A DNA stretch of 64,000 nt from Mucilaginibacter paludis DSM 18603 (GTDB lineage Bacteria > Bacteroidota > Bacteroidia > Sphingobacteriales > Sphingobacteriaceae), in assembly GCF_000166195.2 (NCBI RefSeq), contig NZ_CM001403.1, forward strand, positions 868,001-932,000. The letters are read 5' to 3'. The position numbers were made by a program, and so were the translations under genes. Shown here piece after piece: positions 1 through 64,000 of this stretch (its first letter is position 1; every line of letters begins with the position of its first letter). The notes under the pieces are model-generated. The model searched no databases. It saw only the letters and a program-made list of their open reading frames with translations, and was not told the DNA's origin.

Positions 1-381
1 TTCAATGATGCTGATGTAGTCTTTTATATGTGGTGAATGTTGAATAACATTCCAGGCTACTTCGTTAGTAGGAACCCCAACCAAACTTTTTCCGGGATAA
101 CCATAATGGTTGATCATTGCTTTCACTTGTAACATATTGAGCGAATCAACCCTTTGCATATCGTTAATCAAAAACATGAACAGGCCCTTGGACGACCTGC
201 CGAACAAATCGGCAACAGAATCGGCATTGCCTCCCCTGTTTAAAATTGTCTGAGCTTCGCGATACTTCTGATCAAGTACACCGATACTATCTAACTTCTT
301 TTTCAAAGAAACATTCAGCGTATTTTGTGCATGAGCAAAATTGAAAAAGCTTAATAAAACAATAATTAGTGCTATTCTCAT
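1..381 (-). CDS. Exported DUF6624-like protein, C-terminus cut by window edge
   Basis: The frame is open from an ATG at 381 to base 1, giving the first 127 residues. It begins with a Sec-type signal peptide (MRIALIIVLLSFFNFAHAQ), so the protein is exported. Further on come a segment HYGYPGKSLVG and then AWNVIQHSP. That order (a 'YGxPGKSLVG' turn followed by W-x-x-x-QH) resembles the DUF6624 family of Bacteroidota, whose function is unknown. This is recognition by eye of a short motif, so the family is moderately sure and no reaction can be assigned. It lies 53 bp after another small exported protein on the same strand and may share its transcript. Confidence 0.6.
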   Translation of the reverse strand, partial: MRIALIIVLLSFFNFAHAQNTLNVSLKKKLDSIGVLDQKYREAQTILNRGGNADSVADLFGRSSKGLFMFLINDMQRVDSLNMLQVKAMINHYGYPGKSLVGVPTNEVAWNVIQHSPHIKDYISIIE

Positions 382-434
382 AGTAAGTGATGCCGGTAGG
401 CAAAATTGGTATATTAAGGCGATGCAAAAAGCCC

Positions 435-872
435 TTAGTCAACATACTTTAATTTCTTCCTGCTATCCTGTATCTCAATCAGTTTCACCGTACTTAACGG
501 AATGGTTTTGATCACGAAAAAAAACCTGGATTGCGAGCCTTGTATCGAATCTCCTTTAACAAAAATACGGTCGAAATAAAACGTGGTCCTTTTGTTATTG
601 ACGTCGGTAAAACGAATTTCCAGGGCAGGGCTATTTTTTAGTAATACCGGATTTCCATCCTTATCTACGCATTTCACAGCATCTATCGGGTAAGTTTTGT
701 ATTTAACTACATCACCCATAGGCCCCTGTGTTTTCACCTGCTTAAATTTAGAGGTATCCCAAACAGCAAATTGTTGTTTAAAGCTCTCAACAGGAATGTA
801 ATACATTTTGCATGAGCTGATGAAAAACACCACCCCGATTGCAATGGCAGAAAGGATATGCTTTATTTTCAT
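435..872 (-). CDS. Small lipoprotein of unknown function
   Basis: A 145-residue protein with an N-terminal hydrophobic stretch ending in the lipobox ISSC (Cys about residue 21), so it should be lipid-anchored in the envelope. The mature part is basic and beta-rich in character (for example RFTDVNNKRTTFYFDRIFVKG) and has no motif I recognise. The start at 872 is the only one that keeps the signal sequence. It is the upstream partner of the DUF6624-like gene on the same strand. Confidence 0.6.
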   Translation of the reverse strand: MKIKHILSAIAIGVVFFISSCKMYYIPVESFKQQFAVWDTSKFKQVKTQGPMGDVVKYKTYPIDAVKCVDKDGNPVLLKNSPALEIRFTDVNNKRTTFYFDRIFVKGDSIQGSQSRFFFVIKTIPLSTVKLIEIQDSRKKLKYVD

Positions 873-1123
873 ATAACAAGGATAAGATCAAGGTTAAAAT
901 AGACGTAAATATAGAAAAAGCCTTTGGGCTTTACATCCAAAGGCTTTTAAAAGAATATGAATATTTTAAAATCATCATAACACGGCATAAACTTTTGGGC
1001 TCTATGACGTTTTGTATGGGCACTAAAAATTCGATTTGTAAGTGATAGGCTAAGCCAATATTTTACTAATGATATTTTTTGTGAAATCCCACTACTATTT
1101 TAAGATCTTATTTTTAATTTAAC

Positions 1124-1870
1124 CATTGATTATCAGCATCATAAACTTTTACAAGTAACAAACCTGGCCAGCCAAAAAAAAGCGATGATATTTTGAACCT
1201 TAGTGATCTTCTCTTGCACACAGGCAAAGTGCGCAAAGGCCGGACTGCGCGCCGGGCCGGGTTTGGCCTGTGGGCGGAAGGATCGGGCAGTCTTGACTTT
1301 TTGGTTCTTTTTTGTCAAGAAAAAGAACAAAGCCCTTCCCGCAGCGATTGAGCGTGCCGACGCTATAAATTATGAATACTGATTATCGGAACAAATAAGC
1401 ACATTGATAATCAGCGCACCTAATATGATGCATACTTAACGCTTTCAGAAGATCCCTCCTCGCGTCGGGATGACAAAGTGAAAAGAAAAAATGCATTGAT
1501 AATCAACAACTTAAATGAATTTCATTATAAGTAACGGACCCGGCCAACGGGAAAAAACAGGTATGACGTTGGGAACCTGTAGGCTATTTTGCGCAGAAAG
1601 AAATGTGCGCAAAAGCCTGACTGCACGCCGGGCCGGGTGTTGGCCTGTGGGTGGAAGGATCGGGCAGTCTTGATTTTTTTGGTTACTTTTTGTATCAAGA
1701 CAAAAAGTGACAAGCCCCTTCCCGCGGCGATTGAGCGGGCCGATGCTTTAAATTAAGAGCTCTGATTATTAACGCAAAATAAGCGATTGACAATCAGTGC
1801 ACTCAATATGCTGCATACTTACCGCGTGCAAAAGATCCCTCCTCCCGTCAGGATGACATGATGGAGAGAA
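1124..1870. repeat. Two tandem copies of a ~370-bp intergenic repeat
   Basis: Copy 1 runs from about 1124 to 1493 and copy 2 from about 1494 to 1870. Both open with a CATTGATWATCA segment, then carry a GC-rich core with GCCGGGCCGGG and GGAAGGATCGGGCAGTCTTGA, then CCCTTCCCGC and GCGATTGAGCG, and both end with AAGATCCCTCCTC, CGTC and GGATGACA. A third partial start may lie near 1880 (AAAATCAAAAACTTAAC). The copies have drifted by substitutions and small indels. Short frames inside them translate to similar peptides, but these are a by-product of the repeat. The rest of 873-1994 shows no gene. Mobility and function are unknown. Confidence 0.75.
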
Positions 1871-1994
1871 ATTTAGTACTGAAAATCAAAAACTTAACAA
1901 TGCGTCATTATAAACTGTAATTTATTGCTTTGTTTTTCAATTTAACCATACTACTCGTCAGAGAACCAACTTTTGCTCCATCACTCAAAAGCGG

Positions 1995-3863
1995 TTACAT
2001 TTTAGCAACAAAACCACCACTTGGGCGCAGCCTTATGGTTAATACATCGTGCTTTGTTACGGTTTGCTCTCGCCTGTCAACACTGTTATTGGTTGCCCCG
2101 TCATAAACAAGCGAAGCCTGAGTTTTCTTGTTCAAAAAATCCAGCGGAATTTTGATTTCCCGCTCATCCCCTCCATTCATTACACCTACCCACCAGGTAT
2201 CACCCTTACGGCGTGCAAAGGCCACTACATCGCCCATGCTGGTGCAAGGCAATACCCTGGTTTCGTCCCAGGTGGTAGGCAATTGCTGAAAAAGATCAAA
2301 CATCGGGCTATCCAGATAATACTGGTACTGATCGGCGAAGTGAGTGATGGGCGATAGGTAAACAATGGCCTGCGCAAACTCATGCGGCCAGGTAAATTTT
2401 GTACTTTCAAGTTCTTTAGGGTTCAATATCACCGCAGTAAAATCAGCCGGACCCGCCAGTAAGCGGGTGAAAGGCACCGTAACATCGTGCTGCGGCGGCA
2501 TAACACGGTTGTATCGCGTCATGTGGTACTCGTTGCCTCTTATGGCTTCCCTGGTCATATCGTTAGGATAAGTACGGCGCAGGCCCGTGGGTTTTACGCT
2601 GCCATGAAAGTTGAGCAGTAATTTTAAATCAGCGCAATCCTGCATAGTTTCGGCATACCACTGCATAATTTCGTCTGTAGCATCGGGTATAAAATCAATT
2701 TTAATTCCATCCGCACCAATAGCTTTAACCTTTTCCAGGTAGGCCTTGCGTTCCGGCGCTTTCCTAAACTCTTTCGAATCTACCCAAACCAATGATTTTA
2801 CGCCAACCGTTTTACCATAGTTAATCACTTCCTTCAATAAAGCCCACTGGTCTTTTCCGGGTTGTTGCCAGTAGCGCCATCCATCGTCAACAAGGTAATA
2901 CTCCCATTTTAGTTTCGCCGCGGCATCGTACCATTTTTTTTGGTCTTCGTACTTTGGCGAGCCAACACTCCACCATTGCCATAGGGCCCGCCCGGGTTTA
3001 ACCCACGAAAAATCGCTTCCTGCTGCCGGTGCCGGGCATAAATTGGTTACCAGGTCTGAGTTCACCAGTTCGTTCATTGATCGGGCTACAAGGGTGGTGC
3101 GCCATGGCGAAACTTGCTTTCCGTGATACATACCATTCAACGGAATTTGGGTGATTGCAGGTTTGATGTCCCAGCCACTTTTTGCGAACGGGAAGTTTAC
3201 ACTCAATACATTACCGTTACGAACCAGCGCCATATCCGAAAAATTTTCGCAGTCGGCCTCCGCTATCGAAACATAGTAGCCGCCAGCTTCAAAAGTAACC
3301 GGCGACATGATGGTTTTTCCTTCTGGAATTTTTGCTACAGGGGTTACGTAGTTTAAACCCTCATAACTTTGATGAAAATCGGCCCAGGCAATTTTAGTAA
3401 CTTTATCGGGCAGGCTCCAGGCTGTGTACTCGCCATCAATATGTTTGGATTCGACTGGGATTGTATAACGAATAGCAACGCCGTCATTATAAACACGAAC
3501 GATGATGCTGAATTTACGGCCTGATGCTGCAACGGGGATATCTGCCTCGTTGGCGCGGTTATACGCCACGCTGTGGTTTCCTAAAATTGCATAACTTTCA
3601 TTGATGGTGCTTAGCACCGCTGTACCGCTTATCTGCGCATTGTCGCCCAAATCGGTATTATCAACCTTTAAACCCAGTGCAGAGGGTTTGATAATGGGAG
3701 TATTACCCGCCCGAACGGAGTAAACAAGCTTTTTATCCGTTGTGAAAACACTTAATGACAAGCGCTTATCCGGACTGTTGATAGTAACGGCCTGGCCTTG
3801 CGCAAATGCGCTTTTTACAGTTATTAAAAACAAAAAAGTCAGTAGGGTATTAAATGCTTTCAT
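1995..3863 (-). CDS. GH97 glycoside hydrolase (alpha-galactosidase-type, retaining)
   Basis: A 622-residue secreted glycoside hydrolase of family 97 (relatives of SusB). I take the ATG at 3863 (MKAFNTLLTF), which gives a clean signal peptide ending AFA; an in-frame ATG ten codons upstream would spoil it. The order is the N-terminal beta-sandwich, the TIM barrel with YYLVDDGWRYW and GADGIKIDF, and a C-terminal beta domain. Asp390 in KIDF is where retaining GH97 enzymes carry the nucleophile. The motif NFHGSVKPTG has Gly where inverting SusB-type enzymes have a catalytic Glu. Alpha-galactosidase-like retaining activity is therefore more likely than SusB-type alpha-glucosidase. It follows the GH3 gene by 89 bp on the same strand. 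Confidence 0.88.
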   Translation of the reverse strand: MKAFNTLLTFLFLITVKSAFAQGQAVTINSPDKRLSLSVFTTDKKLVYSVRAGNTPIIKPSALGLKVDNTDLGDNAQISGTAVLSTINESYAILGNHSVAYNRANEADIPVAASGRKFSIIVRVYNDGVAIRYTIPVESKHIDGEYTAWSLPDKVTKIAWADFHQSYEGLNYVTPVAKIPEGKTIMSPVTFEAGGYYVSIAEADCENFSDMALVRNGNVLSVNFPFAKSGWDIKPAITQIPLNGMYHGKQVSPWRTTLVARSMNELVNSDLVTNLCPAPAAGSDFSWVKPGRALWQWWSVGSPKYEDQKKWYDAAAKLKWEYYLVDDGWRYWQQPGKDQWALLKEVINYGKTVGVKSLVWVDSKEFRKAPERKAYLEKVKAIGADGIKIDFIPDATDEIMQWYAETMQDCADLKLLLNFHGSVKPTGLRRTYPNDMTREAIRGNEYHMTRYNRVMPPQHDVTVPFTRLLAGPADFTAVILNPKELESTKFTWPHEFAQAIVYLSPITHFADQYQYYLDSPMFDLFQQLPTTWDETRVLPCTSMGDVVAFARRKGDTWWVGVMNGGDEREIKIPLDFLNKKTQASLVYDGATNNSVDRREQTVTKHDVLTIRLRPSGGFVAKM

Positions 3864-3952
3864 TGGTATCCTTGTTACTTGGAGTATGAGCACTGTGCTG
3901 CACAGTTTTTAAAAGTAAATAAATTATTGCAACTATGGTATATTCAGCTTCA

Positions 3953-6118
3953 TCACTTCACTTTAAAAACCGCACTCAGCTTCTTATCCTCAGAATCACT
4001 CCCCAGATACACGGTATAATTACCCGGATAAAGCTCAAATTGATGTTTGCTGCTGTTCCACTTTTGCAGTTCGGTGACAGGTATACTGATGCTGGCCAAA
4101 CTTGTGGAACCTTTATTTAAGGTAATGCGTTTAAAACCCTTTAACTCCTTTAATGGCATCCGGTTTAAAGTAGGGTAGCCAATGTATGCTTGTACCACTT
4201 CGTCGGCACTGATGTTGCCTGTGTTTTTTACAACCACCGAAAGCTGGATAGTATCTTTAGCGCTGTAACTTGTTTTAGGCTGTTGCTGCCACTGATAGTT
4301 AAAAGTAGTATAGCTTAAACCAAAACCAAAGGGATATTGCACCGCCCCGGCAAAGTAACGGTAAGTGCGGCCCTTCATGCTATAGTTGTTGTAGGCGGGC
4401 AAATCATTAACCGAATTATAAAAAGTTAAGGGTAAATGGCCCGATGGCGAAATCTTGCCAAATAAAATATCGGCAAGCGCATTTCCGCCCTGTTCGCCTG
4501 GGTACCAGGCCAATATAACGGCGTCTGCATAAGGTGCAATAGCTGCAATATCAACATCGCTACCACTGGTTACCACGGCTATAATGGGCTTTTTAACCGA
4601 TTTGCGCAAGGCTTTCATAAAAGCAATATCGCCGGCAGGCAAACTTAAATCTTTCTTATCTCCGCCCGTTTGCGATAGAAATGCGTCGCCAGCCTCCCCT
4701 TCTAAAACCGGGGTTAATCCTATTACGGCCACCGTTACATCGGCATTACCGGCTCCCCAAATTCCGCCAAAATGCGTGGTATCACGGTAGTCTGCGCCAA
4801 GGTCGTATTCTACCCTTGTGCCTTTGTCTACGGCGGCGGTTATCCCTTCAACAAAATTAACAGCTTTGCTGCTCACACCGTGGTAACTGGCTACCAGGGC
4901 ATCTAACGACGCCGCGTTCGGCCCTACTACCATTATGCTCGAGTAGTTTTGCATTTTGAGTGGTAAAATTTGCTTGTCGTTTTTTAAAAGCACCATACTT
5001 TTTTGCGCCATTTGGCGGGCCAGCATCACGTGGCTGTCGTTATGAATGCTGTCGGCGCCGAAGCTGTAAAACGGTGATGATGATGGCGCATCAAAAAAAC
5101 CCAATTTAAATTGGGTTGATAAAACTGCCGCTAAGGCCGCATCCACCTGCTTCTCGGTCAGTAATTTATTGTTAATGGCGTTGATGATATCGGTTTGAAA
5201 TATGCTCGAGCAATCCAGGTCTACACCCGCCTTAATGGCTGCGGCGGCAACCTCCATCCTATTGGGCAACACTTTGTGGGTTTTGTAAACATCGTCCAGG
5301 GCACCGCAGTCGGTTACTACATGCCCTTTAAAGCCCCATTCTTTAATCACAATGTCGTTCACCAAGGTTTTGTTGATAGAATTGGGCACACCGTTTACGC
5401 GGTTATAGGCCGTCATGATAGATTCTACGCCGCCATCTACCAAACTTTTAAAGGCATAGAGGTAGGTATCGCGTAAATCTTTCTCGTCAACCAGGGCGTC
5501 AAAATAATCCCTTTCGCCTTCGGGGCCGCTATGGGCTACAAAGTGTTTGGCCGTTGCCGATGTTTTTAAATGCAGGGGATCTGTACCTTGCAGGCCATGC
5601 ACATAGGCATTACCCATTTTACTGGTTAAAAACGGATCTTCGCCATAGGTTTCCTGCCCGCGGCCCCAACGCGGATCGCGAAAAATATTAATATTGGGCG
5701 ACCAAAACGTGAGCCCCATATATTGCAAATGCCTGCCCATAGCGGTTGATAAATTGTACTTGGCCCTGGCCTCGGTTGATACTACGTTGGCAACCTGCTT
5801 AACCAGGTTATCATCAAAAGTTGCAGCCATAGCAATAGCTTGCGGAAAAATAGTGGCTTCGCCGGCGCGGGCCACACCGTGCAGCCCTTCGTTCCACCAG
5901 TTATAGGCCGGGATATTTAAACGCGGCACAGCCTGGCTGCGATAGCCCAGCAGCGAAACCTTTTCGGCAAGCGTCAACCTCGAAATCAGGTCCTGCACAC
6001 GCGTGCTAAGCTTTTTATCGGGGTTTCTATAAATCGGTATTTGCTGGCAAAATGCTGTTTTAATAAGGCCCAAACTGGTGAGGACGGCAAAAATTATCCA
6101 AATTTTTTTATACTTCAT
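3953..6118 (-). CDS. GH3 beta-xylosidase/beta-glucosidase
   Basis: A 721-residue periplasmic family 3 glycoside hydrolase that releases terminal beta-linked sugars. The start at 6118 (MKYKKIWIIF) leaves a proper signal peptide ending FCQ. The N-terminal barrel has WWNEGLHGVARAG and the long motif around RDPRWGRGQETYGEDP, both typical of the beta-xylosidase branch. The nucleophile is the Asp of VVTDCGAL (about residue 270). The alpha/beta sandwich follows, and a fibronectin III-like domain closes the protein (about residues 630-710). It leads the GH97 gene and diverges from the GH2 operon across about 240 bp. Xylosidase versus glucosidase cannot be settled by eye. Confidence 0.9.
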   Translation of the reverse strand: MKYKKIWIIFAVLTSLGLIKTAFCQQIPIYRNPDKKLSTRVQDLISRLTLAEKVSLLGYRSQAVPRLNIPAYNWWNEGLHGVARAGEATIFPQAIAMAATFDDNLVKQVANVVSTEARAKYNLSTAMGRHLQYMGLTFWSPNINIFRDPRWGRGQETYGEDPFLTSKMGNAYVHGLQGTDPLHLKTSATAKHFVAHSGPEGERDYFDALVDEKDLRDTYLYAFKSLVDGGVESIMTAYNRVNGVPNSINKTLVNDIVIKEWGFKGHVVTDCGALDDVYKTHKVLPNRMEVAAAAIKAGVDLDCSSIFQTDIINAINNKLLTEKQVDAALAAVLSTQFKLGFFDAPSSSPFYSFGADSIHNDSHVMLARQMAQKSMVLLKNDKQILPLKMQNYSSIMVVGPNAASLDALVASYHGVSSKAVNFVEGITAAVDKGTRVEYDLGADYRDTTHFGGIWGAGNADVTVAVIGLTPVLEGEAGDAFLSQTGGDKKDLSLPAGDIAFMKALRKSVKKPIIAVVTSGSDVDIAAIAPYADAVILAWYPGEQGGNALADILFGKISPSGHLPLTFYNSVNDLPAYNNYSMKGRTYRYFAGAVQYPFGFGLSYTTFNYQWQQQPKTSYSAKDTIQLSVVVKNTGNISADEVVQAYIGYPTLNRMPLKELKGFKRITLNKGSTSLASISIPVTELQKWNSSKHQFELYPGNYTVYLGSDSEDKKLSAVFKVK

Positions 6119-6359
6119 TTGATAGTTGGTAATGTGTTTATTATACAAGGCGCATTAATTTTTATCCCTTAGCATCAACATAAAATCAGGCATTAAATAG
6201 CTCCTTGTGTTCTTTATGCAAAATATGACCCTAAAAACTGCGTTATGAACTTAAATTCTATTAGGGTAATCACTTCGCCTATATGGTTCTTTTAATTTAA
6301 CTGCATTAAAAAGGGATAAAAACAGGTGTTAAACGTATAAAAGCAATAAATTCATATCA
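6119..6359. other. Divergent intergenic region between GH3 and the GH2 operon
   Basis: An AT-rich 241-bp stretch between two outward-facing glycosidase transcription units, so it should hold both promoters. I could not pick out a convincing Bacteroidota -33/-7 pair or an inverted repeat, and the 36-bp element found further right is absent. Confidence 0.4.
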
Positions 6360-9023
6360 ATGACTAAACATATATCCTTAAAAAAACAATTTCTGTTAAC
6401 TCCTATCCTTTTTTTTATATTTTTTTCGGCTTTCAAAGTGTTTGGCCAGGCCAAATATGAACTAAATAGCGGTTGGGTTTGTAAAAAGAAAGGCGATTTA
6501 AAGGCTGATGGCCCACAAATTTCTAAAACAGATTTTTCACTGCAATCCTGGATGCAAGCTACCGTACCGGGTACCGTGCTCACTACCCTGCTTAACAATA
6601 AAAAAGTACCCGATCCTTTTTGGGGAATGAACAATAACCTGATTAAAGATATTTATTATACCGGCAGCGATTATTATACCTACTGGTTTGTTAAAGATTT
6701 TGAACAAGCCCTACCAGCTGCCGACGGACAAGTTTATTTGAATTTAAGGGGTGTAAATTACAGCTGCGAGGTTTATTTAAACGGCAAAAAGCTAAACGAT
6801 AAAACCCATTACGGGATGTTTTTGCGCCAGGCCTATAACATTACGCCCCTGCTTAACAAAGGCGGCAAAAACCGCCTGGCAGTTTTGGTTTACCCACCCG
6901 ACCCGGCAGGCGAACCCAATGGCGGGCAGGGCGGCGATGGCCGTATTGCTAAAAACGTGGGCCTGCAATATACCGCCGGCTGGGACTGGATACAACCCAT
7001 CCGCGACCGTAACACGGGCATATGGGACAAAGTGACTATTGAAACTACAGGAGCCGTACAGGTATCTAACCCGCACGTTATAACTTTGGTGCCGGGCCTA
7101 AGGCAGGTTAATGGTAAGCAACAACCGGCAAGTATCAAGGTATCGGCCCAGCTTACTAACCCTACAAGCAAAGCGGTGTCGGGCGTATTGCAATACCTCA
7201 TCGGCAATGATAAAGTAGTTAAAAATGTGCTGCTTAAACCCCATACAACAGTAGAAGTTAAGCTTAGTGATTTTACGCTGAAAGACCCTAAACTATGGTG
7301 GCCAAACGGCTACGGAACGCCTTACTTGTATAAAACCAATATTCAGTTTTTAATTGGGGATAAAGTTTCTGATCAGCAGAGCATCAACGTTGGCGTACGC
7401 GAGCTGCAAACCAGCTGGAACGGGCAAACCAAAAGCCTTGAAGTTGCGATTAACGGTCAAAAGATATTTATTAAAGGTGGTAACTGGATCATCTCGGATG
7501 CTATGCTGAGGTTCACAAACCAAAGGTATGATTCAGAGGTGCGCTTTCACCGCGATATGAATTTAAACCTGATCCGTATATGGGGCGGTGCTTTGGTTGA
7601 GCGCCCCGAGTTTTACGATGCCTGCGACAAATATGGTATGCTGGTTTTCCAGGATTTCTGGATGTCGGGCGATGCGAACGGGCGATGGGACGACCCAATG
7701 AAAAAGGAGGATCAATGGACCAGGCGTAAATATCCCGACGATCATCAGCTTTATCTTGCTTCCGCTGCTGACCAGATTAAACTGGTTCGCAACCATCCAT
7801 CATTGGCCATTTGGTGCGGCGGTAACGAAATTACACCACCAGAAGATATTTTATTGGCGCTGCGCGATACCTTGCTGCCTAAACTTGATGGAACGCGATG
7901 GTTTGCCGAGTATTCCAATTCGGATAAAATGTCGTTAAATACCATTGGCGGCAACGGCGACGGCCCCTACACCATCCAGCCCGACTCGTCTTTCTGGCGC
8001 ACGCATACTTATCCTTTCAACTCCGAGGTAGGCTCGGTAGGCCTAAGCGACTATGAATCGCTCAAGCGTTTTATCCCGAAAGAAAATTTAATAGCGCCTC
8101 AGTTTTCCGCAGCAAACAACACCACCAAAACAGATTCGGTATGGGATTACCATAAATACATTGGTTATGATGCATCGGTAGATGCCTACGGTAAGCCAAC
8201 AGATACAAAGGATTTTGCCGATAAGGCACAACTGGTTAACTATAACCAGTACCGCGCATTAATAGAAGGCTTTAGCGCGCACATGTGGGATTGGTATACC
8301 GGCGTAATGATATGGAAAACGCAAAACCCCTGGACTGCCATGCGGGGCCAGATGTATGATTACTACCTTGACCCTAACGCCTGCCTGTACGGCCTTAAAC
8401 AAGGTGGCGAACCACTACACGTAATGTACAACCCACTGGATGGCATGGTAACCATTGTAAACAACTCGTTTGAAACCAAACGGGACATGATGCTGATTGT
8501 TACAACCCTTGATATGAATGGAAAGGAAAAAAACGTCGTCAAAGTTTTTGAGGAGATACTGCCATCAACAGTAAAAGGCTATGCAGCTATTAAAAACAAA
8601 ATTAATATCGCCGCCAAGGCTGATGGCATCTTTTTGTCGCTCCGCTTACTGAATCTGCATCAGGATATTTTAAGCGATAACCTTTATTGGTTGCCCAACG
8701 CTAAAGGCATTTACAGCGGATTGCAAAAAATGCCACCATCAAAGCTGAACCTATCGGCCCACTTGGTGTCGGCAGGTAAAGTACAGGTTGTTTTAAGCAA
8801 TCCTGCAGACGCGCCGGTTGCATTCTTCAATCGCTTATCCTTAGTAAAAGCAGAATCGAATGAAAGATTACTGCCTGTTTTTTATTCGGACAATTACGTT
8901 TCTGTATTGCCTGGCGAACAGAAAACCATCATGATAGATTATGATGCCGCCACGTTTACAAAATTGCCCTTGTTAGCTGTCAGCGGGTGGAATCTGGAAG
9001 CTAAAACCATAAAAATCAATTAA
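6360..9023 (+). CDS. GH2 exo-beta-mannosidase-like enzyme
   Basis: An 887-residue secreted family 2 hydrolase, first gene of the plus-strand operon. A signal peptide (to about residue 30) is followed by the jelly-roll sugar-binding domain, an immunoglobulin-like domain, the TIM barrel from about residue 370, and C-terminal beta domains. NLIRIWGGALVERPEFYDAC and HPSLAIWCGGNE are typical of beta-mannosidases and exo-beta-glucosaminidases. Glu490 of the NE pair is the predicted acid/base and Glu556 in FNSEVGS the nucleophile. With GH125 and GH92 as operon partners, I favour removal of the beta-1,4-mannose of the N-glycan core. Exo-glucosaminidase is the main alternative. Confidence 0.87.
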   Translation: MTKHISLKKQFLLTPILFFIFFSAFKVFGQAKYELNSGWVCKKKGDLKADGPQISKTDFSLQSWMQATVPGTVLTTLLNNKKVPDPFWGMNNNLIKDIYYTGSDYYTYWFVKDFEQALPAADGQVYLNLRGVNYSCEVYLNGKKLNDKTHYGMFLRQAYNITPLLNKGGKNRLAVLVYPPDPAGEPNGGQGGDGRIAKNVGLQYTAGWDWIQPIRDRNTGIWDKVTIETTGAVQVSNPHVITLVPGLRQVNGKQQPASIKVSAQLTNPTSKAVSGVLQYLIGNDKVVKNVLLKPHTTVEVKLSDFTLKDPKLWWPNGYGTPYLYKTNIQFLIGDKVSDQQSINVGVRELQTSWNGQTKSLEVAINGQKIFIKGGNWIISDAMLRFTNQRYDSEVRFHRDMNLNLIRIWGGALVERPEFYDACDKYGMLVFQDFWMSGDANGRWDDPMKKEDQWTRRKYPDDHQLYLASAADQIKLVRNHPSLAIWCGGNEITPPEDILLALRDTLLPKLDGTRWFAEYSNSDKMSLNTIGGNGDGPYTIQPDSSFWRTHTYPFNSEVGSVGLSDYESLKRFIPKENLIAPQFSAANNTTKTDSVWDYHKYIGYDASVDAYGKPTDTKDFADKAQLVNYNQYRALIEGFSAHMWDWYTGVMIWKTQNPWTAMRGQMYDYYLDPNACLYGLKQGGEPLHVMYNPLDGMVTIVNNSFETKRDMMLIVTTLDMNGKEKNVVKVFEEILPSTVKGYAAIKNKINIAAKADGIFLSLRLLNLHQDILSDNLYWLPNAKGIYSGLQKMPPSKLNLSAHLVSAGKVQVVLSNPADAPVAFFNRLSLVKAESNERLLPVFYSDNYVSVLPGEQKTIMIDYDAATFTKLPLLAVSGWNLEAKTIKIN

Positions 9024-9038
9024 ATAAGAGCTTTAACT

Positions 9039-10463
9039 ATGAAAAGAAGTGATTTTATACAGCGTGCCGGTTTACTATCTGCCGGGCTGCTGTTTAATCA
9101 GAACTTGTTTGCCTCGGTTGCCGATTGGAGCAGCCTAAGGCCGGTTCCATCAAAACGCAATTTCAAAAGTAAAGCTGTTGAGGCTGCCATTGAGCAATTT
9201 AAGGCAGGTGTAAAAGACAAGGAATTGGCCTGGCTTTTTGAAAACTGTTTCCCTAATACGCTGGATACCACGGTATTTTTTAGCCAGGATAATGGCCTGC
9301 CTGATACCTATGTGATAACCGGCGACATTGATGCCATGTGGCTGCGCGACAGTTGCGCACAGGTTTGGCCTTATCTTACTTTTTTGAAGCAGGACGAGGA
9401 ACTGAAAAACATGGTTGCCGGTGTAATAAACAGGCAAATGAAATGTATTTTGAAAGACCCCTATGCCAATGCTTTTTATAAAGATGGTAACAAGGAAAGC
9501 GAGTGGAAAAACGACCATACCGATATGAAGCCCGGCGTTCATGAGCGAAAATGGGAAATCGATTCGTTATGTTATCCCATCAGACTGGCCTATCATTACT
9601 GGAAAAGAACCGGCGACACCGCCCCTTTTAACAATACATTTAAAAGCGCTATAGCATTAATATTACAAGTATTTACGGCGCAGCAACGCAAAAACGGCAA
9701 CAGGGGTGAGTACCACTTTCAGCGCGAAACTTTAAAGCCCACCGATACCTTACCCATGGATGGCTATGGTTTCCCGGTTAAGCCTACAGGCTTGATTTGC
9801 TCTATGTTTCGCCCCAGCGATGATGCTACCACTTATTCGTTCCTGATACCATCTAACTTTTTCGCGGTTGTGAGTCTTAAACAAGCTGCCGAAATGGTTA
9901 AAGCGATATTTAATGATGACCCGCTTGCCGGTAAACTTAACTTGTTAGCAACCGAAGTTGAAACGGCCCTGCAAAAGCACGCCATGGTGAACCATCCTAA
10001 ATTTGGAAAAATATACGCTTTTGAGGTTGACGGCTTTGGCAATGTGAACCTGATGGACGATGCCAATATCCCGGGCCTGCTTTCGCTACCTTACCTGGGC
10101 GCGGTACCGGTGAACGATCCGGTTTATCAAAATACGCGCAGCTTTGTATTATCAGATAGCAACCCCTATTATTACCAGGGCCAAAGCTTATCGGGCGTTG
10201 GTGGCCCCCATGTGGGCAAAGCCGATATGATATGGCCTTTAAGCATTATTTGCCGTGGTTTAACCAGTATTGATGACAGCGAGATTAAGCTATGTATCCG
10301 CATGTTAAAGGGCAGCCACGCCGGTACTGGCTTTATGCACGAATCGTTTAACAAGAACAACCCGGCGGATTTTACCCGCAAGTGGTTCGCCTGGGCCAAT
10401 ACCATTTTTGGTGAGTTTCTATGGGAAACCTACCAGGCAAAACCACATCTGCTGAATGCTTAA
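9039..10463 (+). CDS. GH125 exo-alpha-1,6-mannosidase
   Basis: A 474-residue protein that matches family 125 (formerly DUF1237) along its length: an (alpha/alpha)6 barrel with GDIDAMWLRDS (about 95-105), HERKWEIDSL (about 168-177), FRPSDD (257-262, the expected general acid region) and GFMHESFNKN (Glu435, expected base). Family members cut alpha-1,6-linked mannose from the non-reducing end. The N-terminus MKRSDFIQRAGLLSAGLLF looks like an export signal, so it acts in the periplasm. It starts 15 bp after the GH2 stop and is followed by GH20, 15 bp downstream. Confidence 0.93.
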   Translation: MKRSDFIQRAGLLSAGLLFNQNLFASVADWSSLRPVPSKRNFKSKAVEAAIEQFKAGVKDKELAWLFENCFPNTLDTTVFFSQDNGLPDTYVITGDIDAMWLRDSCAQVWPYLTFLKQDEELKNMVAGVINRQMKCILKDPYANAFYKDGNKESEWKNDHTDMKPGVHERKWEIDSLCYPIRLAYHYWKRTGDTAPFNNTFKSAIALILQVFTAQQRKNGNRGEYHFQRETLKPTDTLPMDGYGFPVKPTGLICSMFRPSDDATTYSFLIPSNFFAVVSLKQAAEMVKAIFNDDPLAGKLNLLATEVETALQKHAMVNHPKFGKIYAFEVDGFGNVNLMDDANIPGLLSLPYLGAVPVNDPVYQNTRSFVLSDSNPYYYQGQSLSGVGGPHVGKADMIWPLSIICRGLTSIDDSEIKLCIRMLKGSHAGTGFMHESFNKNNPADFTRKWFAWANTIFGEFLWETYQAKPHLLNA

Positions 10464-10478
10464 CAATTCAATTCTACC

Positions 10479-12776
10479 ATGATAACAATACGATCCTTTT
10501 TTATCCTTTGCGTGCTGGCCCTGCTCGTCAGTACCAATTTATGGGCGCAAAACAAACCCTTACCTTTAATTCCCTATCCTCAAAATGTAACTACTGGCAC
10601 GGGCGCATTTATCATTAACAAGCAAACCGTTATGGTATTGCCACCGGGTAAAAAGTACCTGCAGGAGGCCGATCTTTTCAATCAACTGATGGCTAACACT
10701 TTAGGTAGCCCGCTAAAATATGGTATCCAACCCAAAACAAACTTTATTAAGCTGGTAACCGATCCGGCAATAACAACCGAAGAAGGGCACCACCTGCTTG
10801 TTGATAGTAAGCACATCGTTCTATCGGCAAAAAATGCAGCCGGTATTTTGCGGGGGATAGAAACCATTCGTCAGTTGTTACCTGCACAGGTAGAAACCAG
10901 GCAAAGTACTGCGGAAAAGCAGCTGGTACTGCCCGCCGTGCAGATTGAAGATTATCCCGTTTACGCCTGGCGCGGCATGCACCTGGATGTTTCGAGACAT
11001 TTTTTCTCTGTCGATTATCTTAAAAAATACATCGACCTGATGGCGCTTTATAAATTTAATAAGCTGCATCTGCATTTAACCGACGACCAGGGCTGGCGTA
11101 TCGAGATCAAGCAATATCCTAAGCTCACCGAAGAGGGCGCATGGCGCACCTTCAATAACCAGGATTCGGCCTGTATGGTAAAGGCCAAAACAAACCCCGA
11201 TTTTATTATCGACCCTAAACACATCATCCAACGGAACGGCAAAACCTTATACGGCGGCTTTTATACCCAGCAGCAAATGAAGGATGTTGTGGCCTATGCG
11301 GCACAGCGCCATATTGATGTTATACCCGAGATAGATATGCCCGGCCACATGATGGCGGCTATTAACAATTACCCCTTTCTATCGTGCGAAGGCGGCAGTA
11401 AATGGGGAGAATTGTTTACCACCCCGATATGCCCTTGTAACGAAACTACCTTCACCTTTGCCGAAAATATTTTTAAAGAGATATTTGAAATTTTCCCGAG
11501 CCAATATATCCACATCGGCGGCGACGAGGTTGACCGTACCAGTTGGGGCAAATCCGACGCGTGTAAAGCTTTAATGGCCAAAGAGGGCATCAAAACCACT
11601 GCCGAATTGCAAAGCTATTTTATTAACCGGATGGAAAAGTTCTTTAATCAGCACGGTCGCAAACTGATCGGTTGGGACGAGATATTGGAAGGCGGCATCA
11701 GCCCTACGGCTATCGTTATGTACTGGCGCAGCTGGAAACCAAACGCCCCGGTTATAGCGGCCAAAAACGGCAATAAGGTAATTATGACGCCAGGCAGCCC
11801 GCTTTATTTTGATAATATTCCTGATAAAAACTCCATCAGCAATGTGTATCATTTCAATCCGGTTCCTGAAAAATTGAATGCCGCAGAAGCAAAAAATATC
11901 ATCGGGGCGCAGGCCAACGTTTGGACAGAGCATGTACCGACAGAAAACCGTGCCGACTACCTGGTTTTCCCGAGGATGACCGCCCTTGCTGAGGTTTTAT
12001 GGACCAACAAACAGGATTATGATGGTTATACCGAAAGATTAAACCAAAGCCTGGCACGCCTTGATGCTTTGAATGTACACTACCGCCTGCCCGACTTGCT
12101 GAACATTGGCGAAAACAACGTATTTACCAGCCAAACCACGCTAAACGTAACCAAACCTTTAGCCCAAATGAGCTTGCATTACACTACCGACGGCACCGAG
12201 CCTACCGCAACTTCAACAGAGCTGAGCAAGCCTTTAGTCATCACTACCCCTCAAACCATTAAACTGGCAGCTTTTATGCCCAATGGTTTACACGGCGATA
12301 TTTACAACATCAATTACCAGCAGCAGGCGTTTGCCGATCCCGTTGCTACGTTAACTTTACACAATGGCCTGAGTTGCAATTATTTTGCAGGCTTTTACAA
12401 GGCAACTAAAATGATACCGTTTGAAAAGCCCACAGGCAACTACATTGTTAACGAGGTGCTTGTACCTAAAGAGGCTACAGCGCCAAGCTTCGGTTTAAGG
12501 TATACGGGCTACCTGGCCATCCCCGAAACGGGCATTTATACCTTTTATTTAACCTGCGATGATGGCGGCGTATTAAATATAGCCAACCGGCCGGTGGTTG
12601 ATAATGACGGGCAACATTCGGCTATTGAAAAGGAAGGGCAGGTGGCCTTGAAGCAGGGCCTGCAACCTATAGCGCTTAATTTTATTGAAGGAGGCGGCGG
12701 CTACACGCTTAAACTGCAGTATAGTAAAGATGGTTCTGCACCGAAAGATATGCCGGCAGACTGGTTAAAACACTAA
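10479..12776 (+). CDS. GH20 beta-N-acetylhexosaminidase with PA14 domain
   Basis: A 765-residue secreted hexosaminidase. A signal peptide ends at LWAQ. A GH20b domain (about 27-160) precedes the catalytic barrel with RGMHLDVSRHFF, HLHLTDDQGWRIEIK and IHIGGDE, whose Asp349-Glu350 pair is the substrate-assisted catalytic dyad. A chitobiase C-terminal-type beta domain (about 535-600, LHYTTDGTEPT) and a PA14 domain (about 645-760, TGIYTFYLTCDDGG) follow; the latter probably binds sugar. It should remove terminal beta-GlcNAc or GalNAc. A second GH20 at 21.3 kb carries a discoidin-type domain instead, so the two probably meet different glycans. Confidence 0.93.
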   Translation: MITIRSFFILCVLALLVSTNLWAQNKPLPLIPYPQNVTTGTGAFIINKQTVMVLPPGKKYLQEADLFNQLMANTLGSPLKYGIQPKTNFIKLVTDPAITTEEGHHLLVDSKHIVLSAKNAAGILRGIETIRQLLPAQVETRQSTAEKQLVLPAVQIEDYPVYAWRGMHLDVSRHFFSVDYLKKYIDLMALYKFNKLHLHLTDDQGWRIEIKQYPKLTEEGAWRTFNNQDSACMVKAKTNPDFIIDPKHIIQRNGKTLYGGFYTQQQMKDVVAYAAQRHIDVIPEIDMPGHMMAAINNYPFLSCEGGSKWGELFTTPICPCNETTFTFAENIFKEIFEIFPSQYIHIGGDEVDRTSWGKSDACKALMAKEGIKTTAELQSYFINRMEKFFNQHGRKLIGWDEILEGGISPTAIVMYWRSWKPNAPVIAAKNGNKVIMTPGSPLYFDNIPDKNSISNVYHFNPVPEKLNAAEAKNIIGAQANVWTEHVPTENRADYLVFPRMTALAEVLWTNKQDYDGYTERLNQSLARLDALNVHYRLPDLLNIGENNVFTSQTTLNVTKPLAQMSLHYTTDGTEPTATSTELSKPLVITTPQTIKLAAFMPNGLHGDIYNINYQQQAFADPVATLTLHNGLSCNYFAGFYKATKMIPFEKPTGNYIVNEVLVPKEATAPSFGLRYTGYLAIPETGIYTFYLTCDDGGVLNIANRPVVDNDGQHSAIEKEGQVALKQGLQPIALNFIEGGGGYTLKLQYSKDGSAPKDMPADWLKH

Positions 12777-12783
12777 TAGTAAC

Positions 12784-14895
12784 ATGAAAAAACTGATTAT
12801 CCTTTTTTTAACGTTTGCCAGTCCATTGGCATTTGGCCAGTTGGCACCGAAGCCTTATGGCGCTTTACCATCAAAAGCACAACTTAACTGGCACCAGATG
12901 GAAATGTATTGTATTATCCATTTCGGGGTTGATACCTATACCGATAAAGAGTGGGGCTTTGGCGATGAAGACCCTAAAATACTGAACCCGGTTAAATTTA
13001 ACGCCGAACAAATTGTTGGTGCAGCCAAAGCGGGCGGCTTTAAAGGTATTACGGTGGTAGCTAAACACCACGATGGGCTATGCCTTTGGCCAACAAAAAC
13101 CACCCAACATAACATAACACAAGCCAGCTGGAAAAACGGCAAAGGCGATATGGTTAAAGAGTACCAGTTAGCCTGCCAAAAGCTGAACATACAGATGGGC
13201 ATTTACTGCTCGCCCTGGGACAGGAACAATGCCTATTATGGCAAGCCCGAATATTTAGCCATTTACCAGAGCCAGCTGCGCGAGTTGTACCAAAACTATG
13301 GCCGCTTATTTATATCATGGCACGACGGCGCCAATGGCGGCGATGGCTATTATGGCGGCACCAGGGAAGTACGTAAAATAGACCGTACCAGCTATTACCA
13401 CTGGCCCGAAACCTGGGGCATTACCCGCCAAATGCAGCCTTCGGCGGCTATATTTGGCGATGTTGGCCCGGATGTACGCTGGGTTGGTAACGAAGAAGGC
13501 TACGCAGGCGAAACCTGCTGGGCCACCTACGACCCCAAAGCCCCCGATGCCGGTAAAGTTGCCGCCAATGGTTACAGCAACTACGAGGAAGCTACCGAAG
13601 GAACCATGCATGGCACACGCTGGATGCCCGCAGAATGCGATGTGCCTTTAAGGCCGGGATGGTTTTACCATGCCAGCCAAAACGCGCAGGTAAAGTCCCC
13701 ATATACTTTACTGGATCTGTATTACAAAAGTGTAGGACGCGGTGCAGCATTAGATCTGGGTTTATCACCTAACCGGGATGGTTTGTTGGATACCGAAGAT
13801 GTGGCGTCGTTAAAACAGTTCGGCGATATTTTAACCCAAACATTTGCGGTTAACCTGGCTAAACAGGCCAAAACTACCGCCAGCAACATTCGCGGTAAAA
13901 ACAATCAAAAGTTTGGCCCCGGTTTTTTGTTTGATGACGACCGGTACAGCTATTGGGCTACCGATGATGCCGTTACTACTCCAGAACTGGTATTGGATAT
14001 GGGCAAGCCCGTAAACTTCAATGTGATTCGCCTGCGCGAAAACATTAAGCTCGGCCAGCGCATAGAAGCAATAGAAGTTGACGCGCTGTTATCCGGCAAG
14101 TGGACAAAAATAGCATCTGCCACAAGTATCGGTGCTAACCGCTTAATCAGGTTGCCGCAAAACATCAGCACCAGTAAGGTTAGGCTAAGGATAGTAAAAT
14201 CAGCCGCTTGCGTAACCCTCAGTGATTTTGGCTTGTATAAAGAACCCGTGCACGTAACAGCACCGCACATCAGCAGAAACAAAAATGGCCAGGTTAGCAT
14301 CAATACAGATGCCCCGGTAGCAGCTATACATTACACTACAGATGGTACAAGGCCAGGCCTAAACTCGCCATTATATACCGGCACCATCACGTTTCCCGAC
14401 GGAGGATCGATCAAAGCGATAGCGATGGACGGCAAAAAAATAAGCGAAGTGGCTTATGAGCAATTTGGCTTAAGCAAACAGGATTGGAAAGTAATGCCCG
14501 GCAGTACAGCCGACCATCCTGAAAGGGCCATTGATGAAAAGGGATACTCGCTTTGGAGCACCTTGCAAACAGATACCACCGCCAAATTTGCCCCGGCGCA
14601 AATCATGGTGGATATGGGCAAAGCTCAAAACATAACGGCGTTTACCTATCTGCCAAGGCAGGATAAAAAAACAGCCGGGCTTATTGATCAATACGAGATC
14701 GCTATCAGTAACGATGGCGTTAACTGGCAGCAGGTGGCTACAGGCGAGTTTTCCAATATCAGGTCTAACCCGATTGAGCAGTTGGTTAAACTGAATGGCG
14801 CCCATAAGGCCAGATTTTTTAGTTTTAAAGCCCTGCATGCCATTGATGGCAACGGCATAACGGCTGCCGAAATAGGCGTAATTATACAACATTAA
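12784..14895 (+). CDS. GH29 alpha-L-fucosidase with discoidin-type domains
   Basis: A 703-residue secreted fucosidase. After the signal peptide (FASPLAFGQ) comes the family 29 barrel with IHFGVDTYTDKEWG, VVAKHHDGLCLWPT and FISWHDGANGG; Asp181 in the last is the predicted nucleophile, with His replacing the Phe more usual in WFDG. An F5/8-type domain (about 365-485), a chitobiase-like beta domain (about 490-555) and a second F5/8-type domain (about 570-700) follow. It starts 7 bp after GH20. Its stop TAA overlaps the next start (TAATG), which points to translational coupling with GH92. Linkage specificity is not visible. Confidence 0.92.
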   Translation: MKKLIILFLTFASPLAFGQLAPKPYGALPSKAQLNWHQMEMYCIIHFGVDTYTDKEWGFGDEDPKILNPVKFNAEQIVGAAKAGGFKGITVVAKHHDGLCLWPTKTTQHNITQASWKNGKGDMVKEYQLACQKLNIQMGIYCSPWDRNNAYYGKPEYLAIYQSQLRELYQNYGRLFISWHDGANGGDGYYGGTREVRKIDRTSYYHWPETWGITRQMQPSAAIFGDVGPDVRWVGNEEGYAGETCWATYDPKAPDAGKVAANGYSNYEEATEGTMHGTRWMPAECDVPLRPGWFYHASQNAQVKSPYTLLDLYYKSVGRGAALDLGLSPNRDGLLDTEDVASLKQFGDILTQTFAVNLAKQAKTTASNIRGKNNQKFGPGFLFDDDRYSYWATDDAVTTPELVLDMGKPVNFNVIRLRENIKLGQRIEAIEVDALLSGKWTKIASATSIGANRLIRLPQNISTSKVRLRIVKSAACVTLSDFGLYKEPVHVTAPHISRNKNGQVSINTDAPVAAIHYTTDGTRPGLNSPLYTGTITFPDGGSIKAIAMDGKKISEVAYEQFGLSKQDWKVMPGSTADHPERAIDEKGYSLWSTLQTDTTAKFAPAQIMVDMGKAQNITAFTYLPRQDKKTAGLIDQYEIAISNDGVNWQQVATGEFSNIRSNPIEQLVKLNGAHKARFFSFKALHAIDGNGITAAEIGVIIQH

Positions 14896-17186
14896 TGCTA
14901 TTGAAAATGCCCGCCAACAAGAGTATCACGATATGGAAAATTATTTTGCTCAGTGCCTTTATAACTTTAAATAGTATAACCTGGGTTAACGCGCAAAATA
15001 CGGCGAACAACTTAACGCAATTTGTTGATCCATACATTGGCACCGGTTTTCACGGCCATGTTTTTGTTGGTGCCAATGTGCCCTTCGGGGCTGTGCAATT
15101 AGGGCCCACTAATTTATCTACGGGCTGGGACTGGTGCTCGGGCTACCATATTTCCGATTCAACCATTATCGGTTTCCAGCATACCCATTTAAGCGGTACC
15201 GGCATAGGCGACCTGGGCGATATCTCGGTGATGCCTACCACCGGCGAACTTAAAGTTACCAAAGGCACCATAGCCGATATACAAAGCGGCTACGTTTCGT
15301 TGTTTGACCGCAAGGATGAAGTGGTAAAACCCGGCTACTATGCCGTAAGGCTAAAGCGATATGATATAGGCGTAAGGCTAACTGCCAGCACAAGGGTTGG
15401 TTTCCACGAGTATACCTTCCCCAAAAACAGCCGGTCGCACATCATTATCGATTTAGAGGAAGGGATAGGCCGAACTCCGGTAAGTACTTCCATCACATTG
15501 TTGAATAGTAATACCATTACCGGCTACCGCTATACCAGCGGTTGGGCTAAAGATAAACGGGTGTACTTTGCCGCCGTGTTTTCAAAACCGGTAAAAAACT
15601 TCGCTGTTTACAACGGTAATCAACTAACCGGCGGTACTTCGCTAACAGCAACCAAAGTAAAAGGTGTAGTGAGTTTTGAAACCCTCGACGGCGAAAAGGT
15701 ATACGTTAAGGTTGGCCTATCGCCCATAAGTACCGAAAACGCCTTGCTCAATATTGCTGCCGAAATACCCGGTTGGGATTTTGAACAAGTCAGATCGTCT
15801 GCGGATAAGGCCTGGAATAAGCAATTACAAAAGGTGATGATCAAAACCGGCGATGCCGGGCAACTTAAAATATTTTACACGGCTTTGTACCATACCATGA
15901 TAGCGCCATCAACTTTTAATGATGCTAACGGCGACTATTGGGGAACCGATAAACAGGTACACCGCAAAGCCACTTTTACCAACCTGACTACCTTTTCGTT
16001 ATGGGATACCTACAGGGCTGCAAACCCGCTCTATACGCTTATTCAGCCCGAAAGGATGAGCGGCATCATCAATTCGCTTTTGGCTATTTACCAGCAACAG
16101 GGCAGGCTGCCGGTTTGGCCTTTAATGGCTAACGAAACCAATACCATGCCCGGTAACAGCGCCATCCCCATTATTGTTGACGCCTACTTAAAAGGCTATC
16201 AGGGTTTTGATGCGGAGCTGGCTTACCAGGCTGTTAAAACAACAAACATGGGTAACATCCGTGGATTAAACTTTATTAAACAAAATGGATTTATACCTGC
16301 CGACAGCACGGTAGAATCTGTAGCGATGGGTTTGGAATATGCCATTGATGACGCCGCGATAGCCAAAATGGCCCTCAGGATGAACAAGCAAGCCGATTAT
16401 CTGTATTTTAAAAACAGGGCCAATAACTATCAAAATTACTTTGATCAGCAAACGCATTTTATGCGTGGCAGGTTAAGCGCCCATCAGTGGCGCACGCCGT
16501 TCAATCCCTTCAAATCGGTACACATGAAGGATGATTACACCGAGGGCAATGCCTGGCAATATACCTGGCTGGTGCCGCAGGATGTTAACGGCCTGATTAA
16601 ACTACAGGGCGGCGATAAGGCTTTTAATGAGAAACTCGATTCGCTTTTTATTGCGCAGGGCGATATGGGTCCGGGCGCATCCAACGATATTTCGGGTTTG
16701 ATTGGCCAGTACGCACACGGTAACGAACCGAGCCACCATATTGCTTACCTATATAGCTACAGCGGCCAGCCCTGGAAAACCGCAGAAAAGGTGCGTTACA
16801 TTATGAATAACTTTTATACCGTTAAACCGGATGGCATCATCGGCAACGAAGATGTTGGCCAGATGTCGGCCTGGTATATTTTATCGTCGATGGGTTTTTA
16901 CCAGGTTGACCCGGCTGATGGAGGTTTTGTTTTTGGAAGCCCGCTGTTTAACGAAGTAACGCTTACCCTCTCTGCCAAAAGTAAAATGCATATCATTGCT
17001 AAAAACAACAGCAGCCAAAATATTTACATCCAAAAAGCCTGGCTGAACGGCAAGCCCCACAGCAAAACATTGATAACTTATACCGAGCTAAAAAAAGGCG
17101 GAGAGCTGATTTTTGAAATGGGGCCCAAACCCAATTTGGCATGGGGCACTAAACCCGCAGACAGGCCCCACTCCGACCCCCACTAA
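14895..17186 (+). CDS. GH92 alpha-mannosidase
   Basis: A 763-residue exported calcium-dependent exo-alpha-mannosidase. Family 92 marks are VDPYIGTGFHGHVFVGANVP at the start of the mature protein, GWDWCSGYHISD, TEGNAWQYTW (Glu near residue 550, expected acid), GNEPSHHIAYLY (near 610) and GNEDVGQMSAWY (near 650, with the Asp of the base pair). Most family members cut alpha-1,2-mannose, some alpha-1,3. Translation may start at 14895 or at the ATG at 14907 (MPANKS). It closes the operon and is followed by a strong hairpin. Confidence 0.94.
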   Translation: MLLKMPANKSITIWKIILLSAFITLNSITWVNAQNTANNLTQFVDPYIGTGFHGHVFVGANVPFGAVQLGPTNLSTGWDWCSGYHISDSTIIGFQHTHLSGTGIGDLGDISVMPTTGELKVTKGTIADIQSGYVSLFDRKDEVVKPGYYAVRLKRYDIGVRLTASTRVGFHEYTFPKNSRSHIIIDLEEGIGRTPVSTSITLLNSNTITGYRYTSGWAKDKRVYFAAVFSKPVKNFAVYNGNQLTGGTSLTATKVKGVVSFETLDGEKVYVKVGLSPISTENALLNIAAEIPGWDFEQVRSSADKAWNKQLQKVMIKTGDAGQLKIFYTALYHTMIAPSTFNDANGDYWGTDKQVHRKATFTNLTTFSLWDTYRAANPLYTLIQPERMSGIINSLLAIYQQQGRLPVWPLMANETNTMPGNSAIPIIVDAYLKGYQGFDAELAYQAVKTTNMGNIRGLNFIKQNGFIPADSTVESVAMGLEYAIDDAAIAKMALRMNKQADYLYFKNRANNYQNYFDQQTHFMRGRLSAHQWRTPFNPFKSVHMKDDYTEGNAWQYTWLVPQDVNGLIKLQGGDKAFNEKLDSLFIAQGDMGPGASNDISGLIGQYAHGNEPSHHIAYLYSYSGQPWKTAEKVRYIMNNFYTVKPDGIIGNEDVGQMSAWYILSSMGFYQVDPADGGFVFGSPLFNEVTLTLSAKSKMHIIAKNNSSQNIYIQKAWLNGKPHSKTLITYTELKKGGELIFEMGPKPNLAWGTKPADRPHSDPH

Positions 17187-17217
17187 TTAAGCGACAGATA
17201 ACTATAGGCGTTATTTT

Positions 17218-17260
17218 AGAGGCTGATTAAAATTGCTCATGGCTATTTTAATCAGCCTCT
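17218..17260. terminator. Bidirectional terminator between converging operons
   Basis: A perfect 16-bp inverted repeat, AGAGGCTGATTAAAAT (17218-17233) and its complement (17245-17260), with an 11-nt loop. It lies between the stops of GH92 (+) and the dipeptidase (-), with short T-rich flanks on both strands. Confidence 0.8.
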
Positions 17261-17276
17261 GTTATTTGGCATCGGC

Positions 17277-18347
17277 TTAAGCCCAGGCTTTTCTTAAAAA
17301 CCGGAGCCAGTTGCCATGCATCATATTCTCAATATCCTGAGCGGTATAGCCACGGTTGGCCAGCAGCTGGGTTACCTTTTGCAGATCGGCTATGGTTTCC
17401 AGGTCGTAAGGGCATTGCTCGCGGCCAAAAGCGCCGTCAAGGTCAGTCCCCATACCTACATGCAAGGCATTACCTGCTATCTGGCAAATGTGGTCGACAT
17501 GGTTGATCATCACTTCCAGATTGCAGTTCATCCCCCTTGGGGTCGACTCGCCCCTCACCCACCCTGGCACCATCATCCAGGCATCCAGCACAGCGCCAAT
17601 TACAGCACCGCGTTCAATTAATACCTTAATCTGCTCGTCGCTATACTGGCGATTGTGGTTTACCAAAGCCCGGCAGTTGTTGTGGCTTGCCCATACATGC
17701 CCGTTAAAGTGATCGAGTGCGTCCCAAAAGCTATCGTCGCATAAATGGGTGGCATCTAAAATCACATTCAGGCGTTCCATTTCTTTCAGCAAAGCATGGC
17801 CATTAGGCCCCATTAAACCCGTGGCATCGGTTCCCTGGGCGTAGCGGCCCGGGCCATAGTGTGCGGGGCCAACAGCGCGCAGGCCGCTGTTGTAGGCCTG
17901 CTCCAGATGGCCAACTGTAACTAAGGAATCAGCACCTTCCAGGCTTAAAATATAGCCTATAGGTTTTTTGTCTGTCTGTTCGCCGTTAGACCAGAGCTTG
18001 AGGTGGCTTTCAAGGGTATCTAAGTTATTAATCTGCACCATCTCTCCGCAGTCTTCCATGGCTTTGTACCAGGCCAGCTGCCCCTGTGTTTGCGCCCAGG
18101 CCTGTTGCGGCGAGTGCCAGCCTGGCAGGTTGTTACCCGGTGCCACAAAACGGCCTATTTGCGTAGCAACCACCAGGCCAATATTACCTTTGCGTAATTC
18201 AGGAAGGCTTACCACCGCTTTAGCCCGGTCGGGCTTATCTGTCAAACCAAGTTCGCGCTCATTAATGGCGGCAACCGGTTGGGTTAAATCGCGGTTCCAT
18301 TCGAGCGCGTTCATACTCAAATCGAGGTGGGCATCTATTATAAACAT
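17277..18347 (-). CDS. M19 membrane-dipeptidase family metallopeptidase
   Basis: A 356-residue protein of the renal-dipeptidase (M19) amidohydrolase family. The two-metal site is visible: His7-x-Asp9 (IDAHLDLSM), Glu137 (SLEGAD), His201 (ILDATHL), His222 (ASHNNCRAL) and Asp302 (GMGTDLDGAFG). There is no signal peptide, so it is probably cytoplasmic. Family members hydrolyse dipeptides and often accept a D-residue at the C-terminal side. It ends the operon, 3 bp after the D-threonine aldolase-like gene. Next to that enzyme, RidA and a GntP permease, I infer it frees D-amino acids from imported dipeptides. Confidence 0.9.
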   Translation of the reverse strand: MFIIDAHLDLSMNALEWNRDLTQPVAAINERELGLTDKPDRAKAVVSLPELRKGNIGLVVATQIGRFVAPGNNLPGWHSPQQAWAQTQGQLAWYKAMEDCGEMVQINNLDTLESHLKLWSNGEQTDKKPIGYILSLEGADSLVTVGHLEQAYNSGLRAVGPAHYGPGRYAQGTDATGLMGPNGHALLKEMERLNVILDATHLCDDSFWDALDHFNGHVWASHNNCRALVNHNRQYSDEQIKVLIERGAVIGAVLDAWMMVPGWVRGESTPRGMNCNLEVMINHVDHICQIAGNALHVGMGTDLDGAFGREQCPYDLETIADLQKVTQLLANRGYTAQDIENMMHGNWLRFLRKAWA

Positions 18348-18350
18348 GTT

Positions 18351-19454
18351 CTAAAAATTAATTTTACGGTTGCGTGCCTGGTTCTGCCATTCGCCGCTTA
18401 CCTTTTTGTTAATTATGGTGGTAGCACTTGCATACAAAGCCACCGTTGGGCAAATGTGGTGGGGCAAGCCGTAAAGCACATCGCCAATTTGGTATTGGTG
18501 ATTGGGCCCTGCATCTAAAACCAAATGCTCTTCGCTATGGCCCACAAATTTCAGTTCGGGTGTGTTCAAAAAAGTGACGCGTTTATCTAAAACATTCTCA
18601 GACGCTATTGATTTATGCCCAAGGTCCACACAGATCTTAGTTTCGTCAGGCAATGACACCACGCGGGTAATAACCAGGGCGGCTGTTAAAAAAGCCTGCT
18701 CGGTAAACGCCTGCTGGTAACCGCCATCCCAATAAATAAACGTTCCGGGGCTGCATTCTATATCGCTTTTAGCGGCATGGACAGGGAAAGTAGGTGTGCC
18801 CCCGGCTACAACAACCGGCTCAAAGCCCAGGCTACGCAACTGTACAACCAAACTATCCACAGGTGCAAAAGCGGTATTCACGCGTTCTGCACGAATGGCC
18901 AGATCTTCATCATGGATGTGCCCGTCGTATGCATGTAAACCTTTTACTTGAATAGCTGGCAAGGCCGCACAACGCTGGTATAAAGCCAAAGCGTGTTGCA
19001 GTACAATACCCGAGCGGTTCATGCCCACGTTCAGATCAATATAAACCTGGATGGTTAACTGGTTAGCTAAAGCCAGTTCGTTCATTCTTTCGGCAACGGT
19101 ATAATCATCTACCAGGCAGGCCAATTGCGTAGCGGTATAATGCTTAATTAAGGCGATAAACCTGTCGATTTTGGGGCCTACGGGCTGGTAAGCCAGCAAT
19201 ACATCGGGCGCATTGCACAAGGCCAGCATTTCGGCCTCGGCTATAGTAGCGCACTTAAATTTGCTGATGCCTGCCTCCAAACATAATTCAACAGCCTGGC
19301 TGCTTTTATGGGTTTTTACATGCGGCCTTAAACGGTTTACGTTATCAATACTGCTCACTAATAGCCCAATATTATATTTTACCCTTTCGGGATAAACAAT
19401 TAAAGCAGGGCTATCGGGCAGATCAATATCAGTTATACTAAACCAGTCTTCCAT
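18351..19454 (-). CDS. D-threonine aldolase / D-serine dehydratase-like PLP enzyme
   Basis: A 367-residue fold-type III PLP enzyme of the DSD1/D-threonine aldolase family. I place the start at the ATG at 19454 (MEDWFSITDI); the longer frame begins only with TTG and overlaps the RidA stop. RPHVKTHKS carries the PLP lysine (Lys47). Near the C-terminus PHHICPTV has an His-x-Cys pair (about 333/335), the zinc-binding pattern of D-serine dehydratases. It may deaminate D-serine or D-threonine, or act as a D-specific aldolase; sequence by eye cannot decide. The RidA gene directly upstream favours a deaminase that makes a reactive enamine. Confidence 0.85.
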   Translation of the reverse strand: MEDWFSITDIDLPDSPALIVYPERVKYNIGLLVSSIDNVNRLRPHVKTHKSSQAVELCLEAGISKFKCATIAEAEMLALCNAPDVLLAYQPVGPKIDRFIALIKHYTATQLACLVDDYTVAERMNELALANQLTIQVYIDLNVGMNRSGIVLQHALALYQRCAALPAIQVKGLHAYDGHIHDEDLAIRAERVNTAFAPVDSLVVQLRSLGFEPVVVAGGTPTFPVHAAKSDIECSPGTFIYWDGGYQQAFTEQAFLTAALVITRVVSLPDETKICVDLGHKSIASENVLDKRVTFLNTPELKFVGHSEEHLVLDAGPNHQYQIGDVLYGLPHHICPTVALYASATTIINKKVSGEWQNQARNRKINF

Positions 19455-19467
19455 ATTACTCTCGAAG

Positions 19468-19938
19468 CTATTCTTGTTCCAACTCAAAAAGAGCCTCTAT
19501 TTCAACCGGGATGTTATCCGGCAGCGAGCCAAAGCCAACGGCGCTACGCACGCCTATACCGTTCTCGGCACCCCAAACCTGCGCAAAAAGTTCGCTGCAA
19601 CCATTAATAATAAAGGGATGTTTTTCAAAATCGGGCGTGCAGTTTACCATTCCTAAAACCTTGATCACTCTTCTTACTTTGTTTAAGCTACCCAGGTTTG
19701 TTTTAATGGTTGATAGAATGGTAAGGCCAACCTGGCGCGCAGCCAATTTGCCGTTCTCCATATCTATCGTATCGCCAATACGGCCAATGATCAGGCTTTT
19801 ATCATCCTGTACGGGGCCATGGCCAGATACGTACAAATATTTGCCATCTACCAGGTAAGGTTTGTAAACCCCCAGCGGAGAAGGTGCGGGTGGCAGGTTA
19901 AGGCCGGTTTGTTCGAAATTTTCTTCAGGAGTGTTCAT
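19468..19938 (-). CDS. RidA/YjgF family enamine/imine deaminase
   Basis: A 156-residue cytoplasmic RidA-fold protein. PPAPSPLGVYKPYLVDGKYL and YVSGHGPVQ are typical of the N-terminal half. GIGVRSAVGFGSLPDNIPVE near the C-terminus holds the Arg that binds the carboxylate of 2-iminoacids in active RidA proteins. RidA hydrolyses the enamine/imine released by PLP-dependent serine/threonine dehydratases, which fits the neighbouring PLP enzyme. The stop lies 13 bp before that gene's ATG. Confidence 0.9.
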   Translation of the reverse strand: MNTPEENFEQTGLNLPPAPSPLGVYKPYLVDGKYLYVSGHGPVQDDKSLIIGRIGDTIDMENGKLAARQVGLTILSTIKTNLGSLNKVRRVIKVLGMVNCTPDFEKHPFIINGCSELFAQVWGAENGIGVRSAVGFGSLPDNIPVEIEALFELEQE

Positions 19939-19952
19939 AAATGCGATGTATA

Positions 19953-21269
19953 TTATTTGATTATTTGATTAATTACTAAAACGCCTGCCAGCCCCATGGT
20001 AGCCACAAGCGCTTCCATTACCGACCACGATTTAACGGTATCTTTTACGCTGATGTTAAAATACTCTTTAAACATCCAGAAGCCGGCATCGTTCACGTGC
20101 GAAAACATCAGGCTGCCCGCGCCAACGGCCAGTACCATCAGGTTGGGATCGGTATGGGTTTGCTGCATTAAAGGTAATATGATACCCGCTGTTGTTAAAC
20201 CGGCTACCGTTGCCGAGCCTACGCAAGCCCTTATTACCGCTGCCATTAACCAGGCCAGCAATAGCGGCGGTAAGTTAACATGTTGCAGCAAACCGGCTAT
20301 CTGCATACTGGCCCCGCTATCTGTAAGTACCTGTTTTAACGCACCCGACGAGCCTATAATGAGGACGATCATACCGATATCTTTAACGGCATCGGCATAA
20401 ATAGTCATCACTTGTTTAATGCTTTTACCGCATCGCATACCTAACGACCAGGTAGCATACATCAGCGCAAGCATCATCACGATAGAGGGTTGCCCCACCA
20501 AAGCTACTATATTTTGAAAAGGCAGGCGGTGATTATATAAAAAGGGGTACACCGCGGTAAGCATTAACAGCAACACCGGTAATAACGCTGTGAAAAAGCT
20601 ACTGGCCGTACCTGGTATTTTTGAGCCCGAAGACTGCGCTGGCATAAAAACCTCAAGCGGATGCGCCTCAATACCTTTAAGTGTTCTGGAAAACAATGGC
20701 CCCGCCACCACAATAGCCGGTATGGCTATAGCTATACCGTATAGTAACGTGATACCCATATTGGCATTAAACTGTACTACCAATGCAGATGGAGATGGAT
20801 GCGGGGGCAAAAAGCCATGCGTTACCGATAAAGCAGCCAGCATAGGCAACCCGATATAGATGGCCGGCATTTTATACTGATAAACGATAGAAAATATGAG
20901 CGGCACCATCAACACAAAACCGATACCGTAATAAAGGGGGATGCCAATAACAAAACCTGTTACCACCATAGCCCACTGAATGTATTTGGTGCCAAATACC
21001 CCCATCATGGAGCTGGCCAGGTTTTGCGCAGCGCCACTCTCGGCAAGTAGTTTGCCCAGCATAGCGCCCAGGCATAAAATAATAACCAACGAGCCCAGCG
21101 TGTCGCCGATACCCTTTTCAACCGAATGTGAAATTTGTGCAGGTGGGATGCCCAGCATTAAGCCGGCAGCGACCGATATAACCAGGAAAGAAAGAAAAGC
21201 ACTGACCTTAAATACAGAGATCATGACGACCAGGGCGGCAATGCAAAGCAGTACTATAATTAAAGTCAT
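19953..21269 (-). CDS. GntP family permease (gluconate or D-serine type)
   Basis: A 438-residue, very hydrophobic inner-membrane protein with about 12 helices and GntP family features such as the segment GFLPPHPSPSALVVQFNANM and VGSATVAGLTTAGIILPLM. GntP proteins are proton symporters for gluconate and related sugar acids, but the family also includes the E. coli D-serine permease DsdX. Because the next genes are RidA and a D-serine/D-threonine enzyme, I lean towards amino-acid import. It lies 10 bp after GH20 and 14 bp before RidA. Confidence 0.9.
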   Translation of the reverse strand: MTLIIVLLCIAALVVMISVFKVSAFLSFLVISVAAGLMLGIPPAQISHSVEKGIGDTLGSLVIILCLGAMLGKLLAESGAAQNLASSMMGVFGTKYIQWAMVVTGFVIGIPLYYGIGFVLMVPLIFSIVYQYKMPAIYIGLPMLAALSVTHGFLPPHPSPSALVVQFNANMGITLLYGIAIAIPAIVVAGPLFSRTLKGIEAHPLEVFMPAQSSGSKIPGTASSFFTALLPVLLLMLTAVYPFLYNHRLPFQNIVALVGQPSIVMMLALMYATWSLGMRCGKSIKQVMTIYADAVKDIGMIVLIIGSSGALKQVLTDSGASMQIAGLLQHVNLPPLLLAWLMAAVIRACVGSATVAGLTTAGIILPLMQQTHTDPNLMVLAVGAGSLMFSHVNDAGFWMFKEYFNISVKDTVKSWSVMEALVATMGLAGVLVINQIIK

Positions 21270-21279
21270 TTTTTTATTT

Positions 21280-23583
21280 TCAATTTATAATAAACTCATC
21301 AACCAGCAACCAGGCCGCAGCACCAGTTCCATACTCGCCAGCAGGGATAGTACCCTGGTTAACAGCATTAACGCGAACGTAGCGCGCCGTAACAGCCGGT
21401 ATTTTTGCACCAACCGTATTAATGCCGTTTAAAGGGAAGTTGGTTTGCCGGTAGACATCCTGATAGTTAACACCATCTGCCGATATGGAGAAAACCATTT
21501 CGACCGGGGGCCACATTTTTTGCCAGTGATAGTTGAGCACATGGGTAGCAATGGAGCTAATGGATTGCGGCTTACCCAAATCAATTGTAGCTACCATATT
21601 GGTACCGCTAAAGCCAAACCATTCGCCATTGTTATAGCGGCTGTTGCCTGTAAGGCCATTCACCATGCGGTCGGTGCTGCCAGGGTTATAGTTACCTGCC
21701 GGTTGGTTTTGCAAGCTTACTTTTTTGCCTGTGGCCTTACTCACTACCAACTGCTTGGTATAGATATCCTGATAGCGTGTTTTGCCTATAAACAAAGCCG
21801 CCTTTACGGTACATGTTTTTTTTACCGGCAAAGCCGATGTATATTTCAGGCTAAAAGCATCAGGCAGGCTGCCATCGGTAGTATAGCGCAGTTGCGCGTT
21901 TGGCAGGCTGCTTTTTAAAGTCAGGAAAAGTGTACCATCGCTGCTGGTGGTAACGGTATCGGTTATCTGGTCAAAATTATCGGCAGCATTAATGCCCTGT
22001 TTTTTTAACAGCTTAAGGTTAACCCGTGTACGGGTTAAAAAGCCGGGGAGGTTACGGGTTGCCTTTGGCGACCAGGCAATTTCGGCCAGGGCAAGCATCC
22101 GGGGGAACATCATATACTCGGCTTTGCGGGTGTTGGTGATGTATTCTGTCCACAGGTTGGCTTGTACACCTAATATGTAACTGGCCTCCGCCGGTGTCAG
22201 GCTTGCGGGTACCGGTTCGTAACTGTATAATTTACTCAGCGGCGTATAGCCACCGGCAGCAAGCGAATCTGTTGCATAAAGCGATTGGTAATAATCAAGG
22301 TAAACCTGCTTCTCGGGTGTCATGATAGCCTGGTGATGCTGCCTTGCCGATTCTATGCCGCCTTGCTCGCCTGTCCAGCTCATCACCGTAGCACCGGGAG
22401 TCAGGCCGCCTTCCAAAATCTCGTCCCAGCCAATAATTTTGCGGCCTTGGGTAGCCAGGTAATTACTTATCCGTTTAATAAAATAGCTTTGTAATTCGTG
22501 TTCGTTTTTTAAATGCTCTGTTTTAATCCGTTGCTGGCATTTAGGGCAAACTTTCCATTTGTCTTTGGGACATTCGTCACCGCCGATATGAATATACTGT
22601 GAGGGAAATATATTGATCACCTCGCTGAGTACATCTTCTAAAAAAGTAAAGGTAGCCTCGTTGCCGGCACAATAAACATCGTTAAAAACGCCCCAGTAAG
22701 TAGCGGTTTGATAAGGCCCTCCTGTACAGCCCAGTTGCGGATAAGCCGCCAGCGCGGCAAGGGCATGGCCCGGCATTTCAATCTCGGGGATTACGGTAAT
22801 ATGGCGTTCAGCTGCGTAACGCACAATAGCTTTAGCTTCGGCTTGCGTATAATAGCCACCGTAGCGTTGGCCGTCAAACTGGTGGGGTAACTCCTTCTTA
22901 TGGCCGATAAGCGTTTCGTTGCGATAGGCCGAAATATTTTGCAGTGCAGGATATTTTTTGATCTCGATACGCCAGCCCTGGTCGTCGGTAAGGTGCCAGT
23001 GAAAAGTATTGATCTTGTAAAGGGCTAAAATATCTATCCATTTTTTTATGGCACTCACCGGGAAAAGATGGCGGCTAACATCAAGGTGCATACCCCGGTA
23101 AGCAAACCGTGGATAGTCGGTTATATTACCGCCTGGTATATTGATCCTCTTCCCTACCACGGGTTGCATCAGTTGGATAAGTGTTTGCAGGCCATAAAAA
23201 ACACCGGCCTCATTGTTACCTGTTAATTGGATGCCCTTATTGCCAATTGCTAAATGATAGCCTTCTTTCTGTTTTACTGCTACGCTATCAATCGTTAGCG
23301 TGACCAGGTTGCTGCCGGTACGCTGCGTACTTGCCTTGAGTGTTATTCCGGCAATTGACCTAACGTACTGGTTAAAAAAAACGAGATTGCTCTCTGCTAT
23401 GTTTATGCTTCTGTAGAGCCGGGTATCGGTATTCAAAACAAATACCTCACTATTCTGCGTTAACGCAACCGGCTGCGGAATTACAGCTGGCCGCTGTGCA
23501 TAACATGGCCTGATCATCACGCCCAGATACAAGGAGAGATACAAAATATAAGCTAAAACATTTTGCTTTGTTATGCAGTACAC
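21280..23583 (-). CDS. GH20 beta-N-acetylhexosaminidase with discoidin-type domain
   Basis: A 767-residue secreted family 20 hexosaminidase. The catalytic barrel has RGMHLDVSRHLFPV, HWHLTDDQGWRIEIK and IHIGGDECPKDKW, with the Asp336-Glu337 dyad. A chitobiase-type beta domain (about 555-630) and an F5/8-type domain (about 645-767) follow. The start codon appears to be GTG at 23583: the hydrophobic signal segment (NVLAYILYLSLYLGV) lies between it and the first ATG at 23517, which is too late. It follows GH29 by 12 bp and leads into the GntP permease. Confidence 0.92.
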   Translation of the reverse strand: MYCITKQNVLAYILYLSLYLGVMIRPCYAQRPAVIPQPVALTQNSEVFVLNTDTRLYRSINIAESNLVFFNQYVRSIAGITLKASTQRTGSNLVTLTIDSVAVKQKEGYHLAIGNKGIQLTGNNEAGVFYGLQTLIQLMQPVVGKRINIPGGNITDYPRFAYRGMHLDVSRHLFPVSAIKKWIDILALYKINTFHWHLTDDQGWRIEIKKYPALQNISAYRNETLIGHKKELPHQFDGQRYGGYYTQAEAKAIVRYAAERHITVIPEIEMPGHALAALAAYPQLGCTGGPYQTATYWGVFNDVYCAGNEATFTFLEDVLSEVINIFPSQYIHIGGDECPKDKWKVCPKCQQRIKTEHLKNEHELQSYFIKRISNYLATQGRKIIGWDEILEGGLTPGATVMSWTGEQGGIESARQHHQAIMTPEKQVYLDYYQSLYATDSLAAGGYTPLSKLYSYEPVPASLTPAEASYILGVQANLWTEYITNTRKAEYMMFPRMLALAEIAWSPKATRNLPGFLTRTRVNLKLLKKQGINAADNFDQITDTVTTSSDGTLFLTLKSSLPNAQLRYTTDGSLPDAFSLKYTSALPVKKTCTVKAALFIGKTRYQDIYTKQLVVSKATGKKVSLQNQPAGNYNPGSTDRMVNGLTGNSRYNNGEWFGFSGTNMVATIDLGKPQSISSIATHVLNYHWQKMWPPVEMVFSISADGVNYQDVYRQTNFPLNGINTVGAKIPAVTARYVRVNAVNQGTIPAGEYGTGAAAWLLVDEFIIN

Positions 23584-23595
23584 AATTGTTTTTTT

Positions 23596-25224
23596 TTAAT
23601 TTAAAAGCTTGGTATCACCCTCCACATCAACCTTACTTTGTTCGGCTACGGCCTTGTATTCAAACGAGCCGGATGCAGTTTTTATGGTAGTGTTAAAACG
23701 TCCTTCTGGGCTAACGTTTACCCAATCGGTGTATTTCCATTGGTCGGCATACAAGGTTTCCACCCGGCCGCGGTAAGCACGATAAGCAAACCTGGCGCGT
23801 TTAACATTCTTATTTTTAAAGTCATACAAACGTCCGCTTAATAAAAAACCGGTGCCTGCCGGTTTGGCGTCGTCCGTTTCAACGGTAACAGCCTCAGTAA
23901 TGGCGGGCAAAACATGATCAAGCTTAATCACCACAGCATTTGGCCACCGATGATCATCATAGATGCGTTGCGCCTTCACCACCGATACCTCAAGGCCTGA
24001 AGCGGTTTGCTTATACTTGCAGCTCACATCAGCATTAGGCTTATATTCCATAATTTTACTATTCTGGCCCAACACATTAACTACTGTATTGCTTTGAGCT
24101 TTTACCGAGTGCAGGGTAAATGTTTTACGTTCACCTTCCTTCCATTCGGCTGCTTCGGTAACTATGGCGTAAACCGCGTCGCCCTTTGCCGTAAAAAGTA
24201 TGTTGTTCTCTTTATTGATCACCCACGTTTTAACGCTGTCAATACATTCGTGGTTAATAAAATACCATGCCGCCATTTCGCGCAGGCGGCCATCCTGTTC
24301 TTCGGCAAGTTCGCCGTTAGGCTTCGGCCCCACATTTAATAAAAGAGAACCACCTTTTGAGCGCGCCTCAACCAAAAGGTTAATGAGCTGCGAGCCCGAT
24401 TTATAACGTTCGTTAGTGGGTTGGTATTGCCATGCGGTACCAATGGTAATGGGCGATAACCATGGTTGCGTAATTGGGGTACCGGGCAAAGTTTGCTCGG
24501 GCGTTTTGATTGCACCACGGGTGATTAGCAGATCGGGCTGCAGTTTCCAGCAAGTTTGTTTAACAACTTCTTTAGGCTCGCCATCGATAAATAAAACATC
24601 AATTTTGCCGTAATTGGTCATCAGCTCTTCGCACTGGCGACGGTTATAATCGGCATATTTTTTGGTGAGCGCGGCATCCATAACTACATTGGTGCGGCTA
24701 ATTGGGAGGTGGTTAGCATGTAAAAAATAAAAATCCTCCGGAGAAAAATATAGCCCTACATCCAACCCAACTGCACGGGTGGCATCAACAAACTGCTTAA
24801 GCAAATCTTTTTTATACGGTGTTTTGGTGATATTAAAATCGGTTGTTTTGGTATCCCACATACAAAAACCAGAGTGGTGTTTTGTGGTGAATACAATATA
24901 CTTCATCCCGGCAAGTTTAGCCAATACAGCTATCTGGTAAGGATCAAATTTATCGGGATTAAAGGTTTTAGGCAATTCTGTAAAAAAGCGATCTACATAA
25001 TCGTCAGACGCGCCTACCAACGAGTGGCTGATCACGACGCCTAATTGTGCATCAACACTAAAATGGATAAATAAACCGGCCCCTGTATTTTTGAGCCATT
25101 GTTCGCGCTCGGGCTTATTCAGATTAAAACTACTTTTTTCATCATCGTTAACAACATCGTTTTGTGCAAACGCTTTGTTAAGGCAAAGTATCAATAAAAA
25201 AAATGCAAATACTTTATTCAACAT
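23596..25224 (-). CDS. GH29 alpha-L-fucosidase
   Basis: A 542-residue secreted family 29 enzyme. The signal peptide MLNKVFAFFLLILCLNKAFA is clear. The barrel shows GLFIHFSVDAQLG, VFTTKHHSGFCMWDTKTTDF and DVLFIDGEPKEV; Asp214 in FIDG sits at the nucleophile position. A C-terminal beta domain (about 350-540) is present, but not the double F5/8 architecture of the other GH29 in this window. It is the first enzyme gene after SusD in the sigma/FecR-controlled operon. Together with GH20 it suggests a fucosylated, HexNAc-containing substrate. Confidence 0.9.
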   Translation of the reverse strand: MLNKVFAFFLLILCLNKAFAQNDVVNDDEKSSFNLNKPEREQWLKNTGAGLFIHFSVDAQLGVVISHSLVGASDDYVDRFFTELPKTFNPDKFDPYQIAVLAKLAGMKYIVFTTKHHSGFCMWDTKTTDFNITKTPYKKDLLKQFVDATRAVGLDVGLYFSPEDFYFLHANHLPISRTNVVMDAALTKKYADYNRRQCEELMTNYGKIDVLFIDGEPKEVVKQTCWKLQPDLLITRGAIKTPEQTLPGTPITQPWLSPITIGTAWQYQPTNERYKSGSQLINLLVEARSKGGSLLLNVGPKPNGELAEEQDGRLREMAAWYFINHECIDSVKTWVINKENNILFTAKGDAVYAIVTEAAEWKEGERKTFTLHSVKAQSNTVVNVLGQNSKIMEYKPNADVSCKYKQTASGLEVSVVKAQRIYDDHRWPNAVVIKLDHVLPAITEAVTVETDDAKPAGTGFLLSGRLYDFKNKNVKRARFAYRAYRGRVETLYADQWKYTDWVNVSPEGRFNTTIKTASGSFEYKAVAEQSKVDVEGDTKLLN

Positions 25225-25245
25225 GGTAGGTGGGGGATAAAATAA

Positions 25246-25271
25246 TCAGGAAGAACTTTCGCTCTTCCTGA
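25246..25271 (-). promoter_or_regulatory. Stem-loop between susD-like and GH29 genes
   Basis: A 9-bp perfect stem, TCAGGAAGA/TCTTCCTGA, with an 8-nt loop. On the transcribed minus strand it is followed by TTATTTTAT. It may act as a partial terminator or an mRNA 3' stabiliser, giving more SusC/D than downstream enzymes. Confidence 0.55.
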
Positions 25272-25308
25272 ACTTGTAAACAAATCAAACCTAATTAAGG
25301 GGAAATTA

Positions 25309-26838
25309 TTATTGTTTATCCCAATATACCCGCGTAAGCAAGTTATCGGGCCCTTGCCTTGCTACTGCTGCGGCATAGGATACGGCATTTAAATTTTGCT
25401 CGGAAACGGGATATAAAAACCTGCGCGGAAACTGGCCGCCGGTTGCATTGCCTGGATAATTATTGGGAGTTAATGAGGGGTAACCGGTACGCCTGTAGCT
25501 GGCAAATGCTTCCTGTGCATCGGGGAAAATGCTTACCCAAAACTGGGTATAGATTTGTTGCATTTGCTGATCAAACGTGCCTGCGGCAAGGGTATTACGG
25601 TTAACATAAGTGCTGATCTGCGCTGATGACAATGTACCATCGCTTGAACCTAAACTGATAACAGACCATTGCCTTAAAGCCGCGCTTACTCCGTTGGTGT
25701 ACAATGCACTTGCTGTTGATGCCGTGTACCAGCCTCTTAAAGCAGCTTCGGCAAGCAAAAAATAGCTCTCAGAAGCGGTAAAGATTAACCGGGGAGAATT
25801 TAAAAGCAATACAGTTTTAGGATTGGGCTCGCTTAAAGTGCTAAAATTTGCAGGTTTTGAGCTCAATGTTGCAGGCATACCCTGCTGCTTGGCAAAAGTG
25901 GTATCGGGCACTCCGCCAGAGTAAACGATAGATACAACACCTAAACGAGGATCCTTAGTTTGTTTAAGGTAATTGATAAATACATCCTGATACTTGCCTC
26001 CTTCTTGGTTTTTGTTACCATCGGCTGCAATATAATCACTATTGTATAAAGTATAAGCTAAAGGATTTTGGTTGATTACTTGCCCCGAAGCCAGGTAACT
26101 AACTTTTGCAATATCAGCATCAGCGGTGATCACGCCGCCGGCGATAGCTTTAGTTACCCATGTTTGTGCCGTGGTGATATCAACTTTGGTTAAGCGCATG
26201 CCTAACCTCAACATTAAAGAGTAAGCAAACTTCTTCCATTGAACGGTATTGCCTCCGTACATCAAATCTGCTTTATCAAATGTAGTTTTTGATGCGTCAA
26301 GACTGCTTGCGGCTTGGTCAAGCTCGGTCAGCATATTGGCATAAATTGCTTTTTGAGCGTCGTATGCAGGTGTATATTGTCCGCTGGTGTAGCCTTGTGT
26401 AGCTTGAGAATAGGGAATATCACCATATACATCGGTCAATCGGCTATAGCAATATACGCGCCATATCCGCGCTGCAGCTAATAAGTTAACCTGGGCAGGA
26501 TCGCTTTGCACGGCGGTAATAACGGTTGCCAATTCGTTCAATGCACCGGGATAGGCGCTGGAGAACGACGACGACGATGTATTGACCTGACTGGCAACGT
26601 ATTTGGAGCCAAAGCCCGAAACATCGTTGTAGCTGGTGGTATATTGCATGGTTCCCAGCAGCAGGTTAAGCATGTTAGCCACACCATCGTACTCGGCTTT
26701 GGTAAAAAAGTATTGAGGTGTAGCGGTGGTTACCGCGTTGGGATTGGTATTAAGATCGGCAAAGTTTTTGGTACATGAGGCCAAAGCGATCAGACCAAAA
26801 GATGCGAGTATTTTATATTTGTTGATGTACTTGTTCAT
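25309..26838 (-). CDS. SusD/RagB-family glycan-binding lipoprotein
   Basis: About 509 residues; surface-exposed outer-membrane lipoprotein that caps the SusC channel and captures the substrate. I choose the ATG at 26838 (MNKYINKYK); one at 26847 is also possible. The lipobox is ALASC, followed by the Asn/Asp-rich TKNFADLNTNPNAVT typical of this SusD branch. Repeated helical segments such as AARIWRVYCYSRLTDVYGDI and a tail with RRFLYPVSEQNLN support the family. It follows SusC directly. The ligand cannot be read from sequence; neighbours suggest a fucose- and HexNAc-containing glycan or glycopeptide. Confidence 0.93.
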   Translation of the reverse strand: MNKYINKYKILASFGLIALASCTKNFADLNTNPNAVTTATPQYFFTKAEYDGVANMLNLLLGTMQYTTSYNDVSGFGSKYVASQVNTSSSSFSSAYPGALNELATVITAVQSDPAQVNLLAAARIWRVYCYSRLTDVYGDIPYSQATQGYTSGQYTPAYDAQKAIYANMLTELDQAASSLDASKTTFDKADLMYGGNTVQWKKFAYSLMLRLGMRLTKVDITTAQTWVTKAIAGGVITADADIAKVSYLASGQVINQNPLAYTLYNSDYIAADGNKNQEGGKYQDVFINYLKQTKDPRLGVVSIVYSGGVPDTTFAKQQGMPATLSSKPANFSTLSEPNPKTVLLLNSPRLIFTASESYFLLAEAALRGWYTASTASALYTNGVSAALRQWSVISLGSSDGTLSSAQISTYVNRNTLAAGTFDQQMQQIYTQFWVSIFPDAQEAFASYRRTGYPSLTPNNYPGNATGGQFPRRFLYPVSEQNLNAVSYAAAVARQGPDNLLTRVYWDKQ

Positions 26839-26855
26839 CGTTATCATTTTTATGA

Positions 26856-29800
26856 TTAAAATTTAACTGAAAGATTTAAACCAAATGACCTGGTACGTGG
26901 CAAACCGATAGACTCAAACCCCTGGAAGTTGCTGTTGGTATAGCTTTGCTCGGGATCAAAATCGGTATGCTTGTAGAGGATCGCCAGGTTACGTGCAACA
27001 AATGATATATTGGCCGATTGAATCTTAAATACCTTAATATTATTGACTGGAACACTGTAAGAAAAAATAACCTGGCGGAGCTTGATGAAGCTGCCATCGT
27101 GCAGGAATAATTCAGAATAGTTTTTATAATTATCATAATAGGTGCGTAAACCGCTTACCGGAACAACACGGTTATAAGCAGCGCCTGTTTGATCAACACC
27201 GGTAAGGGTTAAACCATTCTCCCTGCCTGGCAGGGTTGATTTAAGCAAACCTAAACGGGTTTCATAAACCTCAGATATCGAGAAGATCTTATTTCCGAAT
27301 TTTCCGTCTAACAGGAAATTCAGCGAGAACCTTTTGTACCTGAATTCGTTGCTGTAACCCATAGTTAAAGGCGCAACGCTTTTGCCCAACGGTACCTGTC
27401 CGGTTGCTACGGGATACCCTGTTGCAGAATTAAATACGGTATTGCCATTAGCATCCTTTAGTATCCTGGTACCAACGATCTCGAATGCCGATTCGCCTAC
27501 AATATTGTTGATGTTGCCCCAGTTACCCACAGTTGTAGCAACATTTTGTGATGTTACACCATCGGTTAAACTTAAAACCTTGTTATCATTATAAGCTATG
27601 TTGTAGCTGGTTGTCCAGCTAAATTTAGAAGTTTTCACAGGCGTGCCGCTTAGCAAACCTTCTATACCCCGGTTACGCACCTCGCCTGTGTTTAAGTACA
27701 CATTATTATAACCGGATGTTGATGATATAGTTGCATTAACAATATCATTTTGTGTTAACCTGTTATAATAGGTTACATCAAAATTGAGGCGGTTACCAAA
27801 TAACTGGCCTTCTATCCCCCCTTCTGAAGTAATGGATTTAACTGGAGAAAGATTAGCATTGCTAATACCGGTAATGCCTGTGCCTGTTGTGTTAGCGGTT
27901 ACGTTTTCTAAAGGCTGGCCCGAACTTGGTACGTTACTGTAGGTTAACTTTACAGCATACGGATCTGGCGCTCCTCCCCCAACTTGCGCGTATGCGCCTT
28001 TAAGCTTTAGCATACTGACAAATTTGGGTAGCTGAACTACTTCTGATAAAATGAAACTACCATTAACGCTCGGGTAAAAAATACTGTTATGCTCGGGGCT
28101 CAGTGTAGAAAACCAATCTTTACGGCCGGTAACGGTTAAATACAAATAGGTTTTGTAGCTAAAATCTGCCGAGCCGAAGATTGAATTAACTTCCTGATGC
28201 TGGTTGAGAGCCTGAGTTGTAGATGACGATAAATTGTTATAGCTATAAAAATAAGGAATAATATAACCGGTACCGCTCATATCCAGCTCGTTATTCTCGG
28301 AGTGCCTTTTATTAACACCACCTAAAAAAGAAGCGCCAAAATCTTTGAGTTGTTTTTTATAGGATAAGGTAACTAATCCGTTGGTTTCCGAAGCATCGGA
28401 TTTGATACCGCCGTATTGGCCCGTTGATGCGTACAAGGTGCCTGTAGGTGTAATACTAACGTAGTTGTAATCATAATGATCCTGGCTAACCGTTCCCTTC
28501 AGTACCAGATCCTTTATAAATTCGTAGCTGATGGACGCCTGGCCAATAAACCTATTTTTGCGGTCATCCTCTTTAAATTTATTAATTACAAAATAACCGT
28601 TGGTAGCAACGTTGGCATCATTCCAAACGGTTTCGTTACCACTGGCATCGTATCCAGGGTTTAACCAGCGTACATCAGCCGTATTGGCAATCATGTACGG
28701 CGACCAGTTAGGGTTGGCTGTAGCATCACCGGCGCTGCTGCGGTTATGCGCCACCTCCAAATTATACTGCGCCAATGCCTCAAAACTTAACTTCGGGCTT
28801 AATTTTCCGCTTAAAGACAGGTTGCCTGTTTTACGGTCGTAAGTACTACCAGGCAAAATGCCTTTGCTGTTAAGGTCGGCCATCGAAAAACGATAAACTA
28901 TCGCATCCGAACCGCCCGATAACGCCAGCGTATTGGTGTAAGTGCTGCCGGTTTGATAATAATTTTGCAGGTTGTTTTTTTGAGCTACATAAGGGTGGGT
29001 TAAACCATCAACGCCAACATAATCGGTTGAGCCGTCTATTTTAGAGCCCCACGACCTGCGGCCTGTAGATTGGGCCGCTGCAAGCGTGGTTGGCTTTACC
29101 CCTCCATCGCCCTGTCCATATTCATATTGAAAATCCGGAAGGGAAGTTATCTTCTCGACGGTTGCGGTGGAATTGAATTCAACACCGATACCTTTTTGAG
29201 CTTTACCTTTTTTGGTTGTAATTAAAATAGCACCGTTAGACGCCCTTGAACCGTATAAAGCGGCAGCTGTACCGCCCTTTAATACCGTTATCGATTCGAT
29301 ATCATCCGGATTAATAGCCGCTATGCCATCGCCACGGTCAACGTTACTGCCGCCACCGCTTGTGGTTGGTGCCGACCCCGGCACCGAATTATCCATTGGC
29401 ATACCGTTGATAACATAGAGCGGTTGATTATCCCTTGACAAAGAACCATTACCCCGGATAGTGATGCGGCTCGATCCGCCCGGCCCTGTGGACATACCGG
29501 CAACGTTTACACCGGCTACCTTACCTGTTAAAGCGTTGGCCACGTTGTTTTCGCGGGCTTGGGTAAGCTCATCGCCTTTAACCTCGGTAACCGCGTATCC
29601 TAATGATTTTTTTTGTTTGCTGATACCTAATGCAGTTACCACAACCTCGTTCAATGTTTGGTCGTTTTTTGCGAGCTTAACCAGTATAGCGTTGGCCCTA
29701 TTGGCAACGGGCACTTCCATTTTGGCATAACCAATAAAAGCTACTACTACTGTAACCGGCTTATCATCATAAGCGGCTGGTATTTTAAGATCAAAATTAC

Positions 29801-30305
29801 CGTTTATATCAGTTGTAGTACCAACCTGGCGATCCTCTTTTAAAGTTATTGTAGCTCCGGGTACACCTGTGCCATCTTCGCTAAAAACAACTTTACCTTT
29901 TACATTGGTACTGGCTACGTTTTTATCTGCCGGGGCCTGGTAAATCACATATTGTTTTGTGCCGATCTTTTTAAATAAAAGATCAAATTCGTTTAGTAGG
30001 CGTGTAAGTTTATGATCAACACTGGCGTCGCTGCCGGCCGAATCCACGGAGGTTACAAACTTATTATTAAGCAAGCCTTCTTTAAAAGCGATCTGGATAT
30101 GGTATTGCGACTTAAGCGTTTCGATTGCATCCTTCAGAGATTTTTTTGAATCGGTGTCCGATTGCCCGCTTTGAGTATACCTTATGTTATTTTTAAACGG
30201 TTTACTGGCCATGGCCAATTGCGCATTACTTGAAAAGCCGCTGATCAAAAATATAAACAATAAGGTATAGCATCTTAAACAACTCGTTGAGTTGAAATTT
30301 CTCAT
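26856..30305 (-). CDS. SusC/RagA TonB-dependent transporter with STN domain
   Basis: A 1149-residue outer-membrane transporter. After the signal peptide comes an STN (secretin/TonB N-terminal) domain at about 60-115, the part that talks to FecR, then a carboxypeptidase-regulatory-like domain (about 135-210), the plug with LNEVVVTALGISKQKKSLGY and GGTAAALYGSRASNGAILI, and the 22-strand barrel ending in FGLNLSVKF. The STN domain marks it as a transducer that signals through the FecR/sigma pair just upstream. Uptake uses TonB energy. Confidence 0.96.
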   Translation of the reverse strand: MRNFNSTSCLRCYTLLFIFLISGFSSNAQLAMASKPFKNNIRYTQSGQSDTDSKKSLKDAIETLKSQYHIQIAFKEGLLNNKFVTSVDSAGSDASVDHKLTRLLNEFDLLFKKIGTKQYVIYQAPADKNVASTNVKGKVVFSEDGTGVPGATITLKEDRQVGTTTDINGNFDLKIPAAYDDKPVTVVVAFIGYAKMEVPVANRANAILVKLAKNDQTLNEVVVTALGISKQKKSLGYAVTEVKGDELTQARENNVANALTGKVAGVNVAGMSTGPGGSSRITIRGNGSLSRDNQPLYVINGMPMDNSVPGSAPTTSGGGSNVDRGDGIAAINPDDIESITVLKGGTAAALYGSRASNGAILITTKKGKAQKGIGVEFNSTATVEKITSLPDFQYEYGQGDGGVKPTTLAAAQSTGRRSWGSKIDGSTDYVGVDGLTHPYVAQKNNLQNYYQTGSTYTNTLALSGGSDAIVYRFSMADLNSKGILPGSTYDRKTGNLSLSGKLSPKLSFEALAQYNLEVAHNRSSAGDATANPNWSPYMIANTADVRWLNPGYDASGNETVWNDANVATNGYFVINKFKEDDRKNRFIGQASISYEFIKDLVLKGTVSQDHYDYNYVSITPTGTLYASTGQYGGIKSDASETNGLVTLSYKKQLKDFGASFLGGVNKRHSENNELDMSGTGYIIPYFYSYNNLSSSTTQALNQHQEVNSIFGSADFSYKTYLYLTVTGRKDWFSTLSPEHNSIFYPSVNGSFILSEVVQLPKFVSMLKLKGAYAQVGGGAPDPYAVKLTYSNVPSSGQPLENVTANTTGTGITGISNANLSPVKSITSEGGIEGQLFGNRLNFDVTYYNRLTQNDIVNATISSTSGYNNVYLNTGEVRNRGIEGLLSGTPVKTSKFSWTTSYNIAYNDNKVLSLTDGVTSQNVATTVGNWGNINNIVGESAFEIVGTRILKDANGNTVFNSATGYPVATGQVPLGKSVAPLTMGYSNEFRYKRFSLNFLLDGKFGNKIFSISEVYETRLGLLKSTLPGRENGLTLTGVDQTGAAYNRVVPVSGLRTYYDNYKNYSELFLHDGSFIKLRQVIFSYSVPVNNIKVFKIQSANISFVARNLAILYKHTDFDPEQSYTNSNFQGFESIGLPRTRSFGLNLSVKF

Positions 30306-30324
30306 ACTTTTTAAATTAATAGGG

Positions 30325-31332
30325 TTAATTAATAGTTATTTGATCATCACTCTGAAAAACACTGACGTGTAGCGAGGTAGATACCGTTTCCAGCAGTTCT
30401 TTAACACCGGTAACATTGATCTCACCTTCAATCTGAATATCCTTTACGGCCGGATTACCATATTTTATCCGGTAGCCATAAGTATCTTCAAGAGTTTTAA
30501 GAATATCGCCCAATTTCACATTGTTAAAAATGAACTGTCTTTTTGTCCATCCCATTAACTTTTCGGGATGCGGCAGCTTAACTTTTAATGCGGTAGCTTT
30601 GGCAGAATACTCTACATAATCGCCCGGCGTCAGTACCGTGCTGTTGTTGGTTTGCGCGTTAGGCGTAACTTTGATTTTCCCTGTAACCAAGCCAATATCG
30701 ATTTTGTTGTGCCGGTTATTCACATTGAAAGTAGTACCTAATACTTCAATGCTGATGTTGTTACAATGCACAATAAATCGCTCGCCTGCCTTAATGTGGG
30801 TTGAATCCTGGTTTAGGTGTGTAACTTTAAAAAAACCTTCCCCTTTAAGCCAAACCTCCCTGGAGTTTTTGCCCCAGCCGCGCTGATACGTAAGGCTTGA
30901 ATTTCCATTCAGCAAAATGGTTGTACCATCCGGCATAACTACCGTTTTGATTTCGCCAAAAGCGGTTTGGAAATTTTGATCCTTCTGATACCAGAAAATG
31001 AACGCCCCCAGGCCTACCAGTAATATAGCTGCAGCTATACGTAGTACTTGCGGTAACCTGAAAGTTTTTGCCTGCACATTTGTACCTACCGAGCTTTCAA
31101 TGCGTTTCCACACTTCTGCCTGGCGATCCTGGTTGTAAAAAGTGTCTTGTTCACGATAAAGGCGAATAACATCCCGGGCCCTAACGATGTCATCCTTTTT
31201 TTCAGAGAATTGTTCTAAAAATCCATTCCAAAACAAATCGCTTTCTGCTGACGGGCCAATTACCCAGTTTAGAAAGTCGTCATCCTCTAAAAAATCTTTA
31301 AATGTGAAATTTGAATACTTATTGGTGTCCAT
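30325..31332 (-). CDS. FecR-family anti-sigma factor
   Basis: A 335-residue inner-membrane protein. The N-terminal cytoplasmic part (1-95) holds the sigma factor, one transmembrane helix lies at about 96-115 (VLRIAAAILLVGLGAFIFWY), and the periplasmic FecR domain follows with GEIKTVVMPDGTTILLNGNS and VWLKGEGFFKVTH. The C-terminal domain (about 250-335) has the STN-like pattern FNNVKLGDILKTLEDTYGYR. Substrate binding at SusC should relieve its hold on the neighbouring sigma factor. It lies 19 bp upstream of SusC. Confidence 0.94.
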   Translation of the reverse strand: MDTNKYSNFTFKDFLEDDDFLNWVIGPSAESDLFWNGFLEQFSEKKDDIVRARDVIRLYREQDTFYNQDRQAEVWKRIESSVGTNVQAKTFRLPQVLRIAAAILLVGLGAFIFWYQKDQNFQTAFGEIKTVVMPDGTTILLNGNSSLTYQRGWGKNSREVWLKGEGFFKVTHLNQDSTHIKAGERFIVHCNNISIEVLGTTFNVNNRHNKIDIGLVTGKIKVTPNAQTNNSTVLTPGDYVEYSAKATALKVKLPHPEKLMGWTKRQFIFNNVKLGDILKTLEDTYGYRIKYGNPAVKDIQIEGEINVTGVKELLETVSTSLHVSVFQSDDQITIN

Positions 31333-31400
31333 GTATCAAGCTTATTACACTACCGATATACAGACACCATGCCCAATTATCCCTCGGGTTGAGACTTTTT

Positions 31401-32006
31401 TTATAAAATTTTTGCGTTTTTATTAATTTGGGAGAGAATAGCCCAAATAATTACCAATTTTGATAGCTTAAGTGACATTTGCATGCTATTTAGCGCCTTA
31501 TAAAGCAGCTTATAAGTGGAACTTACGTTAATTTCCATAATATCAGCTATCTCTGGATAACTAAAGCCCTCATAAAAGCGCAAAAATATAATTTCTTGTT
31601 GGCGATGAGGTAAAGTTTGAATTACAGATTTGATTTTATCCTGCAGAAGCCTTTCATCTTCGTTGGCGATGTACACCAGGTCGAAAGATGTTTCAAATAA
31701 AAAAGGGTAATCATCCTCCATCGGCGTAAACCGGGATTGATTCTGCATCTTCCGGAAGATGACACTCCGGAGGGCTTTATACAAATAGTTTTTCACCGAA
31801 ATGGGGTTCCCCAAATTGGCGCGGTTAGTCCATAATTTAATAAACAGATCGTGTACGGCGTCTTCTATTAAATTAATGTCCTTAGTAAACTTATAACCGT
31901 AATTATTTAAAAGCTTAAAATTCTGATTGTATAATTTGGTATACGCATCCCACTCGCCTTGTTTAAATAAACTCCAAAGCAATAATATATCTTCGTTAGG
32001 GGGCAT
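31401..32006 (-). CDS. ECF RNA polymerase sigma-70 factor
   Basis: A 201-residue sigma factor of the PUL-linked ECF type. Region 2 is seen in YTKLYNQNFKLLNNYGYKF and DAVHDLFIKLWTNR, and region 4 in LPHRQQEIIFLRFYEGFSYP followed by EIADIMEINVSSTYKLLYKA. The C-terminal tail is hydrophobic (KLVIIWAIL). It opens the operon sigma, FecR, SusC, SusD, GH29, GH20, GntP, RidA, PLP enzyme, dipeptidase, and most likely directs transcription of the SusC gene. Confidence 0.95.
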   Translation of the reverse strand: MPPNEDILLLWSLFKQGEWDAYTKLYNQNFKLLNNYGYKFTKDINLIEDAVHDLFIKLWTNRANLGNPISVKNYLYKALRSVIFRKMQNQSRFTPMEDDYPFLFETSFDLVYIANEDERLLQDKIKSVIQTLPHRQQEIIFLRFYEGFSYPEIADIMEINVSSTYKLLYKALNSMQMSLKLSKLVIIWAILSQINKNAKIL

Positions 32007-32463
32007 ATTAATTAAAAAAACACAAATAAAACTAAATGTAAAAAACTAATGTACACTTAATAATTTAAAAATAAAACTAAACTGAAGGTACAACACACCC
32101 GATAGCCGCCCTGGCTAATTAAGTCTTACAACTATCCTTTGCAAGATGCTGCTGAAAAATTCAAAAAATTAATTTTTAAAAAAAACAAACGAATGTTGCC
32201 AAAGCTACCGTTTCGTTTTGGCCATTAAAAAATTTAACAGCAGGTATTAATACCTGCTGTTAAAACAAAAAAAGTATAAATACCCAATATCATAAACGCT
32301 TATTAATACGCTGTAAACCTGCTGGTTGAAGCTTTAAATTTACATTGTTAAAAGCTTTTACCAGTGGAGCAGACCCCACTAAAAAAAACGAGCCTGCCTG
32401 TGGGGTAACTAATACAGGGGCGAAACCCGAAAAGCCTTAAGAGTAGGAAAAAAAACAAAAACC
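32007..32463. other. Divergent intergenic region with palindrome and leader hairpins
   Basis: 457 bp without a gene, between the sigma factor (-) and a small gene (+). It holds the 32-bp palindrome listed separately, a short stem AGTGG/CCACT near 32363-32380 and CCTGT/ACAGG near 32398-32419. The last two lie in the leader of the small plus-strand gene and fit no riboswitch class I know. Confidence 0.4.
32233..32264. promoter_or_regulatory. Perfect 32-bp palindrome upstream of the sigma operon
   Basis: The half TTTAACAGCAGGTATT (32233-32248) is followed directly by its exact reverse complement (32249-32264). As RNA it would fold into a long stem with a tiny loop. Read on the minus strand it is followed by TTTTTTAATGG, so it may be a terminator shielding the sigma operon from read-through. 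A dimeric regulator site is the alternative. Confidence 0.6.
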
Positions 32464-32709
32464 ATGAACTCATTTATTGGAAACTGGACAGATCACAGTA
32501 ATGTAACCGTTACGATTACCGAACGCAATAATATACTAACTGTAAAATACGGAAACGGAAGAGGCCCGTTTCCGGGACATGAAATTGATGAACTGCCTCA
32601 GCCTGCGTGCGGTGTTGATTTTTCAGATGATGCCCCTTTTACCGGCGTGCTTTCTCCCGACGGGAAGACTATCTATTGGAGCAACGGCACAAAATGGACT
32701 AAGCACTAA
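32464..32709 (+). CDS. Small conserved beta-rich protein of unknown function
   Basis: An 81-residue protein without a signal peptide. FIGNWTDHSNVTVTI at the start and DDAPFTGVLSPDGKTIYWSNG with TKWTKH at the end recall a small one-domain beta module that recurs in bacteria, ending 'I-x-W-S-N-G-T-x-W'. I cannot name a function. It stands alone between a divergent sigma operon and a convergent PIG-L gene, with a strong terminator behind it. Confidence 0.7.
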   Translation: MNSFIGNWTDHSNVTVTITERNNILTVKYGNGRGPFPGHEIDELPQPACGVDFSDDAPFTGVLSPDGKTIYWSNGTKWTKH

Positions 32710-32773
32710 TTCTCAATATAGTAACGGGCTTATATTCAAATGAATTAACTCGTAGCTTTTTGAGATAAAGCAA

Positions 32774-32806
32774 AAAGTTCGGTCTGGGTTTACCGGGCCG
32801 AACTTT
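32774..32806. terminator. Bidirectional terminator hairpin
   Basis: A 14-bp stem (two G-U pairs) with arms AAAGTTCGGTCTGG (32774-32787) and CCGGGCCGAACTTT (32793-32806) and a 5-nt loop, between two converging genes. Confidence 0.8.
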
Positions 32807-32853
32807 AATTCCACACAAAATAGCTGCAGGCTTTTATACCTTTTCAATCTGCA

Positions 32854-33540
32854 TCAAATAGCTGCACGGGTATCGATCATCGGTACTTGGATAGGCTTAC
32901 GCGGCCGCCCCCCTTGTACCAACCATTGCATTGCTTTTACCGGGTTTTGAAAATGCCAGAAAGCTTCATTCTCAGGTATGTTTTGAGCCTCCCGGCTTCC
33001 TGTTTCAAAACCATAGGTTTGGGTAATGATGTTATATTTCCTTTCATAAACAGACTGCTCAAGAATATGGTAGCGATCAGCATCAACCCTTGGTTCGGCA
33101 GATAGGCCTGACTCCCCTTCTTGATAAGCAAATGTCCAGAGTTGCTTTGCTGCTATCAGGCCTTTTGCCCATAAATTGATTACAGCCCTGCTAATCTCCT
33201 GGTGCCTGTGGTAACTGGCGTATTCCCCGTCGGGGTTGTGCGTAATTATCAAATCATATTTCCTGTCCGGCATTAACTGTTGTATCATTTGTTGTAACTG
33301 GCTATCTTGCAGCGGCAATTGTTCGGGACCATCATCCAGATTGCCCATAAATCCATTTGCTCCCAGCTCAGTTAACGCCTCGAAAAAAACAGACGCCCTG
33401 TTACGATCGTTTTTTTTGCAAAGGCAAACCACATCACATTGCCATCCCGGATTGCTGATGATAGTACCTCCGGCCCATAACGTTTCCTCATCCGGATACG
33501 CCACGATAAGAGCTACATTCGTTAAGTTTTGTTGTTCCAT
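32854..33540 (-). CDS. PIG-L/LmbE deacetylase-like protein with altered metal motif
   Basis: A 228-residue cytoplasmic protein of the PIG-L N-acetylglucosaminyl deacetylase superfamily. The canonical zinc motif AHPDDE is replaced by AYPDEE (Tyr15, Asp17, Glu18, Glu19). The His and second Asp that hold zinc in relatives such as MshB are thus Tyr and Glu, while the general-base Asp is kept. A later site THNPDGEYASYHRHQE still offers His111 and His113. The fold is sure; deacetylase activity is doubtful. It stands alone; the nearest upstream element in its direction is copy A of the 36-bp motif, about 430 bp away. Confidence 0.82.
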   Translation of the reverse strand: MEQQNLTNVALIVAYPDEETLWAGGTIISNPGWQCDVVCLCKKNDRNRASVFFEALTELGANGFMGNLDDGPEQLPLQDSQLQQMIQQLMPDRKYDLIITHNPDGEYASYHRHQEISRAVINLWAKGLIAAKQLWTFAYQEGESGLSAEPRVDADRYHILEQSVYERKYNIITQTYGFETGSREAQNIPENEAFWHFQNPVKAMQWLVQGGRPRKPIQVPMIDTRAAI

Positions 33541-33750
33541 TTAATTATTGAGCTGTGAGCGTGTATGCTGTTAATTTTTACCGCGCTTAATGGCGGTATT
33601 TATCATTGGTAGCAAATAAGTTCAGTTGCGCCTCATCGTTCCAGAGGGGTATTTCGCGAAGTAAAATCGTCAAGCACCGTAAAACCAAAGTTTTTTTAAT
33701 TCCAGGCAGAAAAATGTGGTCGCGTTAACCCACACTATTAATTTATTTTT

Positions 33751-33897
33751 TTAACGCCTCCTGTAGCCCATGCCATCAATTTGGGTATTCGAGGCCGGTA
33801 CAGTCCAGCTTTTTGGTTCATTCAATCTCATCGGCCAGAAATCATAATAATTCAATAAGGGTCCGGTTAGCCCTGGTAATTTACCGTTTTTGTCAAA
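33751..33897 (-). pseudogene. C-terminal coding remnant, family unknown
   Basis: A 48-codon stretch open from just after a TAA to a TAA at 33751, with no usable start. It reads as normal protein, including GPLLNYYDFWPMRLNEPKSW and TVPASNTQIDGMGYRRR at its end. It looks like the tail of a lost gene. I cannot assign the family. Confidence 0.4.
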
Positions 33898-33972
33898 TTA
33901 GTTGATCAGTGCATAGTTTAAGCATCAATTAAACTATAGCCATAAAGATGCATACTTGTTGCGCTAAATATC

Positions 33973-34008
33973 TTACACAACTATGTGAATAGATTACATG
34001 ATTCACAC
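33973..34008 (-). promoter_or_regulatory. 36-bp element, copy A
   Basis: On the minus strand: GTGTGAATCATGTAA, 13 bp, TTGTGTAA. One base differs from the otherwise invariant 15-mer. It points towards the coding remnant and the PIG-L gene and faces away from copy B. Confidence 0.7.
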
Positions 34009-34153
34009 ATGGTAAACCCGGCAGGTATTAAAAAAAACAGACTGAAAAGAGTTGAAGCTGACGCTATAGGTTATCAGGCGCAGCCTCAGTTAAAACTAAC
34101 CGGGCTGATCTTATCCACTTAATCATGATCTTCAATACGCTAACAGTATCCAG

Positions 34154-34189
34154 GTGTGAATGATGTAACTTAAACATAGAATTACATAA
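34154..34189 (+). promoter_or_regulatory. 36-bp element, copy B
   Basis: GTGTGAATGATGTAA, 13 bp, TTACATAA. It ends 49 nt before the BON-protein start codon, so it probably drives the BON, CHAD and dehydrogenase genes. Confidence 0.8.
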
Positions 34190-34238
34190 CAGCTACGCCC
34201 GCTTAAAATCTGAATTTTACTTTTCACCACTTGAATAC

Positions 34239-34886
34239 ATGAAAAACGACCGCGATTTACAAAAAGATATCCTGGATGCCCTGAATTGGGAACCCTTATT
34301 GAAAGGCGCGAAAATTACTGTAACAGCAAACAATGGTTTGGTACAGTTGTCGGGCACGGTTAAAAACTACCTGGATAAATTACGCGCGGAAACTGTTACA
34401 AAGAGTATTGATGGTGTTAAAGCGATGATAGAGCATATCAACGTTGATTTGGGTGGCCACGATGAAATTCCTGATGATGCCATTGCTAAAGCTGTGCTTG
34501 AATCTCTGCAATTAAATTGGGTACCTGTTGACCGTATAACGGTTAAGGTAGAGCAAGGCCACGTTACCCTTGATGGTGAAGTGGCCTATAATTTTCAAAA
34601 AGAAGCCGCCAAAAAATCAGTAGGTGGCGTACAGGGTGTCAGGGTTTTTACCAACAACCTTGTGTTGGCCAAACAAACGCAAGATCAGCTGGAAAAAAAG
34701 ACGATTGAACACGCGCTGCTCCGTTATTCTGCTACTGTTGATCAAAACATCAGGGTTAAGGCCGATAAGAATACGATAACACTGAATGGCACGGTGCAGT
34801 CATTCTATCAAAAAGAAGAGGCGGAAAAAGTAGCCTGGAATGCGCCGGGTGTTTTGATGGTTAACAACGAACTGGTAATTGAATAG
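34239..34886 (+). CDS. Three-BON-domain stress protein
   Basis: A 215-residue protein built of three BON (OsmY-type) repeats, at about 5-70, 76-145 and 150-215, each with an alpha-beta pattern ending in a phrase like 'G-x-V-x-x-x-x-N-x-L/V-x-V'. Examples are LSGTVKNYLDKLRAETVTKS and LDGEVAYNFQKEAAKKSVGG. No signal peptide is visible, so it may be cytoplasmic, unlike periplasmic OsmY. BON proteins bind phospholipid and are linked to osmotic stress. It sits 49 nt after element copy B and leads a run with the CHAD and dehydrogenase genes. Confidence 0.9.
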   Translation: MKNDRDLQKDILDALNWEPLLKGAKITVTANNGLVQLSGTVKNYLDKLRAETVTKSIDGVKAMIEHINVDLGGHDEIPDDAIAKAVLESLQLNWVPVDRITVKVEQGHVTLDGEVAYNFQKEAAKKSVGGVQGVRVFTNNLVLAKQTQDQLEKKTIEHALLRYSATVDQNIRVKADKNTITLNGTVQSFYQKEEAEKVAWNAPGVLMVNNELVIE

Positions 34887-34906
34887 GGAGTTTACACATA
34901 CAGAAA

Positions 34907-35770
34907 ATGATAAAGCACCACGAAATAGATAATATTGTTAAAACAAGATTTGAAAAGATCAATATCGGCCTGGAAAGTATCAGATTGCATTTTCATGAAG
35001 ACGACATCCGGGTGTTCAGGGTTAAAGTGAAAAAACTGGCCGCCTGCATCCAACTGATAAACGCGGCCAGGGGGCAGCAGCATAAGGCCATAAAAATACC
35101 GCCAAGGCTATTGAAGTATTTTGAGGTAGCAGGAATAGTAAGAAACCTGCAATTACAAAAGCTTTATGTTGAAACCACGCTGGATGCAAGGCAAGCTATG
35201 CGCGCAGGCGCTTATCTTAATTTGGTGTCTAATAAAATCCTGCACCATATGGTGGTGGCCAGCCAGATCATGAAAGGTGTACAGCCTTTTAAAAGGGCAG
35301 AAATAAACCTGTTGAAGTTACTGCCAGATCATCTCAGCTCTAAATCGGCAGCGCAGTTTGTACGATCGGAAATTAAGAAATTGGAGAAGCTATTGATGCC
35401 GGTTTTTCCTTCTGATGATTCGCTGCACGAGATCAGGAAACTTTTAAAAGGATTATTGTATGTATGGCCACATATTGGCGATAAGGTAGCTCAAACTTCG
35501 CCTTACGGCCTGCTATCGGGCAAAGAAAACATAGCTGCATTTACCGAGGTTTTAGGCAAATTTCATGACATGGATACGGCCATAGGCCTGCTGCATGACT
35601 GTTGTTTGAATAGAGACACGGAAGAATCTGAAAAGGAAATTTTGAGAACTCTGGAGCGCCTGTGGATCAAAGAAAAAGAAACAATAAGGCTACAGGTATA
35701 CCAGCAGTTGCAGCAAATCATCAGTTCGCGCCAACCAGTACAACCGCTCATCCAATATGCTATGATCTAA
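34907..35770 (+). CDS. CHAD domain protein
   Basis: A 287-residue all-helical protein of the CHAD family, marked by DDIRVFRVKVKKLAACIQLI near the start and SLHEIRKLLKGLLYVWPHIG in the second half, with the conserved His/Arg/Lys pattern (H-x-x-R-x-x-x-K). CHAD domains bind inorganic polyphosphate; many localise to polyP granules. It lies 20 bp after the BON gene, 13 bp before the dehydrogenase, and has no CYTH partner here. Confidence 0.85.
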   Translation: MIKHHEIDNIVKTRFEKINIGLESIRLHFHEDDIRVFRVKVKKLAACIQLINAARGQQHKAIKIPPRLLKYFEVAGIVRNLQLQKLYVETTLDARQAMRAGAYLNLVSNKILHHMVVASQIMKGVQPFKRAEINLLKLLPDHLSSKSAAQFVRSEIKKLEKLLMPVFPSDDSLHEIRKLLKGLLYVWPHIGDKVAQTSPYGLLSGKENIAAFTEVLGKFHDMDTAIGLLHDCCLNRDTEESEKEILRTLERLWIKEKETIRLQVYQQLQQIISSRQPVQPLIQYAMI

Positions 35771-35783
35771 TTACCCAAAACTA

Positions 35784-36839
35784 ATGACGATGAACAGCCA
35801 AAACTTAAAAACCACAGCCGGAATCAAAGCCTCATCGCTACTGCCTGAAACGATGCAGGCCATGGTGATGGAAGTTGCCGGACAGCCTTTGGTTTACAAA
35901 AGAATGCCCTTGCCGATACCTAACGACCAACAGGTACTGATCAGGATCATGGCCTGCGGGGTATGCCGTACCGATCTGCATATTATGGATAGCGAACTCC
36001 CGAAACCCAAACTCCCGCTGATACTCGGACATGAAATTATAGGAACCGTTGAAAAAACCGGCAGCAAGGTAACTACCTTAAAACCAGGCGATCTGGTTGG
36101 TGTACCCTGGGTAGGTTATACCTGTGGCCATTGTAAATATTGCCTCAGGGACCAGGAAAACTTATGCGAAAACGCCCTTTTTACTGGCTATACTATAGAT
36201 GGCGGTTACGCCGAATTTACGGTGGCCTTCCAAAAATACTGCTTTCACCTGGAGCCCCAATATGGGCATCCATCAGCCGCGCCACTGCTTTGCGCCGGTT
36301 TAATAGGCTATCGCTCTTATCAAATGATAGGGCAGGCGGCTAAAAAAATAGGTTTTTACGGTTTTGGCGTAGCCGCACATATCCTGGTACAGATAGCAAA
36401 ACATCAGGGTAAGCAAATTTATGCCTTTACACGGGATGGCGATCTGGAAGCACAGGCATTTGCAACCAGGATGGGCGCGGTATGGGCGGGTAATTCTGAA
36501 GATGCGCCGCCTGTACTATTAGATGGTGCCATTATCTTCGCCCCGGCGGGGCAGCTTGTTCCTAAAGCATTAAAGGATATCGATAAAGGTTGCCCGGTTA
36601 TCTGCGGAGGTATCCACATGAGCAACATCCCATCGTTTGCCTATCAACTGCTTTGGGAAGAAAGAACAATCCGCTCTGTGGCCAACCTGACGCGGAAGGA
36701 TGGCGAAGATTTTTTTGCTCTTGCTAAACAAGTTGAAATAAAAACCGAAACAAGGTTATTCACACTACAACAGGCCAACGAGGCGCTGGCTGCCGTTCGC
36801 AATGGCGATATCAGCGGCGCTGCTGTACTGGTGATGTGA
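35784..36839 (+). CDS. Zinc-dependent alcohol dehydrogenase
   Basis: A 351-residue medium-chain dehydrogenase. Catalytic zinc ligands are Cys61 (MACGVCRTDLH) and His83 (GHEIIG). The structural zinc site is Cys114, 117, 120 and 128 (CGHCKYCLRDQENLC). The Rossmann fold starts at about 190 with GFYGFGVAAHI. It resembles AdhA-type enzymes that oxidise primary alcohols or reduce aldehydes with NAD(P). It is the third gene behind element copy B. Confidence 0.9.
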   Translation: MTMNSQNLKTTAGIKASSLLPETMQAMVMEVAGQPLVYKRMPLPIPNDQQVLIRIMACGVCRTDLHIMDSELPKPKLPLILGHEIIGTVEKTGSKVTTLKPGDLVGVPWVGYTCGHCKYCLRDQENLCENALFTGYTIDGGYAEFTVAFQKYCFHLEPQYGHPSAAPLLCAGLIGYRSYQMIGQAAKKIGFYGFGVAAHILVQIAKHQGKQIYAFTRDGDLEAQAFATRMGAVWAGNSEDAPPVLLDGAIIFAPAGQLVPKALKDIDKGCPVICGGIHMSNIPSFAYQLLWEERTIRSVANLTRKDGEDFFALAKQVEIKTETRLFTLQQANEALAAVRNGDISGAAVLVM

Positions 36840-36862
36840 TTTTTACCCCAATAAACATAAAG

Positions 36863-37132
36863 ATGCTTTTTAACATGAACGAAATTGAGAATATTATTAG
36901 CGAAGTAAAGCATACTTTGGCAGCCAAACAAAAGGAAATGAAAGCTATAGGCGATGGTATTATTGCCTACACCGCCGAAAGCTTTAGAAACCGGGAGATG
37001 GAGGTTTTTGCTTTTGAAGTAGACGCCCGGAAATTAGGAGGCCAAAGTGCCATTGCCGCCGAAATGGTTACAAAATGCAAAAATGACGCGCAGGAATTGA
37101 TGATAGCGATAGACAAGATCAAGGTTTTATGA
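36863..37132 (+). CDS. Small helical protein of unknown function
   Basis: An 89-residue, mostly alpha-helical soluble protein (for example NEIENIISEVKHTLAAKQKE). An in-frame GTG at 36836 overlaps the dehydrogenase stop, so I prefer the ATG at 36863, or the one at 36875 (MNEIENI). No family recognised. It closes the run behind copy B and is followed by a long inverted repeat. Confidence 0.6.
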   Translation: MLFNMNEIENIISEVKHTLAAKQKEMKAIGDGIIAYTAESFRNREMEVFAFEVDARKLGGQSAIAAEMVTKCKNDAQELMIAIDKIKVL

Positions 37133-37146
37133 TGTTGAAGCCCATT

Positions 37147-37212
37147 TTCGCCCGACAAAATTGCTTAAAGGCATCCGTTACAACGGGATAACAAAAACAT
37201 TTGTCGGGCGAA
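37147..37212. terminator. Long inverted repeat between converging genes
   Basis: Arms TTCGCCCGACAAA (37147-37159) and its perfect complement (37200-37212) enclose a 40-nt loop with an inner CCGTT/AACGG stem. It probably ends transcription from both sides. Confidence 0.65.
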
Positions 37213-37231
37213 GGCTTACCATCATAGTTGG

Positions 37232-37918
37232 TTATTCTTTTTTTGCTAAGGCTTTTAACAATAATTCGGCAGCTTCTGCTGATGATGCCGGGTTTTGGCC
37301 GGTGATTAACAAGCCGTCTTGTTTCACATAAGATCCCCAGTCGGGGCCTTTGCTGTACAGTCCGCCCAATTTTTGCAATTCGTCTTCTACCAGGAACGGA
37401 ACCACATCGGTTAATTGAACTGCCTCTTCTTCGGTGTTAGAGAATCCGGTAACGGTTTTACCCTTTACCAGGGGGCTTCCATCGGGTAATTTAACTTTCA
37501 TTAAAACACCTGGTGCATGGCAAACAAAGGCCACGGGTTTATGATGTGCATAAAAATCTTCTATTAGGGCGATTGACGCACTATCGTTAGCCAGATCCCA
37601 CAAAGGGCCGTGGCCGCCCGGATAAAATACGGCATCGTAATGCATCTCGTTTACCGTATCCAGCGGAAGCGTATGCGCCAGCCTTTCTTTAAGCTCCTTG
37701 TCATGATCAAACCTGCGGGTTGCTTCGGTTTGCGCATCGGGGCTTTCACTTTTGGGGTCTATAGGCGGCTGACCACCTTTTGGAGATGCCAGCGTTATTT
37801 GTGCACCGGCATCGGCCAGCACGTAATAAGGTGCTGCAAACTCTTCTATCCAGAACCCGGTTTTTTTACCTGTGTTTCCCAATTCGCTATGGGATGTTAA
37901 TACCATTAGTACTTTCAT
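37232..37918 (-). CDS. DJ-1/PfpI family protein (Hsp31/glyoxalase III-like)
   Basis: A 228-residue class I glutamine-amidotransferase-like protein. I use the ATG at 37918 (MKVLMVLTSHSELG), since the longer frame overlaps the upstream gene. VFYPGGHGPLWDL and AFVCHAPGVLM show the nucleophile elbow with its Cys and adjacent His; TGFWIEEFAAPYYVL carries the conserved Glu. This layout matches Hsp31-type glyoxalase III/deglycase proteins that deal with methylglyoxal. It follows the oxidoreductase gene by 28 bp. Confidence 0.88.
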   Translation of the reverse strand: MKVLMVLTSHSELGNTGKKTGFWIEEFAAPYYVLADAGAQITLASPKGGQPPIDPKSESPDAQTEATRRFDHDKELKERLAHTLPLDTVNEMHYDAVFYPGGHGPLWDLANDSASIALIEDFYAHHKPVAFVCHAPGVLMKVKLPDGSPLVKGKTVTGFSNTEEEAVQLTDVVPFLVEDELQKLGGLYSKGPDWGSYVKQDGLLITGQNPASSAEAAELLLKALAKKE

Positions 37919-37946
37919 TTTTTTAGGATTTTTGTAATTTATCAGA

Positions 37947-38942
37947 TTAAATTTTAACAATCATTTTTCCTTCATTGCTACCCTCAAAAAGCGCCAGAAA
38001 AGCCTGTGTGATATGGTCAAAACCTTCGTAAATGGTTTCGCTATAGGTAAGTTTACCCTCCATCAACCAGCTGGTTAACTGCTTGGTAGCCTCGGGCAAG
38101 TGGGCAGCAAAGTCGCCTATAATAAAACCTTGTATCAGCGCGCTCTTTTTTACCAGCACGGGTTGTATATACGGCCCAAGTACCGGCTCGGCAGCATTGT
38201 ACAACGAAATAGCACCACATAACGGAATGCGCGCATGCTTGTTAATATTGTTTAAAACAGCATCTGATATTGGGCCGCCTACGTTGTCAAAATAAACATC
38301 GACCCCAGCCGGGCATGCTGTTTTAATAGCTGCGCTTAAATCAGTCGTGGTTTTATAGTTAATAGCTTCATCAAAATGGAATTTTGATTTAAGCAGTTCA
38401 ACCTTTTCATCCGATCCGGCAAGGCCAACTACCCTGCAGCCGAGTAATTTACCTACCTGGCCCACAACACTGCCAACAGCACCTGCCGCCCCCGATACAA
38501 CGATGGTTTCGCCCGGCTTTGGCGCACCTATTTTTGTAAGCCCTAAATAGGCGGTCATTCCGGTCATACCCAAAATGCCCAGGTGGGCCGTTAAGTAGGC
38601 CGGATCGTTCGGTATGGTGCGTAAGCCTTTCCCGTTAGATACCTGGTATTCTTTCCAATCGAGGTTTCCCAAAACAAAATCGCCTACCTTAAAAAGCGTA
38701 TTATTGGAATCCACCACCTCGGCTATGATGCCCGATTGTAATGGCTTATTCAATTCAAATGGCGGGATGTACGATTCCTCATCATTCATTCGGCCACGCA
38801 GGTACGGATCTACCGAAACGTAACGTGTTTTAAGTAACACCTCACCATCATCGGCCGTAGGTACATCTTCAATCTCAGTTTTAAAATCACCAAGGGCGGG
38901 CTTACCGGCCGGCCTTTTGTATAAAACAATTATTTTATTCAT
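37947..38942 (-). CDS. NADP-dependent medium-chain oxidoreductase (curcumin reductase type)
   Basis: A 331-residue zinc-free medium-chain reductase. SVDPYLRGRMNDEESYIPPF and VVSGAAGAVGSVVGQVGKLL (nucleotide-binding AxxGxxG) match the leukotriene B4 dehydrogenase/CurA branch, which reduces the C=C bond of enones with NADPH. This suits detoxification of reactive carbonyls beside DJ-1. It lies 9 bp after a small gene on the same strand. Confidence 0.9.
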   Translation of the reverse strand: MNKIIVLYKRPAGKPALGDFKTEIEDVPTADDGEVLLKTRYVSVDPYLRGRMNDEESYIPPFELNKPLQSGIIAEVVDSNNTLFKVGDFVLGNLDWKEYQVSNGKGLRTIPNDPAYLTAHLGILGMTGMTAYLGLTKIGAPKPGETIVVSGAAGAVGSVVGQVGKLLGCRVVGLAGSDEKVELLKSKFHFDEAINYKTTTDLSAAIKTACPAGVDVYFDNVGGPISDAVLNNINKHARIPLCGAISLYNAAEPVLGPYIQPVLVKKSALIQGFIIGDFAAHLPEATKQLTSWLMEGKLTYSETIYEGFDHITQAFLALFEGSNEGKMIVKI

Positions 38943-38951
38943 ATTGAGTTG

Positions 38952-39212
38952 TTATTTAAGCATCGTTAAAATCGACTTGAGCTGATTTCTGATCGTGCTG
39001 TTTTCGATACACTCTTCAATGGCCTTTAAAACAGGCTTATCCAAATAGTTTTTACTCCATTGCATCCACTGGTTGCCGCAACGGTACATAAATGTTTCTT
39101 TACCGTCGTGAAACTGAATACGCCATATTTTCCATCGCCTAAAACTGGTTGAAGTGATGTGCAGAAATCTGATCACACCGGTTTCTTCAGTTTGTATAAT
39201 TTCGTAACTCAT
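38952..39212 (-). CDS. Small protein of unknown function
   Basis: An 86-residue protein rich in Trp and aromatic residues (RRWKIWRIQFHDGKETFMYR), probably a small beta sheet followed by a helix (NYLDKPVLKAIEECIENS). No family recognised. It begins the three-gene run with the reductase and DJ-1 protein. Confidence 0.65.
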   Translation of the reverse strand: MSYEIIQTEETGVIRFLHITSTSFRRWKIWRIQFHDGKETFMYRCGNQWMQWSKNYLDKPVLKAIEECIENSTIRNQLKSILTMLK

Positions 39213-39307
39213 TGGTGCTTTTGCTTATAGCTTATTCTGATAATCCTTTCGGGCTGTTTAATTAAATAGCTCCCTCTGTTAACGCTGATTATGCTGGATA
39301 GAAAAAG

Positions 39308-39511
39308 TTAATATGGCCGCTCTCCCGCAGCAATCAAGCCGATATTTTTTTTCATCGCGTTAGCCACGCTACTTATAGTTTCAACTTTTAAAGCGTAAAA
39401 TTGTTTTGCCGGCAGGTATGCTTCAAGCACCTCCCCTATTTCCTCCGCCACCTATTTGCTAAAATTCCTGCTGTCGTAAAGTTTACATGATCCGCGCAAA
39501 TGCCTACTCAT
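39308..39511 (-). pseudogene. Small gene with an in-frame stop
   Basis: From an ATG at 39511 the frame reads 19 codons, meets TAG, then continues with 47 codons of ordinary-looking protein (IGEVLEAYLPAKQFYALKVE, then ISSVANAMKKNIGLIAAGER) to a TAA at 39308. The ATG lies 63 nt after element copy C, the spacing seen for intact genes. So it is probably a 67-codon gene broken by one nonsense change, unless restart at the GTG right after the TAG makes a short product. Confidence 0.5.
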
Positions 39512-39574
39512 AAAAGCAATATCAAACATCAACTATCAACCGGATAAAGATGGGCACTCCGTTGCTATCGGGCA

Positions 39575-39610
39575 TTACACAATATTGGCAATAGCTTACA
39601 TCATTCACAC
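39575..39610 (-). promoter_or_regulatory. 36-bp element, copy C
   Basis: On the minus strand: GTGTGAATGATGTAA, 13 bp, TTGTGTAA. It lies 63 nt before the broken small gene and, beyond that, the reductase/DJ-1 run. Confidence 0.8.
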
Positions 39611-39629
39611 ATTGCTGCATCAGCTCAAC

Positions 39630-39665
39630 GTGTGAATGATGTAATTAATTAAAAGAATTGCATAA
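39630..39665 (+). promoter_or_regulatory. 36-bp element, copy D
   Basis: GTGTGAATGATGTAA, 13 bp, TTGCATAA, 67 nt before the SHOCT-protein start. With copy C it forms a divergent pair. Confidence 0.8.
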
Positions 39666-39732
39666 TAAATCAGTTGCTTAAAGACGCCAGATTTGTAGTG
39701 TTCTCATTAAAAAATTTACTTAAAAAACCAAT

Positions 39733-39951
39733 ATGATGTTTTACGACAACAACTTCTGGGGAATGGATTTTATCTGGTGGTGTGTATGGATTATGCTGCT
39801 CATCTGGATCTTCGCCACGCCTTACGATGTCCCCTTTCAGCGAAATAGAAAAAGTGGGCCCCTGGATATTTTGCAGAAGCGTTTTGCTTCGGGCGAAATC
39901 AATAAAGATGATTATGAAGAACGAAGAAAAATAATCATGGGCGATCTGTAA
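39733..39951 (+). CDS. SHOCT-domain small membrane protein
   Basis: A 72-residue protein with one transmembrane helix (about 10-28, MDFIWWCVWIMLLIWIFA) and a C-terminal SHOCT motif (PLDILQKRFASGEINKDDYE). Such short membrane-SHOCT proteins are common and poorly understood. Either of two successive ATG codons may start it. It follows element copy D by 67 nt. Confidence 0.82.
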   Translation: MMFYDNNFWGMDFIWWCVWIMLLIWIFATPYDVPFQRNRKSGPLDILQKRFASGEINKDDYEERRKIIMGDL

Positions 39952-40015
39952 TATCCGCTATTCTACATGCCTGAGCACCATTAACCATATATCTATCTCT
40001 ACTTCTTTACAACAA

Positions 40016-40309
40016 ATGGAACCTATTAAAAACACGGCCGCGCTAAGCGCCGAAAAGCTTTTTGGCATTTTAAAAACAGAATTTGCCGGCTACATCAACA
40101 GTAAATTAGACTCGGGCCTGAACATAGGTTTTGCCCATGTTGACGATGTGATCAATGTGTTATTCCCCGATGTAATTGAGGGAATTGCCTTTTCTATCAT
40201 CGTATCCGAAAAAGAGATCACCGTTACCGAGAATCATATCAGCCCGGAATATAACAGTGGTTTACTGGAACAACAACTGAACGACTTTTTAACACTGAAG
40301 GCGGGTTAA
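40016..40309 (+). CDS. Small protein of unknown function
   Basis: A 97-residue soluble alpha/beta protein (AEKLFGILKTEFAGYINSKL, then FPDVIEGIAFSIIVSEKEIT). No family recognised. It sits 64 bp after the SHOCT gene and ends 25 bp before element copy E. Confidence 0.65.
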   Translation: MEPIKNTAALSAEKLFGILKTEFAGYINSKLDSGLNIGFAHVDDVINVLFPDVIEGIAFSIIVSEKEITVTENHISPEYNSGLLEQQLNDFLTLKAG

Positions 40310-40334
40310 CAATATAGCCACTTTATTAACAAAG

Positions 40335-40370
40335 GTGTGAATGATGTAACTCATTCACCGAATTATGTAA
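40335..40370 (+). promoter_or_regulatory. 36-bp element, copy E
   Basis: GTGTGAATGATGTAA, 13 bp, TTATGTAA, ending 44 nt before the ATG at 40415. A longer reading of that gene would translate this element, which argues for the later start. Confidence 0.8.
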
Positions 40371-40414
40371 TTGCCCTGGCTGGCAAAGGATCATCTTTAT
40401 TTTCAAAAAAAGAA

Positions 40415-40798
40415 ATGAAAGAAGCAAAATATTTAGGCATTTGGATGGATCATCAACATGCTGATTTAATAGAATTTGGCGCAGAACCGATGACCACTAC
40501 AACTATTGATTGTGATTTTAACCACCAGGAAAAAGAGCAAACGCTGGAACGAAGCGAAAATTTAATGCACCATAAAGAACAGCATGAGCAAGCCGACTAT
40601 TACCGGAAACTTGGCGAGGTGATTAGAAATTACAGTGAGGTAGTGCTTTTTGGCCCTACTGAAGCCAAGGTTGAGTTATATAATACCTTAAAGGATGATC
40701 ATCTTTTTGCCAATATTAAATTTGAAATAATTCCGGCTGATAAGATGACCGATAAACAGCAACATGCCCTGGTACGCGACTATTTTACCGTTTGCTAA
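40415..40798 (+). CDS. Conserved release-factor-like (baeRF-type) stress protein
   Basis: A 127-residue soluble protein starting MKEAKYLGIWMDHQHADLIE. The start 'YLGIWMDHxxAxLIE' and the later phrase EVVLFGPTEAKVELYNTLKD are shared by small Bacteroidota proteins that resemble the C-terminal domain of archaeal/eukaryotic release factor 1. That link is from memory and tentative; no reaction is known. I chose 40415 because the frame upstream runs through regulatory copy E. Confidence 0.7.
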   Translation: MKEAKYLGIWMDHQHADLIEFGAEPMTTTTIDCDFNHQEKEQTLERSENLMHHKEQHEQADYYRKLGEVIRNYSEVVLFGPTEAKVELYNTLKDDHLFANIKFEIIPADKMTDKQQHALVRDYFTVC

Positions 40799-40858
40799 GC
40801 AGCAGGCCTATCAATTTGCAGGCTACCGCTCTCTAAAAACAAAAAAACACCAATCAAA

Positions 40859-41290
40859 ATGAAAAACAATGAAGATCTGGAAGTAAAACCGGTGAAAGGT
40901 TTTAGCGCTCCTATTGAAGGCGAAGTACTGGAGAACAGCAATTTCCGTAAGGTATTGTACACAAGCAACCACATGCAGGTAGTGCTGATGAGCCTTTTGC
41001 CGGGCGAAGATATCGGGGAGGAAATACACAACGCCAACGATCAGTTTTTCCGGTTTGAAAGTGGCAACGGCAGATGCATTATTAACGGAAATGTATATAA
41101 AGTTAAAGATGGCGATGCCATTGTGGTGCCCGCCGGTGCCAAGCATAACGTAATCAATACCGATGCGCAAAACGATTTAAAAATGTACACTATTTATGCG
41201 CCGCCCCATCATAAAGACGGTATAGTGCGCGAAACAAAAAAAGAAGCACAAGAAAACCCTGAAAAGTTTGAGGGTGCAACCACCGAATAA
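40859..41290 (+). CDS. Cupin-domain protein
   Basis: A 143-residue single-domain cupin. Motif 1 is PGEDIGEEIHNANDQFFRFE with a metal-ligand His and Glu; motif 2 is VPAGAKHNVIN with the second His. Substrate unknown; similar small cupins bind a divalent metal and act as isomerases, dioxygenases or sensors. It follows the release-factor-like gene by 60 bp and precedes the Mla genes by 74 bp. Confidence 0.85.
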   Translation: MKNNEDLEVKPVKGFSAPIEGEVLENSNFRKVLYTSNHMQVVLMSLLPGEDIGEEIHNANDQFFRFESGNGRCIINGNVYKVKDGDAIVVPAGAKHNVINTDAQNDLKMYTIYAPPHHKDGIVRETKKEAQENPEKFEGATTE

Positions 41291-41364
41291 ATAGTTTTTG
41301 GCACCAACTATAAAATGGGCAATAATTCACCAGCGGCTATCAAGCTCTACCAGGTATTTTAAAT

Positions 41365-42135
41365 ATGTCTTTGTTATCCGATACAAATGATTTTCTTGAA
41401 CAAACCGGAAAAATATCCAGGTTTACAGGACACTTTTTTTCGCGTGGCATTAAACCCCGGTTTGAAATTAAGGAGTTGCTTGCGCAGTGTTACCTTATTG
41501 GTTACAAATCGTTTCCGCTGGTAGGCTTAACGGGCTTTATTATGGGGCTCGTACTTACCATGCAGCTACGCCCTTCGCTGGTTGTTTACGGGGTACAGTC
41601 TGAATTGCCGGTAATGGTAGGTATAGCTATTGTAAGAGAAATAGGACCGGTAATAACGGCGCTGATTTTTGCCGGAAAAATTGGCAGCAGTATTGGCGCC
41701 GAACTTGGCTCCATGAAAGTAACCGAACAGATAGACGCCATGGACGTAAGCGGTACCAACCCTTTTAAATACCTGGTAGCTACCAGGGTAGTGGCTACTA
41801 CCTTAATGTTGCCCGTACTTACCCTACTTGGAGACGCCATTTCTTTATTCGGAGCGTATATTGGTGTAAACATCAACGCGGTAACCAGTGTACGTTTCTT
41901 TTTTACGCAGGTATTTCAAAGCTTAACTTACAGCGATATCGTGCCAGCTATTATTAAAACCTTGTTTTTTGGATTTGCCGTGGGTATCATCGGCTGCTAC
42001 AAAGGCTTTAACTCTACTAAAGGTACCCAAGGCGTGGGCAATTCTGCCAATTCTGCCGTGGTACTATCTTCGGTGGTCATTTTTGTTATCGATTTGCTTA
42101 CCGTACAACTCACTAACCTGCTGGGCTTAAATTAA
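41365..42135 (+). CDS. mlaE: MlaE-family ABC transporter permease
   Basis: A 256-residue inner-membrane permease of the MlaE family (five to six helices), with LVGLTGFIMGLVLTMQLRPS, IVREIGPVITALIFAGKIGS and EQIDAMDVSGTNPFKYLVAT, the last two being family signatures. It pairs with the ATPase and MCE protein that follow to form an Mla-type phospholipid transport complex serving outer-membrane lipid balance. The symbol is by family; orthology is not tested. Confidence 0.92.
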   Translation: MSLLSDTNDFLEQTGKISRFTGHFFSRGIKPRFEIKELLAQCYLIGYKSFPLVGLTGFIMGLVLTMQLRPSLVVYGVQSELPVMVGIAIVREIGPVITALIFAGKIGSSIGAELGSMKVTEQIDAMDVSGTNPFKYLVATRVVATTLMLPVLTLLGDAISLFGAYIGVNINAVTSVRFFFTQVFQSLTYSDIVPAIIKTLFFGFAVGIIGCYKGFNSTKGTQGVGNSANSAVVLSSVVIFVIDLLTVQLTNLLGLN

Positions 42136-42140
42136 ATACC

Positions 42141-42929
42141 ATGACCAAGGCGACAAGTAACCCATCAGTTAAAAATACCGAAACTGCCGCCCATGCACAG
42201 GGTACCGCTGTTATTGTTATCGAACATCTTTACAAGCGGTTCGGTTTAAATGAAGTGTTGAAGGATTTTAGCCTTACCGTTTACAAAGAAGAAAACGTGG
42301 TGATATTAGGCAAATCAGGAGCCGGTAAATCGGTACTGATTAAATGTGTAATAGGCCTTTTAAAGCCGGATAAAGGCAGTATTGTGGTTTTGGGCGACAA
42401 CGTAACCGAATTAAGTGACGATGACCTGGATCGCGTAAGGTCAAAGGTTGGATTCTTATTCCAGGCTAACGCGCTTTACGACTCCATGACCGTGCGGGAA
42501 AACCTGGAGTTCCCCCTGCGCAGGCACTGGATCAACCTTCCGCAGCAAGAGGTCAATGCCATGGTGAAAGAGGCGCTTGAGAATGTGGATTTGGTTGAAA
42601 CCGCCAATATGATGCCGTCGGAATTATCGGGAGGGATGTTAAAAAGAATAGCCCTGGCCCGTACCTTGATACTAAAGCCCGAAGTTATACTATACGATGA
42701 ACCCACAACCGGGCTCGACCCCGTAACCGCCCGGGAGATTGACCACCTGATACTTAAGCTGCAAAAAAAGTATCATACTTCATCCATCATCATTTCTCAC
42801 GATATGAACTGCGTTAAAAATTTAGCAGACCGGGTTATTTTACTACTGGAAGGTAAATGCTATGCCGATGGCACTTATGATGAGCTGGCACATGCAGCAG
42901 ACCAAAAAATTAAACAATTTTTTGAATAA
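42141..42929 (+). CDS. mlaF: MlaF-like ABC transporter ATPase
   Basis: A 262-residue ATP-binding subunit. Walker A is GKSGAGKSVL, the signature is LSGGMLKRIALAR, Walker B is VILYDEPTTGLD and the H-loop is IIISHD. The 'LSGGM.KR.ALAR' form is typical of lipid (Mla/Ttg2) ATPases. It lies 5 bp after the permease and 5 bp before the MCE gene. Confidence 0.93.
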   Translation: MTKATSNPSVKNTETAAHAQGTAVIVIEHLYKRFGLNEVLKDFSLTVYKEENVVILGKSGAGKSVLIKCVIGLLKPDKGSIVVLGDNVTELSDDDLDRVRSKVGFLFQANALYDSMTVRENLEFPLRRHWINLPQQEVNAMVKEALENVDLVETANMMPSELSGGMLKRIALARTLILKPEVILYDEPTTGLDPVTAREIDHLILKLQKKYHTSSIIISHDMNCVKNLADRVILLLEGKCYADGTYDELAHAADQKIKQFFE

Positions 42930-42934
42930 TAACT

Positions 42935-43930
42935 ATGGCAAAACAGGGAGAAAATAATGTTAAACTTGGACTATTTGTGCTGGCCGGGCTGCTGGTTATG
43001 ATGGTGGCCTTTTACATGATTGGCAAAAACCGCAATATTTTTGGAAGCGACTTTGAACTTAAAGTGCGCTTTACTAATCTTAACGGTTTAATGGAAGGCA
43101 ATAATGTATTATTCTCGGGCATACAAGCCGGCACAGTTAAAAGCATTGAAATGATTAACGACACCACCATACAAGTAAACATGGTGATTGACAGCAAGAT
43201 CAAAACATTCATCCATAAAAATGCCCTGGCCTCAATTGGCACCGAAGGGTTGATGGGCAATAAAGTAGTGAATATTCAACCCGGTAAAGATGCAGGCAGC
43301 AGCGTTAACACCGGCGACCTGTTAACTGCACAACACATGATAAGTACTGATGAAATGCTGCAAACCCTATCCAAAACCAACAACAACATAGCAGGCATCT
43401 CGGCCGTATTAAAAACTACCGTGCTCCGGTTAGATAGCAGTGCTATTTTTGATGTACTGAACGACAAAACCATTGGCCCGAGCTTAAAATCGTCACTGAG
43501 TCATATCAATACAGCCAGCAAAAACGCCAGCGATATGACCATGGGCTTAAATAGTCTTGTAATACAGATCAGGCAAGGCAAAGGAACCGCGGGCTTGTTG
43601 CTTACAGATACCGCGCTTGCAGGTAACTTAAAACAAGCTGTGCGTAAACTAAAATTAGCCAGCGATAATGCCGGTAGCCTAACTGCGCAGGCCAATATCA
43701 TCCTCAGCTCGGTTAACCATGATATGAATGATGGCAAAGGAACTTTGCATGCCTTGCTTAAAGATTCCCTGATTGTACAAAAGATCAGCATCAGCCTCGA
43801 CAATATCATGAAAGGAACCGACGGCTTCAATCAAAACATGGAAGCCTTAAAGCATAATTTCTTTTTTAAAGGATACTTTAAGAAGCAGGAGAAAAAAAAG
43901 CAGGCTGATAAAAAGTTAAGTGCACAATAA
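42935..43930 (+). CDS. mlaD: MlaD/MCE-domain lipid-binding protein
   Basis: A 331-residue protein with one N-terminal membrane anchor (KLGLFVLAGLLVMMVAFYMI) and an MCE domain at about 35-120 (LKVRFTNLNGLMEGNNVLFS, then GTEGLMGNKVVNI). A long helical, coiled-coil-like tail (about 140-330) follows. MCE hexamers shuttle phospholipids between the membranes together with MlaE and MlaF. The operon lacks MlaB and MlaC, as is usual outside Proteobacteria. Confidence 0.9.
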   Translation: MAKQGENNVKLGLFVLAGLLVMMVAFYMIGKNRNIFGSDFELKVRFTNLNGLMEGNNVLFSGIQAGTVKSIEMINDTTIQVNMVIDSKIKTFIHKNALASIGTEGLMGNKVVNIQPGKDAGSSVNTGDLLTAQHMISTDEMLQTLSKTNNNIAGISAVLKTTVLRLDSSAIFDVLNDKTIGPSLKSSLSHINTASKNASDMTMGLNSLVIQIRQGKGTAGLLLTDTALAGNLKQAVRKLKLASDNAGSLTAQANIILSSVNHDMNDGKGTLHALLKDSLIVQKISISLDNIMKGTDGFNQNMEALKHNFFFKGYFKKQEKKKQADKKLSAQ

Positions 43931-44228
43931 TTTATTGTGATAACAAACCCTATCAAATATGATGACGGTCATATTATTCAACTAATTATTCAGCAGCTTT
44001 GATCAATGCCAAAAGGCACATCACCTGTTATGAAACAGCCCATCATCCATGTTGCAACAATTTCATTGAGTACGGTGCTGCCATCAATGGATTGCCCGTC
44101 AATCCAGAATAAAAAGCCCCAAAGTCTGAGTAGGACAAGCATAATTTGCACTAAGGGCTTCCACCTGAGTACCCTTTACTTTACACCTATTAATTTGGCC
44201 GGGCAAACTAATAAACCAGTAGTTTAAA
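43931..44228. other. Intergenic region before the first HMA-AraC regulator
   Basis: Nearly 300 bp between MlaD and the regulator. Apart from a possible 50-codon minus-strand frame I see no element; the 36-bp motif is absent here. Confidence 0.4.
43990..44142 (-). CDS. Possible 50-residue protein or remnant
   Basis: An ATG at 44142 opens a 50-codon frame with a protein-like sequence (FWIDGQSIDGSTVLNEIVAT, then GCFITGDVPFGID). It lies on the strand opposite its neighbours. It could be a small gene, the end of a decayed one or chance. Confidence 0.3.
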   Translation of the reverse strand: MLVLLRLWGFLFWIDGQSIDGSTVLNEIVATWMMGCFITGDVPFGIDQSC

Positions 44229-44771
44229 ATGAAGATCTACATTAAAAACATGGTTTGTATCCGCTGCAAAATGCTGGTTAAACAACAGCTTAAAAAGCTA
44301 TCTATTGCCCACAGGGCTGTTAAATTAGGCGAAGTTGAAATTAAGGGAGATATTACCAATGGCCAACTGGCCGATCTTAAAATGGCTTTGCAAAAATTTG
44401 GTTTGGATATTTTGGACGACAGAAAAAGTGTGCTGATCGAAAAAATTAAAAAAGTGATTGTTGAGTTGATTCATTACAAAGAGGAGCCTGCCAAAATCAA
44501 TTTTTCGGACCACCTTAGCCAAATGCTAAACCATGATTATACTTACATGGCCAACCTCTTTTCTGAAGTAGAGGGAATAAACGTTGAGCACTACCTCATT
44601 ATCCACAAAGTTGAACGAATAAAGGAGCTGTTAATGTACGATAAGCTATCGCTTACCGATATATCCTACAAAATGCAGTATAGCAGTGTAGCACACCTCT
44701 GCAATCAATTTAAAAAGATAACGGGCTTAACACCTACCCATTTTAAAAAAATGCAAATACAAGCAAGCTAA
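44229..44771 (+). CDS. Small regulator: HMA-like CxxC domain plus AraC-type HTH
   Basis: A 180-residue protein. The N-terminus (1-70), with NMVCIRCKMLVKQQL, looks like a heavy-metal-associated ferredoxin-like fold with a CIRC metal or thiol site. Residues 75-175 form an AraC-type DNA-binding domain with two helix-turn-helix units (DYTYMANLFSEVEGINVEHY and SLTDISYKMQYSSVAHLCNQ, ending FKKITGLTPTHFKK). It closely resembles the protein at 45.6 kb (about 70% by eye). It is a candidate for the factor that reads the 36-bp elements, but nothing in the sequence proves that. Confidence 0.85.
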   Translation: MKIYIKNMVCIRCKMLVKQQLKKLSIAHRAVKLGEVEIKGDITNGQLADLKMALQKFGLDILDDRKSVLIEKIKKVIVELIHYKEEPAKINFSDHLSQMLNHDYTYMANLFSEVEGINVEHYLIIHKVERIKELLMYDKLSLTDISYKMQYSSVAHLCNQFKKITGLTPTHFKKMQIQAS

Positions 44772-44835
44772 CCATTAAACTAAAGCTGTGCCTGCACAAT
44801 GATGATCGCATTTTGCGGATGATCCCTGCTCTACT

Positions 44836-45189
44836 CTACTCATATCCGCTTTTAATAATAGTTTGGATCATTTTAAACCGGCCGTTGGGTTTGATGTAAT
44901 TGGGCAAATGCGCTGGTATGATGATACCCATGCCCGATTCCAGGTGGTTTGAAACATTATCAATCACAATCTCGGCATTACCCTCAATAATCTGGGCAAA
45001 GGCATCAAAGGGGCTTGTTTTAACACTGAGGCCCTCGCCGCTATCAAAAGACATGATGCTGATGTTGCCTGTTGACTTCCTGATGATGGTTTTGATGACC
45101 ACCGAATTCGGTACATATTCAATAATATCCACAATAATGTGTGCCTTTCCGGGTTCCAGCTCGGTATTATCCGGTTTATTATTTTCCAT
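44836..45189 (-). CDS. Cupin-fold small protein
   Basis: A 117-residue protein with a cupin-like pattern: GNISIMSFDSGEGLSVKTSP, AFAQIIEGNAEIVID, ESGMGIIIPAHLPNYIKPN. It lacks clear metal-binding histidines at motif 1, so it may bind no metal. Expected in the cytoplasm. It lies between the two HMA-AraC regulators on the opposite strand, 126 nt downstream of element copy F. Confidence 0.75.
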   Translation of the reverse strand: MENNKPDNTELEPGKAHIIVDIIEYVPNSVVIKTIIRKSTGNISIMSFDSGEGLSVKTSPFDAFAQIIEGNAEIVIDNVSNHLESGMGIIIPAHLPNYIKPNGRFKMIQTIIKSGYE

Positions 45190-45639
45190 GATAGTAAATC
45201 TTGCTTAGCCGCTGATACTTTCCACAGATCCATTCTGAATCCGCAACGTTGAGTACTTTTGATGTTAATCGTTAAAGATCAGAATATAAAGGTGGCAATC
45301 GTTCAATCTAAAGTATTACATAACTCCATGAATAAGTTACATCATTCACACCCCAAGGCAAATATGGCAAGCGTAAAAAAAGTTTAAATCGCTTTGAAAA
45401 ACAACAATTTAGCTCAAAAACTCCCAACAAACTATCCATCTATTTATTTTACGTTATAGTTAAAACTATAAAGGGTTTTATTCCTTATCCCTACAGCCAT
45501 GCCTGGTTGAACATTGAAAGATAAATAATCAGTGGGTGGAATCTACGCTGTTAGCGCATGTCGTGTTTCTGCTGTCAGATCCATTCTGGTTAAAAAATAG
45601 TTCCCTGTTCATACATTTTAAAGCCGAGCCCCATCCAGA
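45190..45639. other. Intergenic region with element copy F
   Basis: 450 bp between the cupin gene (-) and the second regulator (+). It holds 36-bp element copy F; the rest is AT-rich with no gene seen. Confidence 0.45.
45316..45351 (-). promoter_or_regulatory. 36-bp element, copy F
   Basis: On the minus strand: GTGTGAATGATGTAA, 13 bp, TTATGTAA. It points at the cupin gene but with a longer leader (126 nt) than the other copies. Confidence 0.75.
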
Positions 45640-46200
45640 ATGAAACTTTACGTAAAGAATATGGTATGCATCCGTTGTAAGATGATCGTCAAACAACAGC
45701 TTAAAAAACTATCTGTTAATTATATTTGCGTTGAGCTGGGGGAAGTGGAAATAGCCGAAGATCTTTCGGCAGCCCAACAGAAGGAATTTAAGACGGCTTT
45801 ATTGAAATTTGGCCTGGAGCTGCTTGACGACAAAAAAAGCATCCTGATCGAAAAAATAAAAAAAGTAATTGTTGAACTGGTGCACTATGCAGAAGAGCCC
45901 GCCAAAGTAAATTTCTCCGATCATCTGAGCAGTAAGCTCAACCACGATTATACTTACATGGCCAACTTATTTTCAGAAGTGGTGGGCATCAATATTGAGC
46001 ATTATATCATCCTCCATAAAATTGAACGGGTTAAAGAATTGTTGGTTTACGATGAGCTTTCGCTTACCGAAATATCGTATAAACTGCATTACAGCAGCGT
46101 TGCCCATCTATCTAACCAGTTTAAAAAAATTACAGGTTTAACACCTTCACATTTTAAAAAATTTAAAGAGAACCGCCAAAAAGGCCTGGTTAACCCTTAA
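45640..46200 (+). CDS. Second HMA-like/AraC-type regulator
   Basis: A 186-residue paralogue of the protein at 44.2 kb: same N-terminal NMVCIRCKMIVKQQLKKL with the CIRC pair, same linker (ILIEKIKKVIVEL) and the AraC-type HTH (SLTEISYKLHYSSVAHLSNQ, then FKKITGLTPSHFKK). It differs mostly at 25-60 and at the C-terminal tail (KENRQKGLVNP). The two genes in one locus suggest duplication and perhaps different input signals. A terminator hairpin follows. Confidence 0.85.
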   Translation: MKLYVKNMVCIRCKMIVKQQLKKLSVNYICVELGEVEIAEDLSAAQQKEFKTALLKFGLELLDDKKSILIEKIKKVIVELVHYAEEPAKVNFSDHLSSKLNHDYTYMANLFSEVVGINIEHYIILHKIERVKELLVYDELSLTEISYKLHYSSVAHLSNQFKKITGLTPSHFKKFKENRQKGLVNP

Positions 46201-46233
46201 TACTCATTACTATGCCCCCCGAGGGTATTAAAA

Positions 46234-46267
46234 AAGCCCGGCTTAGCGCAATCGCCAAGCCGGGCTT
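46234..46267. terminator. Bidirectional terminator hairpin
   Basis: An 11-bp perfect stem AAGCCCGGCTT/AAGCCGGGCTT with an inner GCG/CGC extension. A-rich flank on the left serves as a T-tract for minus-strand transcripts; it lies between converging genes. Confidence 0.85.
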
Positions 46268-46285
46268 CATCTCCTGTCTTCTGAA

Positions 46286-46858
46286 CTAAATAACCGTAAA
46301 TTCGATATTAGCCCGTAATTCAATCTCGTTGCTTACGCCACTGCTAACCGCGGCAGTACCTACGCCAAAATCAAGCCGGTTGAGTTTTCCGGTGATGGTA
46401 AAACCAGCGGTAGGCTTTTTCATAGCAGTAACTGCCGTACCATTATAAATTACGTTAAAAACAATGGCCTTAGTAACGCCGTGAATGGTAATATTACCGG
46501 CAAGTTTGTAGCTTTTGGGGCCTGTTTTTTTGAACGAAGTACTTTTAAAGCTCAAAGTTGGATATTTTTCAGCGTTAAAGTAGCCCGCGCTTTTCAAATC
46601 TTTATCGCGGTAGTCAACATCCGTGTTGATTGAATTAACATCAGCAGTAAAGGTTATTACCGCATCCGTAAAATCTGCTTTCTTGGCGGTAAGCGTAGCA
46701 TCAATAGTTTTAAAATTGCCTTCCACATGCGAAATGCCGAAGTGCGTTGCACTAAATCCTACTCTTGCATGGTACTTGTCCAGCAAATATTTGTGCTGGG
46801 CAACAACAGATAATGAGCATAACAAAGCAGTTATCCCTAACAATATTGTTTTTTTCAT
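46286..46858 (-). CDS. YceI-family periplasmic lipid-binding protein
   Basis: A 190-residue secreted lipocalin-like protein: signal peptide (LLCSLSVVAQ), then HARVGFSATHFGISHVEGNF, TFTADVNSINTDVDYRDKDL and LAGNITIHGVTKAIVF, all typical of YceI. Members bind isoprenoid or other long-chain lipids and are often induced by acid or osmotic stress. It follows the aldehyde dehydrogenase by 31 bp and probably shares its promoter at copy G. Confidence 0.92.
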   Translation of the reverse strand: MKKTILLGITALLCSLSVVAQHKYLLDKYHARVGFSATHFGISHVEGNFKTIDATLTAKKADFTDAVITFTADVNSINTDVDYRDKDLKSAGYFNAEKYPTLSFKSTSFKKTGPKSYKLAGNITIHGVTKAIVFNVIYNGTAVTAMKKPTAGFTITGKLNRLDFGVGTAAVSSGVSNEIELRANIEFTVI

Positions 46859-46889
46859 TTTTTTGTTTTTTAGGTATATGTAAATTTAA

Positions 46890-48272
46890 TTAAAAAGGAT
46901 CTGATAGTGCGCTGGTGCGAATCAATTTTTTGTTAACAAATTCATCAATCCCCAGTTCAGATAATTCACGTCCGTAGCCTGAGCCTTTAGTTCCGCCGAA
47001 GGGCAGGTCGGCCTGGGTCCAGGTAGGGTGATTGATAAATACCATTCCGGTATCAATCTGGTCGGCCACTCTTCTGCCACGTTCAACATCGCCGGTAAAT
47101 ACAGAGCCGCCCAGGCCAAAGTCCGAGTCGTTTGCCAAATCAATAGCAGCCTGTTCATCCTTCACCCGGTAAAAGGAAGCTACCGGCCCAAATAATTCTT
47201 CATGATAAGCGGGGATGCCTGGGTGCAGGTCGGTAAGAATGGTTGGCTCCATAAAAGCCCCTTTACGATTAACCCTTTTGCCACCTAACAACAGCCTGGC
47301 ACCGGCAGATACCGAGCGGCTTACCTGGTCGGCAATTTGTACGGCTGCTGCTTCGTTGCACAAAGGGCCCAATTCTGTAGCCGGATCCATCGGATCGCCA
47401 ACCTTCAGTTTGGATAATTTATCGGTAAATTTTTTAATAAACTCGTCGGCTATCGCTTCTACCGCAATAAAGCGCTTGGCCGCTACGCAACACTCGCCGT
47501 TATTATTCATGCGGCCAACAACGGCCCACTCCACGGTTTTATCAATGTCGGCATCCTCTAAAATGATAAAGGCATCACTCCCACCCAATTCTAAAACCGA
47601 TTTCTTTAAGTGCTTACCCGCTTCGGCGGCTAAACTGGCGCCAGCCGCTTCGCTTCCCGTTAAAGAAACACCTTTGATCCGCACATCTGATACAAGCGCA
47701 GAAGCCCGTTTACCCGATATGAACAGGTTGGTATATAAACCTGCGGGAGCTTCCGCTTCTTTAAACAGGTCTTCAATTGCCAGGGCACATTGGGGCACGT
47801 TTGATGCATGTTTAACCAGTACTGTATTGCCTATCATGATGTTTGGGGCAGCAAAACGGGCCACCTGGTAAAAAGGAAAATTCCAGGGTTCTACACCTAA
47901 AAGTACACCGATTGGGCTGTAGCGGATAAACGCTTCCCCGTATTTTGGGCTGAGGCGTTTATCTGCCAGGAATTTTGCACCATGATCGGCATAATAATCT
48001 ATAATATCGGCGCTGAGTACAATTTCGCCTTCGGCCTGTGATAACAATTTCCCCATTTCCAGGGTAATCAGTTTAGCCAGTTGTTCTTTTTTGGCCCGCA
48101 TCAAATCGGCAACCTTGTGTAACAACTGAGCTCTATGTGCAAACGAAGTTTTTCGCCAGTCGTTATAAGCAGATGCAGCCTGCGCTACCGCCGTATTCAC
48201 GGTAGAATCGGTCATTTCATCGAAAGACATAACAACCTCGTTAGTGGTAGGATTGATGGTTTGAATAGACAT
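46890..48272 (-). CDS. NAD(P)-dependent aldehyde dehydrogenase (succinate-semialdehyde type)
   Basis: A 460-residue cytoplasmic aldehyde dehydrogenase. The catalytic Cys is in NNNGECCVAAKRF, the activating Glu in LELGGSDAFIILEDADID, and the cofactor-binding Gly motif in KGVSLTGSEAAG. Overall form (MSIQTINPTTNEVV start, FGGTKGSGYGRELSELGIDE near the end) matches the short succinate-semialdehyde dehydrogenase branch. It oxidises aldehydes to acids, in line with carbonyl detoxification. The ATG is 52 nt after element copy G. Confidence 0.92.
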   Translation of the reverse strand: MSIQTINPTTNEVVMSFDEMTDSTVNTAVAQAASAYNDWRKTSFAHRAQLLHKVADLMRAKKEQLAKLITLEMGKLLSQAEGEIVLSADIIDYYADHGAKFLADKRLSPKYGEAFIRYSPIGVLLGVEPWNFPFYQVARFAAPNIMIGNTVLVKHASNVPQCALAIEDLFKEAEAPAGLYTNLFISGKRASALVSDVRIKGVSLTGSEAAGASLAAEAGKHLKKSVLELGGSDAFIILEDADIDKTVEWAVVGRMNNNGECCVAAKRFIAVEAIADEFIKKFTDKLSKLKVGDPMDPATELGPLCNEAAAVQIADQVSRSVSAGARLLLGGKRVNRKGAFMEPTILTDLHPGIPAYHEELFGPVASFYRVKDEQAAIDLANDSDFGLGGSVFTGDVERGRRVADQIDTGMVFINHPTWTQADLPFGGTKGSGYGRELSELGIDEFVNKKLIRTSALSDPF

Positions 48273-48324
48273 GTTTATTTTATTTACGTATCCCTAAAGG
48301 TGATTATATCAGCAAGTATGGATG

Positions 48325-48360
48325 TTACACAAATCTTAGTTTAGGTTACATCATTCACAC
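48325..48360 (-). promoter_or_regulatory. 36-bp element, copy G
   Basis: On the minus strand: GTGTGAATGATGTAA, 13 bp, TTGTGTAA, 52 nt before the aldehyde dehydrogenase start. It is the rightmost copy found. Confidence 0.8.
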
Positions 48361-48392
48361 ATTATGGCCGGCTGAATGTTGGATATTTGCCG

Positions 48393-48857
48393 TTAACAAA
48401 ACCCAAAATAAAGCACATTCAGAACGATAAGTAACGCTACGTCCACAACTAAATTGATTGCCAGCATTTTTCTTGAGGTATATGCGATTCTGATCTTATT
48501 TAAAATGGCACCTGCAAGCAGGAGGAGCGTTGTTATTAACAAAACTATTACGGCTACATATAACAATCCGATCCCGCCGGTAGAAGGGCGGTGGTTCCAG
48601 ATGAAAAACTGTAAAAAATAATAGGCTACGGCACCAAAAGCTAAAGCATATATCGATAACACCCCTTTGAATTTATTTTTTAAGGGCGCTTTAGTAGGCG
48701 GCGGATCTTCCCGCAGCTGTATCTTTTTCGGTAAATAATATCTGCTGCATACCCGTACAAGGTCAAGTATGATTACAATATCAATAAATAAGAATAGCGT
48801 CATCAAAATTGCGGCAAGTACAGGGCTGGTATTAAGAAGGTTTCCTGCAAACTGCAT
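48393..48857 (-). CDS. Four-helix membrane protein of unknown function
   Basis: A 154-residue inner-membrane protein with four predicted helices (about 13-35, 66-88, 97-118, 130-152) and a charged loop with LREDPPPTKAPLKNK. No family recognised. It stands between the copy-G promoter region and the DKNYY-like gene. Confidence 0.65.
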   Translation of the reverse strand: MQFAGNLLNTSPVLAAILMTLFLFIDIVIILDLVRVCSRYYLPKKIQLREDPPPTKAPLKNKFKGVLSIYALAFGAVAYYFLQFFIWNHRPSTGGIGLLYVAVIVLLITTLLLLAGAILNKIRIAYTSRKMLAINLVVDVALLIVLNVLYFGFC

Positions 48858-48980
48858 AATTTAATGGATTAGCGTATTATATATAAGTTTAATTAAGATC
48901 ACGCGCGGAACAGCGCTTCACAAATTTACAGCGTATCCGGTGCATAATCTTCCGGCGGGTAAAATCTCCAAAAAAGCTAT

Positions 48981-50483
48981 TCACTTTAAGGTGCTGATCT
49001 TTGATGCTAAAGGGCTCTTGATACCTAATTTCCTGAGCACCCATATTATCAGTTGAATACCTATAAATACAGCTGATACAATCCATATTACCTCTCCAGG
49101 GCCGTTCGAAAACTTCGTCTTTACTTCAAGTAATTCCGTGCGTTTAACCTTTGCCAGGTGCCCCTTGTCTACGAGCTTGCGAATGTCGTCAGTCCGGATT
49201 TCGGGGAATAACAAAGCATCAACCGTAGCCTGATCAGTAATGCGGTAAATGGTTTGGTTAATCAGTTGAGAATAGCCAAGTTGGTCAAAGTAATAATAGG
49301 TGTTCCCATTTTTCCAGACCGATCCAAAGCTACCATTAACCATACCGATTTTCTGCCATGTTCCTGTTGTGGGTTCATCCAATCTAAAAATATGGGTTGA
49401 CTCGGATTTAAGTCCCGGATTTCTATACCCGCCCCAAATCTGGCTGGCTTCTGTATATAGAATTTGATGACCATCTGAAAAAATAAGTGGTGCAATTTCT
49501 TTGAAACCACCACTACCGAAAGGATTGTCCTTGATCCTCAAAACTTTCTTTTCCTGCTTATCAAAGTAAAAAACCCCATCCTTGCTTAGAAATAAAGAAT
49601 GATAAACATGTTCTCCGTTTAGAGACAACACGTGATAAGGACTGTACTGCTTGTCGAAAGGTATATCATTTACGTAAACCATACCCTGCTTTGGATCTAT
49701 AAGATAATCCGTCTGGCTTTGGCCATCAATAACTATGGCGTGCAAATCAGGATGATCATGAAGTGGCAACCTTGTATTTTTGTAATACACCGATTGGCCA
49801 TCTGCCAGATAGTGTTGACTTTCACGAATACCACCATCATTGTACAATTCTGAAATTTGTCTGAGGCCCGCAGCATGCGTTTGAGGAAGAATTTTACCTT
49901 GGTAATAAGACAAGGTTCCGTTAGTCACAACCTCCGTTTTCAGGATGGCGCGATAAGGCGCGTATCCGGCCTCAAGTTTAGTGAGTGGGTAAATATAGGT
50001 CTGTGGTTTATCGTATATGCCGAAACCATGTAAACTCCGCTGACCTAATTCTGAAGCAATTGATAAGGCCTCATTTCTCACACTCATTGAGGCGCAGTAG
50101 CAGGTTTGCTTACCATCGGTAAAATAATCATTTCCGATTGCTTTGGCTGTAGCCGGATTGAAATCTTTGATAACGAGGTTGCCGCAGTAAGCGTGATTTT
50201 TATCTATACCGAACTGTCGGTTTTGGTAGCTGTCGTCAACCAGTTTGAAGCTATTGGCATCAGCCTCCTTGATCAGATAGTATCCATTACTCGGCACGGC
50301 TGCATATATCTGGTTTTGATAACGGATAAATACCCCACCTATTTTCTGTCCATGATCATCTATAACATTGCTATCCGGCCCCTTGCTGTCTGATAAGAAC
50401 ATAGCTACCGTAAATGTTAATAAAAACAATAGAAATACTATGATTGCCGTAACCCCGACACGTTTAATAATGCTTACGCTCAT
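48981..50483 (-). CDS. DKNYY-repeat membrane protein
   Basis: A 500-residue protein with an N-terminal helix (about 10-30), a long extracytoplasmic region and a C-terminal helix (about 462-483, IWIVSAVFIGIQLIIWVL). The middle holds phrases typical of DKNYY-type proteins, such as FGIDKNHAYCGNLVI and IGNDYFTDGKQTCYC, and YLADGQSVYYKNTRL. These domains are of unknown function. Family call is from motif recall. Confidence 0.65.
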   Translation of the reverse strand: MSVSIIKRVGVTAIIVFLLFLLTFTVAMFLSDSKGPDSNVIDDHGQKIGGVFIRYQNQIYAAVPSNGYYLIKEADANSFKLVDDSYQNRQFGIDKNHAYCGNLVIKDFNPATAKAIGNDYFTDGKQTCYCASMSVRNEALSIASELGQRSLHGFGIYDKPQTYIYPLTKLEAGYAPYRAILKTEVVTNGTLSYYQGKILPQTHAAGLRQISELYNDGGIRESQHYLADGQSVYYKNTRLPLHDHPDLHAIVIDGQSQTDYLIDPKQGMVYVNDIPFDKQYSPYHVLSLNGEHVYHSLFLSKDGVFYFDKQEKKVLRIKDNPFGSGGFKEIAPLIFSDGHQILYTEASQIWGGYRNPGLKSESTHIFRLDEPTTGTWQKIGMVNGSFGSVWKNGNTYYYFDQLGYSQLINQTIYRITDQATVDALLFPEIRTDDIRKLVDKGHLAKVKRTELLEVKTKFSNGPGEVIWIVSAVFIGIQLIIWVLRKLGIKSPLASKISTLK

Positions 50484-50603
50484 TTATTTTAGATTATGGA
50501 TAATAGTTTTTTTGAAAAACAGTCATTTGGGATCTATTTCCCGAAGATGATCGATTGCTACAGGAATTAAGCATCATCAACAAACCGCATACATAAACTA
50601 CGC

Positions 50604-50619
50604 TTGAATAATTATTCAA
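50604..50619. other. 16-bp perfect palindrome
   Basis: TTGAATAATTATTCAA, followed by a T run on the plus strand, between an upstream lipoprotein gene and the DKNYY-like gene. It could be a weak terminator or an AT-rich operator; in AT-rich DNA chance is also possible. Confidence 0.3.
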
Positions 50620-50668
50620 TTTTTTATAAGTTTTACTTAAAAGAGTTGCCAGCATAAATTTTAATCAA

Positions 50669-51628
50669 TTACTTTTTGTTGAGTGTATATACTGCACTTT
50701 TACCTTCTGTAAAGCTGATGTTTAGATAAGGGCAAGTCCATTTATAGTCTTTTCCGTTCTTGGTAATTGTGCCGAAATCTTTTGTTTTATCTAATACTGC
50801 ACTTTCTGTGTTGTCCAGCGCGCTTTTATATTTTAGTTGTAACGACGCTCCATTTTCAGTTCCGGATAGCAAATAAGTTTGATCGATCTGATAACCCTCT
50901 GCATGGTATATTACAGAATCTTTAGTAACAATTAATGAGATTTTTTGCATATCTCTCCAGTCACTATGATCTTCATTGATGTTAATATTGTAGGTACCTA
51001 ACCACTCGCCAGAAATAGAATCAGAGCCTGAAACAACCGCTGGCTTTGGCTTATTGACTCTTTTATTTAAGAAACTGTAGCGCCAGGTTTGTTCTTTAGT
51101 AGCATCCCCGTTAACATTTATAGTGTCAATTATATTCCACTTATCGCTTCCGCTGTCGTAAGTGTAAAGGGTTTCTGTAAATTTATCTTTTTGATAATAT
51201 GCAGGGTCACCGTCTTTATTATAGTTTAAATACTTCTTGTCAACCAGGAAAACATAGATGGTATAATCTTTCTTATATTGAGCTGCATTTAGCGCATTGA
51301 TTTTCTTGTTTTCTGCCGCAATTTGATCGTCGGTTATGTCCGACGCTTTCTGCGGAACTAAATAAACAACAACGTTACCCCAGTTATTGCCGCCATTGGG
51401 GTTATAAATACAACCATAATCGGCCGTCATAAAATAGCCATCGTTATAAGTATAAGAATGACATTTGAGTACACCATCAAAAGTTAAAGCTTTATCATTT
51501 GCGGTTACATTGGCTTGTTCGTCGTTAGCAGGTTTAGGCTTATTGCCACAGCTACATAAAATTGTAACAGCAGCAATAAGCAGTATGGCATTTAATTTTG
51601 TAATAATGTGTTTAAAGCTATATGTCAT
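50669..51628 (-). CDS. Lipoprotein of unknown function
   Basis: A 319-residue lipoprotein: hydrophobic start and lipobox LCSC (Cys about residue 26), then an acidic and Lys-rich linker. The mature protein has a C-terminal beta-rich domain (about 205-319) starting GEWLGTYNININEDHSDWRD, similar in outline to small sensor-like beta domains. No family recognised. It lies downstream of another orphan lipoprotein on the same strand. Confidence 0.6.
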   Translation of the reverse strand: MTYSFKHIITKLNAILLIAAVTILCSCGNKPKPANDEQANVTANDKALTFDGVLKCHSYTYNDGYFMTADYGCIYNPNGGNNWGNVVVYLVPQKASDITDDQIAAENKKINALNAAQYKKDYTIYVFLVDKKYLNYNKDGDPAYYQKDKFTETLYTYDSGSDKWNIIDTINVNGDATKEQTWRYSFLNKRVNKPKPAVVSGSDSISGEWLGTYNININEDHSDWRDMQKISLIVTKDSVIYHAEGYQIDQTYLLSGTENGASLQLKYKSALDNTESAVLDKTKDFGTITKNGKDYKWTCPYLNISFTEGKSAVYTLNKK

Positions 51629-51752
51629 AAAGTAATTAATTAGGATCTGGCTTAATAAGCAATGCCTGAGCTTTCCAATCTGTATTGTTACTATTTTCGC
51701 AGTTTATATTTAAGCCCGTTTATGCTGACATTTAAGTTCATCCGGCTCTTAT

Positions 51753-52649
51753 TTAGTTAAATTCAAAAGGCGGCGACATTTCCTTATTTTCTGCCATATC
51801 GTAAACTACATTCCCGTCTTTTATCATGTAAAAGATATCCATCCTGCCATTCATCCATCGGGTATAGGAAAGCAGGTCGTTATCATAAACACCTTTAATA
51901 TCCTGAAAACTTCCCTTATATGTTGGGTTTAGCTTATCTGTTTTTTTGTATACATAAATTGACAAGGCATTATAATTGCCATTGATTTTATCTTTCTGAG
52001 CTTTAACTATTGCAAAAAGTTGTTTCTGTTGTTCTTTAGTTAAGTACTTGTTAGCATCTGCATAAAAGAAGTCGGCTCTGTCCATAACATATTTTCCTTG
52101 CGGGGCGTTGTCCTTAAATTCATAAGTAAAGGGGCTTAGCGGATGTAAGCTTATTTGCGACTGTTTCCTGCTATAAATAAAGTTTAATTCCTTACTTTTA
52201 AATATTTTACCGTTCAATTGGTATTGGTTATCGCAATCAACAATGTGGTGGTCGCCATAATAGGAGTTGCTTTTAAAACCATAAATGGCGTATTTTTCAT
52301 TACCAACGGATATTAACACGGTATCGCTTCTATTAATTAATGCGGTATCCGTAGTAATAGCAGCGAGTTGATAATTTATAGTATCGCTTCTGCTGATCTC
52401 TTTTAACTGTAATTTGTTTTCTAAAATCTGGCCCCCGCGCTTAATTACAACAATAGGTTTTACTGCCGGTAAATAACCTTTAAATTGAATATCGGGAACA
52501 TCATACCATACCTTGTTATTACAGTTGTACGATAGCTGATCGTCTCTTTTTTGTTTATTGCGCTGGTTACATGCCGATAAGGCCATTATGATAATAGCCA
52601 GGCCCGGGATGCCTATCAACCATTTATTTATGGATTTTGCTGTAGCCAT
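51753..52649 (-). CDS. Lipoprotein of unknown function
   Basis: A 298-residue lipoprotein with lipobox LSAC (Cys about residue 27), followed by NQRNKQKRDD. The rest is a soluble, Tyr- and Lys-rich domain (for example VWYDVPDIQFKGYLPAVKPI). No family recognised. With the two genes that follow it forms a set of orphan envelope proteins. Confidence 0.6.
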   Translation of the reverse strand: MATAKSINKWLIGIPGLAIIIMALSACNQRNKQKRDDQLSYNCNNKVWYDVPDIQFKGYLPAVKPIVVIKRGGQILENKLQLKEISRSDTINYQLAAITTDTALINRSDTVLISVGNEKYAIYGFKSNSYYGDHHIVDCDNQYQLNGKIFKSKELNFIYSRKQSQISLHPLSPFTYEFKDNAPQGKYVMDRADFFYADANKYLTKEQQKQLFAIVKAQKDKINGNYNALSIYVYKKTDKLNPTYKGSFQDIKGVYDNDLLSYTRWMNGRMDIFYMIKDGNVVYDMAENKEMSPPFEFN

Positions 52650-53112
52650 TGATTAGTAATTCCATGAATTGGTATTTGAACAACCATTTGTGTTATAAAT
52701 GGTTTTGCGTTTCTATAATGCTGCAAAATATACCATCCTTTAAAACAATACTTAAAATATCAGCTGCGGTAAAAAAAGAGGTTTCGTTAAAGCTTGACAG
52801 TGTAAAGCATATTATTCAAAAATACGGTTACCCGGGAAAAGAGCACATTTACGGAATACAAGGCCTAAGCCTATTAAACAAAGCAACCGGCAAAAAAGAT
52901 TGACATATGTTTGTATGGCCCGTTCGCAGTCCCTATCGATTAATAAAATCAGTATAAAAGCATGATTTAAATAATCCGTTGAAACTTATGCCAAAACTTT
53001 TGGATTATGTTTTCGACCAATGACCCTCGACGAGCGGTTTTATCCGGTTATGACAAACCTATTATTTCATATCAGTACTTTGCTATCTTAGTCAATTATA
53101 AAACACTGGTAA
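52650..53112. other. Intergenic region with a possible DUF6624-like fragment
   Basis: 463 bp before the membrane-bound AraC-type regulator. A plus-strand fragment is listed separately; the rest has only a short CCAAAA/TTTTGG repeat near 52993. Confidence 0.4.
52664..52903 (+). pseudogene. Fragment resembling a DUF6624-like protein
   Basis: An open frame with weak start choices contains KLDSVKHIIQKYGYPGKEHI, close to the HYGYPGKSLVG region of the gene at the left edge of the window. The usual signal peptide and W-x-x-x-QH part are missing, so it may be a decayed relative. Low confidence. Confidence 0.3.
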
Positions 53113-54321
53113 ATGCACTTTGAATTCGGCCTTCGCAGTTCCTTACTCTTAATTTTCTTTACCCATTTAATTGTTTATGCAATTTTAAGCTGGAAACGAG
53201 GGATAACTGAGGGCCGCCTTTCTGATCAATTGTTAGGTGCTTTCCTGTTATCATCGGCACTATTTATTTTTCCATGGATGTCGGGCTTTGCCGGCTGGTA
53301 TGATACGCAACCCTATCGCGAAATCCTGTTCTATACGCCATTCATTCACGCCTTATTTTTTGGGCCCTTGCTATACCTCTATTTAAAAAGTCTCACCAAT
53401 ACAGGCTATCAAATTAAAAAAAACGACTACTACCACTTTATTCCCGGTGTTCTTTATATGCTCTGGTCAATCATTGTTGTAGTTGTTGATAAGTTATGGA
53501 TAGGGCACTACTATTTAATGAATGGCCGTACTGATCCCGATTTTGACAAATGGTACAGCATCACCTGGTCTGTCAGTATTTTGGCATACCTGGCCTTGTC
53601 TATCCGCTATTACCTGCAATACCGGATATTTACCTACCTTGAGTTTTCGTTTGCCGATGTTGCCGGTTTTAAGTGGTTACGTAATTTTCTATACGCTTTT
53701 ACTTTGTTAACGGCCCTGCTGGTATCCGAACAAATTTTATCATTTTTTATACAACTGGAATACGTACGGTCATGGTATTATTTTTTTGCTTTCGCTATCA
53801 TTACTTACTACATGGCCATAAGCGCTTATCATGCTAACCCGGTTAAAGGTTTAAAGCTGAATTTTGAGCCGGATTTACTGTTGCACTATCAACAGCCGCT
53901 AAGGCTGGAAATGCAAACCCCGACCACCATTGATATAGCATATACGGCTGTTGATACGGTAGCACCAGATAATGAGTGGATGAACAGCTGGAAAGAAAAG
54001 CTAACCAACATGATAGCAACCGAGCGTGTTTACATAGAACCTGAACTTACCATTACCGAGCTGGCCAAAAAGATGGGAACAAATGCATCATTGCTGAGCA
54101 AGGTGATCAATACCTGTTTTGAAATGAGTTTCAATGACCTGATTAATAAATGCAGAGTGGAAGAAGCGATTAGGCTGATGGGCGATGCCAGGTATAAAAA
54201 CTTGAATTTACTGGCTATTGCTTTTGATGCCGGTTTTAATTCCAAATCAACATTTAACCGTGCATTTAAAAAGATAACCGGCAAAAACCCTAAAGATTAC
54301 CAGGCAGGGGATGTGGTATAA
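53113..54321 (+). CDS. Membrane-bound AraC-family transcriptional regulator
   Basis: A 402-residue regulator with about seven N-terminal transmembrane helices (1-240, for example SLLLIFFTHLIVYAIL and GAFLLSSALFIFPWMSG) and a C-terminal AraC-type DNA-binding domain (about 300-400: ITELAKKMGTNASLLSKVIN, then AIAFDAGFNSKSTFNRAFKK and NPKDYQ). This architecture is common in Bacteroidota and likely senses a signal within the membrane. It lies directly upstream of a TonB-dependent-receptor-like gene on the same strand. Confidence 0.9.
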   Translation: MHFEFGLRSSLLLIFFTHLIVYAILSWKRGITEGRLSDQLLGAFLLSSALFIFPWMSGFAGWYDTQPYREILFYTPFIHALFFGPLLYLYLKSLTNTGYQIKKNDYYHFIPGVLYMLWSIIVVVVDKLWIGHYYLMNGRTDPDFDKWYSITWSVSILAYLALSIRYYLQYRIFTYLEFSFADVAGFKWLRNFLYAFTLLTALLVSEQILSFFIQLEYVRSWYYFFAFAIITYYMAISAYHANPVKGLKLNFEPDLLLHYQQPLRLEMQTPTTIDIAYTAVDTVAPDNEWMNSWKEKLTNMIATERVYIEPELTITELAKKMGTNASLLSKVINTCFEMSFNDLINKCRVEEAIRLMGDARYKNLNLLAIAFDAGFNSKSTFNRAFKKITGKNPKDYQAGDVV

Positions 54322-54413
54322 TTAAAGCCATGCCCATTAATGGGTGTCAAACCATGTTTTGAAGCGACCCGGCTTGAAACCCGGCATACCTTGCGAAGAA
54401 AAAAACGCAACGT

Positions 54414-56822
54414 ATGAAATTAATCTTCTGCTTATTTGTTATTCTTTTCAGTATAAAAGGCTTTAGCCAACAAAGCCCTCTCGTCATCAATCAAGTCAGC
54501 GGATATATTACCGATGACAAGCAAACGTCACTGCCCAATACCACTTTGCGCTTATATAACAACGTCAACGACGTGCTCCTGGCAAGCACCACCAGCGACG
54601 ATAAAGGCTATTTTGAATTTAAGCTTAAAGCATTAAACAACTGCTACATCCTGATTACTTATACCGGGTTTAAAACTTTTAAAATTAGCTGGGAAAAAAT
54701 CAGATACGCAACGGATGGCAAATTGGGAACCATCCGGTTAAGTGCAGATGAAAATTTATTAAAGCAGGTGGTTATCAAAGCCAGGCAAGCCATCGTGCAG
54801 CAGCAAACGGACAGAACCGTGATTGTGGTGAATGACCAGGTGAAGAAACTGGCCGAAAATGCATTGGATGTAATCAGGCTGGCCCCAGGCATCACCCTAT
54901 CTGATAATGAGGATGCCCTGCAGATGAGCGGTAAGGAAAAGGTTGAAGTGATGATTAACAACAGGGTGCTTAAGCTAAGCAGCAGGGACCTGCTTAAACT
55001 TTTAAAATCGATGCCGGTCAATTCGGTTAGTCAGTTGGAAGTGATCAACAATCCATCGGCCAGATACGAGGTATCGGGTAATAAAGGAATGCTGAACATC
55101 AAAACCAGGCAGAACACAGAAAAAGGGATTACAGGCAATATTGATCTGTCGCACTCGCAGGCGCGGCACAATATGGGTGACATGGCCAGTAATTTAAACT
55201 ATGGCTCAGGTAAGTTTGCCATCAGTACTTACCTGGCCTACCATTACGGAAACTATCCTACCCAGACCCTTACCAACCGTTACCTGGGCAGTGCCGTATT
55301 ACAACAGAGCATTGAGAGCGTCGATCAATGGAGAGACCCGGCTATCCGGATCACGGCAGAATATTACCTGAACAGCCAACAGGTATTGGGCGGAATATTC
55401 AGCCACGAGGAAAGTCATAATATAGCCAGCGCCACTACATCATCCGTTCTTGAGCAAACATCATTGAGCGACTCGAGCTACCAAACAAACGCATACGGCC
55501 CTAACACCAGCCGCTGGAATACTTACAACCTCAATTACCGGTTTGCTGATGCTAAGGGCACAGAAATAAACATTGACCTGGACAGGTCCCTCTATAATAA
55601 AAACGATGAAAACAATATAGTCAACAATACATCCGGCATCAATACACTGAGCGGCAATAGGTATGAAACCTTAACCGCCATCACCATCAATACCTTTAAG
55701 GGCGATTATAGCCACCAGTGGAAAAACAAACTTAAAGCAGAGGCTGGTTTTAAAATTTCCGGGGTGAGCACTGATAATTATTTAGCTATTAGCGATTTAA
55801 CAAACAACCATACTCAAGCAGGCGGCAGCCAAACCAATAGTTTTTTATATACGGAGTACGTTAACGCGGCCTACTTCAACCTGTCGAGAAATTACGGCAA
55901 GTGGGGGCTGCAAATTGGCCTGCGTGCAGAGCACAGTAAAACGCAAGGCATTACTACCGGCGTTACAGATCATCCACTGTTGAAGCCAGACTCGGCTTAC
56001 CTCAGCCTTCTACCGGCAGTGTATCTTACTTATTTACCCTCGGCCTCACACGCCTTTCGGCTGTCTTTTAACGAGCGAATTAAAAGGCCCAATTACAGCG
56101 CTTTACAACCTTTTAATTATCAGCTGGATGCCTTCACCTACCAAACAGGCAATCCGGCCCTCCGGGTACAAAAAAACAGCAATGTGGAACTCTCTTATAC
56201 TTATGATGACAGGATTACCTTTACCGCGGCTTACACCCATACCACTGACCTATTTAACCCCATAATATATACGCGCGGAAACAGCATTTACCATACCACC
56301 ATCAATTCGGGAACAATGGATGGCTGGAATTTTAACTTAAATTACCCGGTTAAAATAACCAAATGGTGGAATATGCTGAACAAATTGAACGGCTTTTACA
56401 ATCATTTTAACGGGCAATTATACCAGGGAATTTTAAATGCAGGCAAGTGGAGTTACGCGCTGTCTACCAGTCAGCGGATAACCTTAGCCCATCAATATTC
56501 ATTGCTTATTAACGCTCGCTACAACTCGCCTTTTCAAAATCTGATTGATTACCAGCAGAGCAACGCCAATGTAAGTGCAAGCATTGGCAGGAAAATATTA
56601 AAAGAACAAGGCTCGTTCCGGGTAGGTATCAGTGATATCTTCAGCATGCAAAAAACAAACACCCTGGTGAACTTTGGCGATTTAAACTATACGCAGAATA
56701 AAACATGGGAAAGCAGGCGTTTGTCTTTAAGTTTTACATGGCGCTTCGGCAATAAAAAGGTAAAAGAAACTCAAGACAGGCCGACCGGCAGCAGAGACGA
56801 AAAAATGAGGGGTGGTAGCTGA
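54414..56822 (+). CDS. TonB-dependent-receptor-like outer-membrane beta-barrel protein
   Basis: An 802-residue outer-membrane protein. After the signal peptide (LFSIKGFSQ) comes a carboxypeptidase-regulatory-like domain (about 28-110: VSGYITDDKQTSLPNTTLRL), a plug (VIRLAPGITLSDNEDALQMS and QLEVINNPSARYEVSGN) and a long barrel ending SLSFTWRFG. This is the 'outer membrane beta-barrel family protein' type, often without SusD. Ligand unknown. It lies 92 bp after the AraC-type regulator. Confidence 0.9.
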   Translation: MKLIFCLFVILFSIKGFSQQSPLVINQVSGYITDDKQTSLPNTTLRLYNNVNDVLLASTTSDDKGYFEFKLKALNNCYILITYTGFKTFKISWEKIRYATDGKLGTIRLSADENLLKQVVIKARQAIVQQQTDRTVIVVNDQVKKLAENALDVIRLAPGITLSDNEDALQMSGKEKVEVMINNRVLKLSSRDLLKLLKSMPVNSVSQLEVINNPSARYEVSGNKGMLNIKTRQNTEKGITGNIDLSHSQARHNMGDMASNLNYGSGKFAISTYLAYHYGNYPTQTLTNRYLGSAVLQQSIESVDQWRDPAIRITAEYYLNSQQVLGGIFSHEESHNIASATTSSVLEQTSLSDSSYQTNAYGPNTSRWNTYNLNYRFADAKGTEINIDLDRSLYNKNDENNIVNNTSGINTLSGNRYETLTAITINTFKGDYSHQWKNKLKAEAGFKISGVSTDNYLAISDLTNNHTQAGGSQTNSFLYTEYVNAAYFNLSRNYGKWGLQIGLRAEHSKTQGITTGVTDHPLLKPDSAYLSLLPAVYLTYLPSASHAFRLSFNERIKRPNYSALQPFNYQLDAFTYQTGNPALRVQKNSNVELSYTYDDRITFTAAYTHTTDLFNPIIYTRGNSIYHTTINSGTMDGWNFNLNYPVKITKWWNMLNKLNGFYNHFNGQLYQGILNAGKWSYALSTSQRITLAHQYSLLINARYNSPFQNLIDYQQSNANVSASIGRKILKEQGSFRVGISDIFSMQKTNTLVNFGDLNYTQNKTWESRRLSLSFTWRFGNKKVKETQDRPTGSRDEKMRGGS

Positions 56823-57119
56823 TGATCCACCCTTCTTTAATGTTGAGGGTAATTTCACGAATGTTTTTTACATTCCCTTTTTCAATATCTTTTTTATCAG
56901 CCAGTTACAGCAATCACTCTTCTAAGCTAATTATTTTCTATTAAATTCTGATTTGGGGCTGGGCATGCCCATTCCCAGTTTCTTATATCGGTAGCTGTAT
57001 CCTTACATCGCTAAGCAAAGCACTATCCTAAAGGATACCGGTATCCTTTAGGATAGTAGTATCTTTTAGAAAGTTATGCTGCCTATGTTTGCTGCCGTTA
57101 CAAACAAAATATTTTCAAC
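56823..57119. other. Intergenic region upstream of the azoreductase-like gene
   Basis: 297 bp. Apart from the 36-bp perfect palindrome and a third half-repeat (57022-57070) I see no gene or element. Confidence 0.5.
57022..57070. promoter_or_regulatory. 36-bp perfect palindrome with a third half-site, putative operator
   Basis: ACTATCCTAAAGGATACC (57022-57039) is followed by its exact reverse complement (57040-57057). Each half is itself nearly palindromic (TATCC...GGATA), and a further AGTATCTTTTAG follows. Such TATCC/GGATA repeats resemble sites for HxlR/MarR-type dimers, which often control flavin reductases. It lies about 60 nt before the azoreductase-like gene. Confidence 0.7.
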
Positions 57120-57719
57120 ATGAAAAAGATCCTTCATATCATTTCGAGCCCCAAAGGCGAAAACTCATTCAGTATTAAACTGGGCAACGCCATTGTTGAC
57201 AAAATTAAGGAAGCAAACCCGGGAAGTACCGTACACGTTAAGGACCTGACCAAACATCCGTTCCCTCATCTGGAAGAAGCAACCCTTTCGGCCTTTTATA
57301 CCCCGGCAGAAAACCACACGCCCGAAAACAAAGAGGCCGTTAAAAACTCAGATCAGGCCATTGCCGAAATTAAGGATGCAGACATTATTGTGATTGGCGC
57401 CCCATTATGGAATTTCGGAATACCGTCGGTATTGAAAGCTTGGATTGACCATATTGCCCGTGCCAATGTTACCTTCAAATACAGCGAAGCTGGCCCCGAG
57501 GGTTTAATTAAAAACAAAGTGGTTTATATCGCCATGGCATCGGGTGCTATATATTCGAGCGGGCCTATGCAGGCGTTCGATTTTGTGTCGCCTTACCTAA
57601 AAGGCTTATTAGGCTTTATGGGGATGACGGACCTGACCGTTTTTCGTGCAGAGGGTTTGGCCTATCCCGGCCAGGCAGCATCAGCCTTACAAAAAGGCAT
57701 CGACAGCATTGTATTATAA
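57120..57719 (+). CDS. FMN-dependent NADH-azoreductase/quinone reductase
   Basis: A 199-residue flavodoxin-like protein. SSPKGENSFSIKLGNAIVDK binds the FMN phosphate, and PLWNFGIPSVLKAWIDHIARANVTFKY (split across 104-131) carries the AzoR-type flavin and quinone-binding loop. Such enzymes reduce quinones and azo dyes by two electrons, giving thiol or electrophile protection. It stands alone behind a palindromic operator and ends in a strong terminator. Confidence 0.9.
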   Translation: MKKILHIISSPKGENSFSIKLGNAIVDKIKEANPGSTVHVKDLTKHPFPHLEEATLSAFYTPAENHTPENKEAVKNSDQAIAEIKDADIIVIGAPLWNFGIPSVLKAWIDHIARANVTFKYSEAGPEGLIKNKVVYIAMASGAIYSSGPMQAFDFVSPYLKGLLGFMGMTDLTVFRAEGLAYPGQAASALQKGIDSIVL

Positions 57720-57727
57720 TACCATTT

Positions 57728-57766
57728 AACCGGGAGAACGGCTTGCAATACAACCGTTCCCCGGTT
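57728..57766. terminator. Bidirectional terminator hairpin
   Basis: A 13-bp stem with one bulged A: AACCGGGAGAACGG (57728-57741) against CCGTTCCCCGGTT (57754-57766), between the converging azoreductase and desaturase genes. Confidence 0.75.
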
Positions 57767-57819
57767 ATCAATCAGGCAACACTTACAAAACAGTTGCCAG
57801 TATATAGAAACAATTAGGC

Positions 57820-58782
57820 TTAACTATAGGCAGGGGCATTTTGCGCTTGGCTGGCATCAGTATTTACGGGTATCCAATCGTGCTGATGGCCTTCTTCATC
57901 TGCTTCTGCTTTTTTGATATCTTCCCTAACCATAGGCCCATCGGCAGCCAGCTCGCTACCGGCAACATTTGATTTAAAGATAGGCCAGGCTAATTGCGCA
58001 TACCAGGGGTCGGCCTCGTAATGCGATATACCGTAAGCCGCCGGGTATTGCCTCGAAATATGAGCCGTTCCAAAAATAATATCCCAGATAAAAAACATAT
58101 TACCAAAGTTACCCTTGTAATATCCTACGCCATCGTCTGTTGTGGCGGCGTGGTGCGCATGGTGTGTAGCCGGTGTTGATATGGTACGTTCAAGTAGCCA
58201 GGCAATGGGGTGCAGTATTTTGTATTGGTAAAATGGCTTATCCCAGGGGATGCTGGAATGTGCCAGCGTGGTAATTACACTTTTAATACCCTTAACAATA
58301 ACCGCCGGAATACCCAGGCCCAGGTAAACCAAAGTGGCGGTAACATAGGTTTGCGAAAAAAATAACGAATAAATTACGTTTTGCCTGCTGGCCATGGCCA
58401 TACCCATATAGCTGGCAGAATGGTGGGTACGATGAAAGCGCCACAGCCAGGGTAACTCGTGGTGCAACCGGTGATACCAATACTGTGTCAAATCGTCTGT
58501 AATGGCGATAATGAGCGCTCCCCAGAAAAACGGCACCCAGCTAAACGTATTTTTCAGATCGGGTAGCACCGCCGGTAAAAACCTTAAGGCAAAATAAGCT
58601 ACCGCAGGCTTAATAACCAGTTTGGGCAGCGTATAGCAGGTAATATCCACCCATCTTTCGTTCTTGTTCCAGCGCTTTTTATATAAGCCGAAGGCAAACT
58701 CCAGCGCGCCAAGCGTCCATACAAAAATCACAAACCCGTAACCGTCGGCACCCAGGAATGTCTGTTGAAAAAATTTGATCAT
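57820..58782 (-). CDS. Sterol desaturase/fatty-acid hydroxylase family protein
   Basis: A 320-residue membrane di-iron oxygenase with at least four helices. The histidine boxes are YWYHRLHHELPWLW, FHRTHHSASYMG and THHAHHAATTDDG, which bind two irons; the family hydroxylates or desaturates lipids. The C-terminus is soluble and acidic. It ends the sulfatase operon, 10 bp after a 57-residue membrane peptide. Its lipid substrate is unknown. Confidence 0.9.
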   Translation of the reverse strand: MIKFFQQTFLGADGYGFVIFVWTLGALEFAFGLYKKRWNKNERWVDITCYTLPKLVIKPAVAYFALRFLPAVLPDLKNTFSWVPFFWGALIIAITDDLTQYWYHRLHHELPWLWRFHRTHHSASYMGMAMASRQNVIYSLFFSQTYVTATLVYLGLGIPAVIVKGIKSVITTLAHSSIPWDKPFYQYKILHPIAWLLERTISTPATHHAHHAATTDDGVGYYKGNFGNMFFIWDIIFGTAHISRQYPAAYGISHYEADPWYAQLAWPIFKSNVAGSELAADGPMVREDIKKAEADEEGHQHDWIPVNTDASQAQNAPAYS

Positions 58783-58792
58783 AATTTGAGCT

Positions 58793-58966
58793 TTAACGAT
58801 TTACGGTTGACTGATTGACTTGTTTATGCTGCTGATTTTTTACCCAGGGGCGCTGCCCGGTAAAATAAAACGTAATGATCATTAAGATGACCGGCAGCGC
58901 ATAGATGAACAAACTCAGGATAGCGTTCCTGATGATCCTTTTTCTAACAGGTTCTTCCAGTTTCAT
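58793..58966 (-). CDS. 57-residue single-helix membrane peptide
   Basis: ATG at 58966, TAA at 58793. The product starts MKLEEPVRKRIIRNAILSLF and has one helix (about 15-36, ILSLFIYALPVILMIITFYF) with a polar tail. Its ATG overlaps the stop of the gene before it (ATGA), so the two are coupled. No family known. Confidence 0.65.
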   Translation of the reverse strand: MKLEEPVRKRIIRNAILSLFIYALPVILMIITFYFTGQRPWVKNQQHKQVNQSTVNR

Positions 58967-59136
58967 TTTTCTTGATTTTGATGGTTTGTATTGGAGACTT
59001 GAGTTTGTGTATCCCGATCCGTAAATAATTTGCGGATCAAGGTTAAGCCGCCAACAGTGATGATCAGCGGAATGATGGAAATCACGATACCCAGGAGTAT
59101 CTTTTTCCCTAACAGGTTTACATCGTTTAGTGTCAT
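58963..59136 (-). CDS. 57-residue single-helix membrane peptide
   Basis: ATG at 59136, TGA at 58963. The product starts MTLNDVNLLGKKILLGIVIS and has one helix (about 13-34), then LIRKLFTDRD and a polar tail. It matches the following peptide in length and layout, so the pair may be a duplication. It begins 52 bp after the sulfatase stop. Confidence 0.65.
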   Translation of the reverse strand: MTLNDVNLLGKKILLGIVISIIPLIITVGGLTLIRKLFTDRDTQTQVSNTNHQNQEK

Positions 59137-59188
59137 ACGGGTTGTTTTGAGTTGATTAGTTATTCTGTTGATAGCGATGCCGCTTTGG

Positions 59189-60823
59189 CTATTCGGCTTT
59201 TTTAGCTGCTTTACTTAATTCGTCCCAGTTTCTTACGCCTGCTTTGGCCGCCCAGGCCAGGTATTCTGTTTCTAAAGCTTTTACCCTGTCGGGATATTTT
59301 TCAGCCAGGTTATTGGTTTCCGACCGATCATCGTTCAGGTCATAAAGTTCCCATGTGGCGTGGTTTTCGGCAACCAGCTTCCATTGCCCTTTACGGATGG
59401 CGCGGCTACCCTCGTGCTCCCAAAACAAGGCATCATGCTCCTTAAATGGCTTTCCGTAAAATGCATTAATCAGGCTCACACCTTGTGCAGGTATCAGTTT
59501 ACGGCCATCCAATTGCTCAGGATATTCCACTCCGGCCAAATTGAGGCAGGTAGGTAAAATATCAATAAAATGAGCGGGCTGATTGTTAACGCTACCAGGC
59601 CTAATTACCCCAGGATAATAAGCTATCAATGGGGTGGCTATGCCGCCTTCGTGGGTATTTTTTTTAAACCCTTTAAAAGGGGTATTACTTACATTGGCCC
59701 AGGGCGTTTCATAACTGTCAATTGATACTACCGAACCAGGTGTACCATCCTTCTGGATTACGTTGGTCCAGTTCTTTACATCATCGGCGCTGCCACCATT
59801 GTCGGACATGAAGAGCACCACCGTATTTTTATCCTTTTTTATTTGCTTTAGTTTGGCCAATATCTCCCCTACCCCGGCATCCATCCTATCAATCATGGCC
59901 GCGTAAATTGCCATCCGGATATCCCATTTGTCTTTTTCTCCGGCACTCAGCTTATCCCAATCCGGCACCTTTTCGTAACGGGGCGATAGCTTCCACTCGT
60001 TTTTAATTATTCCGGCAGCCCTTAGCTTTTGGTACCGTTGCGCACGCAGCTTATCCCAACCGTTTAAATACTTCCCTTTATACCTGGCAATATCCTGGGG
60101 CAGCGCCTGGATAGGCCAATGCGGAGCGTTATAAGCCACATATAAAAAGAAAGGCTTAGGGTCGTTTTTGATCTGATCTAACGAGCGGATGGCAAAATGC
60201 GTAATGGCCTGCGTTAAATATTCGGAAGTATCGTTCCGGTAGATCTGTTTATCGTTCAGCATAAAAGTTATTTTGCTGCCATCGTTAAACAAGGGGCCAG
60301 AGTTAAAATAGCTGCTCGCGTTGTTCAGCATGGTGAATGACTGATCAAAGCCCCGGTTATAAGCCAATGCCGATGGTACCAAACCCACATGCCACTTCCC
60401 CGAAACAATGGTATTGTAACCGGCCTCTGCTTTAAGCAACTGGGCTATGGTAGCGCATTTATTGTTCAGGTATCCCTGGTAAGCGGGGTCGCCCCAGTCT
60501 TTAACCATATCGCCAACGCCGGCCTCGTGCGGGTATAAACCGGTAAGCAGGGCCGTGCGCGATGGGCAGCACCTGCCCGCGTTGTAAAACTGGGTGAGCT
60601 TTAAGCCCTGGGCGGCAAGCCGGTCAAGGTTAGGGGTATGGATCTCCGAGCCAAAACTGCCCAGGTCGGCAAAGCCCATATCGTCGGCCAGAATGATCAC
60701 GATATTGGGTTTTGCCTTATCAGGAGCTTGCGCCAAAGCCCCGCTGCCGGTTAGCAGCAGGGCGATAAGCAACAAGAAAAATTGCTTCGGATACACTGAT
60801 TTTATTTGCTTAGTTAACTGCAC
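59189..60823 (-). CDS. Arylsulfatase-type sulfatase
   Basis: A 544-residue periplasmic sulfatase. The start codon appears to be GTG at 60823, with 14 nt overlap on the previous gene; no ATG lies before the signal peptide (LLLIALLLTGSGALAQ). IVIILADDMGFADLGSFG gives the metal-binding Asp pair. GRCCPSRTALLTG holds the C-x-P-S-R motif that is oxidised to formylglycine. FMSDNGGSADD supplies the other metal ligands. It removes sulfate esters; the substrate is unknown. No maturase is seen in the window. Confidence 0.9.
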   Translation of the reverse strand: MQLTKQIKSVYPKQFFLLLIALLLTGSGALAQAPDKAKPNIVIILADDMGFADLGSFGSEIHTPNLDRLAAQGLKLTQFYNAGRCCPSRTALLTGLYPHEAGVGDMVKDWGDPAYQGYLNNKCATIAQLLKAEAGYNTIVSGKWHVGLVPSALAYNRGFDQSFTMLNNASSYFNSGPLFNDGSKITFMLNDKQIYRNDTSEYLTQAITHFAIRSLDQIKNDPKPFFLYVAYNAPHWPIQALPQDIARYKGKYLNGWDKLRAQRYQKLRAAGIIKNEWKLSPRYEKVPDWDKLSAGEKDKWDIRMAIYAAMIDRMDAGVGEILAKLKQIKKDKNTVVLFMSDNGGSADDVKNWTNVIQKDGTPGSVVSIDSYETPWANVSNTPFKGFKKNTHEGGIATPLIAYYPGVIRPGSVNNQPAHFIDILPTCLNLAGVEYPEQLDGRKLIPAQGVSLINAFYGKPFKEHDALFWEHEGSRAIRKGQWKLVAENHATWELYDLNDDRSETNNLAEKYPDRVKALETEYLAWAAKAGVRNWDELSKAAKKAE

Positions 60824-61544
60824 TTGCCAGTTTGGTTTTATTATTGTTTACAATCTGCTCAATTTGCGCGGTTGACGAAAGGCCCGATTTTTTCCATACC
60901 TCTTTTTTACCACGATAAAGCACCAGGGTTGGCAATACGTTTATTTTAAGCTGCTTGGCCAAAGCCGTATTATCATACTCTTCTATACTAATCACTTTGG
61001 CGGCAAAACCGGGCTTGCTTTTCAGCGAATCGAGCACGGGAACCAGGCGTTTGCATGCCCCGCAGTATTTAGAGCCAAAATCAATCAAAACCAGGTCTGC
61101 CGAACCGGTTAACTCCTGGTACTGTGCCAATGAAAGCGATACACCTTTTTTTGTGGTTGAAACAATAGGATAACCCGAACCTATCCAGTTAGCTAAGCCG
61201 CCCGGAAGTTCGTAAACGGCTTTGAAGCCTTCGGTGCGCAATTGCGCTGATAATACCGAGCTGCGGCCATTGGCTATGGAGTACACAAAGGTTGGCTTGG
61301 TTTTATCCAAACCGTCCAGAACCTGCTGATAGTTGGCTGCTTTTTGATCGGCATTAACGGCGCCCTCAATATGGTTTTGCAGAAACTCTTCGTTGCCGCG
61401 CGCATCAAGTATCTGCGCATTGCTGCCCGCCTGCTTCAGGGCGGCGTTAAATTGTGCCAGGCTGATGGCATTTTTGTTTTGGGCATGCGTGCCCACCCAC
61501 ATCATGGCGAGCAGCCCGGCGATAATTAATTTTACGTTTTTCAT
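60810..61544 (-). CDS. Exported rhodanese-thioredoxin fusion with inactive rhodanese
   Basis: A 244-residue periplasmic protein. After the signal peptide (MWVGTHAQ) comes a rhodanese domain (about 23-130) with ILDARGNEEFLQNHIEGAVN. Its active loop reads FVYSIANGRSS where active rhodaneses have Cys, so it should not transfer sulfur. A thioredoxin domain (about 135-244) follows with FGSKYCGACKRLVPVLDSL (CGAC) and the cis-Pro in NVLPTLVLY. It is packed between two sulfatase genes (5 and -14 bp). It may keep their cysteines in the right state, or bind a ligand. Confidence 0.85.
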   Translation of the reverse strand: MKNVKLIIAGLLAMMWVGTHAQNKNAISLAQFNAALKQAGSNAQILDARGNEEFLQNHIEGAVNADQKAANYQQVLDGLDKTKPTFVYSIANGRSSVLSAQLRTEGFKAVYELPGGLANWIGSGYPIVSTTKKGVSLSLAQYQELTGSADLVLIDFGSKYCGACKRLVPVLDSLKSKPGFAAKVISIEEYDNTALAKQLKINVLPTLVLYRGKKEVWKKSGLSSTAQIEQIVNNNKTKLASAVN

Positions 61545-61549
61545 GGTTT

Positions 61550-63415
61550 TTAATTTTGATTATTTTCTAAATGATGGATACGTTTATTGTTCACGTCATC
61601 CCGGTCAATAAAGGGATAGATATGGTTTTTCCAGGCTTCGGCCTCAAAAGCGGCTTTAAGTTCTTTGAGCTTTTCGGGGTATTTTTTAGCCAGATCTATG
61701 CGCTCGTTAAAATCCTCGTTCAGGTTATACAGCTTCCATACATCCTTATCATAATCCGGCGGGCCGCTGGTTTTTAAACCGGGGTAAATCAGCAGGTCGA
61801 GGTTATCGGGGCGATGTGCCGCTTCGGCCTTCCAGCCATCCTTGTAAATAGAGCGCGAAGTAAAAATGTAATAGTATTGGGTAGTGTGCAAGGATGCCGC
61901 CTTAGCATTATTGAACGAACTGAACAACGATTTACCTTGTAAGGTATCTTGCTTAATACCCTTGATGTACTCAGGAAGCTTTAAGCCCGCTGCCTCGATA
62001 GTAGTTGGAAAAATATCCGACACGTGGCCGTATTGTGTACGGATGGTACCCTTCTCTTTAATTAATTTAGGATAGTAAATAATGAGCGGGTTATGGGTTC
62101 CGCCTTCGGCATCCGCGTCTGATTTCCATTGCTTAAATGGCGTATTTGCTGCCTGCGCCCATCCCAAAGGGTAATTGGTACTGGCCTCGGGCGTGCCTAT
62201 TTTTTCCAACTCGGCCTCGTTATTTTTGATGTACTGCTCTTCGGTATTGGTTAAAGGCGAGTTTGATGGTTTGATCACACCGCTGTACGTGCCCTCTTTA
62301 CTGGCGCCGTTATCGCCTATCATTACAAAAACCAGGGTATTATCAAACTGCCCGGATTGCTTTAAATGCGCAATTACGCGACCAACCTGGTGATCGATAT
62401 AGGTAAGATAACCGGCATAAACCTCCATAAAGCGGGCATACAGCTTTTGCTGATCGGCAGGGAGGCTGTTCCATGCCTTTACCCTTTCGTTACGCTCGGG
62501 CAATTGGGCGTAGGCTGGTATGTAGCCCAGCTTTTTCTGATTGGCAAATACTTCCTGGCGGTATACATCCCAGCCTTTATCAAATTTGCCTTTGTACAGG
62601 TCGCTCCACTCTTTGGCAACCTGGTGCGGCGCATGGGTTGCACCGGGGGCATAGTATAAAAAGAAAGGTTTATCGGGCGCGGCTTTATACGCTCGGTCGA
62701 TATAAGCGATAGCCTTATCGGTAATCTGCTCGTTCAGGTTGCGGCCATCGGGTTTAACGTGAAAATTATCCTCAACCAAATGCGGCGGATGGTATTGATC
62801 TGTTGCCGATTCGAGGAAACCGAAGTGATGGTCAAAGCCCTTACCGGTTGGCCAGCGGTCAAACGGCCCAACATCGGTGGTATCCTCATCTGGCGTTACG
62901 CCCCACTTCCCTACGGCAAATGTGCTGTAGCCGTTGTAGCGTAAAGCTTCGGCAATGGTGCCCTTATCGGCCGGGATACGGCCATCATACCCTGGGAAAC
63001 CCGCAGCGGTACTGGCATGGGCGAAATTACCCATGTGCACATAATGATGGTTGCGGCCCGTTAATAACGACGACCGTGTTGGCGCGCAAATACCGGCTGT
63101 ATGGAAATTGATATACCGCAAACCGCCATTGGCCAGCGTATCAAAATTAGGGGTACTGATGAGGCCGCCAAATGTGGCCGAAGCGCCAAAGCCCACATCG
63201 TCAAGCAATATCCATACAATGTTGGCCGCGCCTGCCGGGGCATGTTGCGGCTTGGGCCACCATTCTTTCGATTCGGCCAGTGTTTTTTTAACCACGCCCT
63301 TATAAGTTTCGGGTGTTGACGGCGGAATATTCTGCTGTGCGCTCGCATTCAATCCCCAAACCAACAATAGTCCTAAAACCGCGGCTTTATATGATGTGCT
63401 GTAAGTAGTTTTCAT
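61550..63415 (-). CDS. Arylsulfatase-type sulfatase
   Basis: A 621-residue periplasmic sulfatase. After the signal peptide (LGLLLVWGLNASAQ) it shows NIVWILLDDVGFGASATFGG with metal ligands, AGICAPTRSSLLTGRN with the C-x-P-x-R formylglycine motif, and FVMIGDNGASKEG. Its C-terminal third (LYNLNEDFNERIDLAKKYPE) is nearly the same as that of the next gene upstream, so the two arose by tandem duplication. It lies 13 bp after that gene. Confidence 0.92.
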   Translation of the reverse strand: MKTTYSTSYKAAVLGLLLVWGLNASAQQNIPPSTPETYKGVVKKTLAESKEWWPKPQHAPAGAANIVWILLDDVGFGASATFGGLISTPNFDTLANGGLRYINFHTAGICAPTRSSLLTGRNHHYVHMGNFAHASTAAGFPGYDGRIPADKGTIAEALRYNGYSTFAVGKWGVTPDEDTTDVGPFDRWPTGKGFDHHFGFLESATDQYHPPHLVEDNFHVKPDGRNLNEQITDKAIAYIDRAYKAAPDKPFFLYYAPGATHAPHQVAKEWSDLYKGKFDKGWDVYRQEVFANQKKLGYIPAYAQLPERNERVKAWNSLPADQQKLYARFMEVYAGYLTYIDHQVGRVIAHLKQSGQFDNTLVFVMIGDNGASKEGTYSGVIKPSNSPLTNTEEQYIKNNEAELEKIGTPEASTNYPLGWAQAANTPFKQWKSDADAEGGTHNPLIIYYPKLIKEKGTIRTQYGHVSDIFPTTIEAAGLKLPEYIKGIKQDTLQGKSLFSSFNNAKAASLHTTQYYYIFTSRSIYKDGWKAEAAHRPDNLDLLIYPGLKTSGPPDYDKDVWKLYNLNEDFNERIDLAKKYPEKLKELKAAFEAEAWKNHIYPFIDRDDVNNKRIHHLENNQN

Positions 63416-63428
63416 AAAAAGGATTTAA

Positions 63429-64000
63429 TTATTTTTTATAATTCTGGTGGATGCGTAAGTGGTAAACATCATACCAATCAATAAACGGATACAGGTTGTT
63501 CTTTTTAGCCTGCTCGTCAAACACGGCTTTTAATTCTTTAAGCTTCTCGGGATATTTCTTAGCCAGATCGATGCGCTCGTTAAAATCCTCGTTCAGGTTG
63601 TATAATTCCCATACATCATCGTCAAAGCTTTGGTCGGGTATGGTTTGGCCTACCTTAAAATCGCCCAGCTCAACGTTATCGGGGTGGTGGGCGGCTTCGG
63701 CCTTCCATCCATCTTTATAAATGGAGCGCGAACCGAAGATGTAGTAATGCTGCAGGGTATGTTTTGAAGGTGCTTTGGCATTATCAAACGAATAGGCCAA
63801 CGAGGTTCCCTGTAAAGTATCCTGTTTAATACCCCGGATATAATCTGGCAGTTTAATACCTAAATACTCCAGCGTGGTTGGCAAAACATCAATAACATGG
63901 CCGTATTGGGTACGGATGCCCTGCTGTTTAATGCCTTTAGGATAATAAACAATTAAAGGGTTGCGGGTGCCGCCTTCGGAGTTGGCATCCTGTTTCCAAA
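63429..64000 (-). CDS. Arylsulfatase-type sulfatase, N-terminus beyond window end
   Basis: The frame is open to base 64000 on the minus strand and ends at 63429, giving about 190 C-terminal residues. The reading includes EGGTRNPLIVYYPKGIKQQG and YGHVIDVLPTTLEYLGIKLP, matching the neighbouring sulfatase closely. A TTG inside the frame at 63884 is not the true start. Active-site motifs lie outside the window. Confidence 0.88.
   Translation of the reverse strand, partial: WKQDANSEGGTRNPLIVYYPKGIKQQGIRTQYGHVIDVLPTTLEYLGIKLPDYIRGIKQDTLQGTSLAYSFDNAKAPSKHTLQHYYIFGSRSIYKDGWKAEAAHHPDNVELGDFKVGQTIPDQSFDDDVWELYNLNEDFNERIDLAKKYPEKLKELKAVFDEQAKKNNLYPFIDWYDVYHLRIHQNYKK

Follow-up and report, generated by a model that had tools for sequence, protein, structure and literature searches.

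A recurrent 36-bp element in Mucilaginibacter paludis resembles the upstream half of promoters with fixed geometry at many stress-protection genes

Introduction

The class II activators of the AraC/XylS family, which include AraC at araI1-I2, XylS, and MarA/SoxS, bind two direct half-sites that lie 21 bp apart near position -35. Bacteroidota are not known to possess the classical sigma-B/sigma-S or EcfG stress systems, which leaves open how these bacteria coordinate general stress protection. Promoters of the Bacteroidetes primary sigma factor carry TTTG at -33 and TAnnTTTG at -7, according to PMC7366714.

Here, we analyze a window of 64,000 nucleotides from Mucilaginibacter paludis DSM 18603 (contig NZ_CM001403.1, positions 868,001 to 932,000). 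One 36-bp element recurs in this window; its letters and surroundings suggest that it forms the upstream half of promoters that keep a fixed geometry and serve many stress-protection genes.

Results

An initial annotation of the window reported seven copies of the element. All seven were found where it had placed them, with an expectation of 0 from 100 shuffles; an identical 15-mer is present in six, and site A differs from it by one base. The elements and the genes around them, with targets assigned by prediction, are as follows.

33943..33950, minus strand: -7-like box of site A (positions 59-66)
33973..34008, minus strand: element A, sequence match with 1 mismatch
34154..34189, plus strand: element B, sequence match
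34212..34219, plus strand: -7-like box of site B
34239..34886, plus strand: target of B, three-BON-domain protein (E 9.4e-38)
34907..35770, plus strand: CHAD-domain protein, inferred to be probably in the same operon as the BON gene
35784..36839, plus strand: zinc alcohol dehydrogenase (TIGR02822 above cutoff), inferred to be probably in the same operon
39545..39552, minus strand: -7-like box of site C
39575..39610, minus strand: element C, divergent from D, sequence match
39630..39665, plus strand: element D, sequence match
39688..39695, plus strand: -7-like box of site D
39733..39951, plus strand: target of D, 72-aa SHOCT protein
40335..40370, plus strand: element E, sequence match
40393..40400, plus strand: -7-like box of site E
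40415..40798, plus strand: target of E, 127-aa protein that could not be placed in any NCBIfam family or, above cutoff, in any Pfam family
44229..44771, plus strand: candidate regulator R1, predicted chaperone-like N-domain and AraC-type DNA-binding domain (HTH_18 E 2.7e-14)
44836..45189, minus strand: target of F, small cupin-like protein
45286..45293, minus strand: -7-like box of site F
45316..45351, minus strand: element F, sequence match, flanked by the cupin gene and the gene for R2
45640..46200, plus strand: candidate regulator R2, architecture as R1 (HTH_18 E 1.5e-15, structure model)
46286-46858: YceI protein downstream of the aldehyde dehydrogenase gene
46890..48272, minus strand: target of G, member of the aldehyde dehydrogenase family, whose top NCBIfam model scores under the equivalog cutoff
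48295..48302, minus strand: -7-like box of site G
48325..48360, minus strand: element G, sequence match

The 8.41-Mb genome as a whole holds 29 copies, compared with 0 control matches. Twenty-four of these overlap no ORF of at least 150 aa. Of the other five, three touch nothing but a GTG extension at the 5' end of the ORF downstream, one overlaps an ORF by 1 bp, and one overlaps the 3' end of a regulator gene by 13 bp. Many copies inside genes would have refuted the proposal of a regulatory element; none of the 29 lies in a gene body, and orientation toward start codons is largely consistent. Sites B, D, E, and G end 50, 68, 45, and 53 nt before an ATG, which fits the range of 44-67 nt given previously, and site F ends 127 nt before one. 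No ORF start (ORFs of at least 45 aa) occurs within 300 nt of site A. A promoter matching site A in genome G028 (locus L112) is followed by an ORF of 514 aa that resembles a sensor kinase by its letters, an impression not backed by a family scan.

The two parts of the element had been described as recurring 21 bp apart, and this holds across the genus: among 128 genus sites, column similarity peaks at a spacing of 21 (0.524), with values of 0.204-0.299 at the other spacings tried from 17 to 25. The self-complementary TTAYRTAA arms prompted the idea of a palindromic, dimer-type operator. This idea was rejected because the best inverted arrangement of the same 128 sites scores 0.438, below the direct repeat. 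Outside the genus the comparison of direct and inverted arrangements is biased, since the search pattern there already fixes the repeat. The spacers, previously called unrelated, are not: several of their columns are conserved in 117 genus sites (A19 85%, T20 82%, A27 78%). Repeated copies of one site entered these counts only once, and overlaps between loci L024 and L089 were resolved by position.

The alignment also revealed a third part that the initial annotation missed. The dinucleotide TT occupies positions 63-64 in 7/7 window sites and in 29/29 sites of the genome when aligned without gaps. For sites of other families, found without using the -7 region, the count is 89/91. These positions belong to a degenerate form of the -7 box of Bacteroidetes. 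TTT[GA] stands at the expected offset in 69/91 sites, at the neighboring offset 62 in 12, and at each remaining offset from 45 to 99 in no more than 5. Within the box, A60 (89%), T63 (99%), T64 (98%), T65 (78%), and G66 (60%) are conserved in the 91 sites, and the first base, T59, is present in only 30%. No TTTG was found at about -33, a stretch occupied by the second half-site; positions 34-38 mostly read TAACA. The 91 distinct sites are those of 145 matches outside the genus that lie in fetched loci. They come from a set of 31 genomes chosen from 80, mostly for an element-like stretch that was already visible, and 7 of the 31 have no match. As far as sequence can tell, a direct repeat that ends at the would-be -33 box is class II activator geometry.

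Three other readings bear on this promoter layout. The strictly fixed spacing to the downstream box is what a promoter for an alternative sigma factor (e.g. ECF) would also have, an option raised in the initial annotation that we now regard as very unlikely. About 36 bp of conserved sequence built on a 21-bp direct repeat exceeds the length of a sigma -35 motif, and it is a gene for an AraC-type protein that accompanies the sites, in a comparison that did not include sigma-factor genes. Moreover, the box downstream is similar to TAnnTTTG, the -7 consensus of the primary sigma factor given in PMC7366714. A second reading, that the regulator is mainly a repressor or a dual regulator at these sites, draws on the known ability of AraC-type proteins to repress; we find it improbable in light of an activated-promoter pattern, namely a site that ends just upstream of a -7-like box mostly without its first T and with no -33 motif. 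The third reading holds that the element is a dispersed repeat or a mobile-element remnant without regulatory function. Copies are indeed clustered in the genome, and G000 and G028 have near-identical copies in common, but the fixed -7-like box, the orientation to start codons, the absence from gene bodies, and the recurrence in other families with different spacers leave this reading with almost no credibility. We prefer tandem AraC-type half-sites to an alternative-sigma promoter because the 21-bp direct repeat stands 22 bp before a primary-sigma-like -7 box.

The candidate regulators R1 and R2 belong to a family of ~186-aa proteins, and both score above the curated cutoffs for HTH_18 and HTH_AraC. 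A structure model (mean pLDDT 88.9) matches MarA and SoxS, among other PDB folds. The N-terminal domain is predicted from the model to have a copper-chaperone-like fold; its matches to chaperones reach probabilities of 0.98-0.99 and target-normalized TM values of 0.60-0.67, but with E values of only 0.18-0.35. Neither window protein matches HMA (PF00403) at E <= 0.1. In an alignment that includes 58 of 80 loci and the two window proteins, Cys13 is invariant (60/60), and position 10 is Ser in 44/60 and Cys in 16/60. CxxC is thus not general to the family, yet both window proteins carry it.

The initial annotation pointed to the two regulators at 44.2 and 45.6 kb as proteins that might act on the elements. 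Co-occurrence and gene adjacency support this proposal; binding data are lacking. In the genus, a site with at most 1 mismatch occurs in 11 of 13 genomes with a regulator of at least 300 bits and in 4 of 136 others (Fisher p 7e-12; 149 genomes, control 0 in all 149). In an even sample of 247 genomes from the phylum, motif matches occur in 14/18 genomes with a regulator of at least 290 bits versus 16/229 without (p 1.4e-11). Both p values treat genomes as independent, the M. paludis genome is counted in both tables, and the two thresholds were set after the lists had been seen. Genus counts at 3 mismatches were set aside: 67/149 genomes match, and ~16 of these also match the reversed control. 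G129 and G137 contain a regulator, and their best site is found only at 2 mismatches. Chance may account for several of the 16 extra genomes: against 78 real matches in the phylum sample, the reversed control gave 14, spread over 7 genomes, and 8 of the 14 fall in a single genome that bears repeats. Regulators at E <= 1e-40 are present in 112/247 genomes and the broad motif in only 30, which indicates that the motif belongs to part of the regulator family; it is a stress-type subgroup that co-occurs with sites.

The element adjoins the 3' end of the regulator gene for 89 of 187 distinct regulators, a count restricted to those with 150 nt of 3' flank; shuffled controls gave 0. In 56 of the 89 cases, the final 6 nt of the gene are also the start of the element, and the gene's stop codon lies inside the first box. 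The remaining 98/187 have no adjacent element under the rule applied. In some relatives, the place 3' of the regulator gene is taken instead by a PAS-domain gene or by other genes. Thr105, in the first helix-turn-helix, is present in 66/66 regulators beside a G5 site versus 3/23 beside an A5 site; shared ancestry was not corrected for, and higher scores were obtained for other columns. The wider mutual-information comparison of operator bases with protein columns was set aside, as its top columns are scattered over the protein and probably reflect shared ancestry.

An unidentified transcription factor could bind the element instead, with the AraC-type gene a mere neighbor or target. Besides the absence of binding data, this reading can appeal to a screen that covered no other regulator family and to four genus genomes (G067, G073, G105, and G131) in which sites occur but no regulator reaches 300 bits. 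We nevertheless give it only a small chance, because regulator and element meet at the stop codon in different families and co-occur in two samplings, and because the direct-repeat geometry is typical of AraC-type proteins.

The predicted target families comprise universal stress, BON, YtxH, CsbD-like, ferritin-like, YceI, PRC, SPFH, and ice-binding-like proteins and dehydrogenases. This gene content fits the term stress regulon used in the initial annotation; induction by stress has no evidence behind it. The release-factor-like label of the target of E found no support in Pfam or NCBIfam. SHOCT proteins are the commonest target among the fetched genus loci (14 sites). Cupin-like targets account for 12 sites in these loci; the window copy falls below the Pfam cutoff and one relative lies above it. 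By sight, a gene similar to the CHAD gene has its own element in G016 (L097), as do zinc alcohol dehydrogenase-like genes in L090, L110, and L114. A copper ATPase was dropped as a target of CTGTAA-type sites, the gene in L145 being HMA plus MauE by Pfam. In L091, the element is followed by a P-type ATPase gene (E1-E2_ATPase) whose metal has not been shown.

Discussion

We consider it quite probable that the element is a tandem operator for an AraC-type activator of the R1/R2 family at class II promoters; binding, activation, dimerization, and signal are all inferred. The two half-sites would be GTGTGAATnATGTAAC, then, 21 bp further on, GAATTRTGTAACA. The second would lie over the position of the -33 motif of the primary sigma factor; after the 22-bp gap, a degenerate -7 box, (C/A)AnnTTTG, would begin. 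The likely activator, of the family of 44229-44771 and 45640-46200 with one invariant cysteine in its N-terminal fold, would sense a stress, perhaps metal or redox. Once bound, it would bring the primary RNA polymerase to the promoters of stress-protection genes. Sequence comparison indicates that the same combination of regulator and promoter design recurs in several distant Bacteroidota groups.

A broader scheme is possible, and we put it forward only tentatively. A sigma-independent AraC master activator with a chaperone fold may run a broad general-stress program in a branch of Bacteroidota; its regulon may have grown by the spread of an operator that was possibly born at the stop codon of the regulator gene itself, and many of its targets would lie in stress islands of ~14-105 kb. 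A limited search of the open-licence literature found no description of such a regulon among the matches listed, and the word AraC is absent from the main texts of PMC11213822 and PMC7366714. For the study of stress protection in Bacteroidota, the model names a candidate regulator, specifies the promoter exactly over ~66 bp, and predicts dozens of targets. It would also be a case of an operator that overlaps the stop codon of its regulator's gene, with much of the regulon clustered on the chromosome.

The predicted targets overlap in type those of sigma-B/sigma-S general stress regulons, namely CsbD-like, YtxH, BON, ferritin/Dps-like, and universal stress proteins. Unlike those regulons, this one apparently depends on a DNA-binding activator rather than an alternative sigma factor, and stress induction has not been shown. 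In the structure model, the regulator's N-terminal domain resembles HMA/Atx1-like chaperones (CopZ, Atx1, GolB; TM 0.60-0.67, with weak E values), but the window proteins have no Pfam HMA match at E <= 0.1 and only Cys13 is invariant. The predicted element promoters have A60 and TTT(G/A) at a fixed position in common with Bacteroidetes primary-sigma promoters; they differ in mostly lacking the first T of the box and in lacking the -33 motif, which the putative operator replaces. Finally, the candidate regulators carry the DNA-binding domain of the AraC/XylS class II activators, and the element has their two direct half-sites 21 bp apart near -35, a likeness for which no binding data exist. In contrast to AraC, whose N-domain is a sugar-binding cupin, the candidates have a predicted copper-chaperone-like fold, and the putative system differs from the AraC/XylS class II activators in extending to as many as ~30 promoters per genome, with a Bacteroidetes-type -7 box.

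Element copies in the window and genome

The pattern GTGTGAATGATGTAA-N13-TTRYRTAA matches the window seven times, precisely where the initial annotation had placed two-part elements; six copies match without a mismatch and one with a single mismatch, and none arose in 100 shuffles. The proposed whole-genome search, carried out with up to 3 mismatches on the single contig of 8,408,322 bases, returned 29 matches versus 0 for the reversed control pattern.

Element matches in the M. paludis genome
902-916 kb (window), 7 matches
5.85 Mb, 2 matches
8.12-8.18 Mb, 19 matches
8.407 Mb, 1 match

Many copies inside genes would have refuted a regulon, and 0 of the 29 lie in a gene body. ORFs of at least 150 amino acids are not overlapped by 24 of these sites; three touch nothing but a GTG-initiated upstream extension of the ORF that follows them, one overlaps an ORF by 1 bp, and one covers the final 13 bp of a regulator gene. 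In the fetched genus loci, an ORF start follows most sites, commonly 40-145 nt off, and for a few the start is absent or up to 263 nt away. Outside the genus, an ATG ORF of at least 45 amino acids begins within 330 nt of 87 of 91 sites, by a loose rule that admits some chance ORFs.

Clustering and arrangement of sites

Within our genome, 19 of 29 sites fall in 59 kb (G000:C1:8119657-8178331). Two other genomes have all of their sites clustered: 20 of 20 in 64 kb (G028:C1:5418833-5483046) and 21 of 21 in 105 kb, 20 of them on the same strand (G171:C4:31663-136823). Sites are more scattered in G055 and G166. The clustered regulon looks like a stress island. Divergent pairs also recur, with upstream ends 19-20 bp apart and genes facing opposite ways.

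Divergent element pairs (L, fetched locus)
Window 39575-39665
L089 15330-15420
L100 7497-7588
L106 7448-7538
L107 16639-16730

Site A (33973-34008, minus strand) has a full promoter-like layout with no ORF start near (33540-33973). In G028, a matching promoter is followed by a 514-amino-acid ORF; it is possible that the gene after site A was lost from this genome.

Half-site geometry and the candidate regulators

In 128 genus sites, columns 1-16 resemble the columns shifted by 21 with a similarity of 0.524, compared with 0.204-0.299 at other shifts from 17 to 25 and 0.438 for the best inverted axis. This peak bears out the 21-bp recurrence claimed initially. A 21-bp direct repeat is a typical site geometry of AraC-type activators. 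Two window ORFs encode proteins in which HTH_18 and HTH_AraC score above cutoff:

44229-44771, plus strand, R1, 180 amino acids
45640-46200, plus strand, R2, 186 amino acids

The AlphaFold2 model of R2 (60 aligned sequences; mean pLDDT 88.9, pTM 0.68) contains a beta-alpha-beta-beta-alpha-beta domain joined by a linker helix to an AraC-type domain. In Foldseek, the C-terminal part resembled AraT, YesN, MarA, and SoxS, whereas the N-terminal part matched the CopZ, Atx1, and GolB chaperones with a probability of 0.98-0.99 but E of 0.18-0.35. Such a predicted fold match alone does not make the regulator a member of the HMA family. Met8, Arg12, and Cys13 are invariant (60/60). Both window regulators contain CxxC; judged from the alignment, the family as a whole does not conserve this usual metal site because position 10 is Ser in 44/60 (Cys in 16/60).

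Co-occurrence of regulator and element

Regulator family members were found in 126 of 149 genus genomes (E <= 1e-25). A site with at most 1 mismatch occurs in 11 of 13 genomes whose regulator scores at least 300 bits versus 4 of 136 others (p = 7e-12). The two exceptions, G129 and G137, each have one site at 2 mismatches. Among the four sites-only genomes, G073 carries its site behind a family member with a lower score, G131 has a family member that is cut off where fetched locus L072 ends, G105 has lower-scoring members, and G067 is 65% complete with no regulator match. In an evenly drawn phylum sample, the family occurs in 112 of 247 genomes (E <= 1e-40) and a broad motif in 30 of 247, with 78 matches versus 14 for the control, the latter spread over 7 genomes; 8 of these 14 fall in a simple repeat of G403. 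A tandem TGTGTAA repeat there (G403:C1:2736204-2736260) matches the pattern and is a spurious hit. The motif is present in 14 of 18 genomes with a regulator of at least 290 bits versus 16 of 229 others (p = 1.4e-11). Both tests include our own genome and count related genomes as independent.

An element adjoins many regulator genes

Numbering site positions 1-66 from the element start, and with a relaxed rule that required TT at 63-64, we observed an element in the 150 nt of 3' flank of 89 of 187 distinct regulators (56/101 genus entries, 32/83 named-locus entries, and 1/3 others) and 0 in 20 shuffles per flank. The element starts 6 nt before the stop-codon end in 56 of the 89, so that last codon and stop together form GTGTGA, CTGTAA, or a like box. 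Thr105, which the model places in a helix of the first helix-turn-helix, is found in 66/66 adjoining regulators when position 5 is G and in 3/23 when it is A; this pairing is uncorrected for ancestry, and other protein columns score higher. Adjoining site and gene distinguish three regulator branches.

Regulator branches
Branch 1, CTGTAA sites, before a gene encoding HMA-MauE (one case scanned)
Branch 2, GTGTGAATTATATAAC or ATAGAAC sites, before Ig-like genes (one scanned, ice-binding-like)
Branch 3, GTGTGAATGATGTAAC sites, large regulon

The element lay between the 3' end of the family regulator and an Ig-like lipoprotein gene in 7/7 loci examined (L029, L031, L033, L036, L038, L045, and L049). 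The one Ig-like protein scanned, encoded in L094 by the gene also present in L029, has an ice-binding-like domain at its end. No element follows the regulator of another branch (L227, L229, L236, L240, L245, L248, L249, and others); its place is taken by a gene with a common SQYARSLIEAS-like start, and the only copy scanned (L227) has PAS domains.

Putative target genes

With orthologous sites of separate genomes each counted, the genes most often lying downstream in fetched genus loci encode a SHOCT protein (14 sites), a small cupin-like protein (12 sites), and an outer-membrane efflux protein (5 sites). Others, for which one representative was scanned apiece, include BON, aldehyde and alcohol dehydrogenases, SPFH, Usp, P-type ATPase, PRC-barrel, Dps-like ferritin, DsbA-like, NuoA-like, aldolase, MCRA, and an Ig-like protein with an ice-binding-like domain. 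Downstream genes in other families encode small cupin, YtxH, ferritin, Usp, PRC, YceI, and ice-binding-like proteins; a CsbD-like match falls below the Pfam cutoff, and OmpA-like proteins were recognised by sight. By inference from these families, a role in protecting the envelope and against stress in general is suggested.

Predicted promoter layout and comparison with known systems

A gap-free alignment of 117 distinct genus sites, each with at most 2 mismatches, revealed conservation beyond the element at T63 (98%), T64 (94%), and A60 (73%); TT occupies 63-64 in 29/29 own-genome sites. As an independent test of this -7 region, a broader pattern, TGTGAWNNRTGTAA-N15-RTGTAAY, covering only positions 2-37 with up to 1 mismatch, was run on 31 other-family genomes behind named loci, picked from 80 mostly for an element-like stretch already seen beside the regulator gene. 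It matched 24 of the 31 (145 matches versus 2 control; 1 to 34 per matching genome). TT stands at 63-64 in 89 of 91 distinct sites from the fetched loci, and TTT[GA] begins at 63 in 69 of 91, compared with 12 at offset 62 and at most 5 at any other offset from 45 to 99.

One study gives the Bacteroides primary-sigma consensus as TAnnTTTG at -7 and TTTG near -33, and states that no -33 motif was detected in Flavobacterium johnsoniae (PMC7366714). Most of this -7 box is matched by A60nnTTT(G) of the element sites; unlike the Bacteroides promoter, however, they mostly lack its first T, and the second half-site fills the -33 place. In the mechanism proposed as the most probable, the regulator would, upon an unidentified signal, occupy both tandem half-sites in dimeric form, with the second half-site substituting for the -33 contact, and would recruit primary RNA polymerase to the weak -7 box. 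Geometry, distribution, adjacency, and predicted fold rest on the analyses above; signal, binding, dimer, and activation are all inferred. Among the matches listed, from limited open-licence literature only, no published description of this regulator system was found. Class II activation by AraC-type proteins is of a known kind; this system is set apart by a putative sensor domain resembling chaperones, an operator that runs into the regulator's stop codon, the clustered regulon, and the spread in Bacteroidota.
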